Below are positions 1 through 64,000 of a DNA stretch of 64,000 bases, piece by piece; positions within the stretch are counted from its first letter, which is position 1; every line of letters begins with the position of its first letter. The DNA comes from Iphinoe sp. HA4291-MV1. Lineage in GTDB: Bacteria; Cyanobacteriota; Cyanobacteriia; Cyanobacteriales; Nostocaceae. A model generated the notes under the pieces. That model had not been told where the DNA came from. It searched no databases and saw nothing but the letters and a program-made list of their open reading frames with translations. The DNA is taken from NCBI GenBank assembly GCA_019359415.1, contig JAHHHH010000006.1, positions 90,547 through 154,546 of the forward strand, given 5' to 3'. A program made the translations under genes and the position numbers.

Positions 1-222
1 AGGGGCGAGGTAGCCACATTTTCTCATGGGTATAGGGGAAAGCCGCCCCGTCACTGGAATTCAAACATTCAAAATCACCGTATGCGCAAAGCGCAGGCTC
101 CGCCAACGCGCAAGCGTGCCCTATGGGCAAGATTTGAGCGGAGGAAACCTCCGATCAAACTTCTCTCAAAATTCATTTTGAGTTTTTGGAAGCGAAGGTC
201 AACCCCTTTCATCCTCGTTCTC
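1..222. other. Intergenic repeat-rich edge
   Basis: No gene was seen. The stretch holds GC-rich imperfect palindromes, including a GGAGG-AAA-CCTCC hairpin near 140-150. It continues into a string resembling the text after the hairpin at the isiA stop codon and a segment near 21040, so it looks like one member of a dispersed REP-like family. Confidence 0.5.
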
Positions 223-1056
223 TTAACCCCCAACGTTCATTGCTGCTAAAACAGCCTTCTGGCTAACATCTTTGTACGTTATATCTAAATACTTCATGAC
301 CACATCAGCAGCAGTTAAATTTGTTAAATTTTCCTCTTCCTTTGCCAAAGGAATTGACCCCAACACATCTAAAACTGTTTCGCTTGTTGATGGTACAATG
401 ACTACTAAAGAAGACTCAAGTGGTTCATTGTATTTCCAAAAAGAGTCTATTTTGATAGAAAATTGTTTCTCTGGTGTTGACTCTTGAATCTCAGATGGTT
501 CCTTTTCAGAAGTTTCAACGCTTTTGGTGCGTAACTGACGTAAATCACTGATAATTTGTTCTTTTGTGCGTCCCCGTAATTGAAAAAGAACAAATGGGTC
601 TTCACTAAAGCGATCGCCTAACTGATAGTAAACTGCAGCGACGTGTTTGCAGGGATTTGCCTTATCAGGACAAGAGCATTTACTATGGACATCAGATAAG
701 GTAAAAGGAAATAGGGAAAGACCATTGGCAGTGAAAACATCTTCTATATTTTGTGGCATTTCTCCTGCTAGTAACTTTGCCGCAAAAATTGATTTTTGAG
801 ACATAGTTTCAATCACATAACCCCACTGTTCCTCACTAAAGGGATCAAGAGACAAAGAAACTTTGTATGGTTCTGAATCAGAACCTTGCACTCTAGCCAA
901 CACAATGACACCTTTAAACTCAATGTTCAGAACATTTCCCTGACGCGCATAGTTTCTCGCACGTTCCAGACGTTTCTTAAAACGATAGGAATCTAATAAA
1001 TCCAGCCACCGTTGTGACCACCATTCCCGACTTGCTTGAAGGGTGTCATTTGTCAT
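223..1056 (-). CDS. SWIM zinc finger protein
   Basis: 277 residues. A SWIM-type zinc finger (CxC, about ten residues, CxH; CSCPDKANPCKHVAAVYY) lies near residues 126-145. No nuclease or helicase motif was seen elsewhere. The gene starts inside the stop codon of the upstream SNF2 helicase gene (4-bp ATGA overlap), so the two are translationally coupled. SWIM proteins paired with SNF2-type helicases are common in bacteria, where the SWIM module is thought to bind DNA or the partner protein. The exact function is unknown. The C-terminal half (about residues 180-277) is rich in Ser, Glu and Lys and was not recognised. Confidence 0.88.
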   Translation of the reverse strand: MTNDTLQASREWWSQRWLDLLDSYRFKKRLERARNYARQGNVLNIEFKGVIVLARVQGSDSEPYKVSLSLDPFSEEQWGYVIETMSQKSIFAAKLLAGEMPQNIEDVFTANGLSLFPFTLSDVHSKCSCPDKANPCKHVAAVYYQLGDRFSEDPFVLFQLRGRTKEQIISDLRQLRTKSVETSEKEPSEIQESTPEKQFSIKIDSFWKYNEPLESSLVVIVPSTSETVLDVLGSIPLAKEEENLTNLTAADVVMKYLDITYKDVSQKAVLAAMNVGG

Positions 1057-4000
1057 TCTGTTTCCTCTTCTATGATTGCATTGCGGTCAAGTATGAGCAA
1101 GTTGCGGAGTTGGTCTGTATCCATTTCAGTCAGCCAATCTTCACCTGCACCGACAACTTGTTCAGCAAGTTGTTTCTTACTTTCAATCATGTCGTGAATT
1201 TTTTCTTCCAAAGTGCCGGTGCAAACAAATTTATGGACTTGGACATTGCGCGTTTGACCAATACGAAAGACTCTGTCTGTTGCCTGATTTTCCACTGCTG
1301 GGTTCCACCATCTGTCAAAGTGAAAAACGTGATTTGCCCGTGTTAAATTCAGTCCCACACCACCTGCTTTCAAGGACAAAATCATAATTGGTGGTCCTTG
1401 GGGATCGTGTTGGAAACGGTCTACCATTTCCTCACGTTGTTTTTTCTGAGTACTACCGTATAAAAACAATGTTTCTCGCCCTAGCTGTTTTTCCAGATAT
1501 GGTTTTAGCAACTTACCCCACTCTGCAAACTGAGTGAAAATTAAAGCACGGTCACCTTCTGCGATCGCCATCTCTAACATTTCTTGTAAGCGCTGAAGTT
1601 TTCCAGAATGATATTGTTCTAATGTGTCTTGCTTCAAATAATGCGATGGGTGATTGCAGATTTGTTTTAGCTTGATGAGTAAAGCTAAAATCATTCCTCT
1701 GCGTTGCAAACCCTCAGCTTCTTCAATCTCAGCTAGAGAATCTTCCACAACTTTTTGATACAGTTGAGCTTGTTCAGTACTCAAACCACAAAATACAGTC
1801 ATTTCCTGCTTCTCTGGCAAGTCTTGAATAATGCTGCGGTCAGTTTTCAGACGACGTAGAATAAAAGGTTGAGCTAATGAACGCAATTGATTTAACGAAG
1901 CTGCATCACCATACTTCTCAATTGGTATAGCAAAACGCCGCTGGAAAAATTGCCGATTTCCTAAATATCCAGGATTGAGAAAATCCAAAATTGACCAGAG
2001 TTCTTGCAGTCTATTTTCTACTGGTGTTCCTGTCAAGGCAATCCGAAATGTGGATTCTATTTGCCTTACCGCCTGTGACTGTTTTGCTTCTGAATTTTTT
2101 ACATTCTGTGCTTCATCTAAAACAATAATCTGCCAAGAAACACTCTGCAATACTTTGACATCACGGTGAATGATCGAGTAGCTAGTGATAATTATATCAT
2201 GCTTGTTTGCTACTTCTACAAACGCTTTACCTTTTGGGCGCTTATCACCGTGATATTGGAAGACTTTCAGCGTTGGGGCAAATTTATTGACTTCTCTTTC
2301 CCAATTTCCTAACACTGAAGTTGGACAAACAAGCAATGTTGTTTTCTCTAGTGTTTCCTGTTCTTTTAAGTGTAAGAGGAAGGCGATGAACTCTACGGTC
2401 TTTCCCAGTCCCATATCGTCCGCCAGACATGCACCTAAGCCCCAACGTTCCAGGAAAGCAAGCCACGCCATTCCACGTTCTTGATAAGGTCGCAATTTTC
2501 CTTGAAAGCTAGCAGGTGTGGGCAAGGGTTCGACTGCTTTGTTATTTGTCAGGGCAGATATTAATTCCTGTAATGCCCCAGACGCCTCAAAGCTAACCAC
2601 TGGTAATTTTTCAATCGTCTGAGTGTCCCCCGTACTGATACGCAAAGCATCTTCCAAAGACAGCGCCATTTGTTCTTTACGAGAAGCAAAAAAGGCTTGT
2701 GCTGTCTTGATATCTTGGGGTCGCAATTCCACCCACTCGTTATTAATTTCTACCAATGGGCTATTCAACGCCACCAGCCTGTCAAACTCTGCTTTGGAAA
2801 TCGTCTGTCCGCCAATTGCTAATTCCCACTTGAAATTCAACAAACTCTGCAAACCCAAGCGTTCCTGCTTTTTCTTCGATGTTTGAGCTGTGATTTTCAA
2901 ACCTAAACGATTCGCCCATCCTTCGCGGTTTGCCAAACTAGCAGGCAAAATGACACCCAAACCACTATCTTCAAACCGCCATGCTACAGATTTAATAAAC
3001 TCATAAGCCTGAACTGGGTTGAGGTGGCAAGATTGAGGATATGAGGTTTCTAAGCTGGCTGCAATTGGTGAATACAATCGCGAAGCTAATCCTAAACCTC
3101 GTAAAAATGTCTCCTGTGGTTGTTCAATTGTTCGATTTTGATAAACAAATTTTTCTAAAGGATGGTTCCAAATTGTTGTCGCATCCACAAGAAAATTTGG
3201 GTCATCAGCAGCTTGGAGGAAATAAGCTAAAGTCCAATTAGTTTCCCCTGATGATTCTGGAGAACGCAACACAAAACAGGTACGAAACTGGTTTTTCGTT
3301 CCTATTTGGTATTGCAAGGGCATAGTCCAAGCTTTCAGCACCGCCTCTAATCGTTCCACTCCAAACGGATCGTCGGTATTAACTGTGTTAGAGGTAGCCG
3401 TCAGAGAATGCAACCACTGGCGCACCGTAGCTGGTAAAGATGCCATCACTCTGGTTTCCACCAAAGGTTGGGAACCCACCATGACTCGTATTTGAGCATC
3501 TATCACACTATTAAGAAATCCTAGCAGCAATTCTTGAGGTTCGAGCGGTAAGTTTATATGAGCAGATGAGGATTTTGCCTCTTGATCTCCCGTATCTCTC
3601 CCATTACCTTGATAAGTTCGACAAGCTAATGGCATCAATTGAGAAAATTTTTCTAAACGAGTGCCATCTTGAGCGCTATCTAGAAGTGCTAGCCATTTGG
3701 CAACTACGGAATGTTCTTGTTGCCTTTGAATAATAGGCAAAAACTTACCGCGCGATATTAAATCTAAACTCCAGCGGGCAATCTGCACCCAAAAGTGTAA
3801 GTCTCCTCCCAAAAAACTATCTTCTTCATTAGTGACGCTTAGAGGTAAGGAGGTGAGGAATTTTATTGCCTCTTCGGGATTGAGGCAAAAACCTTCGACA
3901 AGCCACGGGTGCAAGTACTGCGGAGTTTTGTTTAGTGAACCTAATGTGGTAGAATGCGCTGGGGATATCTCAGCTATTCCCTCTTCAGTATTTTCTAAAA

Positions 4001-4319
4001 TATGAGTTGGTAAGGCAACAATTTGGGAGTGTGTTGGCAAACTCACATCGCCAGCACTGGCAACTTTGCGCGTTTTTCCATTTTGTAAAGACTTTGCATC
4101 CAACGTTGCGACACGTTTTGTTTGTGGTATTTTAGCAATTTGAATGTTATGTGAATGCAGCCACTCGACTAATTCTAATGGTGTCATTGCCAAAGGATGT
4201 AGTGGTACATCATTAGATGTACTCTTACTAGAATTTGTCCCAAGAGTTCGCCAAGTCTCTCCCCAAACAAATAAACACCCCTGACTTTTTATTAACCAAC
4301 TACCGTGTAAAAGTGACAT
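1053..4319 (-). CDS. SNF2-family DEAD/DEAH-box helicase
   Basis: 1088 residues, the size of bacterial RapA/HepA-like Swi2/Snf2 ATPases. The N-terminal half (about 1-600) matches the SNF2 helicase-associated region and carries no clear motif. The ATPase follows: Walker A DMGLGKT near residue 635, DEAQ Walker B near 734, TGTPVENR motif III, and helicase C with AGGVGLNLTRANHVFHFDRW and arginine motif ATDRVFRIGQ near 1016. It should use ATP to move along double-stranded DNA and remodel protein-DNA complexes. It is the first gene of a two-gene operon with the SWIM protein, overlapping it by 4 bases. The ATG at 4317-4319 gives the longest frame. Confidence 0.95.
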   Translation of the reverse strand: MSLLHGSWLIKSQGCLFVWGETWRTLGTNSSKSTSNDVPLHPLAMTPLELVEWLHSHNIQIAKIPQTKRVATLDAKSLQNGKTRKVASAGDVSLPTHSQIVALPTHILENTEEGIAEISPAHSTTLGSLNKTPQYLHPWLVEGFCLNPEEAIKFLTSLPLSVTNEEDSFLGGDLHFWVQIARWSLDLISRGKFLPIIQRQQEHSVVAKWLALLDSAQDGTRLEKFSQLMPLACRTYQGNGRDTGDQEAKSSSAHINLPLEPQELLLGFLNSVIDAQIRVMVGSQPLVETRVMASLPATVRQWLHSLTATSNTVNTDDPFGVERLEAVLKAWTMPLQYQIGTKNQFRTCFVLRSPESSGETNWTLAYFLQAADDPNFLVDATTIWNHPLEKFVYQNRTIEQPQETFLRGLGLASRLYSPIAASLETSYPQSCHLNPVQAYEFIKSVAWRFEDSGLGVILPASLANREGWANRLGLKITAQTSKKKQERLGLQSLLNFKWELAIGGQTISKAEFDRLVALNSPLVEINNEWVELRPQDIKTAQAFFASRKEQMALSLEDALRISTGDTQTIEKLPVVSFEASGALQELISALTNNKAVEPLPTPASFQGKLRPYQERGMAWLAFLERWGLGACLADDMGLGKTVEFIAFLLHLKEQETLEKTTLLVCPTSVLGNWEREVNKFAPTLKVFQYHGDKRPKGKAFVEVANKHDIIITSYSIIHRDVKVLQSVSWQIIVLDEAQNVKNSEAKQSQAVRQIESTFRIALTGTPVENRLQELWSILDFLNPGYLGNRQFFQRRFAIPIEKYGDAASLNQLRSLAQPFILRRLKTDRSIIQDLPEKQEMTVFCGLSTEQAQLYQKVVEDSLAEIEEAEGLQRRGMILALLIKLKQICNHPSHYLKQDTLEQYHSGKLQRLQEMLEMAIAEGDRALIFTQFAEWGKLLKPYLEKQLGRETLFLYGSTQKKQREEMVDRFQHDPQGPPIMILSLKAGGVGLNLTRANHVFHFDRWWNPAVENQATDRVFRIGQTRNVQVHKFVCTGTLEEKIHDMIESKKQLAEQVVGAGEDWLTEMDTDQLRNLLILDRNAIIEEETE

Positions 4320-5225
4320 TTAACAACTACTCAAATATTCGTACAACTAAGGTCTTGAATGATCTATTTTTTGATTTCGAAAATCGCCTAATTTTTGGAA
4401 GGTAGCATCCCAAATGTGCAAATTTATTTCGTCTTGTAGTGCGGGCATCTCGCCCGCTACTGCTACAAATAGGGAGCAAGATACTCCCACTACTCGTTTT
4501 TTTTCAAAACTGGGATGCTCCCTCTTGGAATTATCATTTTATTGTTAAAAATATTTTTTGACAACTAATTAACATAGTGAATCTTTAAAAGCATTTATCA
4601 TAAATATTAGCAAAAAGGTAATTTTTTCTTGATAAGATTTTAGGAGAAGATTCTATGCAACCAGAATAACAAGAGGTCATAAGATGACTGTATATTGTTA
4701 TTCTTGATGGTAAAACATATCCTAAAAACAACTCTCGGTCAAAAAGAGTTTGCAGCATTCTGGCTGATGAAACATACTTTTGTTGTTAGGGTAGGCGACG
4801 AAGATAACACACATTAGTCAAAAAAGCCTCGGAATTTTTGTGAAGAGGCGAAATAGCCTAGCTCTACGTAGATGCTTAAATAGCATCTTCTCGTTATAGT
4901 AGAGCTTGGCTAGGGCATTTTCACATTTTAGTTTGATGTAGCATATTTGCAACGCTGGTTTTATTGTATAGCTTAGGCTGCAGGAGCGAGGAACTAGGTG
5001 ATTCATGGAAAAGGCAGTGCTTTTCTAGTGTGTACCCATTTGTAGCAACCTTTAAAGTGAAATGGTATTACTTTCTTACATCTAGCTTTAATAGCTTAGG
5101 CTTAGGCGCTGTGCACGTAAGTCTAAAGTTGTTTATCTTTGTATGCCACTGACGTCAGCCATAGAGCATAAATGTTAGGATTGCCACAGAGAGAGAATAG
5201 CGAGCATAGAAGGAAAAAAAACTGA
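4320..5225. other. Long intergenic region upstream of pnp
   Basis: About 900 bases separate the divergent SNF2 gene and pnp, and no convincing protein gene was found. The left part holds a repeat (near 4438-4465, GCGGGCATCTCGCCCGC palindrome) and AT-rich sequence. The right part (4826-4914) is strongly structured and may be the pnp leader. The pnp start is preceded by an AAGGA-type ribosome site at about 5210-5215. Confidence 0.5.
4826..4914 (+). promoter_or_regulatory. Structured element in possible pnp leader
   Basis: Three nested or adjacent inverted repeats are visible: GCCTC/GAGGC (4826-4849), a GATGCT-TAAAT-AGCATC hairpin (about 4871-4887), and an outer pair CCTAGCTCTAC (from 4857) with GTAGAGCTTGGCTAGG (to 4914) enclosing that hairpin. 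This would fold into a branched RNA about 310 bases upstream of pnp. In E. coli a pnp leader stem-loop controls the gene post-transcriptionally; whether this element does the same is inference. Confidence 0.35.
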
Positions 5226-7385
5226 ATGGGAGAATTTGAGAAGTCAATATCCTTTGACGGACGGGATATTCGACTGAAGGTTGGTCATCTAGCTCCCCAG
5301 GCTGGTGGCTCAGTGTTGATACAATCTGGGGACACAGCAGTTTTGGTAATGGCTACGCGTTCGGAAGCCAGAGAAGGCATTGATTTTCTTCCCTTGACAG
5401 TAGATTACGAAGAAAGACTGTATGCGGCAGGTAGAATTCCCGGAGGGATAATGCGGCGGGAAGGTCGTCCGCCAGAAAGAGCAACTCTCACGAGCCGTTT
5501 AATTGACCGTCCTCTGCGTCCTTTGTTCCCGTCTTGGTTGCGAGACGATCTGCAAATTATTGCCCTGACGCTCTCAATGGATGAGTTGGTACCACCTGAT
5601 GTGCTAGCAGTCACAGGTGCTTCGATCGCCACCTTAATGGCTAAGATACCATTTAACGGACCAATGGCGGCAGTGCGTGTTGGTTTAGTGGGAGACGATT
5701 TTATCATTAACCCTACCTATGCAGAAGTTGAAGCTGGAGACCTGGATCTGGTAGTTGCTGGTTCACCAAAAGGTGTCATCATGGTGGAAGCAGGAGCAAA
5801 TCAACTGTCAGAGAGAGACATTATCGAAGCAATTGAATTTGGCTACGAAGCTGTACAGGACCTGATTAGGGCGCAGCAAGATTTGATTTCTGAAATTGGT
5901 CTAGAAATTCCAGCAGTACAGGAGCCACCAGAGGTAGACTCAACACTGGAAAACTATATACGCGATCGCGCTGCCCTTGAAATTAAGAAAATACTGTCGC
6001 AATTTGAGTTAGATAAAACACAGCGCGATCAGGCTTTAGATGCAGTTCAGAAATCTATAGAGACTGCGATCGCAGAACTTAGCGAAGAAGATTCTATTCG
6101 CGTTGCCGCATCTGCAAATAGCAAGGCTGTTGACAATACCTTCAAAGAACTTACCAAAAAGTTCATGCGCCGTCAAATCATCGAAGATGACGTCCGCGTT
6201 GACGGTCGCAAGCTCGATGAAGTACGTCCTGTATCTTGTGACGTTAGCATTTTGCCCAAGCGAGTTCACGGGAGCGGTTTATTTAATCGAGGATTAACTC
6301 AGGTCTTGTCTGCTTGTACCCTTGGCACACCAGGAGATGCTCAATCACTAGCTGATGACTTGCAACAGGATCAGCAAAAGCGCTACCTGCACCATTACAA
6401 CTTTCCACCCTTCTCTGTTGGGGAAACTAAACCTTTACGTGCGCCAGGACGTCGAGAAATCGGTCATGGCGCACTGGCAGAAAGGGCAATGCTACCCGTG
6501 CTACCGCCAAAAGAACAATTTCCTTACGTTATTCGGGTGGTATCAGAAGTGCTTTCTTCCAACGGTTCCACCTCAATGGGTTCAGTGTGTGCTTCAACAT
6601 TGGCGTTAATGGATGCAGGCGTACCCATTTCTAAACCTGTCAGCGGTGCTGCAATGGGTCTGATTAAGGAAGGCGACGAAGTCCGAGTCCTGACTGACAT
6701 CCAGGGCATAGAAGACTTTTTGGGCGACATGGACTTTAAAGTTGCTGGGACAGAAACAGGGATTACTGCCCTGCAAATGGATATGAAAATTTCCGGTCTC
6801 TCCTTGGGTATTATTTCCCAAGCTGTCCACCAGGCAAAAGCAGCACGGTTGCACATTCTGGAGAAAATGCTCCAGACAATTGATCAACCGCGCAGTGAAA
6901 TGTCACCTTTTGCCCCACGTCTATTGACCATCCGGATTGATCCAGACATGATTGGTCTGGTTATTGGACCAGGAGGCAAGACGATTAAGGGTATCACCGA
7001 AGAAACAGGTGCCAGAATTGACATTGAAGATGATGGTACAGTGACGATTTCCGCTATAGATGAAACCAAAGCGAAAAAAGCACGCAACATTATCCAAGGC
7101 ATGACCAGAAAGCTAAATGAAGGTGATGTTTACGTAGGCAGAGTAACAAGAATTATACCTATTGGCGCATTTGTAGAATTTCTTCCTGGTAAGGAAGGAA
7201 TGATCCACATTTCGCAACTGGCTGACTACCGTGTTGGCAAAGTTGAGGACGAAGTCGCAGTTGGTGATGAAGTGATTGTGAAAGTGCGGGAAATTGATAA
7301 CAAAGGCAGAATCAATCTTACCCGTCTAGGTATTCATCCAGAGCAGGCAGCTGCAGCGCGAGAAGCAGCAGCAGTGAATCGGTAA
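5226..7385 (+). CDS. pnp: Polyribonucleotide nucleotidyltransferase (PNPase)
   Basis: 719 residues, normal PNPase length. The order is first RNase PH-like domain (about 10-145), helical linker, second RNase PH domain (about 325-540), KH domain (about 560-615, with [15 protein letters not shown]) and S1 domain (about 630-700, with [15 protein letters not shown]). It degrades RNA 3' to 5' with phosphate and can add heteropolymeric tails. It acts in the cytoplasm as a ring-shaped trimer. It stands alone on the + strand with a long upstream leader and a 12-bp inverted repeat just downstream. The ATG at 5226 has an AAGGA site about 10 bases upstream. Confidence 0.98.
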
Positions 7386-7394
7386 CTGGATTTA

Positions 7395-7439
7395 GGATTT
7401 TAGATTGTAGATTTTCGATGAATTGCAAATCTAAAATCC
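7395..7439 (+). terminator. Inverted repeat after pnp
   Basis: A perfect 12-bp inverted repeat (GGATTTTAGATT at 7395-7406, AATCTAAAATCC at 7428-7439) starts 10 bases after the pnp stop codon. There is no long U run, so it may be a processing or stability hairpin. The motif also resembles common cyanobacterial repeats. Confidence 0.5.
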
Positions 7440-7522
7440 GCTTTATGTCTATGAATAGCACTCGACAAATTTCTCTTGAATCCTTACCCTAAAGTAAGGA
7501 AAATTTAATAACGAAAGGGTAA

Positions 7523-7768
7523 ATGCCAACAGCAACAATTACAACTAAGGGACAGACCACAATTCCCAAAGAAATACGGGAGTATCTACAACTCAACCCA
7601 GGAGATCACATTGATTTCATCATTGAGGAAGATGGACGTGTGGTCATTCAACCAGCAACTATTAAAGTGCAAGAACTCAAGGGAATCTTGCACCGAGAAG
7701 GCATGAAATCTGTTTCTGTGGAAGAAATGAATGCAGCAGTGACAAAAAGAGCGGCGACGAAGTTGTGA
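7523..7768 (+). CDS. AbrB/MazE-type antitoxin
   Basis: 81 residues. The N-terminal half is a swapped-hairpin AbrB DNA-binding fold (ITTKGQTTIPKEIREYLQL, then GDHIDFIIEEDGRVVIQP). It is the antitoxin of the PIN toxin gene that follows, with which it shares a 4-base GTGA overlap. Such antitoxins bind and inhibit the toxin and repress their own operon. An AAAGGGT ribosome site lies just before the ATG. Confidence 0.9.
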   Translation: MPTATITTKGQTTIPKEIREYLQLNPGDHIDFIIEEDGRVVIQPATIKVQELKGILHREGMKSVSVEEMNAAVTKRAATKL

Positions 7769-8160
7769 AGGGATTAGATACCAATATTCTTGTCCGGTAC
7801 ATAGTACAAGATGACCCTCCTCAAGGAGAACAAGTAACCCAATTTATTGAGAAAACAGTTGCAGATGGCGAAACTTGCTTCATAAATAACATTGTTCTGT
7901 GCGAACTGGTATGGGTTTTAGAATCTGTTTATAGGTACAGCAAAGAGGAAATAGCAGACGTTCTAGAAAAACTCTTAAGAACAAGTATGTTTCATTTCGA
8001 GAGCAAAGATGCAGCATGGTGGTCGCTGCGCGAGTATAAAAAGAGCAAGGCTGACTTCTCGGATTGTTTCATTAGCAGACAGAATAAAACCTACGGATGT
8101 GTAGAAACGGTTTCCTTTGACAAGAAAGTTAAAGAAGTGGATGGATTTGTAGTCCTCTAA
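7765..8160 (+). CDS. VapC-like PIN-domain toxin
   Basis: 131 residues. The PIN acidic residues are visible: D5 (LDTN), E47 (CELVW), D97 and D100 (ADFSD) and D119 (SFDKK). They coordinate Mg2+ for RNA cleavage. The start is a GTG overlapping the antitoxin stop codon. In VapBC modules the toxin usually cuts tRNA or rRNA; the target here cannot be read. The pairing of an AbrB-type antitoxin with a PIN toxin is well known. All catalytic residues are present, so it looks functional. Confidence 0.9.
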   Translation: MKGLDTNILVRYIVQDDPPQGEQVTQFIEKTVADGETCFINNIVLCELVWVLESVYRYSKEEIADVLEKLLRTSMFHFESKDAAWWSLREYKKSKADFSDCFISRQNKTYGCVETVSFDKKVKEVDGFVVL

Positions 8161-8267
8161 AAGGATTGTATTGGCTGATCTTTAATCCATTGATGTATTT
8201 GAGGTATTTTGAGTAAATGTAAAGCTATAACAAGTTGGCTTTAATTTTCAACTCGACATACAGCATT

Positions 8268-8531
8268 GTGAGTGCCAAAGGTCTACCAGAAACGACTGCC
8301 CATGTCAGGATTATCCGCCAATCCTGGCAACACGGTTTCCTTGAAGGTGAAGTGAGAGCAGGTGACTTTGAATGGCAGTTCCAATGGCATTTCCGCCAGG
8401 GAGAACTTTCTGTCAAGCCTTCTCAAGGGCGTGCTTTAATCAAAGAACCCCTCGGTCGCTTCTTGGAGCAACGAGATTATCAGCTCGAGCCAGGAGGAGA
8501 CTATGCTTTCACGATTCGGGCTAAGCTGTAA
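8268..8531 (+). CDS. DUF3146 family protein
   Basis: 87 residues from the GTG at 8268 (an alternative TTG at 8235 adds 11 residues). I recognise it as the small cyanobacteria-only DUF3146 family, with the conserved stretch RQSWQHGFLEGEV and the C-terminal LEPGGDYAFTIRAKL. The family is soluble, rich in Trp, Gln and Phe in the middle, and has no known function. It stands alone between the VapC gene and the convergent nuclease gene. The GTG start is favoured because family members begin MSAK. Confidence 0.75.
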   Translation: MSAKGLPETTAHVRIIRQSWQHGFLEGEVRAGDFEWQFQWHFRQGELSVKPSQGRALIKEPLGRFLEQRDYQLEPGGDYAFTIRAKL

Positions 8532-8647
8532 CAAACAAACAAGAAATGAAGATAAAAGGCAACAGATGATTAACGGACTTAACGGATAGATTGTTTGTGG
8601 GAGACACAGGTATCTTATCCGCTACATCCGCTACAACATTTGTTGCT

Positions 8648-9103
8648 TCACTCTTCATTCTTCACAACTGATTCAGTTAAACGATTGAGGTATCTTTCAA
8701 TTAATAAGATAGCAACAATGTCGTCTACTGGGCGTGGAGGTTGTCGCAAGCCTTGTGGTATAAGCTTGGCGAGTCCTTTGGGAGGATACATTTGCCAGTA
8801 GCGATCGCGTGCCTCTAAACTGGTGTAACGCTCATCCACTAAAATGACGTTCAGTGGATCTGCTAATTCAGCGTACAGTTGCTTTTTCCAGTGTTTTGCC
8901 GTGGTTTGGTCACCCATAACCAGTAAAGAAATGGGGAACTGTTGACGCAGTGACATAATAGTGGCGATCGCTTCAGTTGCCGATACAACTTGGTGATGGT
9001 ATAGTTGCCTATCCAGTCCCATCACAGCTAAACCACACTTATCGCGACCTGGATCAAAACCTAAGACAGCTGGTTGGGTTGGTAAGAATTCACGGAGAAT
9101 CAT
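8648..9103 (-). CDS. RuvC-fold YqgF-like nuclease
   Basis: 151 residues with the RNase H/RuvC fold of YqgF (RuvX): FDPGRDKCGLAV near residue 16 (first catalytic Asp, D17), VDERYTSLEARDR (catalytic Glu), and PVDDIVAILLIERYL near the C-terminus (third acidic residue). YqgF proteins take part in 16S rRNA 5'-end maturation or act as Holliday-junction-like resolvases. This is a divergent cyanobacterial paralogue, not the standard RuvX. It lies 136 bases downstream of the DUF3084 gene on the same strand, a pairing I associate with cyanobacteria. Confidence 0.8.
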   Translation of the reverse strand: MILREFLPTQPAVLGFDPGRDKCGLAVMGLDRQLYHHQVVSATEAIATIMSLRQQFPISLLVMGDQTTAKHWKKQLYAELADPLNVILVDERYTSLEARDRYWQMYPPKGLAKLIPQGLRQPPRPVDDIVAILLIERYLNRLTESVVKNEE

Positions 9104-9239
9104 AATAAAAATTTAAAAGTCAAAAGTCAATAACTTTTGCACTGTGGACTCTAGACTATAGATGATTAAAATTTAACAACTAGCAGTATAGCTGGGTAGT
9201 TTTTATACTTAGGTATTTTTCATCTTATCCTTAGTTTTT

Positions 9240-10724
9240 TCAAGTGCTAAAAATAACTTGTCCGTTTTGGATTGCCACGAGTTTTATTTTCAGTGGTCCA
9301 GCTGTGTATGCATCCTCCGCAGCAACAGCTTTGATATCTATTGGCTGGTCGTGCTGTCTCAACTGGGCGATAAAGCGCATGACGGTACCATCTATTTGAA
9401 TACTTTCTAAAATACCAGCATTACGAGCGCGAAATTGCGAAGCAGAAATCAGCTGTTCCAGCCGCTGTCCCAATTGATAAGATGTCATCTTTTTGGGATC
9501 TGCGGTCGTTGTTGCTATGACCTCACCTCCGGTAAAAACAACTTGATTGCGTGCTGCATCAGCAAAAAATGCAATCTGCTTCTCTCCCCTGACGTAATTG
9601 CCAGCAGAAAAAATTCGCACCACGTATTCTCGACCATCATCAATCTGCTTGCTCAATTGCTCAACCTGCTCTTTTGTTACTTGCAGAACCTGCACCCTTT
9701 GTTGATTCGTCCCACCAGGCTCAGTTAATCCGATGCTAGCGTTTCGGTTTGCTTCTTGTAAAAGTTGAATGATCAACCGACGTGCCGCAACAGGTTGGTT
9801 GACACGAACCACGGCTGCAGCAAGAACTTGACCGCGAATCAGTGCCAGTTTACCCAAACGGAGGTCACGATAGGACTTTTCCAGTCTTGCTACTTCCTGT
9901 TCCAGATAGTCCTGTTGCGTTTCTAATTCTTTCAGGCGAGATTCCCGTTGAACAATCACTTGCTCTCGCGCAGTAATTTCTAGATTTCGCTTTTGAATGA
10001 GTTGATCCAGTTTGGCAATTTTTTGATCCCGCTGCTGAATAGCTTCCTGTCGATTGGCTAATTCGCGATCGCGTTTCTCAATTGCTGTTTTGGCTTGCGC
10101 AATCGCTTTTTTCGCTTCTTCATACAGTCGTTGACGTTCTGCTTTTCTTTGTTCAATTTCCACCAACAGCTTTTTTTTCTCATCGTCAACGCTTTGAAGT
10201 TCCGCTATGGCTTGTTTATACCGAGTAACTGCTTGACTTAGTTGATTTTGGGTGTTTTGAAGTCGAGCTTGAGTCTGAGCTTGTTGGCTAATAGTGTGGT
10301 TCAGTTGAGCCTGCGTTGCCTGTTGTTTAGCGTTTGCCTCCCGCAAGGACTGATTTGTCTGCTGCAAGCGTTCTTCTTGAGTCTTTTGTTCTTTTCGGGC
10401 TTGTTCTAGCTCTGTTCTGGTTTCTTCTAGCTGCTTTGCTGTTGTGTCTAGCTGTTCGCGCCTGCGCCTGAGGTCTTTTTGAATATCCTCCAGCTCAAAA
10501 ACTCCCTGACGCAATCCGTCGTCGGCAGCAAATAAAATCCCTAAGGTTGATGCCGAAATCAAAGTACCTGTAAAAAGAGTTACTAGTACTGCCGTGTTCT
10601 TGGGACGCAGCTTAAACAGTGAAAGCCTTGCCTTGCCAACTCGTGTGCCAATGCGATCGCCCACGGTGGCAATGACGCCTCCCAGAATTAAAATTGCCAC
10701 TATTAGGATGTACCCGGTGGTCAT
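9240..10724 (-). CDS. DUF3084 membrane coiled-coil protein
   Basis: 494 residues. The N-terminus has two membrane segments (about 3-20 and 46-67), followed by a very long Gln/Glu/Lys/Arg-rich coiled coil (about 75-290) and a globular C-terminal part (about 300-494) typical of cyanobacterial DUF3084 proteins. The order suggests a membrane-anchored rod with a C-terminal head. The function is unknown. It is transcribed with, and upstream of, the YqgF-like gene. A stretch of heptamer repeats begins about 75 bases upstream of its start codon. Confidence 0.85.
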   Translation of the reverse strand: MTTGYILIVAILILGGVIATVGDRIGTRVGKARLSLFKLRPKNTAVLVTLFTGTLISASTLGILFAADDGLRQGVFELEDIQKDLRRRREQLDTTAKQLEETRTELEQARKEQKTQEERLQQTNQSLREANAKQQATQAQLNHTISQQAQTQARLQNTQNQLSQAVTRYKQAIAELQSVDDEKKKLLVEIEQRKAERQRLYEEAKKAIAQAKTAIEKRDRELANRQEAIQQRDQKIAKLDQLIQKRNLEITAREQVIVQRESRLKELETQQDYLEQEVARLEKSYRDLRLGKLALIRGQVLAAAVVRVNQPVAARRLIIQLLQEANRNASIGLTEPGGTNQQRVQVLQVTKEQVEQLSKQIDDGREYVVRIFSAGNYVRGEKQIAFFADAARNQVVFTGGEVIATTTADPKKMTSYQLGQRLEQLISASQFRARNAGILESIQIDGTVMRFIAQLRQHDQPIDIKAVAAEDAYTAGPLKIKLVAIQNGQVIFST

Positions 10725-10797
10725 CTTCAGCTACCGACGAACTCCTTCCAGATACAGCCTACTACTTCCAGTCATTATCTGTGGGAAATTGAGTGAT

Positions 10798-10899
10798 TGG
10801 TAATGGGCAATGGGCAATGGGCAATGGGCAATGGGCAATACTCGATTCCCAATTTCCAATTCCCAATTCCCGATTCCCAATTCCCAATTCCCAATGCCC
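10798..10899. repeat. Short tandem repeats, heptamer type
   Basis: Five tandem copies of TGGGCAA are followed by several copies of an AATTCCC-type heptamer. This is the STRR family known from heterocyst-forming cyanobacteria. The same family recurs at 45535, 60418 and 62800. It fills most of the 370-base gap between the DUF3084 gene and ntcA (10725-11096), which otherwise shows only AT-rich sequence and no gene. Confidence 0.9.
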
Positions 10900-11096
10900 G
10901 ACTTTAACAAAGAATTGTTTTTTCTCACCGATCTACTTAGTCTTTATTCCTAGTTTAAGAGAGTTTTGAGTTTTGAGTCCTGAGGAGCCACTGTGCCCTT
11001 GGGGTTTCCGGGTGTTGTGCCAGTGGCATTTGGTGAGTCATTTTTGGGTGACTTTTTATCTGACTCAGAACTCGATACTCATTGCTTGAAACCTTT

Positions 11097-11768
11097 TTAA
11101 GTGAATTGCCGACTTAGGGTAACAGGCTTATGAACAGTAATCTTTTTCTTGTGTATTGAAATCATCCTTTTTTCGCGCAAGTCACCCAGTAATCTAGTGA
11201 CGGTAACACGAGTCGAACCAATTGCTTCAGCGATCGCTTGATGAGATAGCTTCAGATCAATTGTGATTCCATCTGCACAAGGAACGCCAAAATCACGACA
11301 AAGAATTAACAAAAAACTCACCAATCTAGAACCCATATCTCTGTGAGCGAGTGTTTCTATCATCATCTCTGTCTGTAAAATCCGCGAAGACAGTCCTCGC
11401 AGCATTAACATCGACAGTTCTGGGTTTTCCTTAAGCGCTTGTTCCACCTGTTCAATTGGTGCTGATAGCAATTCTACAGATGTGAAAGCAACCGCATGGT
11501 AAAACCTATCTGACTTGTTTCCTGTCAGCAAGGACAAGACGCCGAAAACACTATTTTCCCGCAGCAGTGCTACGGTTATTTCTTCTCCCGCTTCATACAC
11601 TCTGGAGAGTTTAACGGCACCTTTTAATAGAAAATACACTCGTTCGGCAGGATCACCGGGGAAAAAGATGGTCTTACTACGTTCAAACGTTTCCACAACC
11701 GGCGGAAACGCTCCCGTTGCCATCTGACGAAAAACATTTGCTAGGGCTTTATCTTGTGTCACGATCAT
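11097..11768 (-). CDS. ntcA: Global nitrogen regulator NtcA
   Basis: 223 residues from the ATG at 11766-11768, the canonical NtcA length, with a GGGGAAGGGAG ribosome site just upstream. An in-frame TTG at 11786 would add six residues. It is a CRP-family dimer with a cyclic-nucleotide-like effector domain (about 25-140) that in NtcA senses 2-oxoglutarate, a long dimer helix, and a C-terminal helix-turn-helix ([19 protein letters not shown], near 175-193). It activates nitrogen assimilation and heterocyst genes when combined nitrogen is scarce. A perfect GTAN8TAC box upstream suggests autoregulation. Confidence 0.98.
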
Positions 11769-11856
11769 CTCCCTTCCCCTACCCAATGCCAGAAAAACTA
11801 AAACTAATTTCCTAAGAATACACCGGAAAAATCAAGAACACATTGTCAACCTTTTT

Positions 11857-11870
11857 GTACTTCCCTATAC
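11857..11870 (-). promoter_or_regulatory. NtcA-binding box upstream of ntcA
   Basis: The palindromic consensus GTA-N8-TAC is present exactly (GTATAGGGAAGTAC on the minus strand), about 90 bases upstream of the ntcA start codon. NtcA is known to autoregulate in Anabaena through such sites. A TTGACA (minus strand, 11844-11849) lies just downstream of the box; no clearly spaced -10 was assigned. Confidence 0.7.
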
Positions 11871-12294
11871 TTAACATCTCTAACTAGTATTTATTTGTTC
11901 ATCATGATACATAATTTTTCCTGTTTAGATCTAGTCCTTTTTAATAGTTGATTACAAAATTCTTTCCCAAAGTTATATGAAGTAAAAAAAATAGACACAG
12001 TCATCCTATTGAAGGTGTAAAATCTTTAGTGAGTAAGTGATATGTGGTAGATAAAGAATAAATTCTATTGACTACCTATTACCTACTATCTATTACCTAC
12101 CATCTCCCACCTACTGTTAACTTGTAAATCATTTATAACTATCATGTTTTGAGCATAGATTAAGAATTTAATGATGATTTTGTGGTATCAAAACTTGACT
12201 CAATAATCGTGTTTGCAAAGAGTATCCAAAACAAAGACAAATCGGTGTCAGATTCTAGTATGCTCAAGCATGAATGTTCACATTAAGAATTGAT
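11871..12294. other. ntcA-fabI divergent intergenic region
   Basis: About 420 bases between the ntcA control region and fabI contain no gene. Positions about 12068-12118 hold a pyrimidine-rich direct repeat with TACCTACTATCTATTACC-like units, another short tandem repeat. The fabI promoter should lie in the right part, but no convincing -35/-10 pair was picked. Confidence 0.45.
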
Positions 12295-13071
12295 ATGCTG
12301 GATCTCACCGGAAAAAATGCTTTGGTCACAGGAATTGCAAACAACCGCTCAATTGCTTGGGGAATTGCCCAACAACTGCACAAAGCAGGAGCTAACCTAG
12401 GTATTACTTATTTGCCAGATGACAAAGGTAAAATGGAGAAAAAAGTCGCAGAACTGGTAGAACCGCTAAACCCCAGCTTGTTTCTTCCTTGTAATGTCCA
12501 AAACGATGAGGAGGTTAAGTCTACCTTTCATGCGATTAGTGATAAGTGGGACTCTTTAGATATTCTCATCCATTGCCTTGCTTATGCTAGTAAAGAAGAC
12601 CTGAGTGGAGATTTTAGTCAAACTTCTCGTTCTGGCTTCAATCTGGCTTTAGAGATCAGTACTTACTCCTTAGTGCAACTCGCTGGACATGCTAAACCTT
12701 TGATGACACAAGGAGGAAGTATCGTTACTCTCACCTACCTAGGAGGTGTGCGGGCAATTCCTAACTATAATGTGATGGGAATTGCTAAAGCAGGGCTAGA
12801 AGCAAGTGTACGATACTTAGCTGCTGAAATGGGTCCGCAAAATATCAGAGTGAATGCCATCTCTGCTGGTCCCATTCGGACTTTAGCCTCTAGTGCCGTA
12901 GGAGGCATTTTGGATATGATTCATCATGTGGAGCAGGTAGCTCCTCTACGACGCACTGTCACTCAGCTAGAAGTGGGCAATGCGGCGACTTTCTTGTGTA
13001 GTGATCTAGCAAGTGGAATCACAGGACAAGTCCTGTATGTGGATGCAGGATATGAAATCATGGGTATGTAA
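12295..13071 (+). CDS. fabI: Enoyl-ACP reductase (NADH)
   Basis: 258 residues from the ATG at 12295; an upstream in-frame ATG at 12274 adds seven residues that do not fit the family. It is an SDR-fold enzyme with the FabI nucleotide-binding variant GIANNRSIAWGIA (13-25) and the catalytic Y158 and K165 spaced by seven as in FabI. It reduces trans-2-enoyl-ACP to acyl-ACP, the last step of each type II fatty acid elongation cycle, in the cytoplasm as a tetramer. It is followed 118 bases later by hisB in the same direction. Confidence 0.97.
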   Translation: MLDLTGKNALVTGIANNRSIAWGIAQQLHKAGANLGITYLPDDKGKMEKKVAELVEPLNPSLFLPCNVQNDEEVKSTFHAISDKWDSLDILIHCLAYASKEDLSGDFSQTSRSGFNLALEISTYSLVQLAGHAKPLMTQGGSIVTLTYLGGVRAIPNYNVMGIAKAGLEASVRYLAAEMGPQNIRVNAISAGPIRTLASSAVGGILDMIHHVEQVAPLRRTVTQLEVGNAATFLCSDLASGITGQVLYVDAGYEIMGM

Positions 13072-13189
13072 CGTCCATACTGCTATTTGCTAACTAATAA
13101 CTGCTATTTGTTTATTTACCATTAGCAATTAGCTGTTAGCAAATGGCTCTGACCCATTATTCTATAGTTAAGCATAAGCCAGGTTCTGT

Positions 13190-13882
13190 ATGCAAATAAG
13201 CGATGCCTCCGGCAAGGACTCTGTCCTACACCAAATTCTCCCCTCACATAACGAACAGCTCCCCTATAGCGATCGCGAAGCGGGCGCTCTGCGCCATCGC
13301 ATTGTCGAAATTAGCCGCACGACGAGCGAAACGCATGTGTCTGTCAGAGTCAACTTGGATGGTACAGGAGTTTGCAATGCAGCAACTGGCATTCCTTTTT
13401 TGGATCATATGCTGCATCAAATTTCCTCACACGGGCTAATTGACCTAGAGGTTAGGGCGACGGGAGATTTGCACATTGATGACCACCACACCAACGAAGA
13501 TGTTGGTATTACCTTGGGTCAAGCTATTAGCAAAGCACTTGGTGATAAAAAAGGTATTGTCCGCTTTGGTCATTTCGTTGCACCTCTTGATGAAGCACTC
13601 ATTCAAGTGGCGCTGGATTTTTCCGGACGTCCCCACATAAGCTATGGCTTACAAATTCCTACCCAACGGGTGGGAACTTATGACACACAGTTAGTGCGTG
13701 AATTCTTTGTGGCTTTGGTGAATCATAGCCAAATGACGTTACATATTCGCCAATTGGATGGTATGAATTCCCATCACATTATTGAAGCAACGTTCAAGGC
13801 GTTTGCCAGAGCAACGCGGATGGCTGTGGAAATTGATAAGCGTCGTGCTGGTACAATTCCTAGTTCTAAGGGAATGTTATGA
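13190..13882 (+). CDS. hisB: Imidazoleglycerol-phosphate dehydratase
   Basis: 230 residues, about 20 longer than the usual cyanobacterial enzyme. The metal-binding motifs are intact: [18 protein letters not shown] and [15 protein letters not shown]. It dehydrates imidazoleglycerol phosphate to imidazoleacetol phosphate in histidine synthesis, as a Mn-dependent 24-mer. The extra length is N-terminal (about residues 20-40) and coincides with a GC-rich HIP1-type repeat that also occurs between genes at 48456. The core begins near residue 40, so activity is probably unaffected. Confidence 0.97.
13279..13303. repeat. Dispersed GC-rich repeat inside hisB
   Basis: These 25 bases are identical to intergenic bases 48456-48480. 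They are preceded by a HIP1 octamer. In hisB they are read in frame as part of [11 protein letters not shown], a segment outside the conserved enzyme core. Similar GC-rich palindromic repeats occur near 20780 and 57310. Confidence 0.8.
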
Positions 13883-14100
13883 TTCAAACCATTCAAGCTA
13901 GAGATATTAGTCTAGAAGAACTCCAAGAACATTTCGGACTTCAACTGACAACAAATCCGGAATTTTTCCCCGAATGGCAAGAAAACTTACCTGCTCTCAC
14001 AGATGAAGAAAAACGGGCTTTAGACCGAGTTAAAAGTAACTATTTTAACTTATTTCATGCTTTTCTCGGCGAGGTGGAAGTCGCACACGACGTTCTCTAA
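13879..14100 (+). pseudogene. N-terminal fragment of HsdR-like restriction protein
   Basis: 73 residues, overlapping the hisB stop codon by 4 bases (ATGA). The sequence [20 protein letters not shown] and the following FFPEWQENLPALTDEEKRALD match the start of a cyanobacterial restriction-endonuclease-like family of about 200 residues, as I recall it. After VKSNYFNLFHA the frame diverges and soon stops, so the nuclease core is absent. It is best read as a truncated remnant. If translated, it would be a short soluble peptide. Confidence 0.6.
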
Positions 14101-14146
14101 CAAGCAGTAATATCAAATTATCCCCAACCACCAGAAATTTTCTCCC

Positions 14147-14725
14147 ATGAATCCCTTAATGCTTGACCTGCGCCCAATCATCAAGCTAACCCACGACCAA
14201 TTTGAGCAAATTGCAGCGGCTAACCGCGATTTGCGGTTGGAACTTACTGCTCATGGAGAACTGATTATTATGCCCCCAACGGGAGGAAATACAGGCAGAC
14301 GGAACGCTGATCTAACCTACCAACTGCGAGCTTGGAACCGCCAAACCCAGCTCGGTGAAGTTTTTGACTCCTCTACGGTTTTTCAACTTCCCAATGGCGC
14401 AGAACGCTCTCCTGATGCTGCTTGGGTGAGTTCAGAACGATGGAACCTACTCACGCCAGAACAACAAGATACTTTCCCGCCTCTATGTCCTGACTTTGTG
14501 GTTGAATTACGCTCCAAAACGGACTCGCTCAAAACACTACAGCAAAAGATGCTCGAATACATGGATAATGGCTGTCGCCTCGGTTGGTTGATTAACTATC
14601 AACAGCGACAAGTTGAAATTTATCGTGCAGGTCAAGCCAAAGAGATTTTGCAATCTCCCCAGACGCTTTCTGGTGAGGAGGTCCTTCCTGGTTTCGTGTT
14701 GGATTTGCAGTTCATTTGGGGCTAA
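14147..14725 (+). CDS. Uma2 family endonuclease (DUF820)
   Basis: 192 residues, the usual length. The PD-(D/E)XK-like features of Uma2 are visible: ELIIMPPTGG near 42-51, SPDAAWVS near 86, PDFVVELRSKTDSL near 122, then QKMLEYMDNGCRLGWLIN and VEIYRAGQ. Uma2 proteins are predicted nucleases, greatly expanded in cyanobacteria, with no established role. A second copy of equal ancestral length lies at 47425 and is broken. The gene follows the restriction-protein fragment by 46 bases on the same strand. Confidence 0.9.
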   Translation: MNPLMLDLRPIIKLTHDQFEQIAAANRDLRLELTAHGELIIMPPTGGNTGRRNADLTYQLRAWNRQTQLGEVFDSSTVFQLPNGAERSPDAAWVSSERWNLLTPEQQDTFPPLCPDFVVELRSKTDSLKTLQQKMLEYMDNGCRLGWLINYQQRQVEIYRAGQAKEILQSPQTLSGEEVLPGFVLDLQFIWG

Positions 14726-14853
14726 TTTCCGTTTCGCTGAATCGGATGAAGATGAGGGCTAGGGACAATTTAGATATTCAAAGGTGTTATTATTATCAGT
14801 CATCTGGATAATTTGTCATCACCTTTTATTTTTTCTGTTGCATTAATCACAAC

Positions 14854-15837
14854 ATGATGTCTGTCGCAGACGCTTCTGACTCTGAACTCGATATCACAGG
14901 TATTCCGCCAGTTGTCTTAACTTCTGAGTTGCGAAAAGTCTATCGCACTGGCTTTTTTTTGAATCAAAAAGTCGTATCCCTCAAGAGCTGTTCTTTAAAA
15001 GTTTATAAGGGAGAAACTTTTGGGTTACTCGGACCAAATGGTGCTGGTAAAACAACGTTGTTGAAACTGTTGCTGGGAATTATTCGCCCAACATCGGGAC
15101 GGGGATTGCTTTTGGGTAGACCATTAGGCGATCGCACTGTCAAGGAACGCATCGGCTACCTTAGCGAAAACCCCTATTTTTATGACCATCTCACAGGCTG
15201 GGAACTTTTGCAACTCTGTGCAGGGCTATTCCAAATTCCGAAAAAGGTGCAACGTCAACGCATTCCTCAACTCTTGGAATTAGTAGGCTTATCTCAAGCT
15301 GACGCCCGCAAAAAGCTTCTTCGTCTCTACTCTAAAGGGATGCTACAGCGTGTTGGTATGGCACAGGCACTCATTAACGACCCAGAACTGGTGTTTCTTG
15401 ATGAACCGATGTCGGGTCTTGACCCCGTGGGACGTTACCAAATGCGGGAAATCATTCTAGCACTAAAAGCCGCAGGTAAGACGATTTTTTTCAATAGCCA
15501 TGTTCTGAGTGAGGTTGAACAAATTTGCGATCGCGTCGCTATTCTTGCTCAAGGAGAATTCATTTCCTCTGGTTCCCTTGATGAACTATTAGGAACAACT
15601 CACGTATACCATGTCAAAGGTCACGGAGGTAATTGGGAAGTTCTTAAAAAATGGGTTCCTCATCTAGAGTATCAATCTGATGGTTCTTGGCAAGGTGAAG
15701 TCCAAGGCGATGCTTATGATTTTCTTGCCAGTTTTCGTCTCATGGGAGGACAACTCATTGCTATGAATTTGTCTCGTCCCTCTTTGGAGGATTTTTTTGT
15801 AGAACAGATCCAAAAACACAAGCAGTCTCTTGGATAG
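14854..15837 (+). CDS. ABC transporter ATP-binding protein (ABC-2 type)
   Basis: 327 residues. The ATPase motifs are Walker A GPNGAGKTT (near 65-73), Q-loop region YLSENPYFYD, a degenerate signature YSKGMLQRVGMAQAL, Walker B LVFLDEPMSGLDP and the switch His in FFNSHVL. The C-terminal 90 residues are the regulatory extension typical of NatA/DrrA-type exporters. The membrane partner is not adjacent, so the subunit is an orphan here. The next gene is a polysaccharide export protein, but 480 bases separate them. The ATG at 14854 was chosen. Confidence 0.88.
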   Translation: MMSVADASDSELDITGIPPVVLTSELRKVYRTGFFLNQKVVSLKSCSLKVYKGETFGLLGPNGAGKTTLLKLLLGIIRPTSGRGLLLGRPLGDRTVKERIGYLSENPYFYDHLTGWELLQLCAGLFQIPKKVQRQRIPQLLELVGLSQADARKKLLRLYSKGMLQRVGMAQALINDPELVFLDEPMSGLDPVGRYQMREIILALKAAGKTIFFNSHVLSEVEQICDRVAILAQGEFISSGSLDELLGTTHVYHVKGHGGNWEVLKKWVPHLEYQSDGSWQGEVQGDAYDFLASFRLMGGQLIAMNLSRPSLEDFFVEQIQKHKQSLG

Positions 15838-16316
15838 TTTCATACGCGTCTAGCTAACTTTGTCTGCTCATCTTCTCAGTTACATATTCTTTGTAACTAT
15901 TAAGAACAGCAGATAATCTAGAGGAAAAATACGCACGCCTCAAAGCTTTGTCTATTTTTACTATTTTTTTATTTGACATCTATTCCTGGTTTTATGATAA
16001 ACTGCATAATTCATTATCTTATTTTTCTTATACGTAATATTTGATGGTGAAGAATATTTTTGTTGATACGACTGTACGAGTACAAAACTAATCAGATAAA
16101 ATGTTATGATAACCACAATATTTTGTTAAAAATTGGGTATGATAGGAGTCCTAACTTTAAATATTCTTCACTAAAAATTCAAATACAATAAACAATTATG
16201 CTCCTGAAAAATAAGATATTTTAAGAGAATATGATTGTTAGGGAACTTGAATAGGTAAGAATAGTCAAGCTAAAAATGTTTAAATAGTACTTTACTAATA
16301 GTAGTCTTAGGTAAAT
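15838..16316. other. Intergenic region upstream of export gene
   Basis: About 480 AT-rich bases with no gene. A TTGACA at 15973-15978 followed by GATAAA 17 bases later is a possible promoter for the downstream export gene, leaving an untranslated leader of about 300 bases. No obvious terminator follows the ABC gene. Confidence 0.35.
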
Positions 16317-17906
16317 ATGCATCATACAAGGTTAAGATTTATCAGCAAACCATTCGGGGGTGTGGTACTGTTAACTGCTGTTAATATCGCTTTTGTGCCT
16401 GCTAGTTTAGCTCAGAATCAAGTCAAACAATCAACAATACAAACAAATACAAATACTCCAAGACAAGTCATACCAGCAGCGACACAAACAAATACAAATA
16501 CTCCAAGACAAATCGTACCATCAACAGGACAGACAAATACAACATATACTCAGAGACGAGCCGTACCAGCAGCAGCGGCGACACAGGTAAACTTAAACTA
16601 TACATTAGGAGGCGGCGATCGCGTCAGAATTAGCGTATTTGAAGTTCCTGAATATTCAGGCGAGTACCAAATTCCTCCAGGTGGAGGAGTTAACCTACCT
16701 TTAATTGGTAACGTATCCCTGTCAGGACTCACTACAGAACAGTCGGCTGACTTAATTGCTCAAAAGTACTCTCGCTACCTCAAACGACCCATCATCTCAG
16801 TCAATCTTTTATCACCCCGTCCCATTAATGTTTTCGTTGCTGGAGAGGTGACACGTCAAGGCGCTTATACTCTCAGCTTACAAGGAGGCGCGGGAGATCA
16901 GCCCGGTGTACAATACCCAACTGTACTATCGGCACTAACGACGGCTCAGGGGATAACGCAGTCAGCAGATGAGACAAAAGTGCAGTTAAGGCGTAAGCTG
17001 GGACGAGGTCAAGAGCAAGTCATCAACGTCAATTTAAAAGAAATTAGACAGACAGGCAGAATAACGCAGGATCTAACATTGCGGGATGGAGATACTATCT
17101 ATGTCCCAACAGCAACTACCTTAGATTTGGTAGATGCACGAAATGCATCTGCATCAAGCTTTGCTGCAGATCCTACCAGACCTCGTACAGTCGCAGTGAT
17201 TGGTGAGGTTCTGCGTCCAGGTTCGTATCTTGTCACCCAAGGTACTGCAGAAGGGGGAAATGCAAATAATACAACAGGTGCGCCAAGTATAACTGGATTG
17301 CCAACTGTGATGCGAGCGCTGCAGCTAGCAGGGGGAATTACACCACAGGCTGATGTTCGTAATGTCTCCATACGACGCCCCACTAGAACAGGCGCGGAAC
17401 AATCGATCAAAGTTGACCTCTGGAAACTACTCAATAGTGGTGACATCAATCAGGATGTGATTTTGCAAGACGGAGATACGATTGTGTTTCCAACTGCAAC
17501 TGAAGTCAGCCGAGCAGAAGCGACTCAATTAGCGACTACGACTTTGTCTCCTTCACGTATTCAAGTCAACGTGGTAGGCGAAGTGAAAGCTCCAGGAGTA
17601 AAAGAAGTTCAGCCTAACACCCCATTAAATCAGGCATTGCTTGCCGCTGGCGGATTCAACGATGCTAGAGCCAGTAGAGCTACTGTTGATTTGGTTCGCC
17701 TCAACCCAGATGGCTCTGTAACCAAACGAGAAGTCAAAGTAGATATCAAACAAGGAATTAATGAGCAAACGAATCCCATACTCCGCAACAATGATATCGT
17801 GATAGTCAACCGCTCTGGTGTGGCTAAAGTCGGTGATACTATAGGTGCTTTGTTCAATCCTCTAGGCACTGTCCTTGGTTTTTTAAGGTCTATATTCGGG
17901 TATTGA
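16317..17906 (+). CDS. Wza-like polysaccharide export protein (SLBB)
   Basis: 529 residues. There is a signal peptide (about 1-33, ending VPASLAQ), then a Thr/Asn-rich linker with three 15-residue repeats (TNTNTPRQVIPAATQ type, about 42-86), a Poly_export domain (about 95-170, GGGDRVRISVFEVPEYSGEY), and about three SLBB domains (175-260, 290-395, 410-495) with recurring LRDGDTIYVPTA-like strands. It should form the outer-membrane exit channel for capsule or exopolysaccharide. No lipobox Cys was seen. No Wzc-type kinase or Wzx/Wzy gene is adjacent. Confidence 0.92.
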   Translation: MHHTRLRFISKPFGGVVLLTAVNIAFVPASLAQNQVKQSTIQTNTNTPRQVIPAATQTNTNTPRQIVPSTGQTNTTYTQRRAVPAAAATQVNLNYTLGGGDRVRISVFEVPEYSGEYQIPPGGGVNLPLIGNVSLSGLTTEQSADLIAQKYSRYLKRPIISVNLLSPRPINVFVAGEVTRQGAYTLSLQGGAGDQPGVQYPTVLSALTTAQGITQSADETKVQLRRKLGRGQEQVINVNLKEIRQTGRITQDLTLRDGDTIYVPTATTLDLVDARNASASSFAADPTRPRTVAVIGEVLRPGSYLVTQGTAEGGNANNTTGAPSITGLPTVMRALQLAGGITPQADVRNVSIRRPTRTGAEQSIKVDLWKLLNSGDINQDVILQDGDTIVFPTATEVSRAEATQLATTTLSPSRIQVNVVGEVKAPGVKEVQPNTPLNQALLAAGGFNDARASRATVDLVRLNPDGSVTKREVKVDIKQGINEQTNPILRNNDIVIVNRSGVAKVGDTIGALFNPLGTVLGFLRSIFGY

Positions 17907-18113
17907 ACGAATCATAAACTGGGGACGCTAGTTGATCCTCTGGTCCCCAAATTTTTAGAGAAACTGCATTGCAATTCGTAAAGTCATAAATTTTGCGCTA
18001 AGCTATTCCACATTTAACTTACATGATTAAAGGGGGACCAGATGCTCACCCCACAAAATTTGAAAAAATTTGAAGCAAGCAAATTAAATGTGCTGTCTTC
18101 TTGCTAATAACTA

Positions 18114-19748
18114 ATGACTAATGACTATTGGCGTAAAGCATCCTGGGCAAAAAAATTACTATTTCCTTTGATGCTTGCTTTAGAGTGGAGCGTAGGAATA
18201 CCCTCTACTCTAGCGGCAGAAAAAGTTACTATCCGCTTAGGTCCATTTCAGCAGTCAGTCGCGATCGCAGACTTAGAGAAGTTTGCCAAAACCGGGAGAT
18301 TGCCAGAAAATTTGCAAGTTCTGTCACCCGTTTTGACGTCACAAGTGCGAGAATTACTCAACTTACGATTAGAAGTCAATCCTGCTGTTGCAGACAGATT
18401 TATCGACAATTTGATGCGATCGCCAGGAGGTAGGCAGTTTCTATCATCTTTGGGCGGAGTCATGCCAGGTAGTACAGTAGAAAGTATCAAGGTGACCCTG
18501 AGTTTCGCACTCCGGCAGGCAAACGGTTTTAGCGCATTGAGTTTCTTGCGAGCTTACCCAGGAGAGAATATTACTGTAGACGCCACAAAAGCTGCAAGTT
18601 TGGCGCTTGAATTTAACCCAAATAACTTACAAAGTCAAGCCTTTGGTCTCTTGCTTGAACAAGAGTTGTCTGTTGAAAGTAGCATACCCTTCAAAGCAGC
18701 ATTTGATCCAGCAGCACTGGGTCATCAAGTAGTACAGCAGCAGACAATTGTCCTAAGTGACCGACAACGTAATCGTATCATTCCTGTAGACATTTATTGG
18801 AGTCAGGAAAACGCTGAAAACCCACTCGTTGTACTCTCCCACGGTTTTGGGTCAAATCGGAAATTCTTGAGCTATTTAGCGCGTCATTTAGCTTCTCATG
18901 GCATAACTGTTGTTGCTGTTGAACATCCTGGGAGCAACGTCACTGCTGTTGATAAAGCTTCAGAAACACAGAACTTAACACAGCTGCTCAGCACCACTGA
19001 ATTTATTGATCGACCAAAAGATATTAGCTTTGTACTAGATGAACTGGCAAAATTGAATACTCAAGTTGGGCAACTTCAAGGTAAGTTCAATACAGGAAAA
19101 GTTACTGTCATCGGTCACTCCTTAGGAGGTTATACTGCTTTGGCTTTGGTAGGAGGAGGGGTGGACTTGGAAGAGTTGCGTCAATTTTGTAAAGAATCTT
19201 TAAATATCGGTGAAGCTCCTGGTGATTGGTTGCAGTGTTCGGCTGCTTCCTTACGAGAGAGAAAACTGAAAGTAAAAGATGAGCGGGTTAAAAGTGCGAT
19301 CGCTCTTAACCCCCTGGTTGGCAAACTTTTTGGTAAAAAAGGTCTCACACAAATCACCAAGCCAGTTTTAGTCTTAACTGGAACTGAAGACGCCCTCACT
19401 CCAGCGCTTAAGCATCAAATAGAACCTTTTACCCAACTTCGAGGTGAGAAGTATCTGGTAACTGCTATTGGTGGTACTCACTTGAGTATTAGCGATCCAA
19501 TGTACCCAGCAAGTGCAGCGACTACTCTTGTCAAAGAACGGCGAGGTGAAGAAACCAAATCTCTTCGTCAATTAACCAAGGGTGTGAGTTTGGCATTCAT
19601 CAAGCAACTAACACCAGAAGCAAAAATTTACAAACCTTTTTTAACACCAGCTTACGCACAATCACTATCTACACCCCAGCTACCATTGCGTCTTACTTCT
19701 GAGTTACCAGCAAGTGTCAAACGGTGGCTTGAGCCTGTGAAGAAATAG
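18114..19748 (+). CDS. DUF1400 alpha/beta hydrolase, exported
   Basis: 544 residues. A signal peptide (about 1-35, ending STLAAEK) precedes a DUF1400 domain (about 36-170) found mainly in cyanobacteria, and then an alpha/beta hydrolase domain (about 215-490) resembling dienelactone hydrolase or PAF-acetylhydrolase. The nucleophile elbow is GHSLGGYTAL with Ser near 336; candidate acid and base residues are in VLTGTEDALTPA and GGTHLSIS. The oxyanion-side motif LVVLSHGFGSNRKF is present. It is probably a periplasmic esterase or lipase of unknown substrate. The start codon lies in a TAATGACTAATGACTA repeat, so the start is less certain. Confidence 0.88.
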   Translation: MTNDYWRKASWAKKLLFPLMLALEWSVGIPSTLAAEKVTIRLGPFQQSVAIADLEKFAKTGRLPENLQVLSPVLTSQVRELLNLRLEVNPAVADRFIDNLMRSPGGRQFLSSLGGVMPGSTVESIKVTLSFALRQANGFSALSFLRAYPGENITVDATKAASLALEFNPNNLQSQAFGLLLEQELSVESSIPFKAAFDPAALGHQVVQQQTIVLSDRQRNRIIPVDIYWSQENAENPLVVLSHGFGSNRKFLSYLARHLASHGITVVAVEHPGSNVTAVDKASETQNLTQLLSTTEFIDRPKDISFVLDELAKLNTQVGQLQGKFNTGKVTVIGHSLGGYTALALVGGGVDLEELRQFCKESLNIGEAPGDWLQCSAASLRERKLKVKDERVKSAIALNPLVGKLFGKKGLTQITKPVLVLTGTEDALTPALKHQIEPFTQLRGEKYLVTAIGGTHLSISDPMYPASAATTLVKERRGEETKSLRQLTKGVSLAFIKQLTPEAKIYKPFLTPAYAQSLSTPQLPLRLTSELPASVKRWLEPVKK

Positions 19749-19915
19749 AGTTGAGCAAAGTGTTCGTTGTGGGATGGAGATCTGCTATTAGCTGTACGTT
19801 TACTGGAAACTATGTTTGATATCGAGTAGAATCATTCTAGAAATTGTACAATTTTTTATTTTTTATAAATTTGTACAAAATTACCAATTCACTTTAATTG
19901 ATATAGCGAGGCAGT

Positions 19916-20167
19916 ATGACTGTTGTAAGTGCAACTGAGGCTCGTGCTAATTTCCAAGAGCTAATTAATCGTGCTGAATACAAGGGTGAGCGCATCCTGA
20001 TTCAGCGTCATGGCAAGGCTGTTGTGGCGATTATTGGTCTAGAAGACCTAAGATTGCTGGAAGCTATAGAGGATGCTATTGACTCTGCTGAACTCCGCCG
20101 TGCCATTGAGCAAAATGATGGCTTTACCACACTAGAAGCTATTGTTGCTAGTCGTGGAAATGAGTGA
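19916..20167 (+). CDS. Phd/YefM-type antitoxin
   Basis: 83 residues with the Phd/YefM start VVSATEARANFQELINRAEY and the following ERILIQRHGKAVVAIIGLEDL. The N-terminal part binds operator DNA and the C-terminal part (about 50-83) wraps the toxin. It overlaps the RelE-like gene by 8 bases and both form one operon. AT-rich sequence with ACAATTTTT-like repeats lies upstream at 19850-19880 and may hold the operator. Confidence 0.92.
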   Translation: MTVVSATEARANFQELINRAEYKGERILIQRHGKAVVAIIGLEDLRLLEAIEDAIDSAELRRAIEQNDGFTTLEAIVASRGNE

Positions 20168-20435
20168 GCGTTACAATTTGAGAATTGCCAAGACTGCCGA
20201 GAAGGACTTGATTGACTTACCAACTAAACGGTTTAAGCAGGTCGTATCGAAGATATTCTCACTCCAGGGTAATCCTCGACCTCAAGACTACAAAGCACTT
20301 AAAGGTTACGAAGGTGGTTATCGAGTAGATCAAGGAGAGTATAGAATCCTCTATAGGATTGATGATGAAAACTTGTTAGTTGATATTTTCAGAGTCGGCA
20401 AGCGGAATGATGATGAGGTTTATAAAAATCTGTGA
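20160..20435 (+). CDS. RelE/ParE-family toxin
   Basis: 91 residues from the ATG at 20160; a TTG at 20142 would add six. The RelE fold is shown by YNLRIAKTAEKDLIDLP near the start, the RPQDYKALKGYEGGYRVDQG core with basic residues, and the C-terminal YRILYRIDDENLLVDIFRVGKRND. RelE toxins cut mRNA at the ribosome; ParE relatives attack gyrase. The sequence favours RelE because of its Phd/YefM partner. It reads intact. Confidence 0.92.
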   Translation: MSERYNLRIAKTAEKDLIDLPTKRFKQVVSKIFSLQGNPRPQDYKALKGYEGGYRVDQGEYRILYRIDDENLLVDIFRVGKRNDDEVYKNL

Positions 20436-20536
20436 ACCTCTGCCCCTTCTTTCCAAAGCCTACGGAAAATTTATTTTTTATAGGCGATTCTGGAGAGAAG
20501 GGGCAACTGTGCGTGAGATTTGTTGATTCGCTCTCA

Positions 20537-20659
20537 GGGAGATCCAAAAAATAAAATAGAGCGCCGTCTAATTTATCGATTCTCCCAAATCCTTGCGTTG
20601 AGGTCGTCCCAGCCCGGAGGGTTGGGACACGGCTGGATATTTTATTACTTGTAAGTGCC
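20537..20659 (+). mobile_element. Small MITE, divergent copy C
   Basis: The 123-bp element starts GGGAGATCC plus A/T-rich text ending TAAAAT, and finishes ATTTTATTAC..GTAAGTGCC. It is flanked on both sides by TCA (20534-20536, 20660-20662). The ends match copies A (37066) and B (47983), but the interior differs. It lies about 100 bases downstream of the RelE toxin gene and has no coding capacity. Confidence 0.8.
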
Positions 20660-20662
20660 TCA

Positions 20663-21415
20663 CCAAGAATTTCCATCCAAAAGCCATTCGTGACAGGTTA
20701 AGGTTATGGTGCATTTGTCAATATGTAATAGGACTGAAAAATATCCAGAAAACTGTGGTCAAAAACATGATTTTTGGGTTAGCGATTGCGCAGAGCGCAG
20801 TGCCCTTTGGGCAATCGCTTAGTATTTAGACGCATCATTCATTCTTGCCCAAAAAAGTCAGTATAAAACTAAATTTTATACCTTATATTTTCCTCAATAT
20901 TCAGGATAATTACTAATTGACAAAAGTAGTGCTGTCTTAACCTGTCACAAATGTCCAAAAGCTGTCAGACAATTTTGGATTTTAGATTTTGGATAATGGA
21001 ATTGACCCCACGGATCAATCTGGAGAGAAGTTGCCAGGAGGGTTTCCCTCCAAGCAAACTTCGGGGGGCTTGGGAATGAGCGGATTTTAGATAATGGAAT
21101 TGGTTCCACAGGATTTATCCGCTTGCTCTGTACCATCAAGGAATCATTGGTCAAGCAGTGTGGGGAGCGTCAAGTAAACTAAATTACAAACTCAGTGCCA
21201 GCACACGCCACTCTCCTGGTGATTTAATAACCATGTCTAATTAGTTATTATGCCAAATGGCTGCAAATCTCGTATAACTTTCTCGCCTACTATTGCCTAG
21301 TACCGCAACTTGTGATAATAACATTACACATTCTGGACATTAGACTGAAGATAGGACATGGTGGTAGTGCTGCGTCCTTATGGCTAATTCCGCCAAATGC
21401 TAAATAGGAGAGTAC
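20663..21415. other. Intergenic region with several repeats
   Basis: About 750 bases without a gene. It contains a HIP1-related palindrome (about 20779-20820, GCGATTGCGCAGAGCGC-type), two copies of a TTTTAGAT..GGATAATGGAATTG-type direct repeat (about 20975-21005 and 21080-21110), and a GGAGGG-TTT-CCCTCC hairpin near 21038-21052. The slipin promoter should be near the right end; an AGGAGA ribosome site precedes its ATG. Confidence 0.5.
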
Positions 21416-22255
21416 ATGGAACCAATTATTGCCATAGTTTTAGTCCTTATAGGGTATGCATTAGGATCTGCAAAACTTATTAATCAGGGAAATGAAGCTT
21501 TGGTTGAACGTTTGGGGCAGTATCATCGCAAACTGAGACCAGGACTCAACTTTATCGTTCCCTTGTTGGATCAGATTGTAATGGAGGACACGACACGAGA
21601 GCAGGTTTTAGACATCAAGCCTCAGAATGTGATCACTAAAGATAACATCTACTTGGAAGTGGATGGCGTTGTTTACTGGCGCATCAGAGATATAGAGAAA
21701 AGCTTTTACGAAATTGACGATCTTCAACAGGCGCTGACAAACCTGACGACAACAACGCTTCGAGAAATTATTGCCCAAAACACCTTGGAGGAAACCAATG
21801 CTGCCAGAGCTAACATGAACCAAGCATTATTGGATGAGTTGAATCGGACAACTCAAGAGTGGGGAGTTGAGATTCTCCGGGTAGATATTCAAAGTATTAC
21901 ACCGCCTGAGAGCGTGCGGAAATCAATGGAAGAGCAGCGAGCAGCTGAAATTAATAGCCGCGCTGCGATTTTAGAAGCGGAAGGACAGCGCCAAGCGGCA
22001 ATTAAGAAAGCAGAAGGTACGAAAACCTCAATGCAGATCATTTCTGATGCTTTACGTGCCAACCCCGAAAGTAAGGAAATTCTACGGTATCTCGTGGCTC
22101 AAGATTACATCAATGCCAGTTACAGACTGGGTGAAAGCGAGAATGCCAAAGTTGTCTTTGTAGACCCAGGCAAAGGTGGTGAGATGATGGATTTGATCTC
22201 CGAGATGACATATCACGAAGATAATGGCAAAAATACTGAAAATAGTTCTACCTAG
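21416..22255 (+). CDS. SPFH/Band 7 protein, slipin type
   Basis: 279 residues. An N-terminal membrane segment (about 3-20) is followed by the SPFH/Band 7 domain (about 22-190; NQGNEALVERLGQYHRKLRPG and VITKDNIYLEVDGVVYWRI) and a charged helical region (190-235, with AAEINSRAAILEAEGQRQAA) typical of stomatin/paraslipin proteins. They form large membrane rings. No NfeD-like partner is adjacent. Its stop codon overlaps that of convergent folP by 2 bases. A ribosome site (TAGGAGAGTAC) sits before the ATG. Confidence 0.93.
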   Translation: MEPIIAIVLVLIGYALGSAKLINQGNEALVERLGQYHRKLRPGLNFIVPLLDQIVMEDTTREQVLDIKPQNVITKDNIYLEVDGVVYWRIRDIEKSFYEIDDLQQALTNLTTTTLREIIAQNTLEETNAARANMNQALLDELNRTTQEWGVEILRVDIQSITPPESVRKSMEEQRAAEINSRAAILEAEGQRQAAIKKAEGTKTSMQIISDALRANPESKEILRYLVAQDYINASYRLGESENAKVVFVDPGKGGEMMDLISEMTYHEDNGKNTENSST

Positions 22256-23118
22256 TTTGACAGCAACACTTGCGAAGATTGTCGGAAAATAGCATCAGCA
22301 ACCAACGATACATCGCGCATTTCTTTGACATCGTGAACTCGGAGGATATCAGCACCATTAAAGATAGCAGCACAACACGCCGCCGCCGTTCCCCAGACTC
22401 GTGCTTTCGGGTCTGGTTGGTTTAAAATGCGACCAATGAAACTTTTACGGGAAGGTCCTACTAAGATAGGACAGTTGAGTTGATGCAATTGGGGTAAGCG
22501 GCGAAAAATTTCTAAATTTTGCTCGTAGTTCTTAGCAAAGCCAATACCTGGATCAATGATGATTTTTCCTTGGTCAATACCTGCAGTAGTAGCTGCAGCA
22601 GTTTGTTTTGTCAAGAAACTGTAAATCTCGCCTATCAAATCCTGATACTCAGTGAATTGTTGCATCGTTTGCGGGTTTCCTCGGAGGTGCATTAATATAA
22701 TAGGCACATTCATCCTTGCCACTGTTAGCAGCATATCTGGGTCAAATATACCGCCGGAAATGTCATTAACTATATCTGCACCAGCTTCTACAGCAGCTTT
22801 AGCAACAACTGCCCTTGTTGTATCTATAGAAATTGGTACTGGTATCTCTTTTCGCAGCACTTGTAACACTGGAAGAATTCGGTCAAGTTCTTCTATAAGA
22901 GTAATTTGATTTGCCCCGGGTCGAGTTGACTGACCACCGACATCGATAATATCTGCACCAGCTGCTATCATTGCTTGCGCCTGAGCTAAAGCAGTGGTTG
23001 TCGTAATGAATTCGCCACCATCACTAAAACTATCAGGTGTGACATTGAGAACCCCCATGAGGTACGTTCGCTGTCCCCACTCAAAACAGCGTTCTCGAAT
23101 GATTAAATTGGGTGTCAT
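22252..23118 (-). CDS. folP: Dihydropteroate synthase
   Basis: 288 residues, standard length. The DHPS signatures are LMGVLNVTPDSFSDGG (about 21-36), IIDVGGQSTRPGA (about 60-72), VNDISGG, DPGIGFAKN and CPILVGPSRKSFIG. It joins 6-hydroxymethyl-dihydropterin pyrophosphate and p-aminobenzoate to give dihydropteroate in folate synthesis. It is the target of sulfonamides. It follows tpiA on the same strand across a 163-base gap that carries an inverted-repeat element, so co-transcription is possible. Confidence 0.97.
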   Translation of the reverse strand: MTPNLIIRERCFEWGQRTYLMGVLNVTPDSFSDGGEFITTTTALAQAQAMIAAGADIIDVGGQSTRPGANQITLIEELDRILPVLQVLRKEIPVPISIDTTRAVVAKAAVEAGADIVNDISGGIFDPDMLLTVARMNVPIILMHLRGNPQTMQQFTEYQDLIGEIYSFLTKQTAAATTAGIDQGKIIIDPGIGFAKNYEQNLEIFRRLPQLHQLNCPILVGPSRKSFIGRILNQPDPKARVWGTAAACCAAIFNGADILRVHDVKEMRDVSLVADAIFRQSSQVLLSN

Positions 23119-23135
23119 AAGATTTACACTCTACA

Positions 23136-23265
23136 CTCGTTCCTAGGGCTTTGCCTGAGAACGCTTTACGAGAGGCTCCGCCTCCAGATTTTACGATGAC
23201 TATCGCTATTTCTACGTGAGGCAGAGCCTCACTGTATGCATTCCCTGGCTCAGCCAGGGAACGAG
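23136..23265. repeat. Inverted-repeat element between tpiA and folP
   Basis: The ends are inverted repeats (CTCGTTCC at 23136 and GGAACGAG ending at 23265). Inside are palindromes such as GAGGCTCCGCCTC, GAGGCAGAGCCTC and CCCTGGCTCAGCCAGGG. It is a typical extragenic palindromic element of this genome group. It fills almost the whole gap and would fold strongly in a tpiA-folP transcript. Confidence 0.7.
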
Positions 23266-23281
23266 AGAAAATGTACATGAA

Positions 23282-24007
23282 TTACCGATAATTCACAAGT
23301 CTGGCGAAACTTGCGGGTTCCAAACTTGCTCCTCCCACCAGAACGCCATCAATTTCTGGTTCAGCCATGATTTTGTCTATCAAATTTGGCTTGACTGAAC
23401 CACCGTACTGAATTGGCACATCAGGATTATTCAACTGGCTGCGAATTAAACCGATGACACGATTGGCTTCCTTGCATTCACAAGTGTCACCAGTGCCGAT
23501 CGCCCAAATTGGTTCATAAGCAATCACCAAATTCTCCTGATCAATATCCACTAGGTCTTTTTCGAGTTGGGTGCTAATCAGTGATTCTGTTTCTCCCGTA
23601 TCTCGTTGTTGTTTCGTTTCACCTACACAGAGAATTGGGGTCAGACCAAACCTTTGAGCAGCTTTGAGGCGCAGGTTGACGGTGTAGTCCGTTTCACCAA
23701 AGTATTGCCGTCGTTCGCTATGACCGACAATAACATAGCGCACCCCAATTTCGGTGAGCATCGGTCCGGAAATTTCACCCGTATAAGCTCCACTCCCTTC
23801 CCAGTGAACATTTTGCGCCCCCAATTGTACACGGCTTCCATGCAAATTCTTGGACAAAACATTTAGATTGGTGAAGGGGACGCATAATACCACTTCTCGG
23901 TCTTGAGGGGTTTGGTCCAAGCTGGGCAGAAATCCTTTTAAAAACTCCAGGGATTCTGCCTGGGTTTTGAACATTTTCCAGTTACCGGCAATAACTATTT
24001 TTCGCAC
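23282..24007 (-). CDS. tpiA: Triosephosphate isomerase
   Basis: 241 residues from the GTG at 24005-24007 ([14 protein letters not shown]), the normal TIM length. An upstream in-frame start at 24046 would add 13 unrelated residues. Catalytic features are the NWKM lysine, the GHSERR histidine, and the glutamate in [11 protein letters not shown] (about residue 160), followed by phosphate loop YGGSVKP. It interconverts dihydroxyacetone phosphate and glyceraldehyde 3-phosphate in glycolysis and the Calvin cycle. folP follows downstream. Confidence 0.97.
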
Positions 24008-24215
24008 AGGTGATTTCGTCAAGAACAATAACGCTACTAGATGCATTTTTCAGTTTATGACTTTAAGGGGTCATCACGAAAGATAAACATCGTCGCTTCA
24101 TGGATAAGGAACAACAAAATAATCAAGCCCTCGAAAGCGTGATCGCCCTCCACAACACGCAAGGAGCAAGTACAATGGAGGTACAACCTTAGTTGTACCT
24201 CCAGAGGCTTCCAAG

Positions 24216-24431
24216 ATGAAACGGACACTTTATATTCCTGATGAGTTGTGGACACAACTTGACGAATACTTAAAAGACCACCCAGAGCAAAACCCATCAA
24301 GTGTTGTACAGGCAGCACTGGCGGAAAAGTTACGCCCCAAAAATGGTTCAAGGCTACTATCGCTGGCAGGAATCGTGGAAAATGCTCCTACAGATGCTTC
24401 AGTTAATGAAGACTATTTGATACAAGGATGA
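24216..24431 (+). CDS. Ribbon-helix-helix antitoxin
   Basis: 71 residues with the beta strand MKRTLYIPDELW followed by two helices (TQLDEYLKDHPEQNPSSVVQ), the pattern of RHH/CopG DNA-binding proteins. The C-terminal tail (GSRLLSLAGIVENAPTDAS) is the likely toxin-binding part. It overlaps the PIN-domain gene by 4 bases (ATGA), so it is read as its antitoxin. Confidence 0.8.
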   Translation: MKRTLYIPDELWTQLDEYLKDHPEQNPSSVVQAALAEKLRPKNGSRLLSLAGIVENAPTDASVNEDYLIQG

Positions 24432-24835
24432 AGCGTCTCGTTTTGGATGCAGGTCCCCTGATTGCCCTGGTTTCTGTCCAAGATGACTACCATCAGGAAT
24501 GCAAAGCGGGTTTTAGTAAATTACCAGCGTTGTTTGGTGAGGTTCTTACCCCTCTACCAGTGCTGTTTGAAGTTTACAAGTTTGTGCTGCGAGAACAATC
24601 GAGCCGTGCTGCAATGACTGCATTAGCTGTCATTTGTGAGAACACAGTCACTGTAGCACTGAGCATGGAAATGTTTCAGGATATTTACAGCATGGTTCGT
24701 CAGATACCAAATTGGCAGGGAAGTTTAGAGGATGCCTCAGTCGTAGCGGTAGCTCAGCTTTATGACGCTAGTGTTTGGACATTGGATTACAGAGATTTGA
24801 GTTGGTTCAAGAGTCTGGAATTGTGGTCGCCGTGA
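24428..24835 (+). CDS. PIN-domain toxin
   Basis: 135 residues. PIN residues visible are the N-terminal Asp (LDAGPLIAL, D7), a Glu in VLFEVYKFV, an Asp in GSLEDASVVAVAQ and another in VWTLDYRDLSWF. The spacing fits an Mg2+-dependent VapC-like RNase. It is a different subtype from the VapC at 7765. It is encoded directly after its RHH antitoxin and is the third toxin-antitoxin pair of the window. Confidence 0.85.
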   Translation: MKRLVLDAGPLIALVSVQDDYHQECKAGFSKLPALFGEVLTPLPVLFEVYKFVLREQSSRAAMTALAVICENTVTVALSMEMFQDIYSMVRQIPNWQGSLEDASVVAVAQLYDASVWTLDYRDLSWFKSLELWSP

Positions 24836-25170
24836 GCATTGCACAGGACAAGTCAACTACTTACACTGACACCTTCCGGTACAGTCAAATAATTTATGAG
24901 TATTTTACTTCTGGAATGAGATACAAGTAAGAAAAATCAAGAAACGATATTTTCTCAGTTGGCTAAAAAGCTCTATTTATAAAGGATTGAGGTAGATGCG
25001 AGCGTTCATCCTTCTTGCGCAGTCGAGGCATTTGTTGTTAGTAACAGCAAAGTGCTTATCTGTACCTCAAATCTGAGTTAAATAGCTACTTCACGATGTG
25101 GTCGTCGTCGCTTCCCGGAAGTCATGATAGTAAACGAGATATATATATAAATTTAAAATCCAAAATTAGC
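24836..25170. other. Intergenic region upstream of GTPase gene
   Basis: About 335 bases with no clear gene. An in-frame extension of the GTPase frame reaches 25096 but shows no family character, and the run ATATATATAAATTTAAAAT just before the chosen ATG looks non-coding. No strong palindrome or promoter was recognised. Confidence 0.4.
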
Positions 25171-26646
25171 ATGACTTCTACATTGCCAGATCCACATCGT
25201 AGCGACTTGCCCAAAAATAGCGAAAATTCCCCCAATTGGGAGGAACAGCTCGATAGTGCCATTTTCACTTTTGAAGATATTCAGGCAGAACTCAACTATA
25301 AACAGGCACGCACAGCACTACAACATTTGGTCGATCATCTTGACCTCACTCCCCAGGAAAAAGACGGACTGGAGATGGAAATTGCCGATTTGGAAACAAT
25401 GCTCTCCAAGTTAGAACGTATGGTGGTGCAAATAGCCGCCTTTGGTATGGTGGGACGAGGCAAATCATCTCTACTCAACGCTTTGGTTGGACAAAGCGTG
25501 TTTGAAACAGGTCCGTTGCATGGTGTCACCCGCAATTCTCAAACAGCAAATTGGACTATCACAGAAGAAGCGATTGGGAACACAGAACGTACTTTGCGAG
25601 TGACTCTATCAGGTACAGGTCAATCTCAAGTGGAATTGATTGACACCCCAGGATTAGACGAAGTTGATGGTGAAACCCGCGCAACACTGGCTCAACAAGT
25701 GGCAAAACAAGCAGATCTGATTCTGTTTGTGATTGCTGGCGACATGACGAAAGTTGAACACGAAGCCCTTTCTCAATTGCGGGAAGCAGGTAAACCTATC
25801 TTGCTAGTGTTTAACAAGGTCGATCAGTATCCCGAAGCAGACCGGATGGCAATTTACCAAAAAATCCGGGATGAGAGAGTACGAGAATTACTATCACCAG
25901 ATGAGATTGTTATGGCTGCAGCATCACCATTGGTGAGGACGATGGTTCATCGCCCCGATGGTAGCAAGGGTGTGCAGTTGCGTACAGGGGAAGCCCAAGT
26001 TGAGGAATTGAAGCTGAAAATTTTGGAGATTTTACACCGCGAGGGTAAAGCCTTAGTCGCCCTCAACACGATGCTTTATGCTGACAATATCAACGAGCAA
26101 TTGGTGCAGCGAAAACTAAAGATTCGAGATGCGAGTGCCAACCAGTTAATTTGGAAGGCGGTGATGACCAAAGCAATGGCGATCGCTCTCAATCCTGTCA
26201 TGCTAGTAGATGTTATCACGGGTGCGGTGATAGATATCGTCCTGATCCTAGGTCTATCAAAACTTTATGGCATTCCCATGACCGAAACCGGAGCCGTACA
26301 ATTATTACAAAAAATTGCCTTTAGTATGGGTGGTATCGGTGCCAGCGAACTATTGGCAAACTTGGGCTTGAGTTCGCTGAAAACATTACTTGGTCTATCT
26401 GCACCGGTGACTGGGGGCGCTTCGGTAGGTGCTTATCTTTCGGTAGCGCTGACTCAAGCGGGTGTAGCAGGCGTTTCTTGCTATGGTCTTGGGTATGTGA
26501 CCAAAGCATATTTAGCCAATGGGGCAAATTGGGGACCAGATGGTCCTAAAGTTGTGATTAGTAAAATTTTGGCAACCCTAGATGAAGGTTCAATTCTCAA
26601 TCGTATTAAAGATGAATTGCGATTGAAGATAAAAGGGAAAAGATAA
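25171..26646 (+). CDS. Era-like GTPase with DUF697 domain
   Basis: 491 residues from the ATG at 25171. The GTPase domain (about 85-300) has G1 GMVGRGKSSLLNAL, G3 DTPGLDE and G4 NKVD. The C-terminal DUF697 region (about 325-470) has hydrophobic segments rich in Gly and Ala (NPVMLVDVITGAVIDIVLIL, SMGGIGASELLANLGL, VGAYLSVALTQAGVAG) that suggest membrane insertion. Proteins of this build are conserved in cyanobacteria and plastid lineages; their role is not settled. A perfect 25-bp hairpin downstream separates it from the convergent GNAT gene. Confidence 0.9.
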   Translation: MTSTLPDPHRSDLPKNSENSPNWEEQLDSAIFTFEDIQAELNYKQARTALQHLVDHLDLTPQEKDGLEMEIADLETMLSKLERMVVQIAAFGMVGRGKSSLLNALVGQSVFETGPLHGVTRNSQTANWTITEEAIGNTERTLRVTLSGTGQSQVELIDTPGLDEVDGETRATLAQQVAKQADLILFVIAGDMTKVEHEALSQLREAGKPILLVFNKVDQYPEADRMAIYQKIRDERVRELLSPDEIVMAAASPLVRTMVHRPDGSKGVQLRTGEAQVEELKLKILEILHREGKALVALNTMLYADNINEQLVQRKLKIRDASANQLIWKAVMTKAMAIALNPVMLVDVITGAVIDIVLILGLSKLYGIPMTETGAVQLLQKIAFSMGGIGASELLANLGLSSLKTLLGLSAPVTGGASVGAYLSVALTQAGVAGVSCYGLGYVTKAYLANGANWGPDGPKVVISKILATLDEGSILNRIKDELRLKIKGKR

Positions 26647-26712
26647 GGGTAACCTTGGTCAAATCAATTTGTTTTAGACAAAGACTTATGCAAGATGAAA
26701 CGCCCTCATTCC

Positions 26713-26850
26713 CAATACGGTTCGGATAACCCTGCAGGCGAAGTGCTATCGCACCGCTCCGCTAACGCGCCCCCGACGCAGTTTGCACGCCCCGCTTTGA
26801 ATGGCGCGCACCCAATAGGGTGACGGCTCACCGTTAACCGAACCGTATTG
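26713..26850. mobile_element. MITE-like inverted-repeat element
   Basis: The 138-bp segment has terminal inverted repeats CAATACGGTTCGGATAAC and its complement (17 of 18 bases agree). The interior contains HIP1-like GC-rich repeat text. No target duplication was visible and it has no reading frame, so transposition is not proven. Confidence 0.55.
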
Positions 26851-26903
26851 CCCTCACCCCCTAGCCCCCTCTCCCACTGGGAGAGGGGGCTAGGGGGTGA
26901 GGG
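26851..26903. terminator. 25-bp perfect hairpin between convergent genes
   Basis: The left arm 26851-26875 (CCCTCACC...) and the right arm 26879-26903 are perfect complements with a 3-base loop. CTATTTT follows. It lies between the DUF697 GTPase gene and the convergent GNAT gene and would terminate both directions. CCCCTAGCCCC-type hairpins of this sort recur in many cyanobacterial genomes as repeats. Confidence 0.7.
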
Positions 26904-26968
26904 CTATTTTCCTGAAAATTCTAATTTCAACAATAAGGTGCTTTCAAAACCGGACTCAGTATCTTATG

Positions 26969-27925
26969 TTAGATACTCTTGACATACATAATTCGCGTGT
27001 TTTTTTTACGGAAACCAATAGATTCATACAGCCGCAAAGCACCGTTGGGGTTATCTGCATCAACACCAAGTCTAGCTGTTTCCATATCTGCTGCTTTTAG
27101 ACAATGCAATCCGCAAAGCAATATGGCTCGTCCCAGTCCCATCCGGCGGAAGCCACGCTGCGTACCAAGTATGCGAACCCAACCTTCGTTAAGTCCGGTA
27201 CGTGCATTGTAATCTGGGTCAACGTAGCAGTGACAAAAAGCAGCAAAAGTACCATCAGCAGCAGTGGCAATTAAATCCAATTCTGGTCTGTAGGTTGGTT
27301 CATTTAGCCAGTACTTGAGATTTTCCACTGTTAAAGGATGGTAATTCCAGTGGTCGATAAATGACTGGTTATGTAATTCCACCCACGCTGGTGCATCCTG
27401 TTCACCATTCATCTGGCGTAAGGTGAAGCCCCCTGGAAACTGTGGTTGTGGGATGGGTTCAGCAAGTGAACGCTCCATTGTAAAAAAGTAGCGATCGCGT
27501 GTGAAACCGTTACTCTCAACAATAGCGACGTGTTCGTTTTGGTAGTCTCGCACTCCTAAAAGTAACCTAACAGGAAAACTCCGCTCTTGACTAACTTCAT
27601 GCATCCGCTCTTGGCTCCACTGAATAATTTTAGTTTCCAAATCGCCACCACGAGCGCTTGGATGGACATAGAAACTCATGAAACCATCAATAGTCTCGCT
27701 AGGTTCAGTCAGCCATAGAAAACCGAAGCCTATTAGCTTGCCATCAGCATCTTCCCATAACTTTAGGTCACGGACTCGATCCACAGAAGGGGTGTTGATA
27801 TCTGTTTTGAGTTCGGTAACTGATACTCCTTCATCTTTATCAATGGTGTCACAGATGTTAATCAAGTAAGCTATTGTTTCTAAATCCGCTTCTTCCTTAT
27901 AGGGACGTGTAGTTATAGTCGTCAT
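26969..27925 (-). CDS. Tandem GNAT acetyltransferase
   Basis: 318 residues with two GNAT folds, as in mycothiol synthase-like proteins. The C-terminal domain (about 165-318) carries an acetyl-CoA loop: RGFRRMGLGRAILLCGLHCL, then NGALRLYESIGFRKK. The N-terminal domain (about 1-155) is degenerate. A broad range of N-acetylations is possible; the substrate is unknown, and mycothiol synthesis is not expected in cyanobacteria. It faces the DUF697 GTPase gene tail to tail. Confidence 0.88.
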   Translation of the reverse strand: MTTITTRPYKEEADLETIAYLINICDTIDKDEGVSVTELKTDINTPSVDRVRDLKLWEDADGKLIGFGFLWLTEPSETIDGFMSFYVHPSARGGDLETKIIQWSQERMHEVSQERSFPVRLLLGVRDYQNEHVAIVESNGFTRDRYFFTMERSLAEPIPQPQFPGGFTLRQMNGEQDAPAWVELHNQSFIDHWNYHPLTVENLKYWLNEPTYRPELDLIATAADGTFAAFCHCYVDPDYNARTGLNEGWVRILGTQRGFRRMGLGRAILLCGLHCLKAADMETARLGVDADNPNGALRLYESIGFRKKNTRIMYVKSI

Positions 27926-28636
27926 AGAAATTCAATGCTTTTTCCTTATAAAAAACTTTACACCTAACTACGATATATTTTTAAGAAGAACTCAGTTGTC
28001 AGAATGCAGAACGGGCTTTGCCCCGCTACGCTAACAGAATGCATCCCCATAAATAAATAGAGTGCAAGCCGCTATGGAGTGCGTGGTCGTCAAAAATGCT
28101 GTGAATGTCTACAAAATTAACTACCAAAAAATCGTCGTTCTAAGTAATAGTTCTCTTGAATTGTGTGGAAATATTCAGGTGTTTTTGTTTTGAATTGGTT
28201 ATGAGAATGTAAATCTAATTCAGAGTTATTCATGTGAGATGTCTTCTGATTTTTTTCCTCTTTTGGAGGAGGTTTAAGTTGGAAAATTAAGGCGATGTAC
28301 AACATAACTGTTTAAGTGACTCTCTTTGTTTAGAAGTTTTTGTATTACACTTGCATACTTTTATAATACATTGAATACTACAAACAGTGTCAAGGAGTTT
28401 AGGAAAAAATTTGGGAAATTCTTTGAAAACCTCACTAAACTTGTCTTTGAGCCTAAAATCTTTGTCCTACCCCGTAGACAAGGGAGCGGTGAGACAGCGC
28501 TGTAGTCCTTGTTTCGATGCGCCTAGGAGACTGCTCTCCCGTTGGAAGAAGAAAAAGAAGATAGGTCATCTTAGACTGGGAAGGGAGTAGGATACAACAA
28601 ATACGCAACTAGCCCTTTGATAGGAGTAATCAATCT
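27926..28636. other. Intergenic region, no firm gene
   Basis: About 710 bases. A minus-strand frame at 28117-28305 (62 codons) and a plus-strand frame at 28387-28590 exist, but neither has a strong ribosome site or a recognised family. Repeat text lies at about 28010-28035 (GGGCTTTGCCCCGCTACGCTAAC) and 28465-28550 (palindromic, GGGAGCGGTGAGACAGCGCT). Confidence 0.45.
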
Positions 28637-29299
28637 GTGCAGCCGGACTTATTGAGCCTGGAAATGACTAAGGGAGAACTGAGACGCTTGATTGGGTTAG
28701 ATCCAGAGGATGTCTTTCGACCTTCTATTATGAAAAATCGCGAAAAGCGATTAAGTCTTTTGATTAACGAAATAGTTGTAGCGCTGGCGCTTACTCCAAT
28801 CATTGTCGGGTTTATTTATGCGTTTATTATTCTGCCGACAATTGGTTCCTCAATCCTATTAGGAATCATCTTACTCACAAGCGTGCCAATTGCTGTCATT
28901 GTTGGACGCTGGTTTTGGCGGCGTTTTACCTGTCCTAGAACACTCACAATACTTTTAGATGAAGTCGATAAATATCATGCTGTTATCAAAGCCATTGATA
29001 TCCATGACCAACTGGTCACATCTGGTAACACACAGAGCAGTATAGCTGATAGAGAAAAAGTCGTTGCGGCTCTGCAACTTATTAGAGAAGATTTCGTTCG
29101 TGCTTTGAAAACAGAACGAATTTTACGAGATAATAAAAAATTATTCACTCATAATCAAGAGTTACTTGCCAATAATTTAACAAATTTGCAAGCCTTGCAA
29201 GTCAGCAATCAAGCAGGCGAGTATGCCCAACTCCTAAATCAATCATTGCAGATTGCTCTTGATGTGCAAACAGAGATAAGAAAATTGCGGAAAGTCTGA
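28637..29299 (+). CDS. Conserved hypothetical two-helix membrane protein
   Basis: 220 residues, starting at a GTG with TAGGAG upstream. Two membrane segments (about 47-68 and 72-92: VALALTPIIVGFIYAFIIL and SSILLGIILLTSVPIAVIVG) follow a 45-residue cytoplasmic start. The C-terminal 125 residues are helical and charged. The family is not recognised; I believe it is cyanobacterial. It is followed by the DUF1537 kinase gene after 15 bases, so the two are probably co-transcribed. Confidence 0.75.
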   Translation: MQPDLLSLEMTKGELRRLIGLDPEDVFRPSIMKNREKRLSLLINEIVVALALTPIIVGFIYAFIILPTIGSSILLGIILLTSVPIAVIVGRWFWRRFTCPRTLTILLDEVDKYHAVIKAIDIHDQLVTSGNTQSSIADREKVVAALQLIREDFVRALKTERILRDNKKLFTHNQELLANNLTNLQALQVSNQAGEYAQLLNQSLQIALDVQTEIRKLRKV

Positions 29300-29314
29300 G
29301 CGGTTAACTTAAAA

Positions 29315-30730
29315 ATGACCAACAAATCAAAAATAATTGTCTTAGATGATGACCCTACAGGTTCTCAAACAGTCCATAGTTGCTTGCTGCTCATGCGTTG
29401 GGATGTAGAAACATTACGCCTGGGGTTGCAAGATGATTCACCCATTTTCTTTGTGCTCACAAATACAAGATCCCTTCCCCCAGAAAAAGCCGCATCCATT
29501 ACCAAAGAAGTTTGCCATAACCTGAAACAAGCAATATCTAGAGTAGGGGGGAGACAAATCAATTCAAAATTCAAAATTCAAAATTCAAAATTAGGAGTCT
29601 CTCCCTCATCCTCCTCATCTCTACAAGCAGGTGAAACAGAAGGATTTCTCATTGTTAGTCGTTCAGATTCGACTTTACGGGGACATTACCCAATTGAAAC
29701 AGATGTCATTGCTTCTGAACTGGGTCCATTTGATGCTCATTTTCTCGTACCAGCGTTTTTTGAAGGCGGACGTATTACCCGCGACAGTGTACATTATTTG
29801 ATAGTTGATGGTGTTCCTACCCCTGTGCATGAAACTGAGTTTGCTCGTGATTCAGTCTTCGGTTATCATCACAGCTACTTACCCAAGTATGTAGAAGAAA
29901 AAACTCAAGGACGTATCAATGCTGAGTCGGTACAAAGATTTTTATTGGCGGATATTCGCGCTGGTAGCTTAGAACGACTCATGCAACTCAGTCATAACCA
30001 ATGTGCTGTTGTGGATGGTGAAACTCAAGCAGATCTTAACCGCTTTGCACAAGATGTGTTGGTAGCAGCAAGTCAGGGGAAACGCTTTCTGTTTCGCAGT
30101 GCTGCTAGTATCTTAACGGCTTTAGCAGCATTACCACCCCAACCTATTGACCCAGAAAATATGTCACAGTACGTGCGAGGAGGTCAACCGGGTGTCGTGA
30201 TTGTTGGTTCCCATGTGAAAAAGACAACTCAGCAATTAGAGGTGCTATTGCAACAAGAGGAAACGATAGGAGTTGAAGTAGATGTAACGCGGTTAGCTGA
30301 TAATGGAGCAAATGAATCTGCTACACTGCTAACCGAGGTTCTACATCATGTCCGTGTAGCACATGATGCTGGGAAAACACCAGTGGTTTACACCAGCCGC
30401 AAGGAACTCACTTTTAAGGATGTTAAGACAAGGTTAGAGTTTGGTGCAAAAGTTTCAGGCTTATTGATGGATATCGTGCGGGGTTTACCATCGGATATAG
30501 GATTTTTAATGAGTAAAGGTGGCATTACTTCAAACGATGTCTTAAGTAACGGTTTAGCATTGACTTCAGCACGTTTACTTGGTCAAATTTTAGCTGGTTG
30601 TTCAATGGTGACAACTCCATCAGACCATCCTCAATTTCCTAATTTACCAGTAGTGCTGTTTCCAGGAAACGTGGGCGATGCTGATGCGTTGGCAATAATC
30701 TACCAAAGACTAAGTAGAAAGACAGGGTGA
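29315..30730 (+). CDS. Four-carbon acid sugar kinase family (DUF1537)
   Basis: 471 residues. The DUF1537 fold has the N-terminal domain with DDDPTGSQTVHSC (about 8-20) and SRSDSTLRGHYPIETD, and the C-terminal nucleotide-binding domain with GGITSNDVLSNGL and FPGNVGDADAL. Family members (OtnK, DtnK, LtnK) phosphorylate four-carbon acid sugars such as threonate or erythronate with ATP; the substrate here is not known. Residues about 83-95 ([13 protein letters not shown]) are encoded by an inserted tandem repeat and are out of family. No catabolic partners are adjacent. Confidence 0.88.
   Translation: MTNKSKIIVLDDDPTGSQTVHSCLLLMRWDVETLRLGLQDDSPIFFVLTNTRSLPPEKAASITKEVCHNLKQAISRVGGRQINSKFKIQNSKLGVSPSSSSSLQAGETEGFLIVSRSDSTLRGHYPIETDVIASELGPFDAHFLVPAFFEGGRITRDSVHYLIVDGVPTPVHETEFARDSVFGYHHSYLPKYVEEKTQGRINAESVQRFLLADIRAGSLERLMQLSHNQCAVVDGETQADLNRFAQDVLVAASQGKRFLFRSAASILTALAALPPQPIDPENMSQYVRGGQPGVVIVGSHVKKTTQQLEVLLQQEETIGVEVDVTRLADNGANESATLLTEVLHHVRVAHDAGKTPVVYTSRKELTFKDVKTRLEFGAKVSGLLMDIVRGLPSDIGFLMSKGGITSNDVLSNGLALTSARLLGQILAGCSMVTTPSDHPQFPNLPVVLFPGNVGDADALAIIYQRLSRKTG
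29561..29594. repeat. AATTCAAAATTC tandem repeat within DUF1537 kinase gene
   Basis: About four near-perfect copies of CAAAATTCAAAATTC-type sequence, an intergenic repeat seen again at 60340-60420, are read in frame here. This adds about 13 residues in a loop of the N-terminal domain. Confidence 0.75.
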
Positions 30731-30778
30731 GGATTGTTAATTTTTAAGAACACTGTCGCAAGTTGTAATTAATTTAGT

Positions 30779-32008
30779 ATGGATGATCGCTCTGTTCCGT
30801 ATTTTGGCAAGTGTTACATGACTTCTGATTCTACTATCTCTGATTTAGAATCAAAAAAAGCCTTTTCTGATGTGGAGGAAATCTCTACCCTTTCCGAGAT
30901 AGAAGCGATTTCGCAAGCAGAGGAAAGTCCAGTCCTTCCTGAAGCAGAGGTCAACTCTGTCCTACTTTACTTAAAGTTACATCCTACAGATTCCAATATC
31001 GAGTCAAATTCTCATCGTCCCGACATGGAGGCAAATTCTTCCCATCCCAACATAGAACAAACAAATTCCAATCATCCTAACGTGGAAGCAAATCCTCACC
31101 ATCCCGATGTTGAGTCACATCCTATTTCCGATACAGAGTCAGATTCTGTCGTTCCTGATGTTGACCATCCTGATGTTGAGTCAAATTCTGACGTTCCTGA
31201 TGTAGAATTCAATTGCGACTTTCTCAACGTAGATCTCACTGAATTACCTTTATTAGAAGCTACGTTGAATCCCAATATTCAAGTTCAAGTGAAAAGCCAG
31301 GAGGGAAAACTTTTATTAATCTTACCAACAGAATCACAATTGCCTGCCTCAGAAAATAGTTGGACTGATATTTGGCAACAGATGAAGCTGAGACTTTTAG
31401 CTTGCGATCGCTCTTTTTCACCTAATACTATCGTGCATCTGGTGGCGCAAGACCGATTATTGGATGCTAGACAACTCCAAGAACTCGCTGAAAGTTTGAA
31501 TCAATTCCAAATTCAGCTAAAATCAGTTTCTACTAGTCGTCGCCAAACTGCCATTGCTGCAGTAACAGCTGGCTATTCTGTAGAACAACTACAGCAACAA
31601 ACAACGCTTGGCACTGAGTTAAAACCTGATAGACCTCCCTTTGCAGAACCTCTGTATCTAGAAAAGACGGTACGTTCTGGAGAAGAAATTCGTCACCCGG
31701 GTCATGTTATCCTCTTGGGAGACTTAAATCCTGGTGGTAGTGTCGTTGCAGATGGAGATATTCTCGTTTGGGGTCGTCTACGTGGAATTGCTCATGCAGG
31801 TGTCCTTGGAAATCGCGACTGTCTGATTATGGCTTTGCAAATGGAACCAACTCAACTGCGAATTGCAGATACTGTTGCTAGGGCACCAGAAAAATCACCG
31901 ATGCAGTATTATCCTGAAGTGGCGTACATTACGTCCCAAGGAATTCGCATTGCTAGGGTTAGCGATTTTTCCAGAATCCTATTAAGCAGAATGAATCAAG
32001 AGACATAA
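30779..32008 (+). CDS. minC: Septum site-determining protein MinC
   Basis: 409 residues, much longer than the roughly 230 of E. coli MinC. The C-terminal beta-helix domain (about 295-400) is clear: RSGEEIRHPGHVILLGDLN and GGSVVADGDILVWGRLRG. The N-terminal FtsZ-inhibiting domain occupies about 160-275. Before it is a low-complexity region (about 15-150) of degenerate HPDVESN/HPNVEAN repeats rich in Asp, Glu, Ser and His. It inhibits FtsZ assembly away from mid-cell with MinD. It heads the minC-minD-minE operon. Confidence 0.95.
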   Translation: MDDRSVPYFGKCYMTSDSTISDLESKKAFSDVEEISTLSEIEAISQAEESPVLPEAEVNSVLLYLKLHPTDSNIESNSHRPDMEANSSHPNIEQTNSNHPNVEANPHHPDVESHPISDTESDSVVPDVDHPDVESNSDVPDVEFNCDFLNVDLTELPLLEATLNPNIQVQVKSQEGKLLLILPTESQLPASENSWTDIWQQMKLRLLACDRSFSPNTIVHLVAQDRLLDARQLQELAESLNQFQIQLKSVSTSRRQTAIAAVTAGYSVEQLQQQTTLGTELKPDRPPFAEPLYLEKTVRSGEEIRHPGHVILLGDLNPGGSVVADGDILVWGRLRGIAHAGVLGNRDCLIMALQMEPTQLRIADTVARAPEKSPMQYYPEVAYITSQGIRIARVSDFSRILLSRMNQET

Positions 32009-32060
32009 ATCTTTGTTATTGTTGTATATTTTCTAATCATTAATCGAGCTCGTTCCTATC

Positions 32061-32867
32061 ATGACTCGCATTATTGTTATTACCTCCGGCAAAGGAGGGG
32101 TGGGCAAAACCACGATTACGGCAAATCTGGGGATGGCTTTAGCCAAAATAGGGCGTCAAGTCGCTTTGATTGATGCGGATTTTGGTCTGAGAAATTTGGA
32201 TTTGCTCCTAGGGCTAGAAAACCGCATAGTCTATACTGCGGTTGAAGTTCTGGCTAGAGAGTGTCGCTTAGAACAAGCTTTGGTGAAGGATAAGCGGCAA
32301 CCTAACCTCGTTCTGTTACCTGCAGCACAAAATCGCACCAAAGATGCGGTCACTCCTGACCAGATGAAATTATTGGTGAATGCACTGGCGCAGAAGTATC
32401 AATATGTTTTGGTTGATAGCCCAGCGGGAATTGAAATGGGGTTCAAAAACGCAACCGCCCCAGCAAAAGAAGCCCTTATTGTAACCACTCCAGAAATTGC
32501 CTCAGTTCGTGATGCTGACCGCGTCGTTGGGTTACTAGAAGCACAAGGCATTAAGCGCATTCACTTGATTATTAACCGTATCAGACCCGCCATGGTACGG
32601 GTAAATGATATGATGTCAGTTCAAGATGTTCAGGAACTTCTCGCAATTCCTTTGCTTGGAGTTATTCCTGATGATGAGCGCGTTATTGTCTCTACCAACC
32701 GCGGCGAACCTTTAGTATTAGCGGAGAACCCTTCTTTAGCTGCTACAGCTTTCGATAACATTGCTCGTAGATTAGAGGGGGAAACGGTCGAATTTCTTGA
32801 ACTTGACTCAACTCAGGACAACATCTTCTCTCGTTTGAGAAGATTGTTCTGGACAAAAGCTATTTAA
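32061..32867 (+). CDS. minD: Septum site-determining ATPase MinD
   Basis: 268 residues. The deviant Walker A motif GKGGVGKTT lies at 9-17, with FGLRNLDLLLGLENR, switch II LVDSPAGIEMGF and the C-terminal amphipathic tail NIFSRLRRLFW for membrane binding. MinD dimerises with ATP, binds the membrane and recruits MinC. It starts 52 bases after minC and 30 bases before minE. Confidence 0.98.
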   Translation: MTRIIVITSGKGGVGKTTITANLGMALAKIGRQVALIDADFGLRNLDLLLGLENRIVYTAVEVLARECRLEQALVKDKRQPNLVLLPAAQNRTKDAVTPDQMKLLVNALAQKYQYVLVDSPAGIEMGFKNATAPAKEALIVTTPEIASVRDADRVVGLLEAQGIKRIHLIINRIRPAMVRVNDMMSVQDVQELLAIPLLGVIPDDERVIVSTNRGEPLVLAENPSLAATAFDNIARRLEGETVEFLELDSTQDNIFSRLRRLFWTKAI

Positions 32868-32897
32868 CATATTCCGTCTATTGCCGACCTAGCTGCA

Positions 32898-33230
32898 ATG
32901 ATTCTCGAAATTTTGGAAAGGTTTTTTGTTCGTGGTGCTGACAATAGTCGCACTCAAGTGAAGCGCCGCCTGCAATTGGTTATAGCCCATGATCGCGCTG
33001 ACATCAGCCCTGAAGTACTAGAAAAAATGCGGCAAGAAATCTTAGAAATCGTCTGTCGTTACGTAGAAGTTGAAACGGATGGCTTAGAGTTTTCCCTGGA
33101 AAGCAATCAACGGACGACAGCTTTAATTGCTAATATGCCCATCCGTCGAGTGAAAGAAACTCTAGAGGAAACACCTGAGTTAGACAATGGTGATAAGGGC
33201 AATGGTGATAAGGGTGATAAGCCTGAGTAG
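32898..33230 (+). CDS. minE: Cell division topological specificity factor MinE
   Basis: 110 residues. The N-terminal MinD-interacting helix and membrane sequence ([12 protein letters not shown]) precede the dimer domain ([28 protein letters not shown]). MinE drives MinD release and the pole-to-pole oscillation. Its C-terminus carries a short tandem tail ([15 protein letters not shown]), whose DNA holds direct repeats GGTGATAAGG. It is the last gene of the operon. Confidence 0.97.
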
Positions 33231-33232
33231 TT

Positions 33233-33343
33233 TTACGATTTTTCTTTTGTCATTGGTGTCATGACTAATGAATTATCGTTTACAATAGAAAAAAATCCCG
33301 CTATAGCCACTAGCTGCAACGGGGTTATATTTAGAATACTCAT
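33233..33343 (-). CDS. Possible 36-residue small protein
   Basis: A short frame on the strand opposite minE, starting ATG AGT at 33343 and reading MSILNITPLQLVAIAGFFSI..., has an AGGAG ribosome site about ten bases upstream and a hydrophobic N-terminal half. It ends 2 bases from the minE stop, tail to tail. No family was recognised. The good ribosome site is the only support. Confidence 0.3.
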   Translation of the reverse strand: MSILNITPLQLVAIAGFFSIVNDNSLVMTPMTKEKS

Positions 33344-33531
33344 AACAAAGGCTCTCCTAGATCTTAAGATTCCTACGCCCAAAAGGCGATAAGATTCTTG
33401 AGTAGCAGATTCATCCACACCCTTGAAAGGATAAGCCTTCTCTAAAACTTTTGTAAGGCTTTGAGTTTTTCCGTGTGAGTTCTAATTATGGTCAACTGGA
33501 CAAATATTAAGACAAATATTAAAAATATTAC

Positions 33532-34863
33532 CTATCTGTAAGCGACTTGTGGACCAGCCCAGACATCTTTGCCTCTTTGACCATAGATAACAGGCTGATC
33601 TGGACTTGTGGCAGCTACAGTCTTGCCATCGTAAGCAACTGTGACTAAGGACCATTCTTCGTCGCCCAATTCGCCAGCGCGGAACATCAGTTGATCAGGG
33701 TGAGTTTGACTCCAACCTAACAACACAGCAATATCGTGCTTGTATTCTTCTTGTGAAGGAGTGACACTCGTAGAGCGATTTTGTTCCCGATCCCAAATCA
33801 CTCCATAATCTGTAACATCAGAAGTGTTCATCGCCCCTTCAAACTTGCGTGCTAAAAAGCGATCGCCTTTCTGTGACCAGCTGACAGGAACTAAAACTGC
33901 GATCGTTCCTTGTGCATCATTTTGTGAAGAGACCTTAACCTTTAAGAGAGGATCGCTAATAGGAGCAGTTGAGCTAACCACTCGTAATTTCTTAGTTTCC
34001 CTATCTTCTACAAACAGAACACTAGTCACACGGCTATTGTACATTTGTGGTTGGACTTCTAGTTGTACACGGCTGTACATAGCATATCTACCATCTGGAG
34101 AAATAACAGGCATACTGCGGTAGTAACGTACTCCAGAAACACCTTTAGAACCAAGAGTATCTTGAGTTGTTTGTATCCAAGCCCAAGGAATATGATGAGG
34201 ACTTCCTACTGGATCTTGCGGTGCGGCTTGAGCTTCTTGTGGTGGTTGTTCCACAACAGGTACTGCTGTTGACTTTTGTTGTAATTCCAGAGGACCAATT
34301 TTCACCGCTTCCAATGTTTTCGCAACAAGCACTTCCTTGTACGCAGAGTCATTGTTGACTTCCAAGGCTTGACCTTTAGAGACTCTTAATCGTTCCACTA
34401 AATTATGTTGACTAGCTACGACCTCCTTTGATGCCGACTTAGATTCTTCTCCTAGCGGTGCTAGCTCAACTGCTGCCAATGGATCATGATACGGCATTTG
34501 AGCCGATGCAGAATCATCTTCTACAGTCCAAATCTCATTCTCATCTATTTGTATTTGCGGTTGAGAAATTGCACCGACAGACATTGGTATAGAGTAAGAT
34601 TTTCCTGTAGAGTTAATTGGTGCTGCTTTTGATACTGAAATCAAATTAGCTTCATCAACAGCAGCCGTCGCCTTTAACAAAGAGTCAACCGCTACAGAGT
34701 CAGACTCTATTGTGACGAAAGGTACTCTAGCTACTTGTATTTCTTGTGCCGAAGTTATGTGCTCTGATGCTGCTACCAAGGGCGCAATCAGCATCACAAA
34801 AATAAAGTACTTAGGGAACGGTTGCACGCGGAACCATCCAAACAACATAGGGTGTTTAAACAT
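33532..34863 (-). CDS. Secreted protein of unknown function
   Basis: 443 residues from the ATG at 34861-34863 (an upstream TTG at 34917 adds 18). A hydrophobic segment (about 18-33, FIFVMLIAPLVAASEH) acts as signal peptide or anchor. A long Ala/Ser/Glu/Val-rich disordered linker (about 40-220) follows. The C-terminal 230 residues (RYYRSMPVISPDGRYAMYSR, FLARKFEGAMNTSDVTDYG, HDIAVLLGWSQTHPDQLMFR) recall WD40/TolB-like beta-propeller blades. No family was assigned. It stands alone between minE and fmt. Confidence 0.75.
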   Translation of the reverse strand: MFKHPMLFGWFRVQPFPKYFIFVMLIAPLVAASEHITSAQEIQVARVPFVTIESDSVAVDSLLKATAAVDEANLISVSKAAPINSTGKSYSIPMSVGAISQPQIQIDENEIWTVEDDSASAQMPYHDPLAAVELAPLGEESKSASKEVVASQHNLVERLRVSKGQALEVNNDSAYKEVLVAKTLEAVKIGPLELQQKSTAVPVVEQPPQEAQAAPQDPVGSPHHIPWAWIQTTQDTLGSKGVSGVRYYRSMPVISPDGRYAMYSRVQLEVQPQMYNSRVTSVLFVEDRETKKLRVVSSTAPISDPLLKVKVSSQNDAQGTIAVLVPVSWSQKGDRFLARKFEGAMNTSDVTDYGVIWDREQNRSTSVTPSQEEYKHDIAVLLGWSQTHPDQLMFRAGELGDEEWSLVTVAYDGKTVAATSPDQPVIYGQRGKDVWAGPQVAYR

Positions 34864-35235
34864 TTGTTGACTCTCTAGAGGGCGGTTGCTGTGCGAGGAG
34901 TAGTGCTTATACAGCAATGGAGCAGACTCTCATTATATGTATAACAAGGAACTACCTGTTCTGACGAAATAGTTTACTCAAATTTCGTATACTTTTACAA
35001 AATTGAGTATCCTTCACTATGCATTATAGCTACAGGATTTTGGGTAGAAGATACTAGTATGATTATGACGGTACAAGTATGGCGTCACTACAAAGAATCT
35101 GCAAGTTCACTTTTACAACAAAGCCAACTCAAGTATCATCGCTCTCACCTCTAGCACAGGGATAATGCCTTGTGCGATTACACCTTCTCAATGTGAATTG
35201 TAGACTAATGACTAATGATGAATGACTAACAACCG
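34864..35235. other. Intergenic region upstream of fmt
   Basis: About 370 bases between divergent genes. A TGACTAATGACTAATG-type repeat runs into the fmt start (35203-35228); the same repeat is found at the start of the DUF1400 hydrolase gene. No gene or clear promoter was seen. Confidence 0.45.
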
Positions 35236-36240
35236 ATGAAAATTGTATTCTTTGGCACTCCTAGTTTTGCTGTACCCACTCTGGAAAAACTATTGAATCA
35301 TGCAGAATTTGATGTCTTGGCAGTTGTGACACAGCCTGATAAACGCCGAGGACGCGGAAATCAACTGATACCCTCACCAGTAAAAGCTGTCGCAACCTCT
35401 CTTAACATACCTGTATGGCAACCTCAGCGGGTGAAGAAAGACATTGAAACTTTAACCAAACTCCAAGACTTAGACGCAGATGTGTTTGTCGTCGTTGCCT
35501 ACGGGCAAATTCTCTCTCCAGAAATTTTGGATATGCCTAAATTAGGTTGCATCAATGTACATGGTTCAATATTACCCAAGTATCGAGGTGCTGCTCCCCT
35601 TCAGTGGTGTTTGTATAACGGCGAGACTGAAACTGGTATCACGACAATGTTAATGGATGCGGGAATGGATACTGGTGCAATGCTCCTTAAGGCTACTACC
35701 CCAATTGAGTTACTAGATAATGCTCATGATTTGGCAGAAAAACTTGCAGTTATAGGTGCAGATTTGTTAGTAGAGACTTTGTTGAAACTGAAACACCAGG
35801 AAATTGAGCCAATTCCTCAAGATAATTCTCAAGCCACTTATGCGCCTTTGATTAAGAAAGAAGATTATCAATTGGACTGGTCAAAGAGTGCCATGCAATT
35901 ACACAATCAAATTAGAGGCTTTTATCCAGACTGTACCACTACCTTTCGCGACCAACCACTGAAAATAACCGCCACTGTTCCCCTTGATGATGCTGACGGT
36001 TATGAACTACCATCAGAAATTCAAGAGATAGTACATCAATTACCTAATTTGTCAACTATATTGGGTAGTCCAGGGCAAGTTGTAAGCATCGCCAAGGGGA
36101 TAGGAGCAATTGTCCAAACCGGAGAGGGTTTATTGCTATTGCGAGAAGTTCAAAGCGCTGGCAAACGTCCCCAGTCAGGATGGGATTTTGTTAATGGTTC
36201 GCGTTTAGCAGTGGGAGAGGCTTTGGGAAGTCCTGAGTAG
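35236..36240 (+). CDS. fmt: Methionyl-tRNA formyltransferase
   Basis: 334 residues. The formyltransferase domain (about 1-200) has [13 protein letters not shown] near the start, the 10-formyl-THF motif [19 protein letters not shown] with the catalytic Asn-His pair near 107-109, and Asp in [11 protein letters not shown]. The C-terminal OB-like tRNA-binding domain (about 205-320) has [12 protein letters not shown] and [16 protein letters not shown]. It formylates initiator Met-tRNA. It has no operon partner on the same strand. Confidence 0.97.
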
Positions 36241-36288
36241 AGTTCTAAGTTCCAAGCAATCAATTCTAAACTGCTTTTGAAATTCTAC

Positions 36289-36663
36289 TCAGCACTGGGC
36301 ACTCTCATAGTAGCGGCAAGTTTCACATGGTCCACCTGGGTTAACCGCGCAGCGAATTATTTCTGAACAAGCATTGTAGCGGCAACCAGCATCGCCGATG
36401 ACCCAGCGCCCTCCTACAAAACTTTTTTCACTTGGTCGTGTAGCGGACTGTACGTATAAAGCGATTTTTTGCAAACGATAGCGCCCTGCCTTGAATTGAT
36501 AGCGGTGGCGGCGCTCTAAGACTGCGTATGTTTTGCCTTCAAAGTCAAGATAATTTCCAGGTTGTGGTGTCCAATCAAGTTTCAGACTTCCGAGGGACTG
36601 ACGCGAATGCGTCAAAATCACCTCGGTTGGTAAAGAATCTGGTTCCATAAGCTCTGGTTCCAT
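36289..36663 (-). CDS. DUF6464 family protein
   Basis: 124 residues. I read it as the cyanobacterial DUF6464 family: the central YLDFEGKTYAVLERRHRYQF and RYRLQKIALYVQ, then a Cys-rich C-terminus (GCRYNACSEIIRC, then GGPCETCRYYE) that may bind metal. The start region shows a small duplication (MEPELMEPD), matching a direct repeat of GGTTCCATAAGCT. It is convergent with fmt, with 48 bases between the stops. Function unknown. Confidence 0.75.
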   Translation of the reverse strand: MEPELMEPDSLPTEVILTHSRQSLGSLKLDWTPQPGNYLDFEGKTYAVLERRHRYQFKAGRYRLQKIALYVQSATRPSEKSFVGGRWVIGDAGCRYNACSEIIRCAVNPGGPCETCRYYESAQC

Positions 36664-36830
36664 AAGCTTTTGTAATGTGATTTACATTAATAGGATGGTA
36701 ACGCACCTGCTTATGTCTACTTGCGTAGTTTATGCTATAGTTAACGATTTGCTAATATTTTGTAAAAAATAGCTTTTCGTAAGTACACATTCATACCTCT
36801 ACTCTCTGTTATTAGATGGCAGGTTGATTT

Positions 36831-36876
36831 CTGCCTATAAGTAAGTACTAGCAGACTAGTACTTACTTATAGGCAG
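36831..36876. repeat. Perfect 21-bp hairpin, orphan
   Basis: The arms 36831-36851 (CTGCCTATAAGTAAGTACTAG is the 21-base sequence start; loop CAGA) and 36856-36876 are perfect complements. No gene ends nearby on either strand that it could terminate. It lies about 400 bases upstream of isiA. Confidence 0.85.
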
Positions 36877-37065
36877 GCCATAATGCATTTTAAACGGTTG
36901 AAAATAGCGTCCGTATGTGTCCAGAGAGTTAACCTCTGCGAGAACCCTCTCCCCAAATCGGAGATTTGGGGCACAGAGCGCGATCGCTTTTGTCGGTTTA
37001 GTCCACGATGTAGAGTTCAAGATCAAGCCGTAGAGGGCGGAAATTTCCCAGCCCTTGCGATGTTA

Positions 37066-37166
37066 GGGAGATCCAAAAAATAAAATGTCCCGCCGTGTAT
37101 TAAGTTAACGGGTTGGTGTAGAGGATCTGGGTTTGACGGCGGGACATTTTATTACTGGTAAGTGCC
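37066..37166 (+). mobile_element. 101-bp MITE, copy A (upstream of isiA)
   Basis: The element starts GGGAGATCC and ends GTAAGTGCC. The ends form imperfect inverted repeats of about 31 bases with a GTCCCGCCGT stem. TTA flanks both sides (37063-37065, 37167-37169). It is 98 of 101 bases identical to copy B. It carries no reading frame and ends 114 bases before the isiA start. Confidence 0.9.
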
Positions 37167-37280
37167 TTATCACTCGTCATCATATTTTAATGATATTTAC
37201 TTTCAATAATTTGAATTTTAGTGTAAGCTACTTTCTAGAGTTGTTAAATAAAATTCTCAATAAACTTTAATAGGAGTAAA
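37167..37280 (+). promoter_or_regulatory. isiA upstream region
   Basis: These 114 AT-rich bases must hold the isiA promoter unless it lies in or upstream of the MITE. A small dyad ATCAT-ATTTTA-ATGAT (37181-37196) is a weak candidate for a Fur-like site. A TAGGAGT ribosome site lies about 7 bases before the ATG. Iron-dependent control is expected from the family, not shown here. Confidence 0.4.
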
Positions 37281-38321
37281 ATGACAACTTCTACAAGTCC
37301 GCTGTCGGTGGAGCAAGACCTCGCCGACTCGCCTTGGTGGGCTGGGAACGCAAGACTCACCAACTTATCGGGGAAATTACTAGGCGCTCACGTCGCTCAT
37401 GCTGGTCTTATTGTTTTCTGGGCAGGAGCCATGACTTTATTTGAGCTAGCCCATTTTAATCCGGCAGAACCGATGTATGAGCAAGGCTTAATTTTGCTAC
37501 CTCATCTAGCTGCTGAAGGTTGGGGTGTAGGCGCAGATGGTGTAGTTGTGGATACTTATCCTTATTTCGTCATTGGAGCTTTGCATCTGATTTCCTCAGC
37601 CTTTCTGGGCTTTGGAGGAATCTTTCACTCCCAGCGTGGTCCAGAAACCTTAGAAGGCAGGTTTCCTTTCTTTGGCTATGACTGGAAAGATACAGGCAAA
37701 ATGACCACAATACTTGGTATTCACCTAGTTTTACTGGGTTGTGGTGCATTCTTGTTAGTTGCCAAAGCAATGTACTTTGGTGGTTTGTACGACCCAAACA
37801 TTGAGAATGTGCAGATAATTACAAATCCGACACTAAACCCAGCTGTCATCTTCGGCTATCTGTTTGGCGCAATTGGTAAATTCTGGATTGCTGGCGTTGA
37901 CAACCTAGAAGACGTGGTTGGCGGTCACATTTGGGTTGGTGCAATGTTGATTATCGGTGGACTTTTCCACATTTTGACCAAACCCTTTACCTGGACGCAT
38001 CCACTATTTGTTTGGTCTGGAGAAGCTTACCTATCCTACAGTCTAGGTGCTTTGGCACTGATGGGCTTTATCGCAACTCTCTTCGTATCGGTAAACACCA
38101 CTGTTTATCCCGAAGTTTTTTATGGTCCGGCGCTCGTGGTTAGGCAGAATATTGTGCCGTACTTTTCATCACCCGACCCTGACCTTGTAACTGCCCGGAC
38201 TTGGTTAGCCAATACCCACTTTTGGTTAGCTTTCTTCTTTCTCCAAGGTCATATCTGGCAAGCTTTACGGGCGCGTGGGTTCGATTTTCGTAAAGGTAGG
38301 GTGAGTCAGAGAGAAGTCTGA
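37281..38321 (+). CDS. isiA: Chlorophyll a-binding IsiA/CP43'-like protein
   Basis: 346 residues, the IsiA size. It has six membrane helices of the CP43/Pcb antenna family and lacks the large lumenal loop of true CP43. Landmarks are [20 protein letters not shown] at the start, repeated His ligands ([48 protein letters not shown]), and [12 protein letters not shown]. IsiA forms rings around photosystem I under iron stress. It is the first gene of a pair with the IsiA-PsaL fusion; a hairpin overlaps its stop codon. Other Pcb-type antennae cannot be excluded. Confidence 0.93.
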
Positions 38322-38342
38322 TCGGCGGAAGCCGCCGATCAG
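38318..38342. repeat. Hairpin on the isiA stop codon
   Basis: An 11-bp perfect stem (CTGATCGGCGG, loop AAG, CCGCCGATCAG) includes the isiA TGA. Text after it (AACTTCGGAG) matches repeat family members at the left window edge and near 21040. No U-run follows, so it may attenuate or stabilise rather than terminate. Confidence 0.8.
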
Positions 38343-38464
38343 AACTTCGGAGAGGCGGTGATTCCGCAACCGATTAGCTGAACTCAAATTAATGTCAATA
38401 ATTTGCAACTATCTTGAAGCAAAAGCTCAATAAAATTGCAAGATTTTCTCAAGGAGTACCAGAA

Positions 38465-39979
38465 ATGACAGCAGTAATTGCAGATAGCCCATACAAGCAA
38501 CAAATACCTGATGTTGGTTGGTGGGCTGGGAACGCAAGACTCACCAATCTATCAGGAAAATTACTAGGCGCTCATGTTGCCCATGCTGCATTGATTTTGT
38601 TATGGGCTGGAGGAATGACGCTGTTTGAACTGTCGCGCTTCAATCCTAATGTGCCAATGTATGAGCAAGGATTAATCATACTGCCTCATCTCGCGATTCT
38701 CGGTTTTGGTGTCGGAGCTGGTGGGCAAGTCATTAGCACCTATCCCTACTTCGTCATCAGCGTTTTGCATCTTATCCCTTCAGTTATTCTGGCAGCTGGT
38801 GGTATTTACCACTCGCTGCTGGGACCAGAGGTGTTAGAAGACAATCCTACTTTGGCTGGCTTTTTTGGCTATGACTGGAAAGACAAGGACAAGATGACAA
38901 CAATCCTGGGTATTCACCTAATAATTTTAGGTTTGGGTGCTTGGCTTCTGGTTGCTAAGGCGATGTTCTGGGGTGGACTGTTTGACCCTTGGGCTACTGG
39001 TGGTGGAGACGTCAGGGTCATCAATCATCCGACGCTCAGCCCATTCCGCATCTTTGGCTACCTGTTTGGGGTTTGGGGATCACAGGGAATGGCAGCTGTT
39101 GATAACTTGGAAGATGTTGTTGGTGGTCACATCTGGGTTGGTTTGATGTTAATTGGCGGTGGTATTTTCCACATCCTGACTAAGCCGTTTGCTTGGGCGC
39201 GCCAAGTTTTGATTTACTCAGGCGAAGCGTATCTGTCCTACAGTCTAGGCGCTTTAGCATACATGGGCTTTTTTGCGGCATACTTTGCGTCGGTCAATAA
39301 CACCGTCTATCCTGAAGTTTTCTATGGTCCGGTTACCGCTATAGAAACTTCTACTGGTATAGTTTCTGCTCGTGGTTGGTTGGTAACTTTCCATTTTATC
39401 CTGGCGGTTATATTCCTGTTAGGTCACATTTGGCACGCACTGCGCGCCCGTGCGATCGAAGCTGGATTTGATTTTAAAAATGGTGATATGGTTCAGCCGC
39501 CACGGGTGAATCGCCAAACGGGTCATCCAGCAACCGCAGTCAACTCTTCTGATTTGACGCTGAGGTTTCTCAAATACTTGCCAATTTACCGCCCTGGTAT
39601 ATCTCCTCTCTCACGGGGATTGGAAATTGGCATGGCTCATGGTTACTGGTTGGTTGGTCCGTTTGCCACATTAGCTTCATTAGGTTCATTACACAATTCT
39701 AATGTGGGTAATTTGGTTGGTTTACTAGCCGCAGGCAGTTTGATTGTCATCCTGACAATTGGTTTTTCGATTTATGGCAGTACCAGCTTTGAAAGACATC
39801 TGGAAACTGTACCACAATCAGCAACGGTTGCAACAGTTCCCAACGTGCCACAGACTCTCAATTCTACCGAAGGATGGAGTGAATTTACTGAGGGTTTTCT
39901 GATTGGTGGGATTGGTGGAGCAATCTTCGCGTATCTCCTGTTGACTAATGTTGCTGTGTTTGGTGCAATGGTGCAGTAG
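38465..39979 (+). CDS. IsiA-PsaL fusion antenna protein
   Basis: 504 residues from the ATG at 38465 with an AAGGAG site 10 bases upstream (an upstream frame start at 38414 adds 17). Residues about 1-335 are an IsiA-like six-helix chlorophyll protein ([59 protein letters not shown]). Residues about 350-504 resemble Psa[36 protein letters not shown], and [20 protein letters not shown]. The PsaL part should sit at the photosystem I trimer-tetramer interface and tether the antenna. Such fusions are known from Nostocales. It is downstream of isiA. Confidence 0.93.
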
Positions 39980-40297
39980 CGCATTCGTCTTTGGCGATCG
40001 CGTTGTTCAGTCCTAAATAATTCGTGAAAAAACAAGATCCTCGACAACTCTTACGAAGTCGGGGATCGCAATAGGAGTTAATTTTCACAAATGAAATAGG
40101 ATTGCTATATTAACTCGGTTTAGTCATGTAGAGACGTAGTATTCTACGTCTTTACAAATATTAATTGAACATCGAATGCAAGAGAAAATATACAGCACAT
40201 TGTTCGTGCGTAAAGTATAATGCTGAGGTCTAAAAGCCAGACAGAACGCCCTTTTTACTTCTGACTTCTGATTTCTGACTTCTGAATTCCACTGTAG
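39980..40297. other. Intergenic tail region after isiA-psaL
   Basis: About 318 bases between convergent genes. Besides the terminator at 40036-40067 it holds a hairpin (AGACGTAG-TATT-CTACGTCT, 40132-40151) and a HIP1 octamer at 39994-40001. A TTCTGACTTCTGATTTCTGACTTCTGA tract sits at 40258-40285. No gene. Confidence 0.5.
40036..40067 (+). terminator. Hairpin after the isiA operon
   Basis: GATCCTCGAC and GTCGGGGATC form a 10-bp stem with one G-T pair, 57 bases after the fusion gene stop. The downstream sequence lacks a clean U-run; GTCGGGGATC is also a common dispersed repeat, so the role is uncertain. Confidence 0.5.
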
Positions 40298-41920
40298 TTA
40301 TCTTTTCAAAAAACGCTGACGTAGACGAGATACAAAAATATTGACCTCTGGTAATTTCATCAAGGCGGCAATGATACCAAAAACACTGATGCCAACTAAA
40401 CCAGCAATAGATAGTTGCAGTAATTGAATCAGCAAACCATCTCTACCTAACAGCCGTTGAGAAACCTCTAGAGTGGCGTAGCTTGCTACTCCAGCTACTA
40501 TGCTACCAGCAGTTAAACCTAGAATTGGCAAACTCCACGACTGCCAAGGTAATCCATTAAGTTTGCGATCTAGCAACCATAACAACATTAATGTAGAGCT
40601 AAGATTTACCCCTACAGTGGTTAACACCAAACCAGGAGCACCTAAGTTCAAAACATTGATAAAACAGAAAGCTAAAACGACGTTCAGAAAGATATTAATA
40701 CTGCTGATGCGAAACGGTGTATCGCCATCGCCTAAAGCATAAAATACCCGAACCAAAACATCACGCGCCAAATAGACAAACATCCCAGTACCATATGCGA
40801 CAAGCAGGGAAGATACCAGCTGTGATTCATCTTTTTGGAAAGCACCTCGTTCATAAATCACACGCACAATTGGTACTGCCAAAGTTATCATCAAAGCACC
40901 CAAAGGCAACATGGTAAAGGCGGAAAGGATGAGTCCTTGGCGAATGCGTAATTTCAAATCATCCCAATCCTTAGGGTCAGTCAGTCGGGAAAATATTGGT
41001 AATAGGGGAACCAAAATCATATTAGAAATAATTCCCAACGGCGTTTGCACCAAAAGACCCGCATTTGCTAACGCCGAAGCAGCAGATGGAATACCAGATG
41101 CAAAAAACAAAATAACCCAGAGATTAATTTGCAGCATTCCAGAGGAAATGGTAGCAGGTCCCATAATTTTTATAACCTCGCCTACTCCAGGACCGTTGAA
41201 ATCAAATCTTAGGCGAAAACTACCCATACCAGCTCGTGCTTGAGCAACGAGCTGCACTATCCATTGCAGCAAAGCTCCAGCTAAGGTTCCCACGGCTAAA
41301 ACCATCCCGCCTAAAATGGCATTTTCAGGAGCAGTAATTTTGTTACCCAATTGCAGCCATAAAATACCCAGACCAATAATTACGGTAATGCTGGAGAATA
41401 AGGGACTGATTGAGGGAAGCCAGAACAAATTGGCAGCGTTGAGAGTACCAAAGCCAATGCCAATGAGTCCGGCAAGAATTGCCATTGGTGCCATAATCTG
41501 AAGTTGTTGAGTTGCGATCGCTTTTATCGCCCCACCTTTTTCCAGATTGTTTAAGCCAGGAGCCACCAAGTCAATTAGGTTGCCAGAAAAAAGAACCAAA
41601 ATAACGGTGAGAACCAGCAGTATAACACCCACAAGGGTTGTAATTGTCTCCACCAAAGGAGCTGCTTCTTCTTTCGGGCGCTTGGCTAACACACTAACAA
41701 TCGCACTGTGGAATGGACCATTAATCCCGCCAAGTAAAATCAAAAGAAAACCGGGAATAACATAGGCATATTGATAGCCATCAGCAACAACACCAAGACC
41801 AAAAGCAGCAGCGATCGCTTGCTGGCGAACCAAGCCGACGACTTTGCTAATGAGAGTACCAGCAGCAACTATTCCTGCAATTGAGGCAATAGAACGAGAG
41901 ACTTTTTGTTCTTGTGTCAC
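40298..41920 (-). CDS. murJ: Lipid II flippase MurJ
   Basis: 540 residues with about 14 membrane helices of the MVF/MurJ family. The GTG start at 41918-41920 reads MTQEQKVSRSIASIAGIVAAG. Conserved features are LISKVVGLVRQQAIAAAFG near the start, GGINGPFHSAIVSVLAK (the usual basic residues on the lumenal cavity), and LARDVLVRVFYALGDGDTPF. It moves lipid II across the plasma membrane for peptidoglycan synthesis. A MATE-like polysaccharide flippase is the main alternative, but motifs and length fit MurJ. Confidence 0.95.
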   Translation of the reverse strand: MTQEQKVSRSIASIAGIVAAGTLISKVVGLVRQQAIAAAFGLGVVADGYQYAYVIPGFLLILLGGINGPFHSAIVSVLAKRPKEEAAPLVETITTLVGVILLVLTVILVLFSGNLIDLVAPGLNNLEKGGAIKAIATQQLQIMAPMAILAGLIGIGFGTLNAANLFWLPSISPLFSSITVIIGLGILWLQLGNKITAPENAILGGMVLAVGTLAGALLQWIVQLVAQARAGMGSFRLRFDFNGPGVGEVIKIMGPATISSGMLQINLWVILFFASGIPSAASALANAGLLVQTPLGIISNMILVPLLPIFSRLTDPKDWDDLKLRIRQGLILSAFTMLPLGALMITLAVPIVRVIYERGAFQKDESQLVSSLLVAYGTGMFVYLARDVLVRVFYALGDGDTPFRISSINIFLNVVLAFCFINVLNLGAPGLVLTTVGVNLSSTLMLLWLLDRKLNGLPWQSWSLPILGLTAGSIVAGVASYATLEVSQRLLGRDGLLIQLLQLSIAGLVGISVFGIIAALMKLPEVNIFVSRLRQRFLKR

Positions 41921-41997
41921 AAATCGTACCTGACATTTTTGTGAAGGCGCATATCTGGGAACATTTAACCTGAAATTTCGTAGTTTGTCAGGATAGT

Positions 41998-42444
41998 TTG
42001 GACAAAATCAGAAATGTAGGGGAAGATACAAGTGGAACATATTCGCTAACCGAGGTAGTACTGCAACCGCAAAGCATCACGCCACTCCACATTCATGAAG
42101 CAGAAGAAGCGCACTACATTCTTGAAGGTGAGGTTGAGTACCAACTTGACGAGCAGACTATCATCGCAACTCCAGGAACCTTCCTTCAGTTGCCCAATGG
42201 TCAAAGCCACGGTTTTACGAACATCGGGTCAAAGCCTGCTAAAATACTAATTTGGGTTACACCAGCAGGAGCGGAGCAGTTTTTTGCAGAACTTGGGAAG
42301 CCAGTGAACTTACCAATAAACGAAGAAGAAATACGCAGTCTCTGTCAACCTCCAAGTCCTGACGAAATTGAAAAAGTTATTGAAGTCGCTACGACAAAGT
42401 ATGGGACAAAAGTAGTCACTCCTGCTTCTAGTTCTGGCAGTTAA
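41998..42444 (+). CDS. Cupin-domain protein
   Basis: 148 residues from a TTG; the frame is closed by a stop at 41971, so the gene may be N-terminally shortened. The cupin motifs are clear: motif 1 TPLHIHEAEEAHYILEGEVEY and motif 2 PGTFLQLPNGQSHGFTNIG, giving the metal ligands His, His, Glu and His. The C-terminal part (PINEEEIRSLCQPPSPDEIEK) is typical of cupins in quercetinase/oxalate-type groups. A dioxygenase or storage role cannot be decided. It is divergent from murJ. Confidence 0.75.
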   Translation: MDKIRNVGEDTSGTYSLTEVVLQPQSITPLHIHEAEEAHYILEGEVEYQLDEQTIIATPGTFLQLPNGQSHGFTNIGSKPAKILIWVTPAGAEQFFAELGKPVNLPINEEEIRSLCQPPSPDEIEKVIEVATTKYGTKVVTPASSSGS

Positions 42445-42477
42445 GGATGCATAATTCCTAGAGTTGATTGTTTTTGC

Positions 42478-42573
42478 TTAAGCATAAGCTGGACTAGCGT
42501 AAAGTAGCACCCATAGCCAAGCAAGAACCCAAATAACTATCAATCCCAATATGCGGAGTAGAATTTTTTTCAT
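42478..42573 (-). CDS. Possible 31-residue membrane peptide
   Basis: A short frame on the minus strand reads MKKILLRILGLIVIWVLAWL and ends SPAYA then stop. It is one hydrophobic helix with two Lys and one Arg at the start and a signal-peptide-like end with no mature protein after it. An AAAGG stretch lies about 7 bases upstream of the ATG. It lies between the cupin gene and the convergent-side LCP gene. It may be a small membrane protein, a decaying gene, or a leader. Confidence 0.4.
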   Translation of the reverse strand: MKKILLRILGLIVIWVLAWLWVLLYASPAYA

Positions 42574-42625
42574 AGCTTGCCTTTAGTGAGTAGTTAGTTG
42601 GTAACAACTAACTACTCACTGCTAA

Positions 42626-44071
42626 CTACTTCCAATCTTTACCAATCCGGATTGTGATATCAGATTCTAAATCGCCAGTCGCTGACACCTCAACCTGACC
42701 CAAACCTAGCATTTGTTGTAACTCTTCTGCTGCTTGTTGGTTCCCTTTTTGAGTTATAATCTTAGTCTCACTTCGGTTATCAGTCCAGTCTGGCACAGCG
42801 TAAACTTTTGTAAATCCTTGCTGTTTAAGATTATTGATAACCTGTTGAGTCAGTTCGGGTTTTGTAGAAGCATTCTGAACAGCAACTTTGAGGCTTGTGA
42901 GTGGTTTCACACTTGAGGACATACCCCCTATTGTCACCCCAGCATAATCCTCTAGCAAGTCAGATCGCCCAGTGAGATCCAACCAGTAGCTATCGGGATC
43001 TTTGCTGAGACGGCTGAAAATTCCAGGTAATATGGTCATCTGGTAATTATCTCGCTGCAGGTTCATAGCAAAGTTCACCAGTGCCATCATTTCTTCCAGC
43101 TTCAGGTTAGTGTCGAAGTGCTTTCGCATGACACGGACGAGTTGAGGCAACCTGAGTAAAACAGTAGGACTGTTTAGGCGATCGCGCAACCCTACCAAGA
43201 GTGCTTGCTGTCGTTGTACTCTTTCCAAATCCCCCATTCCTGGTTCGCGAAACCGCACAAATTGTTCCGCCTGTTCACCATTAAGTGTCTGCCAACCGCT
43301 AACTAAGTTAATCGAAAATCGTGTAGCAGGGTCTTTATAAACCATTGCTTTGGGAACAAAAACCTCCACACCACCTAACTGATCCACTAAATGTCGTAAA
43401 CCACTGGTGGAAATACGAATGTAGCGGTCAATTGGTGCATTACTGAGAGTACGGCTGATAACCCGCGCAGCCAATACTTGACCACCTTGAGCGTTGGCAT
43501 CAGATACCTTAGTTAATCCTTTTTCTGGAACAGTTGTCATGGTATCTTTAGGAATTGAAAGCACCCGGATTGTTTTGTTGTTTGGGTTGAGTCGTATCAG
43601 CAGTATCGTATCACTATGAGCTGCAAAACTTTCTGGAGAACCATCTACACTCCTAGGTACTGGCTCAATACCCATGACCAAGATATTCATTGGTCGAGTG
43701 AGATGGTATTCTGAAATGTTACTCCACAACTCTCCTGGTAGAGGTGTTTTTTCCTCTTTGCCACTCAATCCTAATTCTTCATCTGTTCGATCAATGTCAC
43801 TCCAGAGTGGAGTCCAAAGTGCCAAAGTCGATACTAGCAAACCTGACAAAGTGATGCCTACAACAATTGTTAGTATCCAAAAGAGCCATCGAGGCATGGC
43901 TAACCCCAACCTATGGTAGAGCTGGCTGGGAACAGAACCCGTAGATACGATACGGGAAACTTTTTCTTGCTTTCTTATTGCCACCCCGTTTGGGGATTGT
44001 TGTAATTTACCAGATGTGCCCTGATGTTCTTGACCTGCTACTTGCTTGACCACAATAGTCTCCCCACTCAT
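42626..44071 (-). CDS. LytR-CpsA-Psr (LCP) family protein
   Basis: 481 residues. A cytoplasmic stretch of about 60 residues precedes one membrane helix (about 62-85, LFWILTIVVGITLSGLLVST). The LCP domain (about 125-330) has HSDTILLIRLNPNNKTIRVL with SIPKDTM, VDQLGGVEVFVPKAM and FVRFREPGMGDLERVQRQQAL; conserved Arg and Asp residues that bind polyprenyl phosphate are present. A LytR_C domain ends the protein (about 385-481). LCP enzymes attach glycopolymers to the cell wall. Confidence 0.93.
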   Translation of the reverse strand: MSGETIVVKQVAGQEHQGTSGKLQQSPNGVAIRKQEKVSRIVSTGSVPSQLYHRLGLAMPRWLFWILTIVVGITLSGLLVSTLALWTPLWSDIDRTDEELGLSGKEEKTPLPGELWSNISEYHLTRPMNILVMGIEPVPRSVDGSPESFAAHSDTILLIRLNPNNKTIRVLSIPKDTMTTVPEKGLTKVSDANAQGGQVLAARVISRTLSNAPIDRYIRISTSGLRHLVDQLGGVEVFVPKAMVYKDPATRFSINLVSGWQTLNGEQAEQFVRFREPGMGDLERVQRQQALLVGLRDRLNSPTVLLRLPQLVRVMRKHFDTNLKLEEMMALVNFAMNLQRDNYQMTILPGIFSRLSKDPDSYWLDLTGRSDLLEDYAGVTIGGMSSSVKPLTSLKVAVQNASTKPELTQQVINNLKQQGFTKVYAVPDWTDNRSETKIITQKGNQQAAEELQQMLGLGQVEVSATGDLESDITIRIGKDWK

Positions 44072-44339
44072 CCACTCCCTAAACGTAATGTTAATGCAAG
44101 CTATAAATCTTGCTCGTGAACAACATCACTCAAAGTCTGAAGTTTAAAGTGTAAATTGTTCGTCCTATCCTGTTCTACGGAAAACCCGTAGAGTCCGTCT
44201 ATATCCTTTACCCTTGACTCTTTTTTGGTGTGTGTCTGTGTGTCATTTCCTCTGACTTTATCCGAACATCTTTATACTTCATTACTTTTATTTGTCAAAG
44301 TACACTTGTAGTGTTCTTTAATAAGTTTTTACGATCCTC

Positions 44340-45404
44340 ATGACTAGCTCGTTGTTCCCTGTCATTCTTGCTGGTGGTAAAGGAGAGCGTTTTTGGCCCC
44401 TAAGCCGTCAAAATCGACCCAAGCAATTCTTGAATCTTGATGGTAGTCATAGAAGTCTCCTACAAGCAACTGCTGACCGATTGTTGACACTTGCAGGCGG
44501 TTGGGACAACTTGTGGGTTATCACTGCTAGTCAAATAGCTCAAGGGGTCAGAGAACAACTACCTGAATTGCCACCCACCAACTTACTTGTCGAGTCGCTC
44601 TTAAGGGACACTGCTGCTGCAGTTGCTTGGGCCAGTTTAGAAATTCAAAAGCGTTACGGAGACGACGCTGTTATCGGCTTTTTCCCTGCAGATCACTGGA
44701 TTGCCGACCAAAAAGCATTTGTGCGCACAATAGATGCAGCTACAGAGCTTGCAGCAACCCAAGCAGCGATTGTCACACTGGGGATCAAGCCTACCTTTCC
44801 ATCAACTGGTTACGGCTACATCGAACAAAGCGGAAGGATTGGTAGCTTTCATGACTTGCCAGCTTACCACGTCAACCGCTTTACTGAAAAGCCTGAGCGA
44901 CAAACGGCAGAAAATTTTCTCTCTACAGGACGTTTTAGCTGGAATAGCGGGATGTTTATTTTTCGAGCGGGTGTTGTTCTCAAAGAACTGCACAGACATG
45001 CTCCAGAAATTATTGAACCGATAGAAAAAAACGGTCCTGATATCTACCAAGAGCTACCTAAGAAAAGTATAGACTATGCCTTGATGGAAAAGACGGATAT
45101 AGCTTATGTTTTGCCAGCAGAATTTGGCTGGGATGATTTGGGAGATTGGAATGCGATCGAGCGTTTACTGAAAAAAGAAGGCACTCTCAACGTTGAGGAA
45201 GCAACTCATATCGGATTGGACACACAGGGATCTATAATCTATTCCACAAATGACGAGGATGTTGTTGTTACCATCGGATTAGAGGATGTCGTGATTGTAC
45301 GCGATCGCAACGTCACCCTTATTGTCAAAAAAGACCGTACCCAGGAAATTAAGCAAGTCCTCAAAACCCTACAGAATGATCCCCGATTTACTAGCTTGCT
45401 TTAA
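44340..45404 (+). CDS. Mannose-1-phosphate guanylyltransferase
   Basis: 354 residues. The GT-A nucleotidyltransferase fold has the signature VILAGGKGERFWPLSRQNRP (8-27), KQFLNL, PADHWI and TEKP (VNRFTEKPERQ). It makes GDP-mannose from GTP and mannose-1-phosphate for glycan synthesis. The C-terminal isomerase domain of bifunctional ManC/AlgA enzymes is missing, so it is the monofunctional type. The ATG at 44340 lies directly after an AT-rich leader. It is not near other glycan genes but is divergent from the LCP gene. Confidence 0.94.
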   Translation: MTSSLFPVILAGGKGERFWPLSRQNRPKQFLNLDGSHRSLLQATADRLLTLAGGWDNLWVITASQIAQGVREQLPELPPTNLLVESLLRDTAAAVAWASLEIQKRYGDDAVIGFFPADHWIADQKAFVRTIDAATELAATQAAIVTLGIKPTFPSTGYGYIEQSGRIGSFHDLPAYHVNRFTEKPERQTAENFLSTGRFSWNSGMFIFRAGVVLKELHRHAPEIIEPIEKNGPDIYQELPKKSIDYALMEKTDIAYVLPAEFGWDDLGDWNAIERLLKKEGTLNVEEATHIGLDTQGSIIYSTNDEDVVVTIGLEDVVIVRDRNVTLIVKKDRTQEIKQVLKTLQNDPRFTSLL

Positions 45405-45534
45405 AACTTAAAACCCTTGACAGAGGCATAAAAGGTTTGTCAATCATTATAACTTTTCTGTCTCTTATTTTATTTGAACTATTTCATTTGAACAATTATG
45501 CAAATTATCATTCTCTGCTGCTAACCTGCATAGG

Positions 45535-45752
45535 GAGTGGGGAAATGGGGATTGGGAATCGAGCATTATTGCCCCTTGCCCATTGCCCCTTGCCCATTGC
45601 CCATTGCCCATTGCCCATTGCCCATTGCCCATTGCCCATTGCCCCTTGCCCATTGCCCCTTGCCCATTGCCCATTGCCCATTGCCCATTGCCCATTGCCC
45701 CTTGCCCAATTCCCCATTGCCCATTGCCCCTTGCCCAATTCCCCATTGCCTT
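45535..45752. repeat. Large heptamer repeat block (CCCATTG)
   Basis: About 200 bases of tandem CCCATTG/CCCCTTG heptamers, the longest STRR block of the window. The period of 7 keeps all frames open and spells PLPIAHC-type repeats, so predicted coding frames there are artefacts. Confidence 0.95.
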
Positions 45753-45762
45753 CAATAAAACC

Positions 45763-47388
45763 ATGTTTCTCACCCAAACTGTTCCTCGTCAAAGAGAAAT
45801 CATTGAAGTCCTGCTTCGTAATGGCTGGGACTATATGCGACGACTCCTCACTGGAGGAAAAGCCGATGAACCCCAGCTACCCACACCTGCTGTTTTAAAG
45901 AATATCCTGGTGGATTTAGGACCAGTCTATGTTAAACTAGGTCAGTTGATGTCTACCCGTCCAGACCTACTGAGCGCAGCATACATAGAGGAATTGTCCA
46001 CACTACAAGATGAAGTGCCACCAGTTCCTTGGGCAGATGTAGAAGTCGTCATTCGTAAACAGCTTAAACGTCCTTTAGAAGAAACCTTCGCCACAGTAAA
46101 TGCGATCGCAGTAGCAGCAGGCTCGATCGCCCAAACACATAAAGCCATACTAGCAGATGGTCGGGAAGTTGCTCTTAAGGTGCAACGTCCCGGAATTGAT
46201 ATCACTGTTGCCCAGGATATCGCCTTAATTCAAGGTATTGCCGATTTAGTGGCTCGTACCGAATTTGGGCAAACTTATGAAATCAAATCCATAGCTGAAG
46301 AATTTACCAAAGCACTGGAAGCAGAGTTAGATTTTACACTGGAAGCAAGCTTCACCGACCAGTTACGACGCAATTTATCCCAAAGTCGCTGGTTTGATCC
46401 TACACAATTAGTCGTTGCCGAAATTTACTGGAATTTAACTACACCAAAATTACTGGTGATGGAGTGGCTGGACGGCGTTCCCCTCCTGTCAGCAGATCTT
46501 GACAGTGACAAAGAACGCAAAGCAATTACCACACTACTGTTCCGCGCTTTCTTTCAGCAACTGTATATTGATGGCTTTTTCCACGCCGATCCTCATCCAG
46601 GTAACTTATTTTATCTCAAAGATGGTCGTGTTGCCCTTTTAGATTGTGGCATGGTGGGACGGCTTGATCCCCGCACGCAAGGCGTATTGACAGAAATGTT
46701 GTTGGCAATTGTGGATCTGGATGCTCAGCGGTGTGCTCAGTTAACTTTACAACTGGCGGAGTCTACACAGCCAGTGATTATGGTTAAACTGGAAAATGAT
46801 TATGACCGGATGCTGCGAAAGTATTATAACTTGAGCTTGTCGCAACTCAATTTTAGTCAAATCATCTACGAACTTCTGCAAATCGCCCGTAACAATAAAA
46901 TTCGCTTGCCCAGTAACATGGGTTTGTATGCTAAAACTCTGGCTAACTTAGAGGGGGTGACGCGAGGATTTAACCCAGAGTTGAACTTTCTTGATGAAAT
47001 TCAGCCATTGCTGACAGATTTGTTTCGCCGACAGCTGTTTGGGGATAGTCCCGTGCGATCGCTCCTGCGAACAGCTCTAGATCTCAAAAGTCTCTCTTTA
47101 CAATCTCCTCGACTCCTAGAGTTACTGCTAGACCGAATTACCTCAGAATCTCTACAGTGGAATATCTCAGTGCGTGGTTTAGATGGCTTACGCCGAACAA
47201 CAGATGATGCTGCAAATCGTCTTTCTTTTAGTATCTTAGTAGGTTCACTGATTATGGGTGCAGCAATTATCTCTAGCAACGCGAGGACATCTCAGTTATC
47301 TTTTTTGAGTAATGTGTTGTTTGCCACCGCTAGTTTATTAGGGCTTTGGTTAATTATCAGTATTTTACGCTCAGGACGGCTACGTTAA
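45763..47388 (+). CDS. ABC1/UbiB-family atypical kinase
   Basis: 541 residues from the ATG at 45763, directly after the heptamer block; a longer frame running back into the block is an artefact. Motifs are KLGQLMSTRPDLL (KxGQ), the Ala-rich loop AAGSIAQTHKA, ATP Lys in VALKVQRPG (about 137), catalytic HADPHPGNLF (about 273) and DCGMVGR (about 292). Two C-terminal membrane segments (about 490-540) follow. ABC1 kinases act on prenylquinone metabolism in membranes and, in plastids, in plastoglobules. It is followed by the broken uma2 gene. Confidence 0.93.
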   Translation: MFLTQTVPRQREIIEVLLRNGWDYMRRLLTGGKADEPQLPTPAVLKNILVDLGPVYVKLGQLMSTRPDLLSAAYIEELSTLQDEVPPVPWADVEVVIRKQLKRPLEETFATVNAIAVAAGSIAQTHKAILADGREVALKVQRPGIDITVAQDIALIQGIADLVARTEFGQTYEIKSIAEEFTKALEAELDFTLEASFTDQLRRNLSQSRWFDPTQLVVAEIYWNLTTPKLLVMEWLDGVPLLSADLDSDKERKAITTLLFRAFFQQLYIDGFFHADPHPGNLFYLKDGRVALLDCGMVGRLDPRTQGVLTEMLLAIVDLDAQRCAQLTLQLAESTQPVIMVKLENDYDRMLRKYYNLSLSQLNFSQIIYELLQIARNNKIRLPSNMGLYAKTLANLEGVTRGFNPELNFLDEIQPLLTDLFRRQLFGDSPVRSLLRTALDLKSLSLQSPRLLELLLDRITSESLQWNISVRGLDGLRRTTDDAANRLSFSILVGSLIMGAAIISSNARTSQLSFLSNVLFATASLLGLWLIISILRSGRLR

Positions 47389-47917
47389 GATATGACGTAA
47401 GAATTTACCGAATCACTGAGTTATATGACATCACTTACATTAAACCTCGATTCTATTATTAAACTGACTTCAGAGCAGTTTTATCAACTATGCCAAGATA
47501 ACCCTGATTTAAAATTAGAACGCAATGCCCAAGGAGAATTAATAGTAATGCCACCCACAGGAGGAGAGACAAGAAAAAGAAATTCTTCTCTTAACGTACT
47601 AACTTGGTTATGGAACGACAAAACCCAACTGGGCGAAGTTTTTGATTCATCAACTGGATTTAGTTTACCAAATGGAACAGACCGTTCTCCTGATGTTTCT
47701 TGGGTGCAAAAAACTCGTTGGAATAGCTTGACAAGCGAACAAAAAGAAAAATTTATTCCTCTGAGTCCTGATTTTGTTATTGAAATACTTTCACCATCTG
47801 ACAACTTGAAAAAAACTCAACAAAAGATGCAAGAATATATTGAAAACGGTTGTCTGCTTGGTTGGTTGATTAACCGGAAACAACAGAAAGTCGAAATATA
47901 TCGACCAGGACAAGAAG

Positions 47918-48245
47918 CAGGGCAAGCGCATCTTGTCAATAAGAACGCAAAAATCTCAAGAAAGAGTCAAAGAATCGCATTAGGCACTTAAGCGTAATAA
48001 AATGTCCCGCCGTCAAACCCAGATCCTCTACACCAACCCGTTAACTTAATACACGGCGGGACATTTTATTTTTTGGATCTCCCTTAAGTCCCGTTTCTTG
48101 ATAAGCACTTAGGCGTAGACGCTTTGCGGCTTGCCGGAGGCATCGCTATTAGCCCGTAGAAATCAATCGAACCCTAAATCCTTATTTGATTGTTAATGCA
48201 TTAAGTGTATGTTTTGTCAATCCCATTTGAGATGCGCTTACCCTG
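47918..48245. mobile_element. 328-bp inverted-repeat element in uma2
   Basis: The ends are CAGGGCAAGCGCATCT and the complement of CAGGGTAAGCGCATCT (one mismatch in 16). It is bordered by a perfect 10-bp duplication, GGACAAGAAG (47908-47917 and 48246-48255). No transposase is encoded; 101 bases of it are MITE copy B. The end sequence and the 8-10-bp duplication suggest an ISAs1-type internal deletion derivative, which is inference. Confidence 0.9.
47983..48083 (-). mobile_element. 101-bp MITE, copy B (nested)
   Basis: Inverted relative to copy A, it starts GGGAGATCC at 48083 and ends GTGCC at 47983, flanked by TTA on both sides (47980-47982, 48084-48086). It differs from copy A at three positions near the right end. 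It lies inside the 328-bp element, so it entered later than that element. Confidence 0.9.
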
Positions 48246-48341
48246 GGACAAGAAGTTGAAGTTTTAAAATTTCCTCAAACTCTTTCTGGAGAAAATGTTT
48301 TACCTGGACTGATAGTCGATATGCAAAAAATATGGAAATAA

Positions 48342-48658
48342 CGTAGTTCCAGATATTTGGAGAGAAAAATACTATCCCTATCTTGAACCTCGGATATAAT
48401 TGCGGTTTACGCGATCGCCCATAAGGGTAATAGGCTACTTTGTGCAATCGCCTACAGCGGGCGCTCTGCGCCATCGCATTCCAATTTTGTCATTTACATT
48501 ACCTTGTTGCAAAAGTATATAAGAACAAGGGTTAGAAATTATTCTATGTCGAAAGTGATAAAAAAGGGATAACCCTTACGCAACTATCCTCAACTTTACG
48601 CGAGAATTAATAGTAAATTAATAAATAAAATTATACCATAAACGATGAGGATCAGTTG
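48342..48658. other. Intergenic region upstream of STAND gene
   Basis: About 315 bases with no gene. It holds a GC-rich HIP1-type repeat (48405-48480) whose last 25 bases are identical to bases inside hisB. An AT-rich stretch and a GAGGA ribosome site precede the STAND ATPase start. Confidence 0.5.
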
Positions 48659-50746
48659 ATGTCGTCATCTATAGCAGAACGGCTGAATGCAGAACGAAAT
48701 CGTAGATTCGTAGGACGTACTTATGAACTGGAGCTATTTCAAAGGGCGATCGCATCCCCAAAATTACCGTTTCATGTTTTGCACGTCTTTGGTCCTGGCG
48801 GTGTGGGAAAGACAAGTCTCATCCAGCAGTTTATCCGTCAATGCGAACAACGAAAGATACTACATTACATTGTAGAAGCACGTAATATAGAAGCCACGCA
48901 GGAGTCTTTCATCCATACCTTGCAGCTAATAATGGATTTGCCGGATACAGATTTTCCCCTACAGTTACTAGCTTCAAGGAATGAGCGGACAGTTATTTTC
49001 ATTGATACTTACGAAACAATAGTATCACTGGATCAATGGTTGCGAGAAGAGTTCCTACCTCAACTGTCGGAGAATATTCTAATTATTCTTGCGGGACGTA
49101 AGCCCCCCTCATCTGGTTGGCGCAGCGATGCAGGTTGGCAAGCTTTGACTCACATCTTACCTTTACGCAACCTTTGTCCACAGGAAAGCTACGCTTACCT
49201 GACTAAACGGAATGTTCCAACTGCACAGCACTCCTCAATTCTCAATTTCACCCATGGACATCCTCTAGCACTTTCTTTGGTTGCTGATGGATTTGCCCAA
49301 GGACTAGAAATTTTCTTTCAAGCAGAATGTGCACCAGATGTTGTCAAAACGTTGCTGGAAAGATTCCTGCAAGAAGTACCAACATCTGCCCATCGTATGG
49401 CGCTACAAGCTTGTGCAGTCATACGGCTAACAACTGAAGCATTACTCACACAAATGTTGGTGCTACCTGATATCCACGATTTATTCGAGTGGTTGAGGGG
49501 ACTATCGTTTATTGAATCAGGGCAATTAGGTTTATTTCCTCACGATATGGCACGAGAAGTCTTAATTGCTGATTTGCGTTGGCGCAATCCTGATTTTTAT
49601 GCTGAATTGCATAAGCGGGCACGTACTTACTATACCACACGCTTGGGGCAAACTCAAGGGCAAGAAAAGCATCGTGTTCTCTTTGATTATATCTTCCTAC
49701 ATCGGGATAACCATGCAATTCGACCTCGTTTCACTTGGGGCGAGCATAGCAGTTTGTTGACTGACTCGCTACGGGAAACTGACAAAAAGGCACTCCTAGA
49801 GATGGTAGTGCAACACGAAGGTGAAGAATCAGCAAAAATAGCAGCGCATTGGTTCAAGCGCCAACCGCAAAATGCCCTAGTCTTTCGAGATTCCCAACAG
49901 CAACCAGCTGGATTTGCAATCATGGTGGAATTACACCAAGCCCAAGTAGAAGATTTGAATGCCGATCCGGGAGCGATCGCATCTTGGCAATATCTACAAA
50001 CTCATGCACCATTACGCCTACACGAAGGTGCAACCATCTTCCGCTTCTGGATGGCAAGGGACACCTATCAAGCTGTTTCCCCCATCCAAAGCGTGATTTT
50101 CATTAACTTTGTCCAGTACTATCAAAAAACCCCCAATTTAGCATACACTTTTCTCCCCTGTGCCGAACCAGATTCTTGGGCAGCAATGTTTGCTTATGCA
50201 GACTTAGCACGACTCTATCAAGCTGATTTTAGAGTAGGGGGACGGTGTTATGGCGTTTACGGGCACGATTGGCGAGTGGTATCACCTGTGGCATGGCAGC
50301 AACTTTTAGCACAAAGAGAAATTAATGCTTCTGTAGAAATACCAGCGTCAGACCAAATGGTTGAACCTCTGTTGGTTCTCAGTCAACCAGAATTTGCAGA
50401 AGCGGTGCATAATACATTACGAAACTTTACTCGTCCCGACGCGTTATATCATAGTCCATTATTGCGATCGCGCTTAGTAGAAGAACAAATTGTAGCTAAA
50501 AAGGGTGTAAGCGATCGCATTGTCACCTTACAAGCTTTGGTAAAACAAGCTGCCGAATTGTTACAATCATCACCACGAGATGAAAAATTATACCGCACTG
50601 TGTATCGTACTTATTTAAATCCTGCCCCTACCCAGGAACAAGCAGCAGAATTACTAGATTTACCTTTTAGTACCTATCGTCGTCATCTTAAAGCAGGGAT
50701 AACGCGAGTTACAGAGATTTTATGGCTAAGAGAAATCGGCTCTTGA
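48659..50746 (+). CDS. STAND-type ATPase with C-terminal HTH
   Basis: 695 residues from the ATG at 48659. The NTPase (about 15-330) has Walker A GPGGVGKTS (46-54) and Walker B VIFIDTYE (about 111-118), followed by winged-helix-like text FIESGQLGLFPHDMAREVL. A middle region (about 380-550) with QQQPAGFAIMVELHQAQVED recalls an acetyltransferase fold, but this is weak. The C-terminus (about 657-690, TQEQAAELLDLPFSTYRRHL) looks like a helix-turn-helix. Such proteins are signal-dependent transcription regulators. Partners are not adjacent. Confidence 0.7.
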   Translation: MSSSIAERLNAERNRRFVGRTYELELFQRAIASPKLPFHVLHVFGPGGVGKTSLIQQFIRQCEQRKILHYIVEARNIEATQESFIHTLQLIMDLPDTDFPLQLLASRNERTVIFIDTYETIVSLDQWLREEFLPQLSENILIILAGRKPPSSGWRSDAGWQALTHILPLRNLCPQESYAYLTKRNVPTAQHSSILNFTHGHPLALSLVADGFAQGLEIFFQAECAPDVVKTLLERFLQEVPTSAHRMALQACAVIRLTTEALLTQMLVLPDIHDLFEWLRGLSFIESGQLGLFPHDMAREVLIADLRWRNPDFYAELHKRARTYYTTRLGQTQGQEKHRVLFDYIFLHRDNHAIRPRFTWGEHSSLLTDSLRETDKKALLEMVVQHEGEESAKIAAHWFKRQPQNALVFRDSQQQPAGFAIMVELHQAQVEDLNADPGAIASWQYLQTHAPLRLHEGATIFRFWMARDTYQAVSPIQSVIFINFVQYYQKTPNLAYTFLPCAEPDSWAAMFAYADLARLYQADFRVGGRCYGVYGHDWRVVSPVAWQQLLAQREINASVEIPASDQMVEPLLVLSQPEFAEAVHNTLRNFTRPDALYHSPLLRSRLVEEQIVAKKGVSDRIVTLQALVKQAAELLQSSPRDEKLYRTVYRTYLNPAPTQEQAAELLDLPFSTYRRHLKAGITRVTEILWLREIGS

Positions 50747-50896
50747 GGCTATGAGATTAGGGCTTGCTAAGTAAAGCGAAACGAAGCAATCCCTTATCCC
50801 TACGATTGCTTCGTTTCACCCTTCGGGAACGCCCGTCGCCGTGAGAGCCCAAACCCTACTGTAGCTTTACCTAAACTCCTGAGTCAGCTTTCATTA

Positions 50897-51664
50897 TTAT
50901 GGCGATAGGATAGGACCGACTATTGCTAGTACTTCGTCTCTTGTGGCGTAGCCATCGAAAGCTTCATTTCTAAATGGAATCGGGGAATGAGAGCCACGTC
51001 GATCCTCGTTGTAGAGCACTTCATTAGCACTTATAATCCATGGTCGCACATCTACGTTATAAAAAGTCTGTCGCAGGTATCTAATGCCAGCAGCATGTCT
51101 AGCTTCTACAGTGTGGATTTCCAAGGCTCCAGCTAACACAGTTTTACCACCTTCACCAGCAGCAAGCAAGTTCTGCACCTGTCCCTTATAGGCTGCTACC
51201 CCCGTATCTTCAACATATTGTAACGCCTGGAGAAAATCTTCAGGATTAGCAAATGGGTCACGATTAAGGATAGCGTTATAATTGGGGTTAGCTGGGATTG
51301 TGATCGTATCTGGATTGCCACCTAGAAGTTTCAATACCGCTGACAAATCAATAACATGCTGAGCCTCATCCTGTCCATAGGAGGTCACTGCGTTTTTGGC
51401 AGCATCTGGGAGACTGCTCAGTCCGCCGTACTGAGTTGCAGCAACTGCACGGCGATAAAAATCATCTTCCAGTTTTTCTAATGTCAAGGCGTATTCAACA
51501 ACTTCGCGAGGTGTAAGCGTTGCTTCCTGAGCATAGGCTGGTGTTGTTGGGATGACGAATAGGGATAAAAGGAGTAGAGCCAGGATAAGCATTCTACCCC
51601 ATGACCTTACTGCCAAGCTGAGGTTAGCGACTAATCGCGCCGCAAGCGATAAAAGGGTTTTCAT
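50897..51664 (-). CDS. Ferritin-like exported protein (second copy)
   Basis: 255 residues. A signal peptide (about 20-45, LALLLLSLFVIPTTPAYAQE) leads into a ferritin-like four-helix domain (Ferritin_2 type, about 50-215) with candidate metal ligands in LEKLEDDFY, GQDEAQH, YVEDTGVAAYKG and VEARH. It starts 17 bases after the stop of the related gene at 51681, with an AGGAG site. The family includes desiccation-related plant PCC13-62-like proteins. Function in bacteria is not established. Confidence 0.85.
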   Translation of the reverse strand: MKTLLSLAARLVANLSLAVRSWGRMLILALLLLSLFVIPTTPAYAQEATLTPREVVEYALTLEKLEDDFYRRAVAATQYGGLSSLPDAAKNAVTSYGQDEAQHVIDLSAVLKLLGGNPDTITIPANPNYNAILNRDPFANPEDFLQALQYVEDTGVAAYKGQVQNLLAAGEGGKTVLAGALEIHTVEARHAAGIRYLRQTFYNVDVRPWIISANEVLYNEDRRGSHSPIPFRNEAFDGYATRDEVLAIVGPILSP

Positions 51665-51680
51665 CTTATAACTCCTGATA

Positions 51681-52400
51681 TTAGGCGACGAGCGCGCCGT
51701 CGATTGGGTTTTTCAAGATTTGCAGAGAGCCAACAATCGTCACAATCTGTTTGGGCGTATACAGTTCATCGTAGGGACGTCCCTTAAATGGATTGAGTTC
51801 AGGAACTAAGTCAGCATCGTTCACTGCACGCTCACTATCTAATTCTGTAGCCGATCGATTCAGGAGTCCACGTACTCCTGCTGTATGACGCGCTTCCACA
51901 GATACGATTGAGCCAGCTGCAAGCAAGTATGTGGGGTCTTTTATGCTTGTTCCTGCACCATTATAAGCATGAACACCAGTGTCTTCTAAGGCTACAGCCG
52001 TATTCAAGATAGTATCGCGGTCTTTAAGCACAGCATCTAACCCAGCTTTGTTAAACCGAAGCTCTCTCCTGGCAAAAGTAGCATTTGAACCTAGTACTTT
52101 GCGGAGAAATTTGACATGTGTGGCTTCATGAATAGCTATGGCTTGTAGATAGTCGTGCTCTTTCGGATCTGTAATTTTGCCCGATTTAAGAACGAGTGCA
52201 TAGAATGTCGCTTCCAGTTCTTCCAGCAACAGAGCGAAGTTAAGAATGCCGATATCATCAGCATTAAATGTAAGAGTCTTGATAGAGCCTTTCGCCTGTG
52301 CACTTAGCCAGCTTGGTAAAGTTGTCATGGCTGCTGTGCCAATAGAAAAAAGCCCCCATTTTAACAAGTTACGTCGCGAGGCTGATAACTTCCTTCTCAT
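51681..52400 (-). CDS. Ferritin-like exported protein with RR signal
   Basis: 239 residues. The N-terminus has a Tat-like motif (SRRNLLKWG, about 8-16) and a hydrophobic stretch, then the ferritin-like domain (about 45-230) with LLEELEATFY, IHEATHVKFL, ALEDTGVHAYNG and VEARHTAG. It is clearly paralogous to the next gene and forms one operon with it. AGGAG lies before the ATG. The motifs suggest metal binding; iron storage is not shown. Confidence 0.85.
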   Translation of the reverse strand: MRRKLSASRRNLLKWGLFSIGTAAMTTLPSWLSAQAKGSIKTLTFNADDIGILNFALLLEELEATFYALVLKSGKITDPKEHDYLQAIAIHEATHVKFLRKVLGSNATFARRELRFNKAGLDAVLKDRDTILNTAVALEDTGVHAYNGAGTSIKDPTYLLAAGSIVSVEARHTAGVRGLLNRSATELDSERAVNDADLVPELNPFKGRPYDELYTPKQIVTIVGSLQILKNPIDGALVA

Positions 52401-52790
52401 GTTTATATCTCCTAAAAAAAGTAAGCGTTTATTTACCTACTTCGTTACAAATTATTGAGTTTCTCCCTCAAACTGAAGTCAGGAGATTTTTTTCATAGTC
52501 AATAGTTCACGGTTGATTTATATTCCTTAATTAGGGAAAAATCAATAGTCAACGAGAAACAATGAACACTTGTTAGGGTCTCATTTTGGATGGCTCACTT
52601 TCCAGACCAAAAAGTGCTCATTTATTGCTCATTTATTGCTCATTTATTGCTCATTTATTTCTCATTTATTGCTCATTTATTGCTCATTTATTTCTCATTT
52701 TTTGAATGTGATGTGCAACTTATTTATTCAGAAGATCTGGGTTTAAAACCCCATCCTAGAAGGACGGCTTTACTTTCTTGATTGTCAACA
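52401..52790. other. Intergenic region with 11-bp tandem repeat
   Basis: About 390 bases without a gene. The main content is the TCATTTATTGC tandem array at 52618-52694 and a GGGTTTAAAACCC palindrome near 52739-52751. The promoter of the ferritin-like pair lies near 52401-52480. Confidence 0.5.
52618..52694. repeat. 11-bp tandem repeat TCATTTATTGC
   Basis: Seven tandem copies of TCATTTATTGC, two of them as TCATTTATTTC, form an uninterrupted array followed by a partial unit. The period is not a multiple of 3, so reading frames through it are artefacts. Confidence 0.9.
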
Positions 52791-54101
52791 CTAATCCATT
52801 GCGATCGCTTTAATTAACTCATTAGCCTCATCTTGTGCCCGTTGCATTGCCTGCTGTAGTGGTTGCTGTCCTAGCAAAGCGCTGATAAACTGGTTGTCGA
52901 AATTGTTCATAATCGCTGTTGGATACTCACCTACTTGCCAAGGCATAGCATAATCTACCCCTACCACAAGTGCAGTTCGTAAGGGGTCTTGGTCATATCC
53001 CAATTTTTGAGCAACAGATTTACGCGATGGCAAAGCAAAGCCTGTTCTTGTCCACTTTGTCATACCTTCTTTACCCGTGAGATAAGAAATAAGTTCCCAG
53101 GCTTCGGCTTTGTGTTGGGTTTGCTTGTTCATCACGTAGGCAACAGTGAAGAACATTGTACCTTTCTTATTATTAATTGTAGGTAATTCTGCGGTTGCGA
53201 ACTCTAAATTGGGAAAGGTTTGAGTTAGGTAGGGAATTGCCCAGTTCCCCTCAATAACCATTGCGACTTTACCCTGACCAAACATTTCACTGCCTGAATT
53301 TGTTCCAACATCAGATTTTTGAACTGAGGAGCGGTCTTTTTGATACTGGTCTACCGCTAGTTGTAATCCTCGCAATCCAGCATCACTGGCAAATGCTGCA
53401 TAACCATTTTGGTCTATAAGTTGCCCACCAAAAGCTTTGATTTTGTAAGCCTGACGTGGTAACTCTGGAATTTCTCCAAAACCATATTGATCAATTCTGC
53501 CATCTCGATTACGGTCCACGGTCAACTTTTTTGAGTAGGCGCGTAGTTCCTGCCAAGTTTTTGGGGGAGTGCTTAACCCTACGGCAGCAAAAGCTTTTTT
53601 GTTGTAAAACAGAGCAAGTGTGGAATAGTCCTTGGGAAAACCGTAAATATGATGACTGTACTTGAAGCTATTGAGTAGTGTTTCCTCAAAGTCAGCTAAG
53701 TCAAATTCAGGAGTTATATAGGCATCAAGTGGTTCCAGAACATTCTGGCTCATAAAGAAAGGAGCCTCAAGAGCATCTAAATAGAAGACATCAGGAGCCG
53801 CTTCGCCAATTAAGCGGGTTTTTATGACATCCATGTATTGGTCGTTGATGACTTCATGCCTGACTTTAATACTAGGATGCTTTGCTTCAAATTCTTGTAG
53901 TAGTTCTTTCAAGAGTTTTTGCTCTGCTGGACTTGCTGTCCAACCACCAAGTTTGATAGTGACTGGGGTTGGTGCTAAGGAGGCGCTAGGCGGGGGTAAG
54001 TTTTGACAACCAATAACACAGAAAGCGATGCTCCCAAAGGGAGCCGCCCAAAGGGCTAACGCCATCAACAATCCCAAAAATTTCAACACATTGACTCTCA
54101 T
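52791..54101 (-). CDS. Family 1 sugar-type solute-binding lipoprotein
   Basis: 436 residues from the ATG at 54099-54101. A hydrophobic leader ends in lipobox VIGC (about 31-34). The extracellular solute-binding fold has WTASPAEQKLLKELLQEFEA, PDVFYLDALEAPFF, ALFYNKKAFAAVGL, GQGKVAMVIEGNWAIPYL and YVMNKQTQHKAEAWELISYL. The genes of its membrane proteins and ATPase are not adjacent. It likely binds an oligosaccharide or sugar ligand. Alternative: glycerol-3-phosphate or another CUT1 ligand. Confidence 0.92.
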   Translation of the reverse strand: MRVNVLKFLGLLMALALWAAPFGSIAFCVIGCQNLPPPSASLAPTPVTIKLGGWTASPAEQKLLKELLQEFEAKHPSIKVRHEVINDQYMDVIKTRLIGEAAPDVFYLDALEAPFFMSQNVLEPLDAYITPEFDLADFEETLLNSFKYSHHIYGFPKDYSTLALFYNKKAFAAVGLSTPPKTWQELRAYSKKLTVDRNRDGRIDQYGFGEIPELPRQAYKIKAFGGQLIDQNGYAAFASDAGLRGLQLAVDQYQKDRSSVQKSDVGTNSGSEMFGQGKVAMVIEGNWAIPYLTQTFPNLEFATAELPTINNKKGTMFFTVAYVMNKQTQHKAEAWELISYLTGKEGMTKWTRTGFALPSRKSVAQKLGYDQDPLRTALVVGVDYAMPWQVGEYPTAIMNNFDNQFISALLGQQPLQQAMQRAQDEANELIKAIAMD

Positions 54102-54347
54102 CACAGCTGAATCAAAAATTCTGTCACTTTACATATTGCCGTTTGTAGCTTAAGACTGATTTTTTCTTTATCTAAATTTTTGTTGAGAAATGCAAGTTAA
54201 AATAACGAAAAACTACAAAGAAAGTTTACAAAGAAAGGCAGAGGGCAGGAGGCAGAAGGCAGCTATGCTTTGTGTCTCCTGCCCTCTGAAAAACTCTGTG
54301 GATATTTCGCAAAAAGGTAGTTCAAAATTAGAAATATGTCGTATGAT

Positions 54348-57008
54348 TCATCCATTACCAGTTTTAAATACACTGACTGATGCTTGTAATTGTTGCGCTA
54401 CTTCTACAGTTTGTTGTAGAGACGTAGATACAATGCTCGACTTTTGAGCAGTGCGTTCTGAAGCTTTGGCAACTTCCTTCATCAAAAGAGCGACAGATTG
54501 AGAAGTTTGAGCTTGAGACACTGTTGTTAGAAAAATTGACTGCACTAACTCGTCAATTTGACGAGATACTTCTACAATGTTCTCCATGCTTTGCTTAACC
54601 TCTTTAACTAGCTGAGCGCTTTCCATTACCTGAGTCGTTCCCACCTCTATCGCTTGGACGACGGCGCTGGTTTGTGATTGGATATTTTGTACGATTTGTT
54701 CAATTTCTTGAGTTGCTTGGGCAGACTGCGTTGCCAATCGACCAACTTCTTGAGCCATATCAACAAAATCCTCACTTTCTTCATCTGTTTCAGAGGCTTC
54801 AATACTAGCGTTGATAGATAACAAGTTGGTTTGCAACGCCATAGAGTTAATCAAACTCACAACTTTGGAAATTTCTTGAGATGAAAAGCCAAAATGCTTG
54901 ATCTTTTGAGCAGTTTCAGTCATTGTCTTTCGTAAATTTAAGATGCTAGTAACAGTAAGCTCCATTGCTTCACCTGCAGCCAAGGCAATATTGACAGATG
55001 TACGAGCAACTTCTGTTGCTTGATGGGCACTATCGGCTACGGCTTGAATTGAAAGGTTCATCTGCTCCACCTCTTTAAGGGTGCGAGTAATTTCAACAGC
55101 CTGTTGAAGTGCTTCATCCGCTAACTGACAGATAACACCAGAGTTTTCCCCCACAGACATATTGACTTGTTGGGCGGCTTGTTTCACTTGAATAACGATT
55201 TGCCGCAAACCTTCAATAATGGTATTGAAAAACTCAGCTACTATTCCAATCAGATCAGTTGTCATTTCAGAGCGAACAGTCAGGTCACCTTTTGCCACCT
55301 CTTCAACGTCACTCAGCAGTTCTACTACTTGTCTCTGGAGTGCTTCTTTACTGTGCCTTAATTCTTCTTCTACCCGCTTGCGCTCGGTGATATCAGTTTG
55401 TACCCAAATAAAGTTTATGACTTGCCCAAAAGCTTCTCGCACTGGTGACATACTTAATTCACACCAGTACGAAGTGCCATCCTTGCGGTAATTCTTGATA
55501 ACGACCTGGCATTCGTACTGCAGCCGCACAGCGTCACGTATTAGCTCAACAGTGTCTGGGTTGGTGTCAGATCCAGTCAGAAATTCGTAGTTGCGCCCAA
55601 GCACCTCTTTTTGTGAATAGCCTGTGACTGTTTCAAAGGCAGGATTGCAAAAGATGATTGGATTATCAGACCCAAGAGCGTCAGTAATGATGATAGCATT
55701 GCTAGCTGCTGCAATAGCACGGTCACGAAGCTCAAGTTGGTGTAAGAGATTCGCTTGTTCTAGGGCGATTTCAACTTGAATTGCTAATTGTCTGAAGAAA
55801 TCAATTTCTGGCTTCTGCCAAGTTCTTGGCTCAGAACACTGGTGAGCACACAATAAGCCCAGAAGCTGATTGTTATTGATAATAGGCGCAACTACACTTG
55901 CCTTGATTTGAAAGCCTTCTAAAATCTCGCGGTGACAATTTGTCAAACCAGCTTTGTAAATGTTATTGGTGGCTCGGACCCGACCATTTTTGTACATTGC
56001 AATGTAATCTTCCCGAAAAGGGTCATTGACCTTTCTCCCTAGCGTTGTCGTCCAACCGACTGCTACTGACTCTGCGATAATAGTACCACTCCAGTCAGGA
56101 TTGAAGCGATAGATGACCACACGGTCTGTACTGAGTGCTTTACGAATTTCGTTAACGGCTGTTTTGAGCACATCGTCTAACTTCAGCGAACTCCGAATGC
56201 CCAAGGTAATCTCTGTAAATAACTGTGAACGCTGGGCTTCTGCTTCTTGCTGTTCTAATAACTTCGTTTGAACAGCCAAACGCTGCTCAAAAAGCAAAGT
56301 CCAAAGCGTGAAACCCAGGATCACGAAGGTGGCGATACCGATCGCAACAGCTAGCCAGGTGAGTGAGGCATTCATTACCCCTGATGCAGATACTGTTGTT
56401 GGTTTAGTCGGCGTGAAGCGAGCCGCCGCCATCCCTGTGTAGTGCATCCCTGAGATTGCTGCTCCCATGACTAGGGCACTTTTCATCTTGCGCCGCTTCC
56501 CGGTGGTAATAGTCTCCTTTCGCAGTTGGAACGCAATCCATAGCGCCACAATTGATGCACCGATCGCGATCGCCACTGAAAGCGCAAACAGCACCGGCTG
56601 ATACTCGGTGGTTGCTGCCATCCGCATCGCGTACATTCCAATGTAGTGCATAGATGCAATGCCAATACCCATTAAGACACCACCAATCAGCAACTGCTTG
56701 ATGCTCAATATTTTGCGACTGGCAAGAAAAAGTGCACCTCCTGAGGCGACAATGGCAGGCATCACCGAGAGTAGCACAGTTAACACGTCATAGCCTATCG
56801 GAATTGGCAGCTTGAAAGCCAGCATAGCGACAAAGTGCATCGACCAGATACCAACTCCCATAACAAACGCACCGCCAATCAACCAAGCGCGTTTAGCTTG
56901 TGCGACAGATGCTGTCACTCGCCCAGCCAAATCTAAGGCTGTGTATGAAGCTAGGACTGCAATTACAATTGAAAGCGCTATAAGGCGCAGGTCGTAAGTG
57001 CTACTCAT
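54348..57008 (-). CDS. MHYT-GAF-PAS methyl-accepting receptor
   Basis: 886 residues from the ATG at 57008. Residues 1-245 form seven membrane helices with MHYT repeats (SMHFVAMLAF, ASMHYIGMYAM, GMHYTGMAAARF), a putative metal-binding gas or redox sensor. A GAF domain follows (about 265-425, phytochrome-type text FRQLAIQVEIALEQANLL), then a PAS domain with PAC (about 440-555, ending WVQTDITERKRVEEEL), a HAMP-like linker and a methyl-accepting signalling domain (about 640-880) with MALQTNLLSINASIEA. No chemotaxis partners lie nearby. Confidence 0.9.
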   Translation of the reverse strand: MSSTYDLRLIALSIVIAVLASYTALDLAGRVTASVAQAKRAWLIGGAFVMGVGIWSMHFVAMLAFKLPIPIGYDVLTVLLSVMPAIVASGGALFLASRKILSIKQLLIGGVLMGIGIASMHYIGMYAMRMAATTEYQPVLFALSVAIAIGASIVALWIAFQLRKETITTGKRRKMKSALVMGAAISGMHYTGMAAARFTPTKPTTVSASGVMNASLTWLAVAIGIATFVILGFTLWTLLFEQRLAVQTKLLEQQEAEAQRSQLFTEITLGIRSSLKLDDVLKTAVNEIRKALSTDRVVIYRFNPDWSGTIIAESVAVGWTTTLGRKVNDPFREDYIAMYKNGRVRATNNIYKAGLTNCHREILEGFQIKASVVAPIINNNQLLGLLCAHQCSEPRTWQKPEIDFFRQLAIQVEIALEQANLLHQLELRDRAIAAASNAIIITDALGSDNPIIFCNPAFETVTGYSQKEVLGRNYEFLTGSDTNPDTVELIRDAVRLQYECQVVIKNYRKDGTSYWCELSMSPVREAFGQVINFIWVQTDITERKRVEEELRHSKEALQRQVVELLSDVEEVAKGDLTVRSEMTTDLIGIVAEFFNTIIEGLRQIVIQVKQAAQQVNMSVGENSGVICQLADEALQQAVEITRTLKEVEQMNLSIQAVADSAHQATEVARTSVNIALAAGEAMELTVTSILNLRKTMTETAQKIKHFGFSSQEISKVVSLINSMALQTNLLSINASIEASETDEESEDFVDMAQEVGRLATQSAQATQEIEQIVQNIQSQTSAVVQAIEVGTTQVMESAQLVKEVKQSMENIVEVSRQIDELVQSIFLTTVSQAQTSQSVALLMKEVAKASERTAQKSSIVSTSLQQTVEVAQQLQASVSVFKTGNG

Positions 57009-58008
57009 CACTGTATTTATCTGGGGTATGAAATTTATCCCAAGTTGAACATTTCTATGTAGTTTTGACTACTTGGTAGATGCAAAAGAAATTCAATACG
57101 AAGTTGCACCTCAAAAGTGGAAGTAAAAGGTAAGTAAAAGGTTAAGAGGACGTTAACTCTTCCTCTGAACTTTTGCTTAGTCTACACTTAATATCTTTAA
57201 CTGCAATTTAGTATCAATTGATAGTCAGGCATTGCTACTAAATTTTCTACTACCTAAAGGTATAGTCTGATTGATAGATGTGTTAATAATCATACTCTGA
57301 TAGTGAGCTTTGCGATTGCGCGGAGCGCAGCGCCAAAGGCGATTGCCCAAGGGGCACCAGCAAAGCTGATCGCAGCTATGATGGCAAACAATTTCACCCT
57401 TCCACTAGTGTTGCTCATCCAATTTTAAGCAATAACAGTGAAGAAGGTGTCACTCGTCTATTCTCCCTAAGTAGGACTTTTGAGACATTTTTTCTAAACG
57501 AGAATCCCAGTATTTTGTCTCTTCCACCAAAAGAATGATTTTAGGTTAAGTTTGGATGTAACTAGGAATACAAGAGAATCATTCACAAAACAAACCCTAG
57601 TGGTTGGTAGCAGGAGTTGAGGAAATCTTGGAAAAAGCTGAGAATCATTGAACTTGAGCATCCATTAAAGTATCAGCAATCATATTACCAGTCTCTCTGA
57701 AAGCAGCCATAGACTCTACTTGATTTTTAGTATCTTCTTTGATAGTTTTGGTTATGCAAGTCAAACTCAGTAAGTTCTGTACTAAGTTATTATCTATTAA
57801 TAAAGAAATAGCTGTAAAAGAACTTATTTACAGAACCGTGAGTGGCTACGTCTAGGTGTAGCTAAAAGTCTGTGTATGATTTCGGGTATCTACCATATAT
57901 TCCGTAAAAATGAATTAGTATTCATGCCTACATTTGTTCAAGAGGCGTAGTACTTGCACTAACTGCCCTTAATTTGTGGTGCATGTTTCATAACATAAAC
58001 GCACATAT
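57009..58008. other. Long intergenic region before PatA-like gene
   Basis: About 1 kb without a firm gene. It contains a GC-rich HIP1-type repeat (57311-57362) and a minus-strand coding-like stretch (57645-57810) that ends in a stop at 57645 and reads KTIKEDTKNQVESMAAFRET near its end, with no start and an upstream stop: a possible gene remnant. Confidence 0.45.
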
Positions 58009-59211
58009 ATGATGTTGATATCATTACAGTATCAGGCTGGGCAACTCAGTGAATTACTAGAGAATTTACAAAGTAAAAGTGTCAGTGGATCTATTTACAT
58101 TAATGCCATTGTGAATTCTGAGCAAAAGTTCAGGTCACGTGTTATCTGTTTGAACAACGGTAAAATTGTTTACGGTGGCTCAAAAATACTTGGCAATCAA
58201 GAACTTGCAAGAAAGATTGGGATGAAGTTAAACCATGACTGGACTGAGATTGCTATTGAGTATGCAGCACAAAGGTTACAAGAACCATTATCTTTTCGAG
58301 AACTTTTAGATCAAATTGTTCGGATACGAGTGTTCACATGGGAGGAAATTGAAACTTGTGTCCATGCTCAAGTTGTGCAAGTGTTAGAGCAAACATTGCC
58401 CTATCCAGGAAAGTTACAGTTAGACTCCTCCAGAGTTCAGAATGACCTCAGTTATGGAAAAGACGGTCACGCTTTGGAATGGAATAAGCTGATTCAAGAT
58501 GTTGCTCGTCGTCAGCAACAATGGAGTGCACTTGCTCCTGTGATTAAGTGCATGGACGCGATTCCCCGACTAACAACAGGTTGGCGACCAGTAAAAGACA
58601 GCAAGGCGCCGCAGCATTTACACAAGTGGGTGAATGGTGAGCGATCGCTCATTGAAATCGCCGAACAATTAGACCAAGATCCTTTAGATGTAGCACGAAC
58701 CTATTATCAGTGGATAGCATCAGGCTGGATAACTTTTGGGCAAAATACACCTGTCACTCAAGCTGTTTCTCGTTCTCAAGAAGAACAACGTCCAGTTGTG
58801 CTGAGTGTTGATGACAGTACTGTAGTGCAAATTCTCATCAAGCGGGCTTTGGAAGAGCACTATCAGGTTCTCTTTTCAAGTAACGCTGTAGAAGCTTTAA
58901 AGTTAATGAATACCAATCCTATTGCACTGTTACTGTTGGATGTCACTATGCCAGATATTGACGGCTTAAAATTCTGCCGTACAGTACGCAGCATTCCAAA
59001 ATTCAAGAAATTACCTATTATTATGGTCACAGCACGAGATAAATTTTCTGATAAACTTCGAGGTCAAATTGCTGGAACAACTCATTACTTAACCAAACCG
59101 TTTGAACCCAGGACTTTACTTGATATTGTGGGGAAATATATTGGCGAAAGAAGACAAGATTTCAAAAATACCTCTTACAAACACAGAGTATCGCTGAGTA
59201 CTAAACAGTGA
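58009..59211 (+). CDS. PatA-like response regulator
   Basis: 400 residues. The N-terminal PATAN (DUF4388) domain (about 1-110, GQLSELLENLQSKSVSGSIY) is followed by a middle region with a second helical segment (about 190-245) and a CheY-like receiver (about 262-385). Receiver residues are VDDSTVV, phosphoacceptor Asp in LLLLDVTMPDIDGL (about 310), and Lys in YLTKPFEP (about 362). Proteins of this layout (PatA, PixG, PilG relatives) act in heterocyst pattern or pilus motility. The family is large in cyanobacteria, so it need not be PatA itself. Confidence 0.9.
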   Translation: MMLISLQYQAGQLSELLENLQSKSVSGSIYINAIVNSEQKFRSRVICLNNGKIVYGGSKILGNQELARKIGMKLNHDWTEIAIEYAAQRLQEPLSFRELLDQIVRIRVFTWEEIETCVHAQVVQVLEQTLPYPGKLQLDSSRVQNDLSYGKDGHALEWNKLIQDVARRQQQWSALAPVIKCMDAIPRLTTGWRPVKDSKAPQHLHKWVNGERSLIEIAEQLDQDPLDVARTYYQWIASGWITFGQNTPVTQAVSRSQEEQRPVVLSVDDSTVVQILIKRALEEHYQVLFSSNAVEALKLMNTNPIALLLLDVTMPDIDGLKFCRTVRSIPKFKKLPIIMVTARDKFSDKLRGQIAGTTHYLTKPFEPRTLLDIVGKYIGERRQDFKNTSYKHRVSLSTKQ

Positions 59212-59227
59212 TGATTTTTGTATCACC

Positions 59228-60292
59228 CTATTTTTGCAACAGAACCTCTTCACTAGCCTTACCCAATTTGTTGAGGGCTATGGTGATGGGCTTGCGCTCA
59301 ATAAGTTGAGCTAGATCTGGTTCTTTAGCCTTTAGGACTCCTAGCGACTTCATCCTTGAAATTGTATATGTGAGCCGCTTCTCGTCAATCCCTTCGTTGA
59401 CGGGGAAGACTTTGTTTTTCTCCAACAGCACATTATATGTCTTTTCGATGACACTAGCATCGAAGCCAGTCGTCTGAACTGCGATCGCGACTGTTTCGGT
59501 TTTGTTTTGGTACATAAATCTGTGCGCCTGGATCAGTGCGGTGAGATAGCGGACAGCGAGATCGGAGTTTTTAGCTAGCCAGTCCTTTCTTACCAAGTAA
59601 TTGCCGTAGAAATATTCCGGCTCGACTTCATGCAGATTCACCAGTATATGAAATCTAGAATCGCGTTTCAATATGTCAAAAACTTGCTCTGTCTGGAGGA
59701 TAGCAGATTCTATCTGTCCAGTTATCAGTGCTTGAATGTAGCTAGGTGGGGAAATTGGGATATAGTTTACGTCTTTGGGTGTCAAATTAGCACTTTGGAG
59801 TACCATGCGAGTCATTATCTCGCGAAATGCACCGATATCCTGGACACCAACATTTTTGCCGCGTAGATCTGCAATTGACTTAATTGCCTTAGGCGTGACC
59901 ATCGAAACGGTTAATCGGTTAGCATAAGTACCAATAACCGAAATTTTACCACCTGCAGCAGCAGCGTTGACGACTGGTTCAGTGCTGGCGCCACCGATAG
60001 CGACATCGCCAGCAACGACCGCTTGAACAACTTTTACTGCCGAATCTAAGTTTTTGATGTTGACGTTTAAGCCTTGCTGCTTGAAGAATCCCATCTCAGC
60101 CGCGATCGCTACATCAACGTTTGCAAAGCTGGTTTTTCCAGTTGGCAAACCAATCGCGATCGCACTCGTTGTCTGCACGGTTTTTGACTGAGTCGTGTTT
60201 TGGGATGGGATATTCTGACACGCGATGATTAATGTTGCAGAAAGTATAGCGAGTATAATGAACGTAGCAATGACCCGTAATTGCCGTTGCAT
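59228..60292 (-). CDS. NitT/TauT-type solute-binding lipoprotein
   Basis: 354 residues from the ATG at 60292 (longer frame to 60334). A lipoprotein signal ends LIIAC (about 24-28). The periplasmic binding fold of the NMT1/SsuA/TauA group has IGLPTGKTSFANVDVAIAAE, VKVVQAVVAGDVAIGGASTE, GKNVGVQDIGAFREIMTRMV and YFYGNYLVRKDWLAKNSDLA. Ligands of this group include nitrate, taurine, sulfonates and thiamine precursors; this one is undecided. It is the last gene of the importer operon, after the permease gene. Confidence 0.93.
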   Translation of the reverse strand: MQRQLRVIATFIILAILSATLIIACQNIPSQNTTQSKTVQTTSAIAIGLPTGKTSFANVDVAIAAEMGFFKQQGLNVNIKNLDSAVKVVQAVVAGDVAIGGASTEPVVNAAAAGGKISVIGTYANRLTVSMVTPKAIKSIADLRGKNVGVQDIGAFREIMTRMVLQSANLTPKDVNYIPISPPSYIQALITGQIESAILQTEQVFDILKRDSRFHILVNLHEVEPEYFYGNYLVRKDWLAKNSDLAVRYLTALIQAHRFMYQNKTETVAIAVQTTGFDASVIEKTYNVLLEKNKVFPVNEGIDEKRLTYTISRMKSLGVLKAKEPDLAQLIERKPITIALNKLGKASEEVLLQK

Positions 60293-60417
60293 AAGAACCT
60301 GCTCCATAAAACTTATACAAATCGCTCTGAGCAAGGGGCACCCCTCCGCTTAATTCAAAATTCAATCCGGGACTGCGTCCCGCTGCGCTAACAAAATTCA
60401 AAATTCAAAATTCAAAA

Positions 60418-60513
60418 TCCAATTCCCATTGCCCATTGCCCATTGCCCATTGCCCATTGCCCATTGCCCATTGCCCATTGCCCAATTCCCAATTCCCAAT
60501 TCCCAATTCCTAT
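60418..60513. repeat. STRR block in importer operon
   Basis: CCCATTG heptamers followed by AATTCCC-type heptamers fill most of the gap between the permease stop and the binding-protein start (60293-60513). An AATTCAAAATTC tandem repeat adjoins at 60345-60417. Confidence 0.9.
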
Positions 60514-61299
60514 TTATCGATGACGCCAAGGCGAAATGCGTGCTTCTGCCATTTCCAGTAGTTCAGTGCTGACGACACCAGCAGCCATCAGCACGACAAT
60601 AGGTACAAAGACGCGTGCGGTCTGAAACGAATGGGCATTGGAGACAATGAGGTATCCTAGCCCTGAAACAGCAGTGTAAAACTCAGCAACGATAACAGCA
60701 ACCAGTGCTCGACCTATTGCTAGACGAATTCCAGTCATAATGAAAGGAAGTGCTGATGGGAACACCAAGTCGATCCAGAGCCGATATTCTGTTGAGCAAA
60801 ACGAGCGTGCAACCTCAACGAGCTGAGGATTAACCTCACGTACTCCACGCATCGTATTGATGAGGACAGGAAATATTGTGAATAGCAAGACGACCACAAC
60901 CTTCGCGGATGTGCCAAACCCAAACCACAGGACGAGAATTGGTACCAGGGCGATAATTGGGGTAACGTACAGTGCAGTCATCGGGAACTCCAACAGCGCA
61001 GCTACTACTGTACTACGACCTGTCACCAAGCCAAGCGCAATGCCAATAAGTGTACCTAGCACAAACCCTGTGACGAGTACACTGACGCTTTGACTCAATG
61101 CCACTAGGAGTGTGCCATCAGCTATCATGTCTATGGCAGCTTGAGCGATCGCGGTTGGATAGGTAAAAAGAATTGGATTGGTAGTTCGTCCGTACCATTC
61201 CCAAAGTAGGAGAATTATGAGCAGCGAGACACCACGAAGCGACCATGTCATGGGGCGGCTTGTCAAACCATCAGCTGGCTGGGTTAGCTGATTCAACAT
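60514..61299 (-). CDS. ABC permease, SsuC/TauC type
   Basis: 261 residues from the ATG at 61297-61299, which has GGAGT 9 bases upstream; a longer frame to 61368 reads through repeat text. Six membrane helices and the conserved EAA loop are visible (FPVLINTMRGVREVNPQLVEVARSF and then FPSALPFIMTGIRLAIGRAL). It belongs to the nitrate/sulfonate/taurine group. Its ATPase partner is at 62941, now separated by insertion-sequence remnants. Confidence 0.93.
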   Translation of the reverse strand: MLNQLTQPADGLTSRPMTWSLRGVSLLIILLLWEWYGRTTNPILFTYPTAIAQAAIDMIADGTLLVALSQSVSVLVTGFVLGTLIGIALGLVTGRSTVVAALLEFPMTALYVTPIIALVPILVLWFGFGTSAKVVVVLLFTIFPVLINTMRGVREVNPQLVEVARSFCSTEYRLWIDLVFPSALPFIMTGIRLAIGRALVAVIVAEFYTAVSGLGYLIVSNAHSFQTARVFVPIVVLMAAGVVSTELLEMAEARISPWRHR

Positions 61300-61492
61300 T
61301 TTATTCTGACTCCTGTACGGGCGCTTCGGCTTTGCGCCCCTACTTCTTTGGTCATTTCTGATACCCATGTGAAAAATGATTGCGACTTCCTTGAGTGCTA
61401 AAAGCGATGACCAGTAACTCTTTGACCATCCAAAATCTAAAATATTGTTAGATATAACTTATAGTTGCTAATTTCATGGACAAGTATTCCAC

Positions 61493-61900
61493 TTAATTAG
61501 TTTGTAAGTTTAACCTTACTGGGTGAACTACAACACCCTCTATCCCATTTGCGAAAGCATTTGGGATTGCTTTTCTTATTATGTTATAAGAACCATTAAC
61601 ATCAGCATTAATTAACATCCCAGACTGACTTTTGTACATTCCCCTTTGAATCCGCTTACCACTGAAGGTATGTTTGATTCCTCTCCTATAAGTTGGGATT
61701 GTATCTAAATCTAGGAAGCTAGCCTTACTCGTGTAAGATTCTTCAGTAAGAATAACTTTGATTCCTACAAGTTCCGCTTTATATTTTAGTTGGTGAATCA
61801 ACCTATCATGAGGAATCTGTACGAAGTTTTGATTGTTTTTCTTGCCGATGTTTGATTCTTGTTTCCATGTATCATTCTTACCAATAACGTAATTGCTCAC
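61493..61900 (-). pseudogene. TnpB C-terminal remnant (IS607/IS605 type)
   Basis: 135 codons of a normally 400-residue RNA-guided nuclease family. The remaining part has KQESNIGKKNNQNFVQIPHD, the catalytic Glu in VILTEESYTSKASFLD, and the catalytic Asp in GMLINADVNGSYNIIRKA. The RuvC-I half is lost, so it cannot cut DNA. The Cys pair of the usual zinc finger is absent in the text that remains (SKASFLD). Confidence 0.9.
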
Positions 61901-61981
61901 CGCAACAGAGGTTAGTTAATGAAAATGGTGTATATTGACATCTATGATAGAAACAGCCTCGCCGTTAACTAACCAACAAGG

Positions 61982-62290
61982 CCCCAGAAAGGTTTTCCTG
62001 CTGATGCTCAAAGATTAGCTAACCGAATCAAGCGACATTGGGATGAGTGGTTTACCTTTTTGAGTCATCCTCAAGTTAAACCTGATAATAATGATGCGGA
62101 ACGGGCTTTGCGCCCCATCGTTGTACATCGAAAGGTTAGTGGTGGTGCAAGAAGTGATTGGGGTGCCAAGCTGGTTGCCCAAATGTTCAGTTTTTTGGAG
62201 ACTGTTCGCTTACAAGGTGGTGACGCGTTAGCGAAGCTCCTCCGTTCGCGCAGCGTCCCGAAGGGAAGGAGGCTCGCTTCTTTATTTTAA
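61982..62290 (+). pseudogene. IS66 transposase fragment
   Basis: The frame reads PADAQRLANRIKRHWDEWF, then VKPDNNDAERALRPIVVHRK and SGGARSDWGAKLVAQMFSFL, the C-terminal end of IS66-family transposases (conserved NDAER). The N-terminal part is gone. The end runs into a dispersed palindromic repeat (62221-62283, CGAAGCTCCTCCGTTCGCG) that the frame reads through. Confidence 0.85.
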
Positions 62291-62400
62291 ATATTATCCA
62301 TAGCTGGTCGCAGTCCTCCTGGCTTACAGTTCCAGTAACGCGAATCACGGGCTTGTAAATCATACTATTCTCAACAAGCCCTCCTTTTTGCTGTGAGCAG

Positions 62401-62685
62401 TTACTCATTAACTCCACTTCCAACTTCTTTAACTATTCTTTTAATTTGATAGCCCTTAGCTAAGCAATAAGTTTCTAATCTTTGAGCTTGTGTTTCTAAA
62501 TTAGACTTATTCTCGCTGCTTGAAACTCTAGTGTAAATAACTACACCTTTGCTCACAGGTTTATCTACTTTAACTATTACCGTACCTGTAGGTAACTGCT
62601 CAGCATTAAGCTCACCTCTGGTCCACATTCTCCAGGCAGTTTTGTAACTTACACCTATTGATTTTGCATAGTCCGATAACTTCAT
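62401..62685 (-). pseudogene. IS607 serine recombinase N-terminal remnant
   Basis: 94 codons: a MerR-like helix-turn-helix ([20 protein letters not shown]) and the start of a serine-recombinase catalytic domain with the nucleophile in YTRVSSSENKSNLETQAQRL. Family length is about 190-200 residues, so the second half is missing. The order (tnpA then tnpB, minus strand) shows the IS607 origin of both fragments. Confidence 0.9.
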
Positions 62686-62799
62686 ATTGAAACTGAACTC
62701 TTACATTTACTCTCATCTAAGAGTCTATATGTGTCAATATATGTCTACAAATTAAGCGAAGTTTACCAATACTGTTTCACTTTTATTTTGATACAAATG

Positions 62800-62940
62800 G
62801 GAATTGGGAATTGGGCATTGGGCATTGGGCATTGGGAATCGGGAATTGGGAATTGGGAATTGGGAATTGGGTATGAGTCAAAAATGATTCTTCTCCCCTG
62901 CTCCCCTTGCCCATTGCCCATTGCCCCTTGCCCATTGCCC
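62800..62940. repeat. STRR block next to ABC ATPase gene
   Basis: GAATTGG/GCATTGG-type heptamers, then GCCCATT/GCCCCTT units in inverse sense, end directly at the ABC ATPase stop codon. Two STRR tracts of opposite orientation meet around 62880. Confidence 0.9.
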
Positions 62941-63714
62941 TTAGTCAGGTGCATGATTATTGTGTAATGCTTCCCATATCTGGCGGCGAACCTGAGGATA
63001 TGCGGGATGAAAACGGAAATCCCCAGGAGTGCGCGGACGGGGTATCGGTACCTTGAAATCAAGGCACACTCGACCTGGTCTGTTGCTCAGTACCACAATT
63101 CGATCACCCAGTAAGATTGCTTCATCAAGGTCATGAGTTACCAAGACACCTGTCGTCCGATGGCGTTGTGAGTCTTCCCAAAGACTGATCAATTCACCTT
63201 GGAGCATTTCGCGCGTAATTGCATCAACTGCGCTAAACGGCTCATCAAGGAGAAGCATCTCTGGTTGCACAGCTAGAGCACGTGCAATGCCAACACGCTG
63301 TTGCATTCCGCCGGAGAGTTCATAGGGGTAGCATTGAGCATATTCAAACAAACCCATAACCTCAAGCAAGCGCGTAACAATACCCTCTTCATCGCGCCGA
63401 CCTTGCACTGACAAACCGTACTCAATGTTTGCTCGCACAGTTTTCCAAGGAAAAAGACCAAAGTGTTGGAAAATCATCGCGATTCGAGGTGTGGGACGGG
63501 TAATTACGGCACCATCAAGGAGGATACGACCATGGCGCAATGGTATCAAGCCTGCCATTGCTCGCAGTAGGGTCGTTTTACCACAGCCTGATGGTCCAAC
63601 AATGCACAGAAGGTCATGTTCCTGTAGCGCTAGCGAAATATCTTGCACCACAGGCCTTTTGCCAAAGGCGATCGCCACATGCTCAAGGAGTATCTTGGGA
63701 GTGGGTAAACTCAT
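62941..63714 (-). CDS. ABC ATPase, SsuB/TauB type
   Basis: 257 residues. Walker [10 protein letters not shown] (about 37-45), Q-loop [13 protein letters not shown], signature [15 protein letters not shown], Walker [13 protein letters not shown] and switch His ([10 protein letters not shown]) are complete. It energises the permease at 60514 and the binding protein at 59228. It should be first in the operon, but 1.6 kb of IS remnants and repeats now separates it from the permease gene. The ATG at 63712-63714 was chosen. Confidence 0.95.
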
Positions 63715-63877
63715 GTCTGCTTCTTTCTCCCAACTATTGTGGGGAGTATCAGGTTTGTGCTACCTGAAATTCGTGAGAGTAGAATAACGAAACTTTTTGA
63801 CAGTCAGTTTAACAATGTAAGGATAAATCCTTGCTTTGTCAATCTATTAATTTCTAAATCTATTAGTTTTTATCTAA

Positions 63878-64000
63878 GAGGTTGTTTGAAAAGTTTTTAG
63901 AGGTCAAAAATTATGCTAAACGCCTCACCATGATACGGATCATGGCAATATAAATAAAAGTCTCCGATGTTTCAGGTAGTAATTCATAATCTCGAACCAA
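63878..64000 (-). mobile_element. IS5-family element, right end only
   Basis: A coding frame (63911-64000, minus strand, cut by the window edge) reads RDYELLPETSETFIYIAMIR and ends VRRLA then stop, matching the C-terminus of IS5-family (IS427-like) transposases. The terminal repeat GAGGTTGTTTGAAAAG begins at 63878, preceded by CTAA, a common IS5 target. The rest lies outside the window. Confidence 0.85.

Follow-up and report, generated by a model that had tools for sequence, protein, structure and literature searches.

The window (the whole 64,000-nucleotide stretch of DNA analysed here) contains three copies, A, B and C, of a short MITE (Table 1). On re-check, the coordinates, lengths and flanks given for them in a preliminary description were all correct, as were the 3-bp direct repeats at their borders (on the + strand, TTA/TTA at A and B and TCA/TCA at C) and the identity of A and B at 98 of 101 positions. 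A and B differ only at three adjacent element positions, 91-93 (TGG versus GCT), and the right end of B therefore reads TTAAGTGCC rather than GTAAGTGCC, the sole correction needed to that account of the copies. Copy A is located directly upstream of a PSII/CP43-type open reading frame, which we take to be IsiA-like. The only Rfam matches in the window were two to IsrR, with the antisense match on the strand opposite to this frame.

Table 1. Features of the MITE copies in the window, neighbouring genes and the two full-length ISAzo13 ISs of genome G003
Feature	Position	Strand	Details
MITE copy A	37066..37166	+	101 bp
Copy A outer ends	37066-37078 and 37154-37166	+	
Copy A arms	37079-37096 and 37136-37153	+	perfect 18 bp
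Copy A core	37097-37135	+	
TSD left of A	37063..37065		TTA
TSD right of A	37167..37169		TTA
PSII/CP43-type ORF	37281..38321	+	starts 114 bases past end of A
MITE copy B	47983..48083	-	101 bp; 98/101 identical to A
Copy B outer ends	48071-48083 (left), 47983-47995 (right)	-	
Copy B arms	48053-48070 and 47996-48013	-	
Copy B core	48014-48052	-	
TSD beside B	47980..47982		TTA; single in empty sites
TSD beside B	48084..48086		TTA; single in empty sites
Uma2-family ORF	47425..47991	+	final codons and stop inside copy B
MITE copy C	20537..20659	+	123 bp
Copy C outer ends	20537-20549 and 20647-20659	+	
Copy C arms	20550-20567 and 20629-20646	+	4/18 mismatches
Copy C core	20568-20628	+	unlike A/B core; own hairpin
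G003 ISAzo13 IS, first			ends GGGACTTCCAAAAAATAAATTATGCC/GGGACTTCCAAAGAATAAAATATTCC; TSD TAA
G003 ISAzo13 IS, second			ends GGGACTTACAGAAAATAAAATATACA/GGGACTTCCAGAAAATAAAATATACA; TSD TTA

These copies belong to a larger family, as the preliminary description had proposed. In the draft genome from which the window derives, 25 MITE sites with matching flanks were identified, 23 of them 101-125 bp in length and the remaining two 229 and 407 bp. MITE matches were also present in all eight genus genomes examined, and complete copies are carried on plasmids of named Nostoc and Fischerella strains. In the own genome there are 21 exact occurrences of the left-end pattern GGGAGATCCNNNAAATAAA and none of a reversed control; across the order the pattern was found in 2 of 148 genomes (the own genome and one other), a sample in which the own genome is the sole representative of its genus. 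The family signal is far beyond chance. Ten viral contigs contained the left-end pattern, none with a right end and matching flanks, and these were treated as chance occurrences.

Identical 3-mers were found at both borders of each of 19 full-length BLAST copies chosen regardless of their flanks, although two of these (on contigs C11 and C108) have 60 bp or more of flank in common and may represent one duplicated site. This set serves as the test of target duplication, because a larger end-pair table of 80 rows (64 of them TNA) had been selected for matching flanks; in that table, L219 was treated as chance and L270 is one element listed on both strands. The duplication had been described as TNA, which is too narrow: 14 of the 19 BLAST copies have TNA, while TAG, CTA, TTG and AAA also occur. 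The target is AT-rich and mostly TAA/TTA, not strictly TNA. Empty sites with a single TTA, predicted as proof of transposition, were identified for B (in four repeat copies in the own genome) and for the contig-34 copy (in the sister species G004); together with the number of copies and the 19 matching flanks, they bear out the recent movement suggested for the family. On contig 105, a copy interrupts a class II tRNA synthetase gene, with Pfam match 10-119 to one side of the copy and 122-179 to the other, and removal of the copy, with the flanks joined at one TAA, leaves an open frame of 417 residues. A, B and C are thus short, non-coding elements with many dispersed copies, terminal inverted repeats, target duplications and empty sites, and are members of a MITE family in a Nostoc-type cyanobacterial genome.

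The preliminary description had looked to the IS1031 group of IS5 for an autonomous partner. IS5-type transposases are present in these genomes, and an IS1031-like or other IS5-family element would also make 3-bp TNA duplications, the type seen in 14 of the 19 copies. However, the three IS5-type loci of the own genome (PF13340) have none of the MITE end motifs, and the 26 PF13359 matches in eight genomes gave only two lone 8-mers (L165 and L172), each without a partner motif in its locus; neither set gave a matching pair of ends. Because some duplications are not TNA and the ends of ISAzo13 ISs do fit, an IS5-family partner is, on the IS5 groups and genomes covered, highly improbable.

ISAzo13-family ISs (PF07592/NF033519) of the same genus and strains resemble the MITEs in their terminal ~21 bp (beginning GGGACTTCCAAAAAATAAAAT) and in their 3-bp, mostly TTA/TAA, duplications. 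Two full-length examples were found in G003 (3 contigs; Table 1), and both appear inactive: one has an in-frame stop and the other a 115-bp insert. The ISAzo13 IS of the own genome (L274) has the same ends, with flanks TAA/TTA and no direct repeat. Both of its open reading frames match PF07592 above the cut-off; the NCBIfam ISAzo13 model is the best match, with scores of 193.8 and 83.9 for the two halves, both under its 200-bit cut-off. When copy A was compared with the IS end, 22 of 26 bases agreed on the left and 19 of 26 on the right. Among the 127,948 26-mers of the window (both strands), only 12 score at least 17/26 against the IS end, and six of these are the six MITE ends (22, 22, 21, 20, 19 and 17). 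IS duplications were assessed at 24 chosen loci (16 of 53 and 2 of 17 from two sets, and 6 of 8 on plasmids), seven of which had no left end by motif. For IS copies whose limits were set solely by the end motif, the flanks agree in 13 of 17, all TTA, TAA or CTA (13 of 18 when the own-genome copy is included); those with disagreeing flanks are L297, L299, L309 and L390.

The transposases also co-reside with the MITEs. PF07592 was detected in 7 of 8 genus genomes; the 340-contig draft G005 has 11 MITE matches and no PF07592 match, and a transposase was thus not found in every host. ISAzo13-type transposases are encoded on plasmids of all five strains in which whole MITEs were delimited on plasmids. 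At four of the eight plasmid loci, GGGACTTCC ends are found on both sides, three of these with TTA/TTA flanks, while at the UHCC 0302 locus (46% identical) GGGACTTCC ends on both sides were not seen.

The MITEs differ from these ISs in lacking a transposase and in having unrelated cores. The A/B-type core had no match at E 1 in eight ISs and the best match of the C-type core was 21 bp (E-value: 0.02); for other cores, among the matches listed, the strong ones fall in the 115-bp insert of one IS. The cores of A, B and C are thus not derived from these ISs by internal deletion. The ends differ as well: those of A are asymmetric (GGGAGATCC/GGCACTTAC), whereas ISAzo13 ISs have GGGACTTCC on both sides, and over the first nine bases A mismatches the IS end at positions 5 and 6 on its left side and at 3 and 8 on its right side. 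Exact GGGAGATCC/GTAAGTGCC ends were not seen in any ISAzo13 element.

This asymmetry would fit a mover of another kind, autonomous but unseen or extinct, that has the exact MITE ends. In the stretches examined of G000, G003, G007 and three plasmids, no such autonomous element was identified: nothing longer than 450 bp had both ends and a real-looking frame, apart from a copy bearing an intron. That copy, a 1173-bp "element" in G003 considered as a partner, is a MITE containing a group II intron. The listed plasmid end pairs longer than 450 bp had 8-17 mismatches per 20 terminal bases and were read as chance. The search covered a portion of each genome. The resemblance to ISAzo13 along ~21 bp, together with the common 3-bp duplication, accounts for both ends, and a mover of another kind is improbable. 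Since the MITE ends match those of ISs of the same genome and genus, and the duplications are of the same length, we consider it very likely that an ISAzo13 transposase moves the MITEs. The mobilisation in trans proposed earlier is in this respect probably right, with a different partner.

The 31-bp repeat at the MITE ends consists of an imperfect outer 13 bp and an inner 18 bp that is perfect in 23 of 44 distinct arm pairs (rows with more than six arm mismatches dropped). Arm changes are strongly paired, with 124 double-change cells versus seven one-sided cells. Paired cells make up 94.1%, a value as high as which was not reached in any of 500 shuffles, and which is biased upward because the exclusion of rows (those with more than six mismatches, L219, L270, L223 and one L156 row) favours paired arms. 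Such covariation might mean that selection retains a structured RNA (terminator, stabiliser or small RNA), with mobility secondary, and on both strands the hairpin of A does fold better than all 200 shuffles (z -3.95 and -5.59). For C, however, the folding was equalled or bettered by 10 of 200 shuffles (z -1.88), there are few G-U or one-sided intermediates (the seven cells above), several copies have mismatched hybrid arms, and cores occur in both orientations. We therefore regard selection for RNA structure as an improbable origin of the hairpin.

The two core orientations were found in three subfamilies at ratios of 17:2, 8:4 and 2:3 among 57 distinct sequences of up to 260 bp (the last two-member cluster is L270 against itself). 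Arm homogenisation together with spacer inversion is a published signature of template switching, and the hairpin arms and flipped cores of the MITEs look like a natural record of template switching by DNA polymerase. Homologous or site-specific recombination between the arms could also flip a core, and each flipped core is indeed bounded by inverted 18-bp arms. Recombination would explain the flips but neither the copying of arm onto arm nor clusters of neighbouring substitutions like TGG to GCT, and we consider it a possible, though less likely, source of the flips. On balance we favour template switching over RecA-type recombination or RNA-hairpin selection as the origin of both arms and flips. 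It seems improbable that the mode of movement itself is why the asymmetric ends and palindromic arms are kept; on this reading, a folded single-stranded form would undergo arm copying and core inversion as it transposes or replicates, and each round could leave the element with a hairpin matched anew or with its core flipped or exchanged.

GATC is present in the left end in 60 of 76 rows and in the right end in none of 76. It arises in two ways (GGGAGATCC and GGGATCTCC), and the ISAzo13 ends seen are without it. In IS10, Dam methylation ties movement to replication; by analogy, and as part of the same improbable reading, the left-end GATC could link movement of the MITEs to replication via GATC methylation.

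Taken together, the copies, 3-bp duplications, empty sites, similar IS ends, co-residence, arm covariation and both core orientations suggest that A, B and C, as non-autonomous MITEs, are probably moved in trans by the cut-and-paste action of ISAzo13 transposases, with arms and flips produced by template switching. Each element comprises two asymmetric 13-bp outer ends and, inside them, an unrelated core flanked by an 18-bp inverted repeat. At either end, the transposase would most likely recognise the IS-like terminal ~21 bp (GG.A..TCC..AAATAAAAT) and cut at the outer GG, and the element would then be joined to a staggered, AT-rich 3-bp target (mostly TAA/TTA), which becomes duplicated. During replication, the arms may fold or pair across strands, allowing the polymerase to switch template, copy one arm onto the other and occasionally invert the core. 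Such copying would keep the arms complementary while they drift. If this is correct, the dozens of copies, with readable outer ends and diverged arms, would preserve a natural record of how arms are copied and spacers inverted in bacteria.

The family appears to be new, of a known kind. A search of the open literature at the level of titles and abstract openings found no paper describing an ISAzo13-linked MITE. Nezha is reportedly a MITE of Anabaena and Nostoc described by Zhou et al. in 2008. In the part of the literature consulted, ISNpu3-like ISs are its proposed mover (PMC3049150), making it, by description only, a comparable cyanobacterial MITE with a proposed IS partner. The type II MITEs of Anabaena sp. 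90, as described in the excerpt consulted, are 77-541 bp in length with a hairpin structure and no recognised IS partner (PMC3542288); they too are likened by description only, as cyanobacterial, hairpin-forming elements. With the present analysis, a cyanobacterial MITE family of the kind left unassigned as "type II" in that strain gains a likely partner. REP/REPIN elements, which are moved by RAYT, form a further comparison. They are likewise short, palindromic, dispersed repeats, as far as the source was consulted (PMC3733652). Unlike REP/REPIN elements, the MITE family has IS-like ends and a 3-bp target duplication.

The three MITE copies A, B and C belong to a real, recently mobile family that is ordinary in kind. 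Their positions, the identity of A and B at 98 of 101 positions and the 3-bp direct repeats bordering each copy, all claimed in the preliminary description, were confirmed in the sequence. The three mismatches between A and B are adjacent (TGG versus GCT) and lie close to the right end, while C (123 bp) has the outer ends of A and B and a different core. A ends 114 bases 5' of a CP43/IsiA-like ORF (window 37066-37281 from the start of A to that of the ORF); the conserved sequence 5' of the ORF, as seen in five sister genomes, starts 16-18 bases beyond the A insertion point. Two IsrR matches (see table) suggest tandem isiA-type genes in the window.

Coordinates of the MITE copies and associated features
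Feature	Sequence	Position	Strand	Details
MITE copy A	window	37066-37166	+	
MITE copy B	window	47983-48083	-	
MITE copy C	window	20537-20659	+	
Phd/YefM-ParE type toxin-antitoxin pair	window	19916-20435		ends ~100 bp before C
IsrR antisense RNA match 1	window	37683-37860	-	Rfam
IsrR antisense RNA match 2	window	38876-39062	-	Rfam
Intron-bearing MITE	L102 (G003, a 3-contig genome of the genus)	417-1589		flanks AGA/AGA kept; Rfam group II intron domain
Apparent intron in or just after MITE left end	L187 (Fischerella AP018300)	from 17687		Rfam group II intron domain
Transposase split across two frames	L274 IS	2136-2217	-	also L276 and L281 ISs
Second palindromic repeat in ISAzo13 transposase gene	L281 IS	1186-1300		also L065, L188
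ISAzo13 ISs in Fur-box survey	L274, L276, L281, L291-L329			1.55-1.82 kb

Further copies, which the preliminary description had proposed seeking in the genome and its relatives, were found at many sites in the Iphinoe genome (7.36 Mb, 140 contigs, with the window on contig 138) and as matches in all eight genomes of the genus that were searched. The Iphinoe genome contains 25 distinct sites with matching bordering 3-mers (TAA 13, TTA 7, and TCA, AAA, TTG, CTA and TAG one each), along with additional truncated copies. The duplication held in copies chosen irrespective of flanks: all 19 full-length BLAST copies have identical flanking 3-mers (TAA 9, TTA 4, TAG 2, and AAA, TCA, CTA and TTG one each). 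At an E-value of 0.01, A matched seven plasmid records, all from Nostoc; less strict searches brought in Fischerella and others, mixed with chance hits. The exact left-end pattern occurs in just two of 148 genomes sampled across the order, and the end type is therefore narrow; the variant ends GGGATCTCC, GGGGAGACC and GGGTGGACC are present in sister species and Fischerella.

Empty sites with a single TNA had been named as the proof of transposition, and such sites were found. B sits at the 3' end of a Uma2-family gene, and ~230 bp surrounding it are repeated elsewhere in the genome. Among the matches listed, seven places in the same genome match across the junction of the joined B flanks; all four of these that were aligned read ...GAATCGCATTAAG..., with one TTA versus TTA-element-TTA at B. 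For the contig 34 copy, the empty site in a sister genome (G004) reads ...AAAGCATTACGTTC..., again with one TTA. The contig 105 copy interrupts a class II tRNA synthetase gene (which we take to be threonyl): the tRNA-synt_2b matches on the two sides of the MITE cover 10-119 and 122-179, and an open frame of 417 residues results when the flanks are joined at a single TAA. For A and C, no relative matching across the joined flanks was found among the matches listed.

The IS1031 group of IS5, first suggested as the partner, was not upheld: none of the IS5-type loci examined has a matching pair of MITE ends. Members of the ISAzo13 family (PF07592) generate a 3-bp target duplication, and for this reason the family was tested as a partner. 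PF07592 was found in seven of the eight genus genomes. In G003, two full-length ISAzo13 ISs end in GGGACTT(C/A)C and are bordered by duplications of TAA or TTA. The Iphinoe genome contains one ISAzo13 IS of this kind, whose two ORFs are open and whose flanks (TAA/TTA) are not a direct repeat. A search through named genomes turned up 53 related loci. When IS copies are delimited solely by the end motif, 13 of 17 have identical 3-mers. The MITE ends rank among the window's best matches to the IS end: only 12 of 127,948 26-mers score at least 17/26 and six of these are MITE ends, the weakest (B right end, 17/26) being level with four other 26-mers. Whole plasmid MITEs were delimited in five strains (Nostoc ATCC 53789, C057, HK-01 and UHCC 0302, and Fischerella NIES-4106), each of which also has plasmid-borne ISAzo13-type transposases. 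Four of eight plasmid ISAzo13-type loci examined have GGGACTTCC ends on both sides, three of them (including the Fischerella locus) flanked by TTA/TTA; in the remaining four, GGGACTTCC-type ends on both sides were not found. Judged from these sequence comparisons, the partner is most likely ISAzo13 and not IS1031.

The ISAzo13 ISs have further features. Each of the 14 longer ISs listed has, close to either end, a Fur-box-like palindrome (typically AATGATAATCATT) that agrees with the E. coli consensus at 13-17 of 19 positions (shuffle 95th percentile 12-13); the 11 ISs of ~1.3 kb have 9-13 matches. This palindrome could be a transposase site or serve iron control. The transposase of three ISs is divided between two reading frames, with the break at a CAAAAAAAATT run; this arrangement would be expected for programmed frameshifting or slippage. 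The run was found in 13 of the 25 ISs listed. One ISAzo13 transposase gene is interrupted by another type of palindromic repeat (TTGTCCCC...ACGTG.AAGACCC). The core of this repeat is common to some MITE cores, so that cores seem to have been swapped between repeat families. Group II introns apparently lie within or just after the MITE left end (GGGAGATCCA..^GTGCG).

From outside to inside, each MITE comprises poorly pairing 13-bp outer ends, 18-bp arms and the core. Arms are perfect in 23 of 44 distinct arm pairs, and 94.1% of arm cells are paired (a value biased upward by pre-filtering rows to ≤ 6 arm mismatches), versus 75.2% when shuffled and 39-48% when slid. Among the filtered rows, 124 arm changes are double and 7 one-sided. 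Because one-sided changes are few, and selection on RNA should leave more G-U steps, it looks as if one arm has been copied onto the other at the DNA level. Some copies are hybrids with two unlike arms, among them C and its three sister rows; four Fischerella hybrids combine a left and a right arm, each of which is also present in a matched pair at another place on the plasmid carrying the hybrid. The cores form clusters (threshold 20; pairs with one core shuffled scored ≤ 15 in 3000 trials), three of which contain cores facing either way with respect to the outer ends (17:2, 8:4 and 2:3), and one flip is found within the Iphinoe genome (contig 135 versus contigs 105 and 83). Simple recombination between the arms is a possible source of these flips. 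According to two reports, template switching homogenizes inverted-repeat arms and inverts the spacer (PMC8604942) and can create and maintain hairpins (PMC8794818). As it would produce both arm homogenization and core inversion, template switching is our preferred account, and the family is an unusually clear record of the two. Close to the right end, subfamilies with different cores repeatedly show one and the same three-base switch (ACTGG/ACGCT; for example, locus L077 versus L084), hinting at exchange of ends.

No ISAzo13-linked MITE was found described in the openly accessible portions of the literature. Nezha, according to a citing passage (PMC3049150), is a cyanobacterial MITE with ISNpu3-like ISs as its proposed movers; it resembles the present family, by description only, as a cyanobacterial MITE with a proposed IS mover. 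Anabaena sp. 90 carries 147 MITEs, complete or partial, which are classed as lacking an IS partner (PMC3542288), and their likeness to the A, B and C family is likewise one of description.
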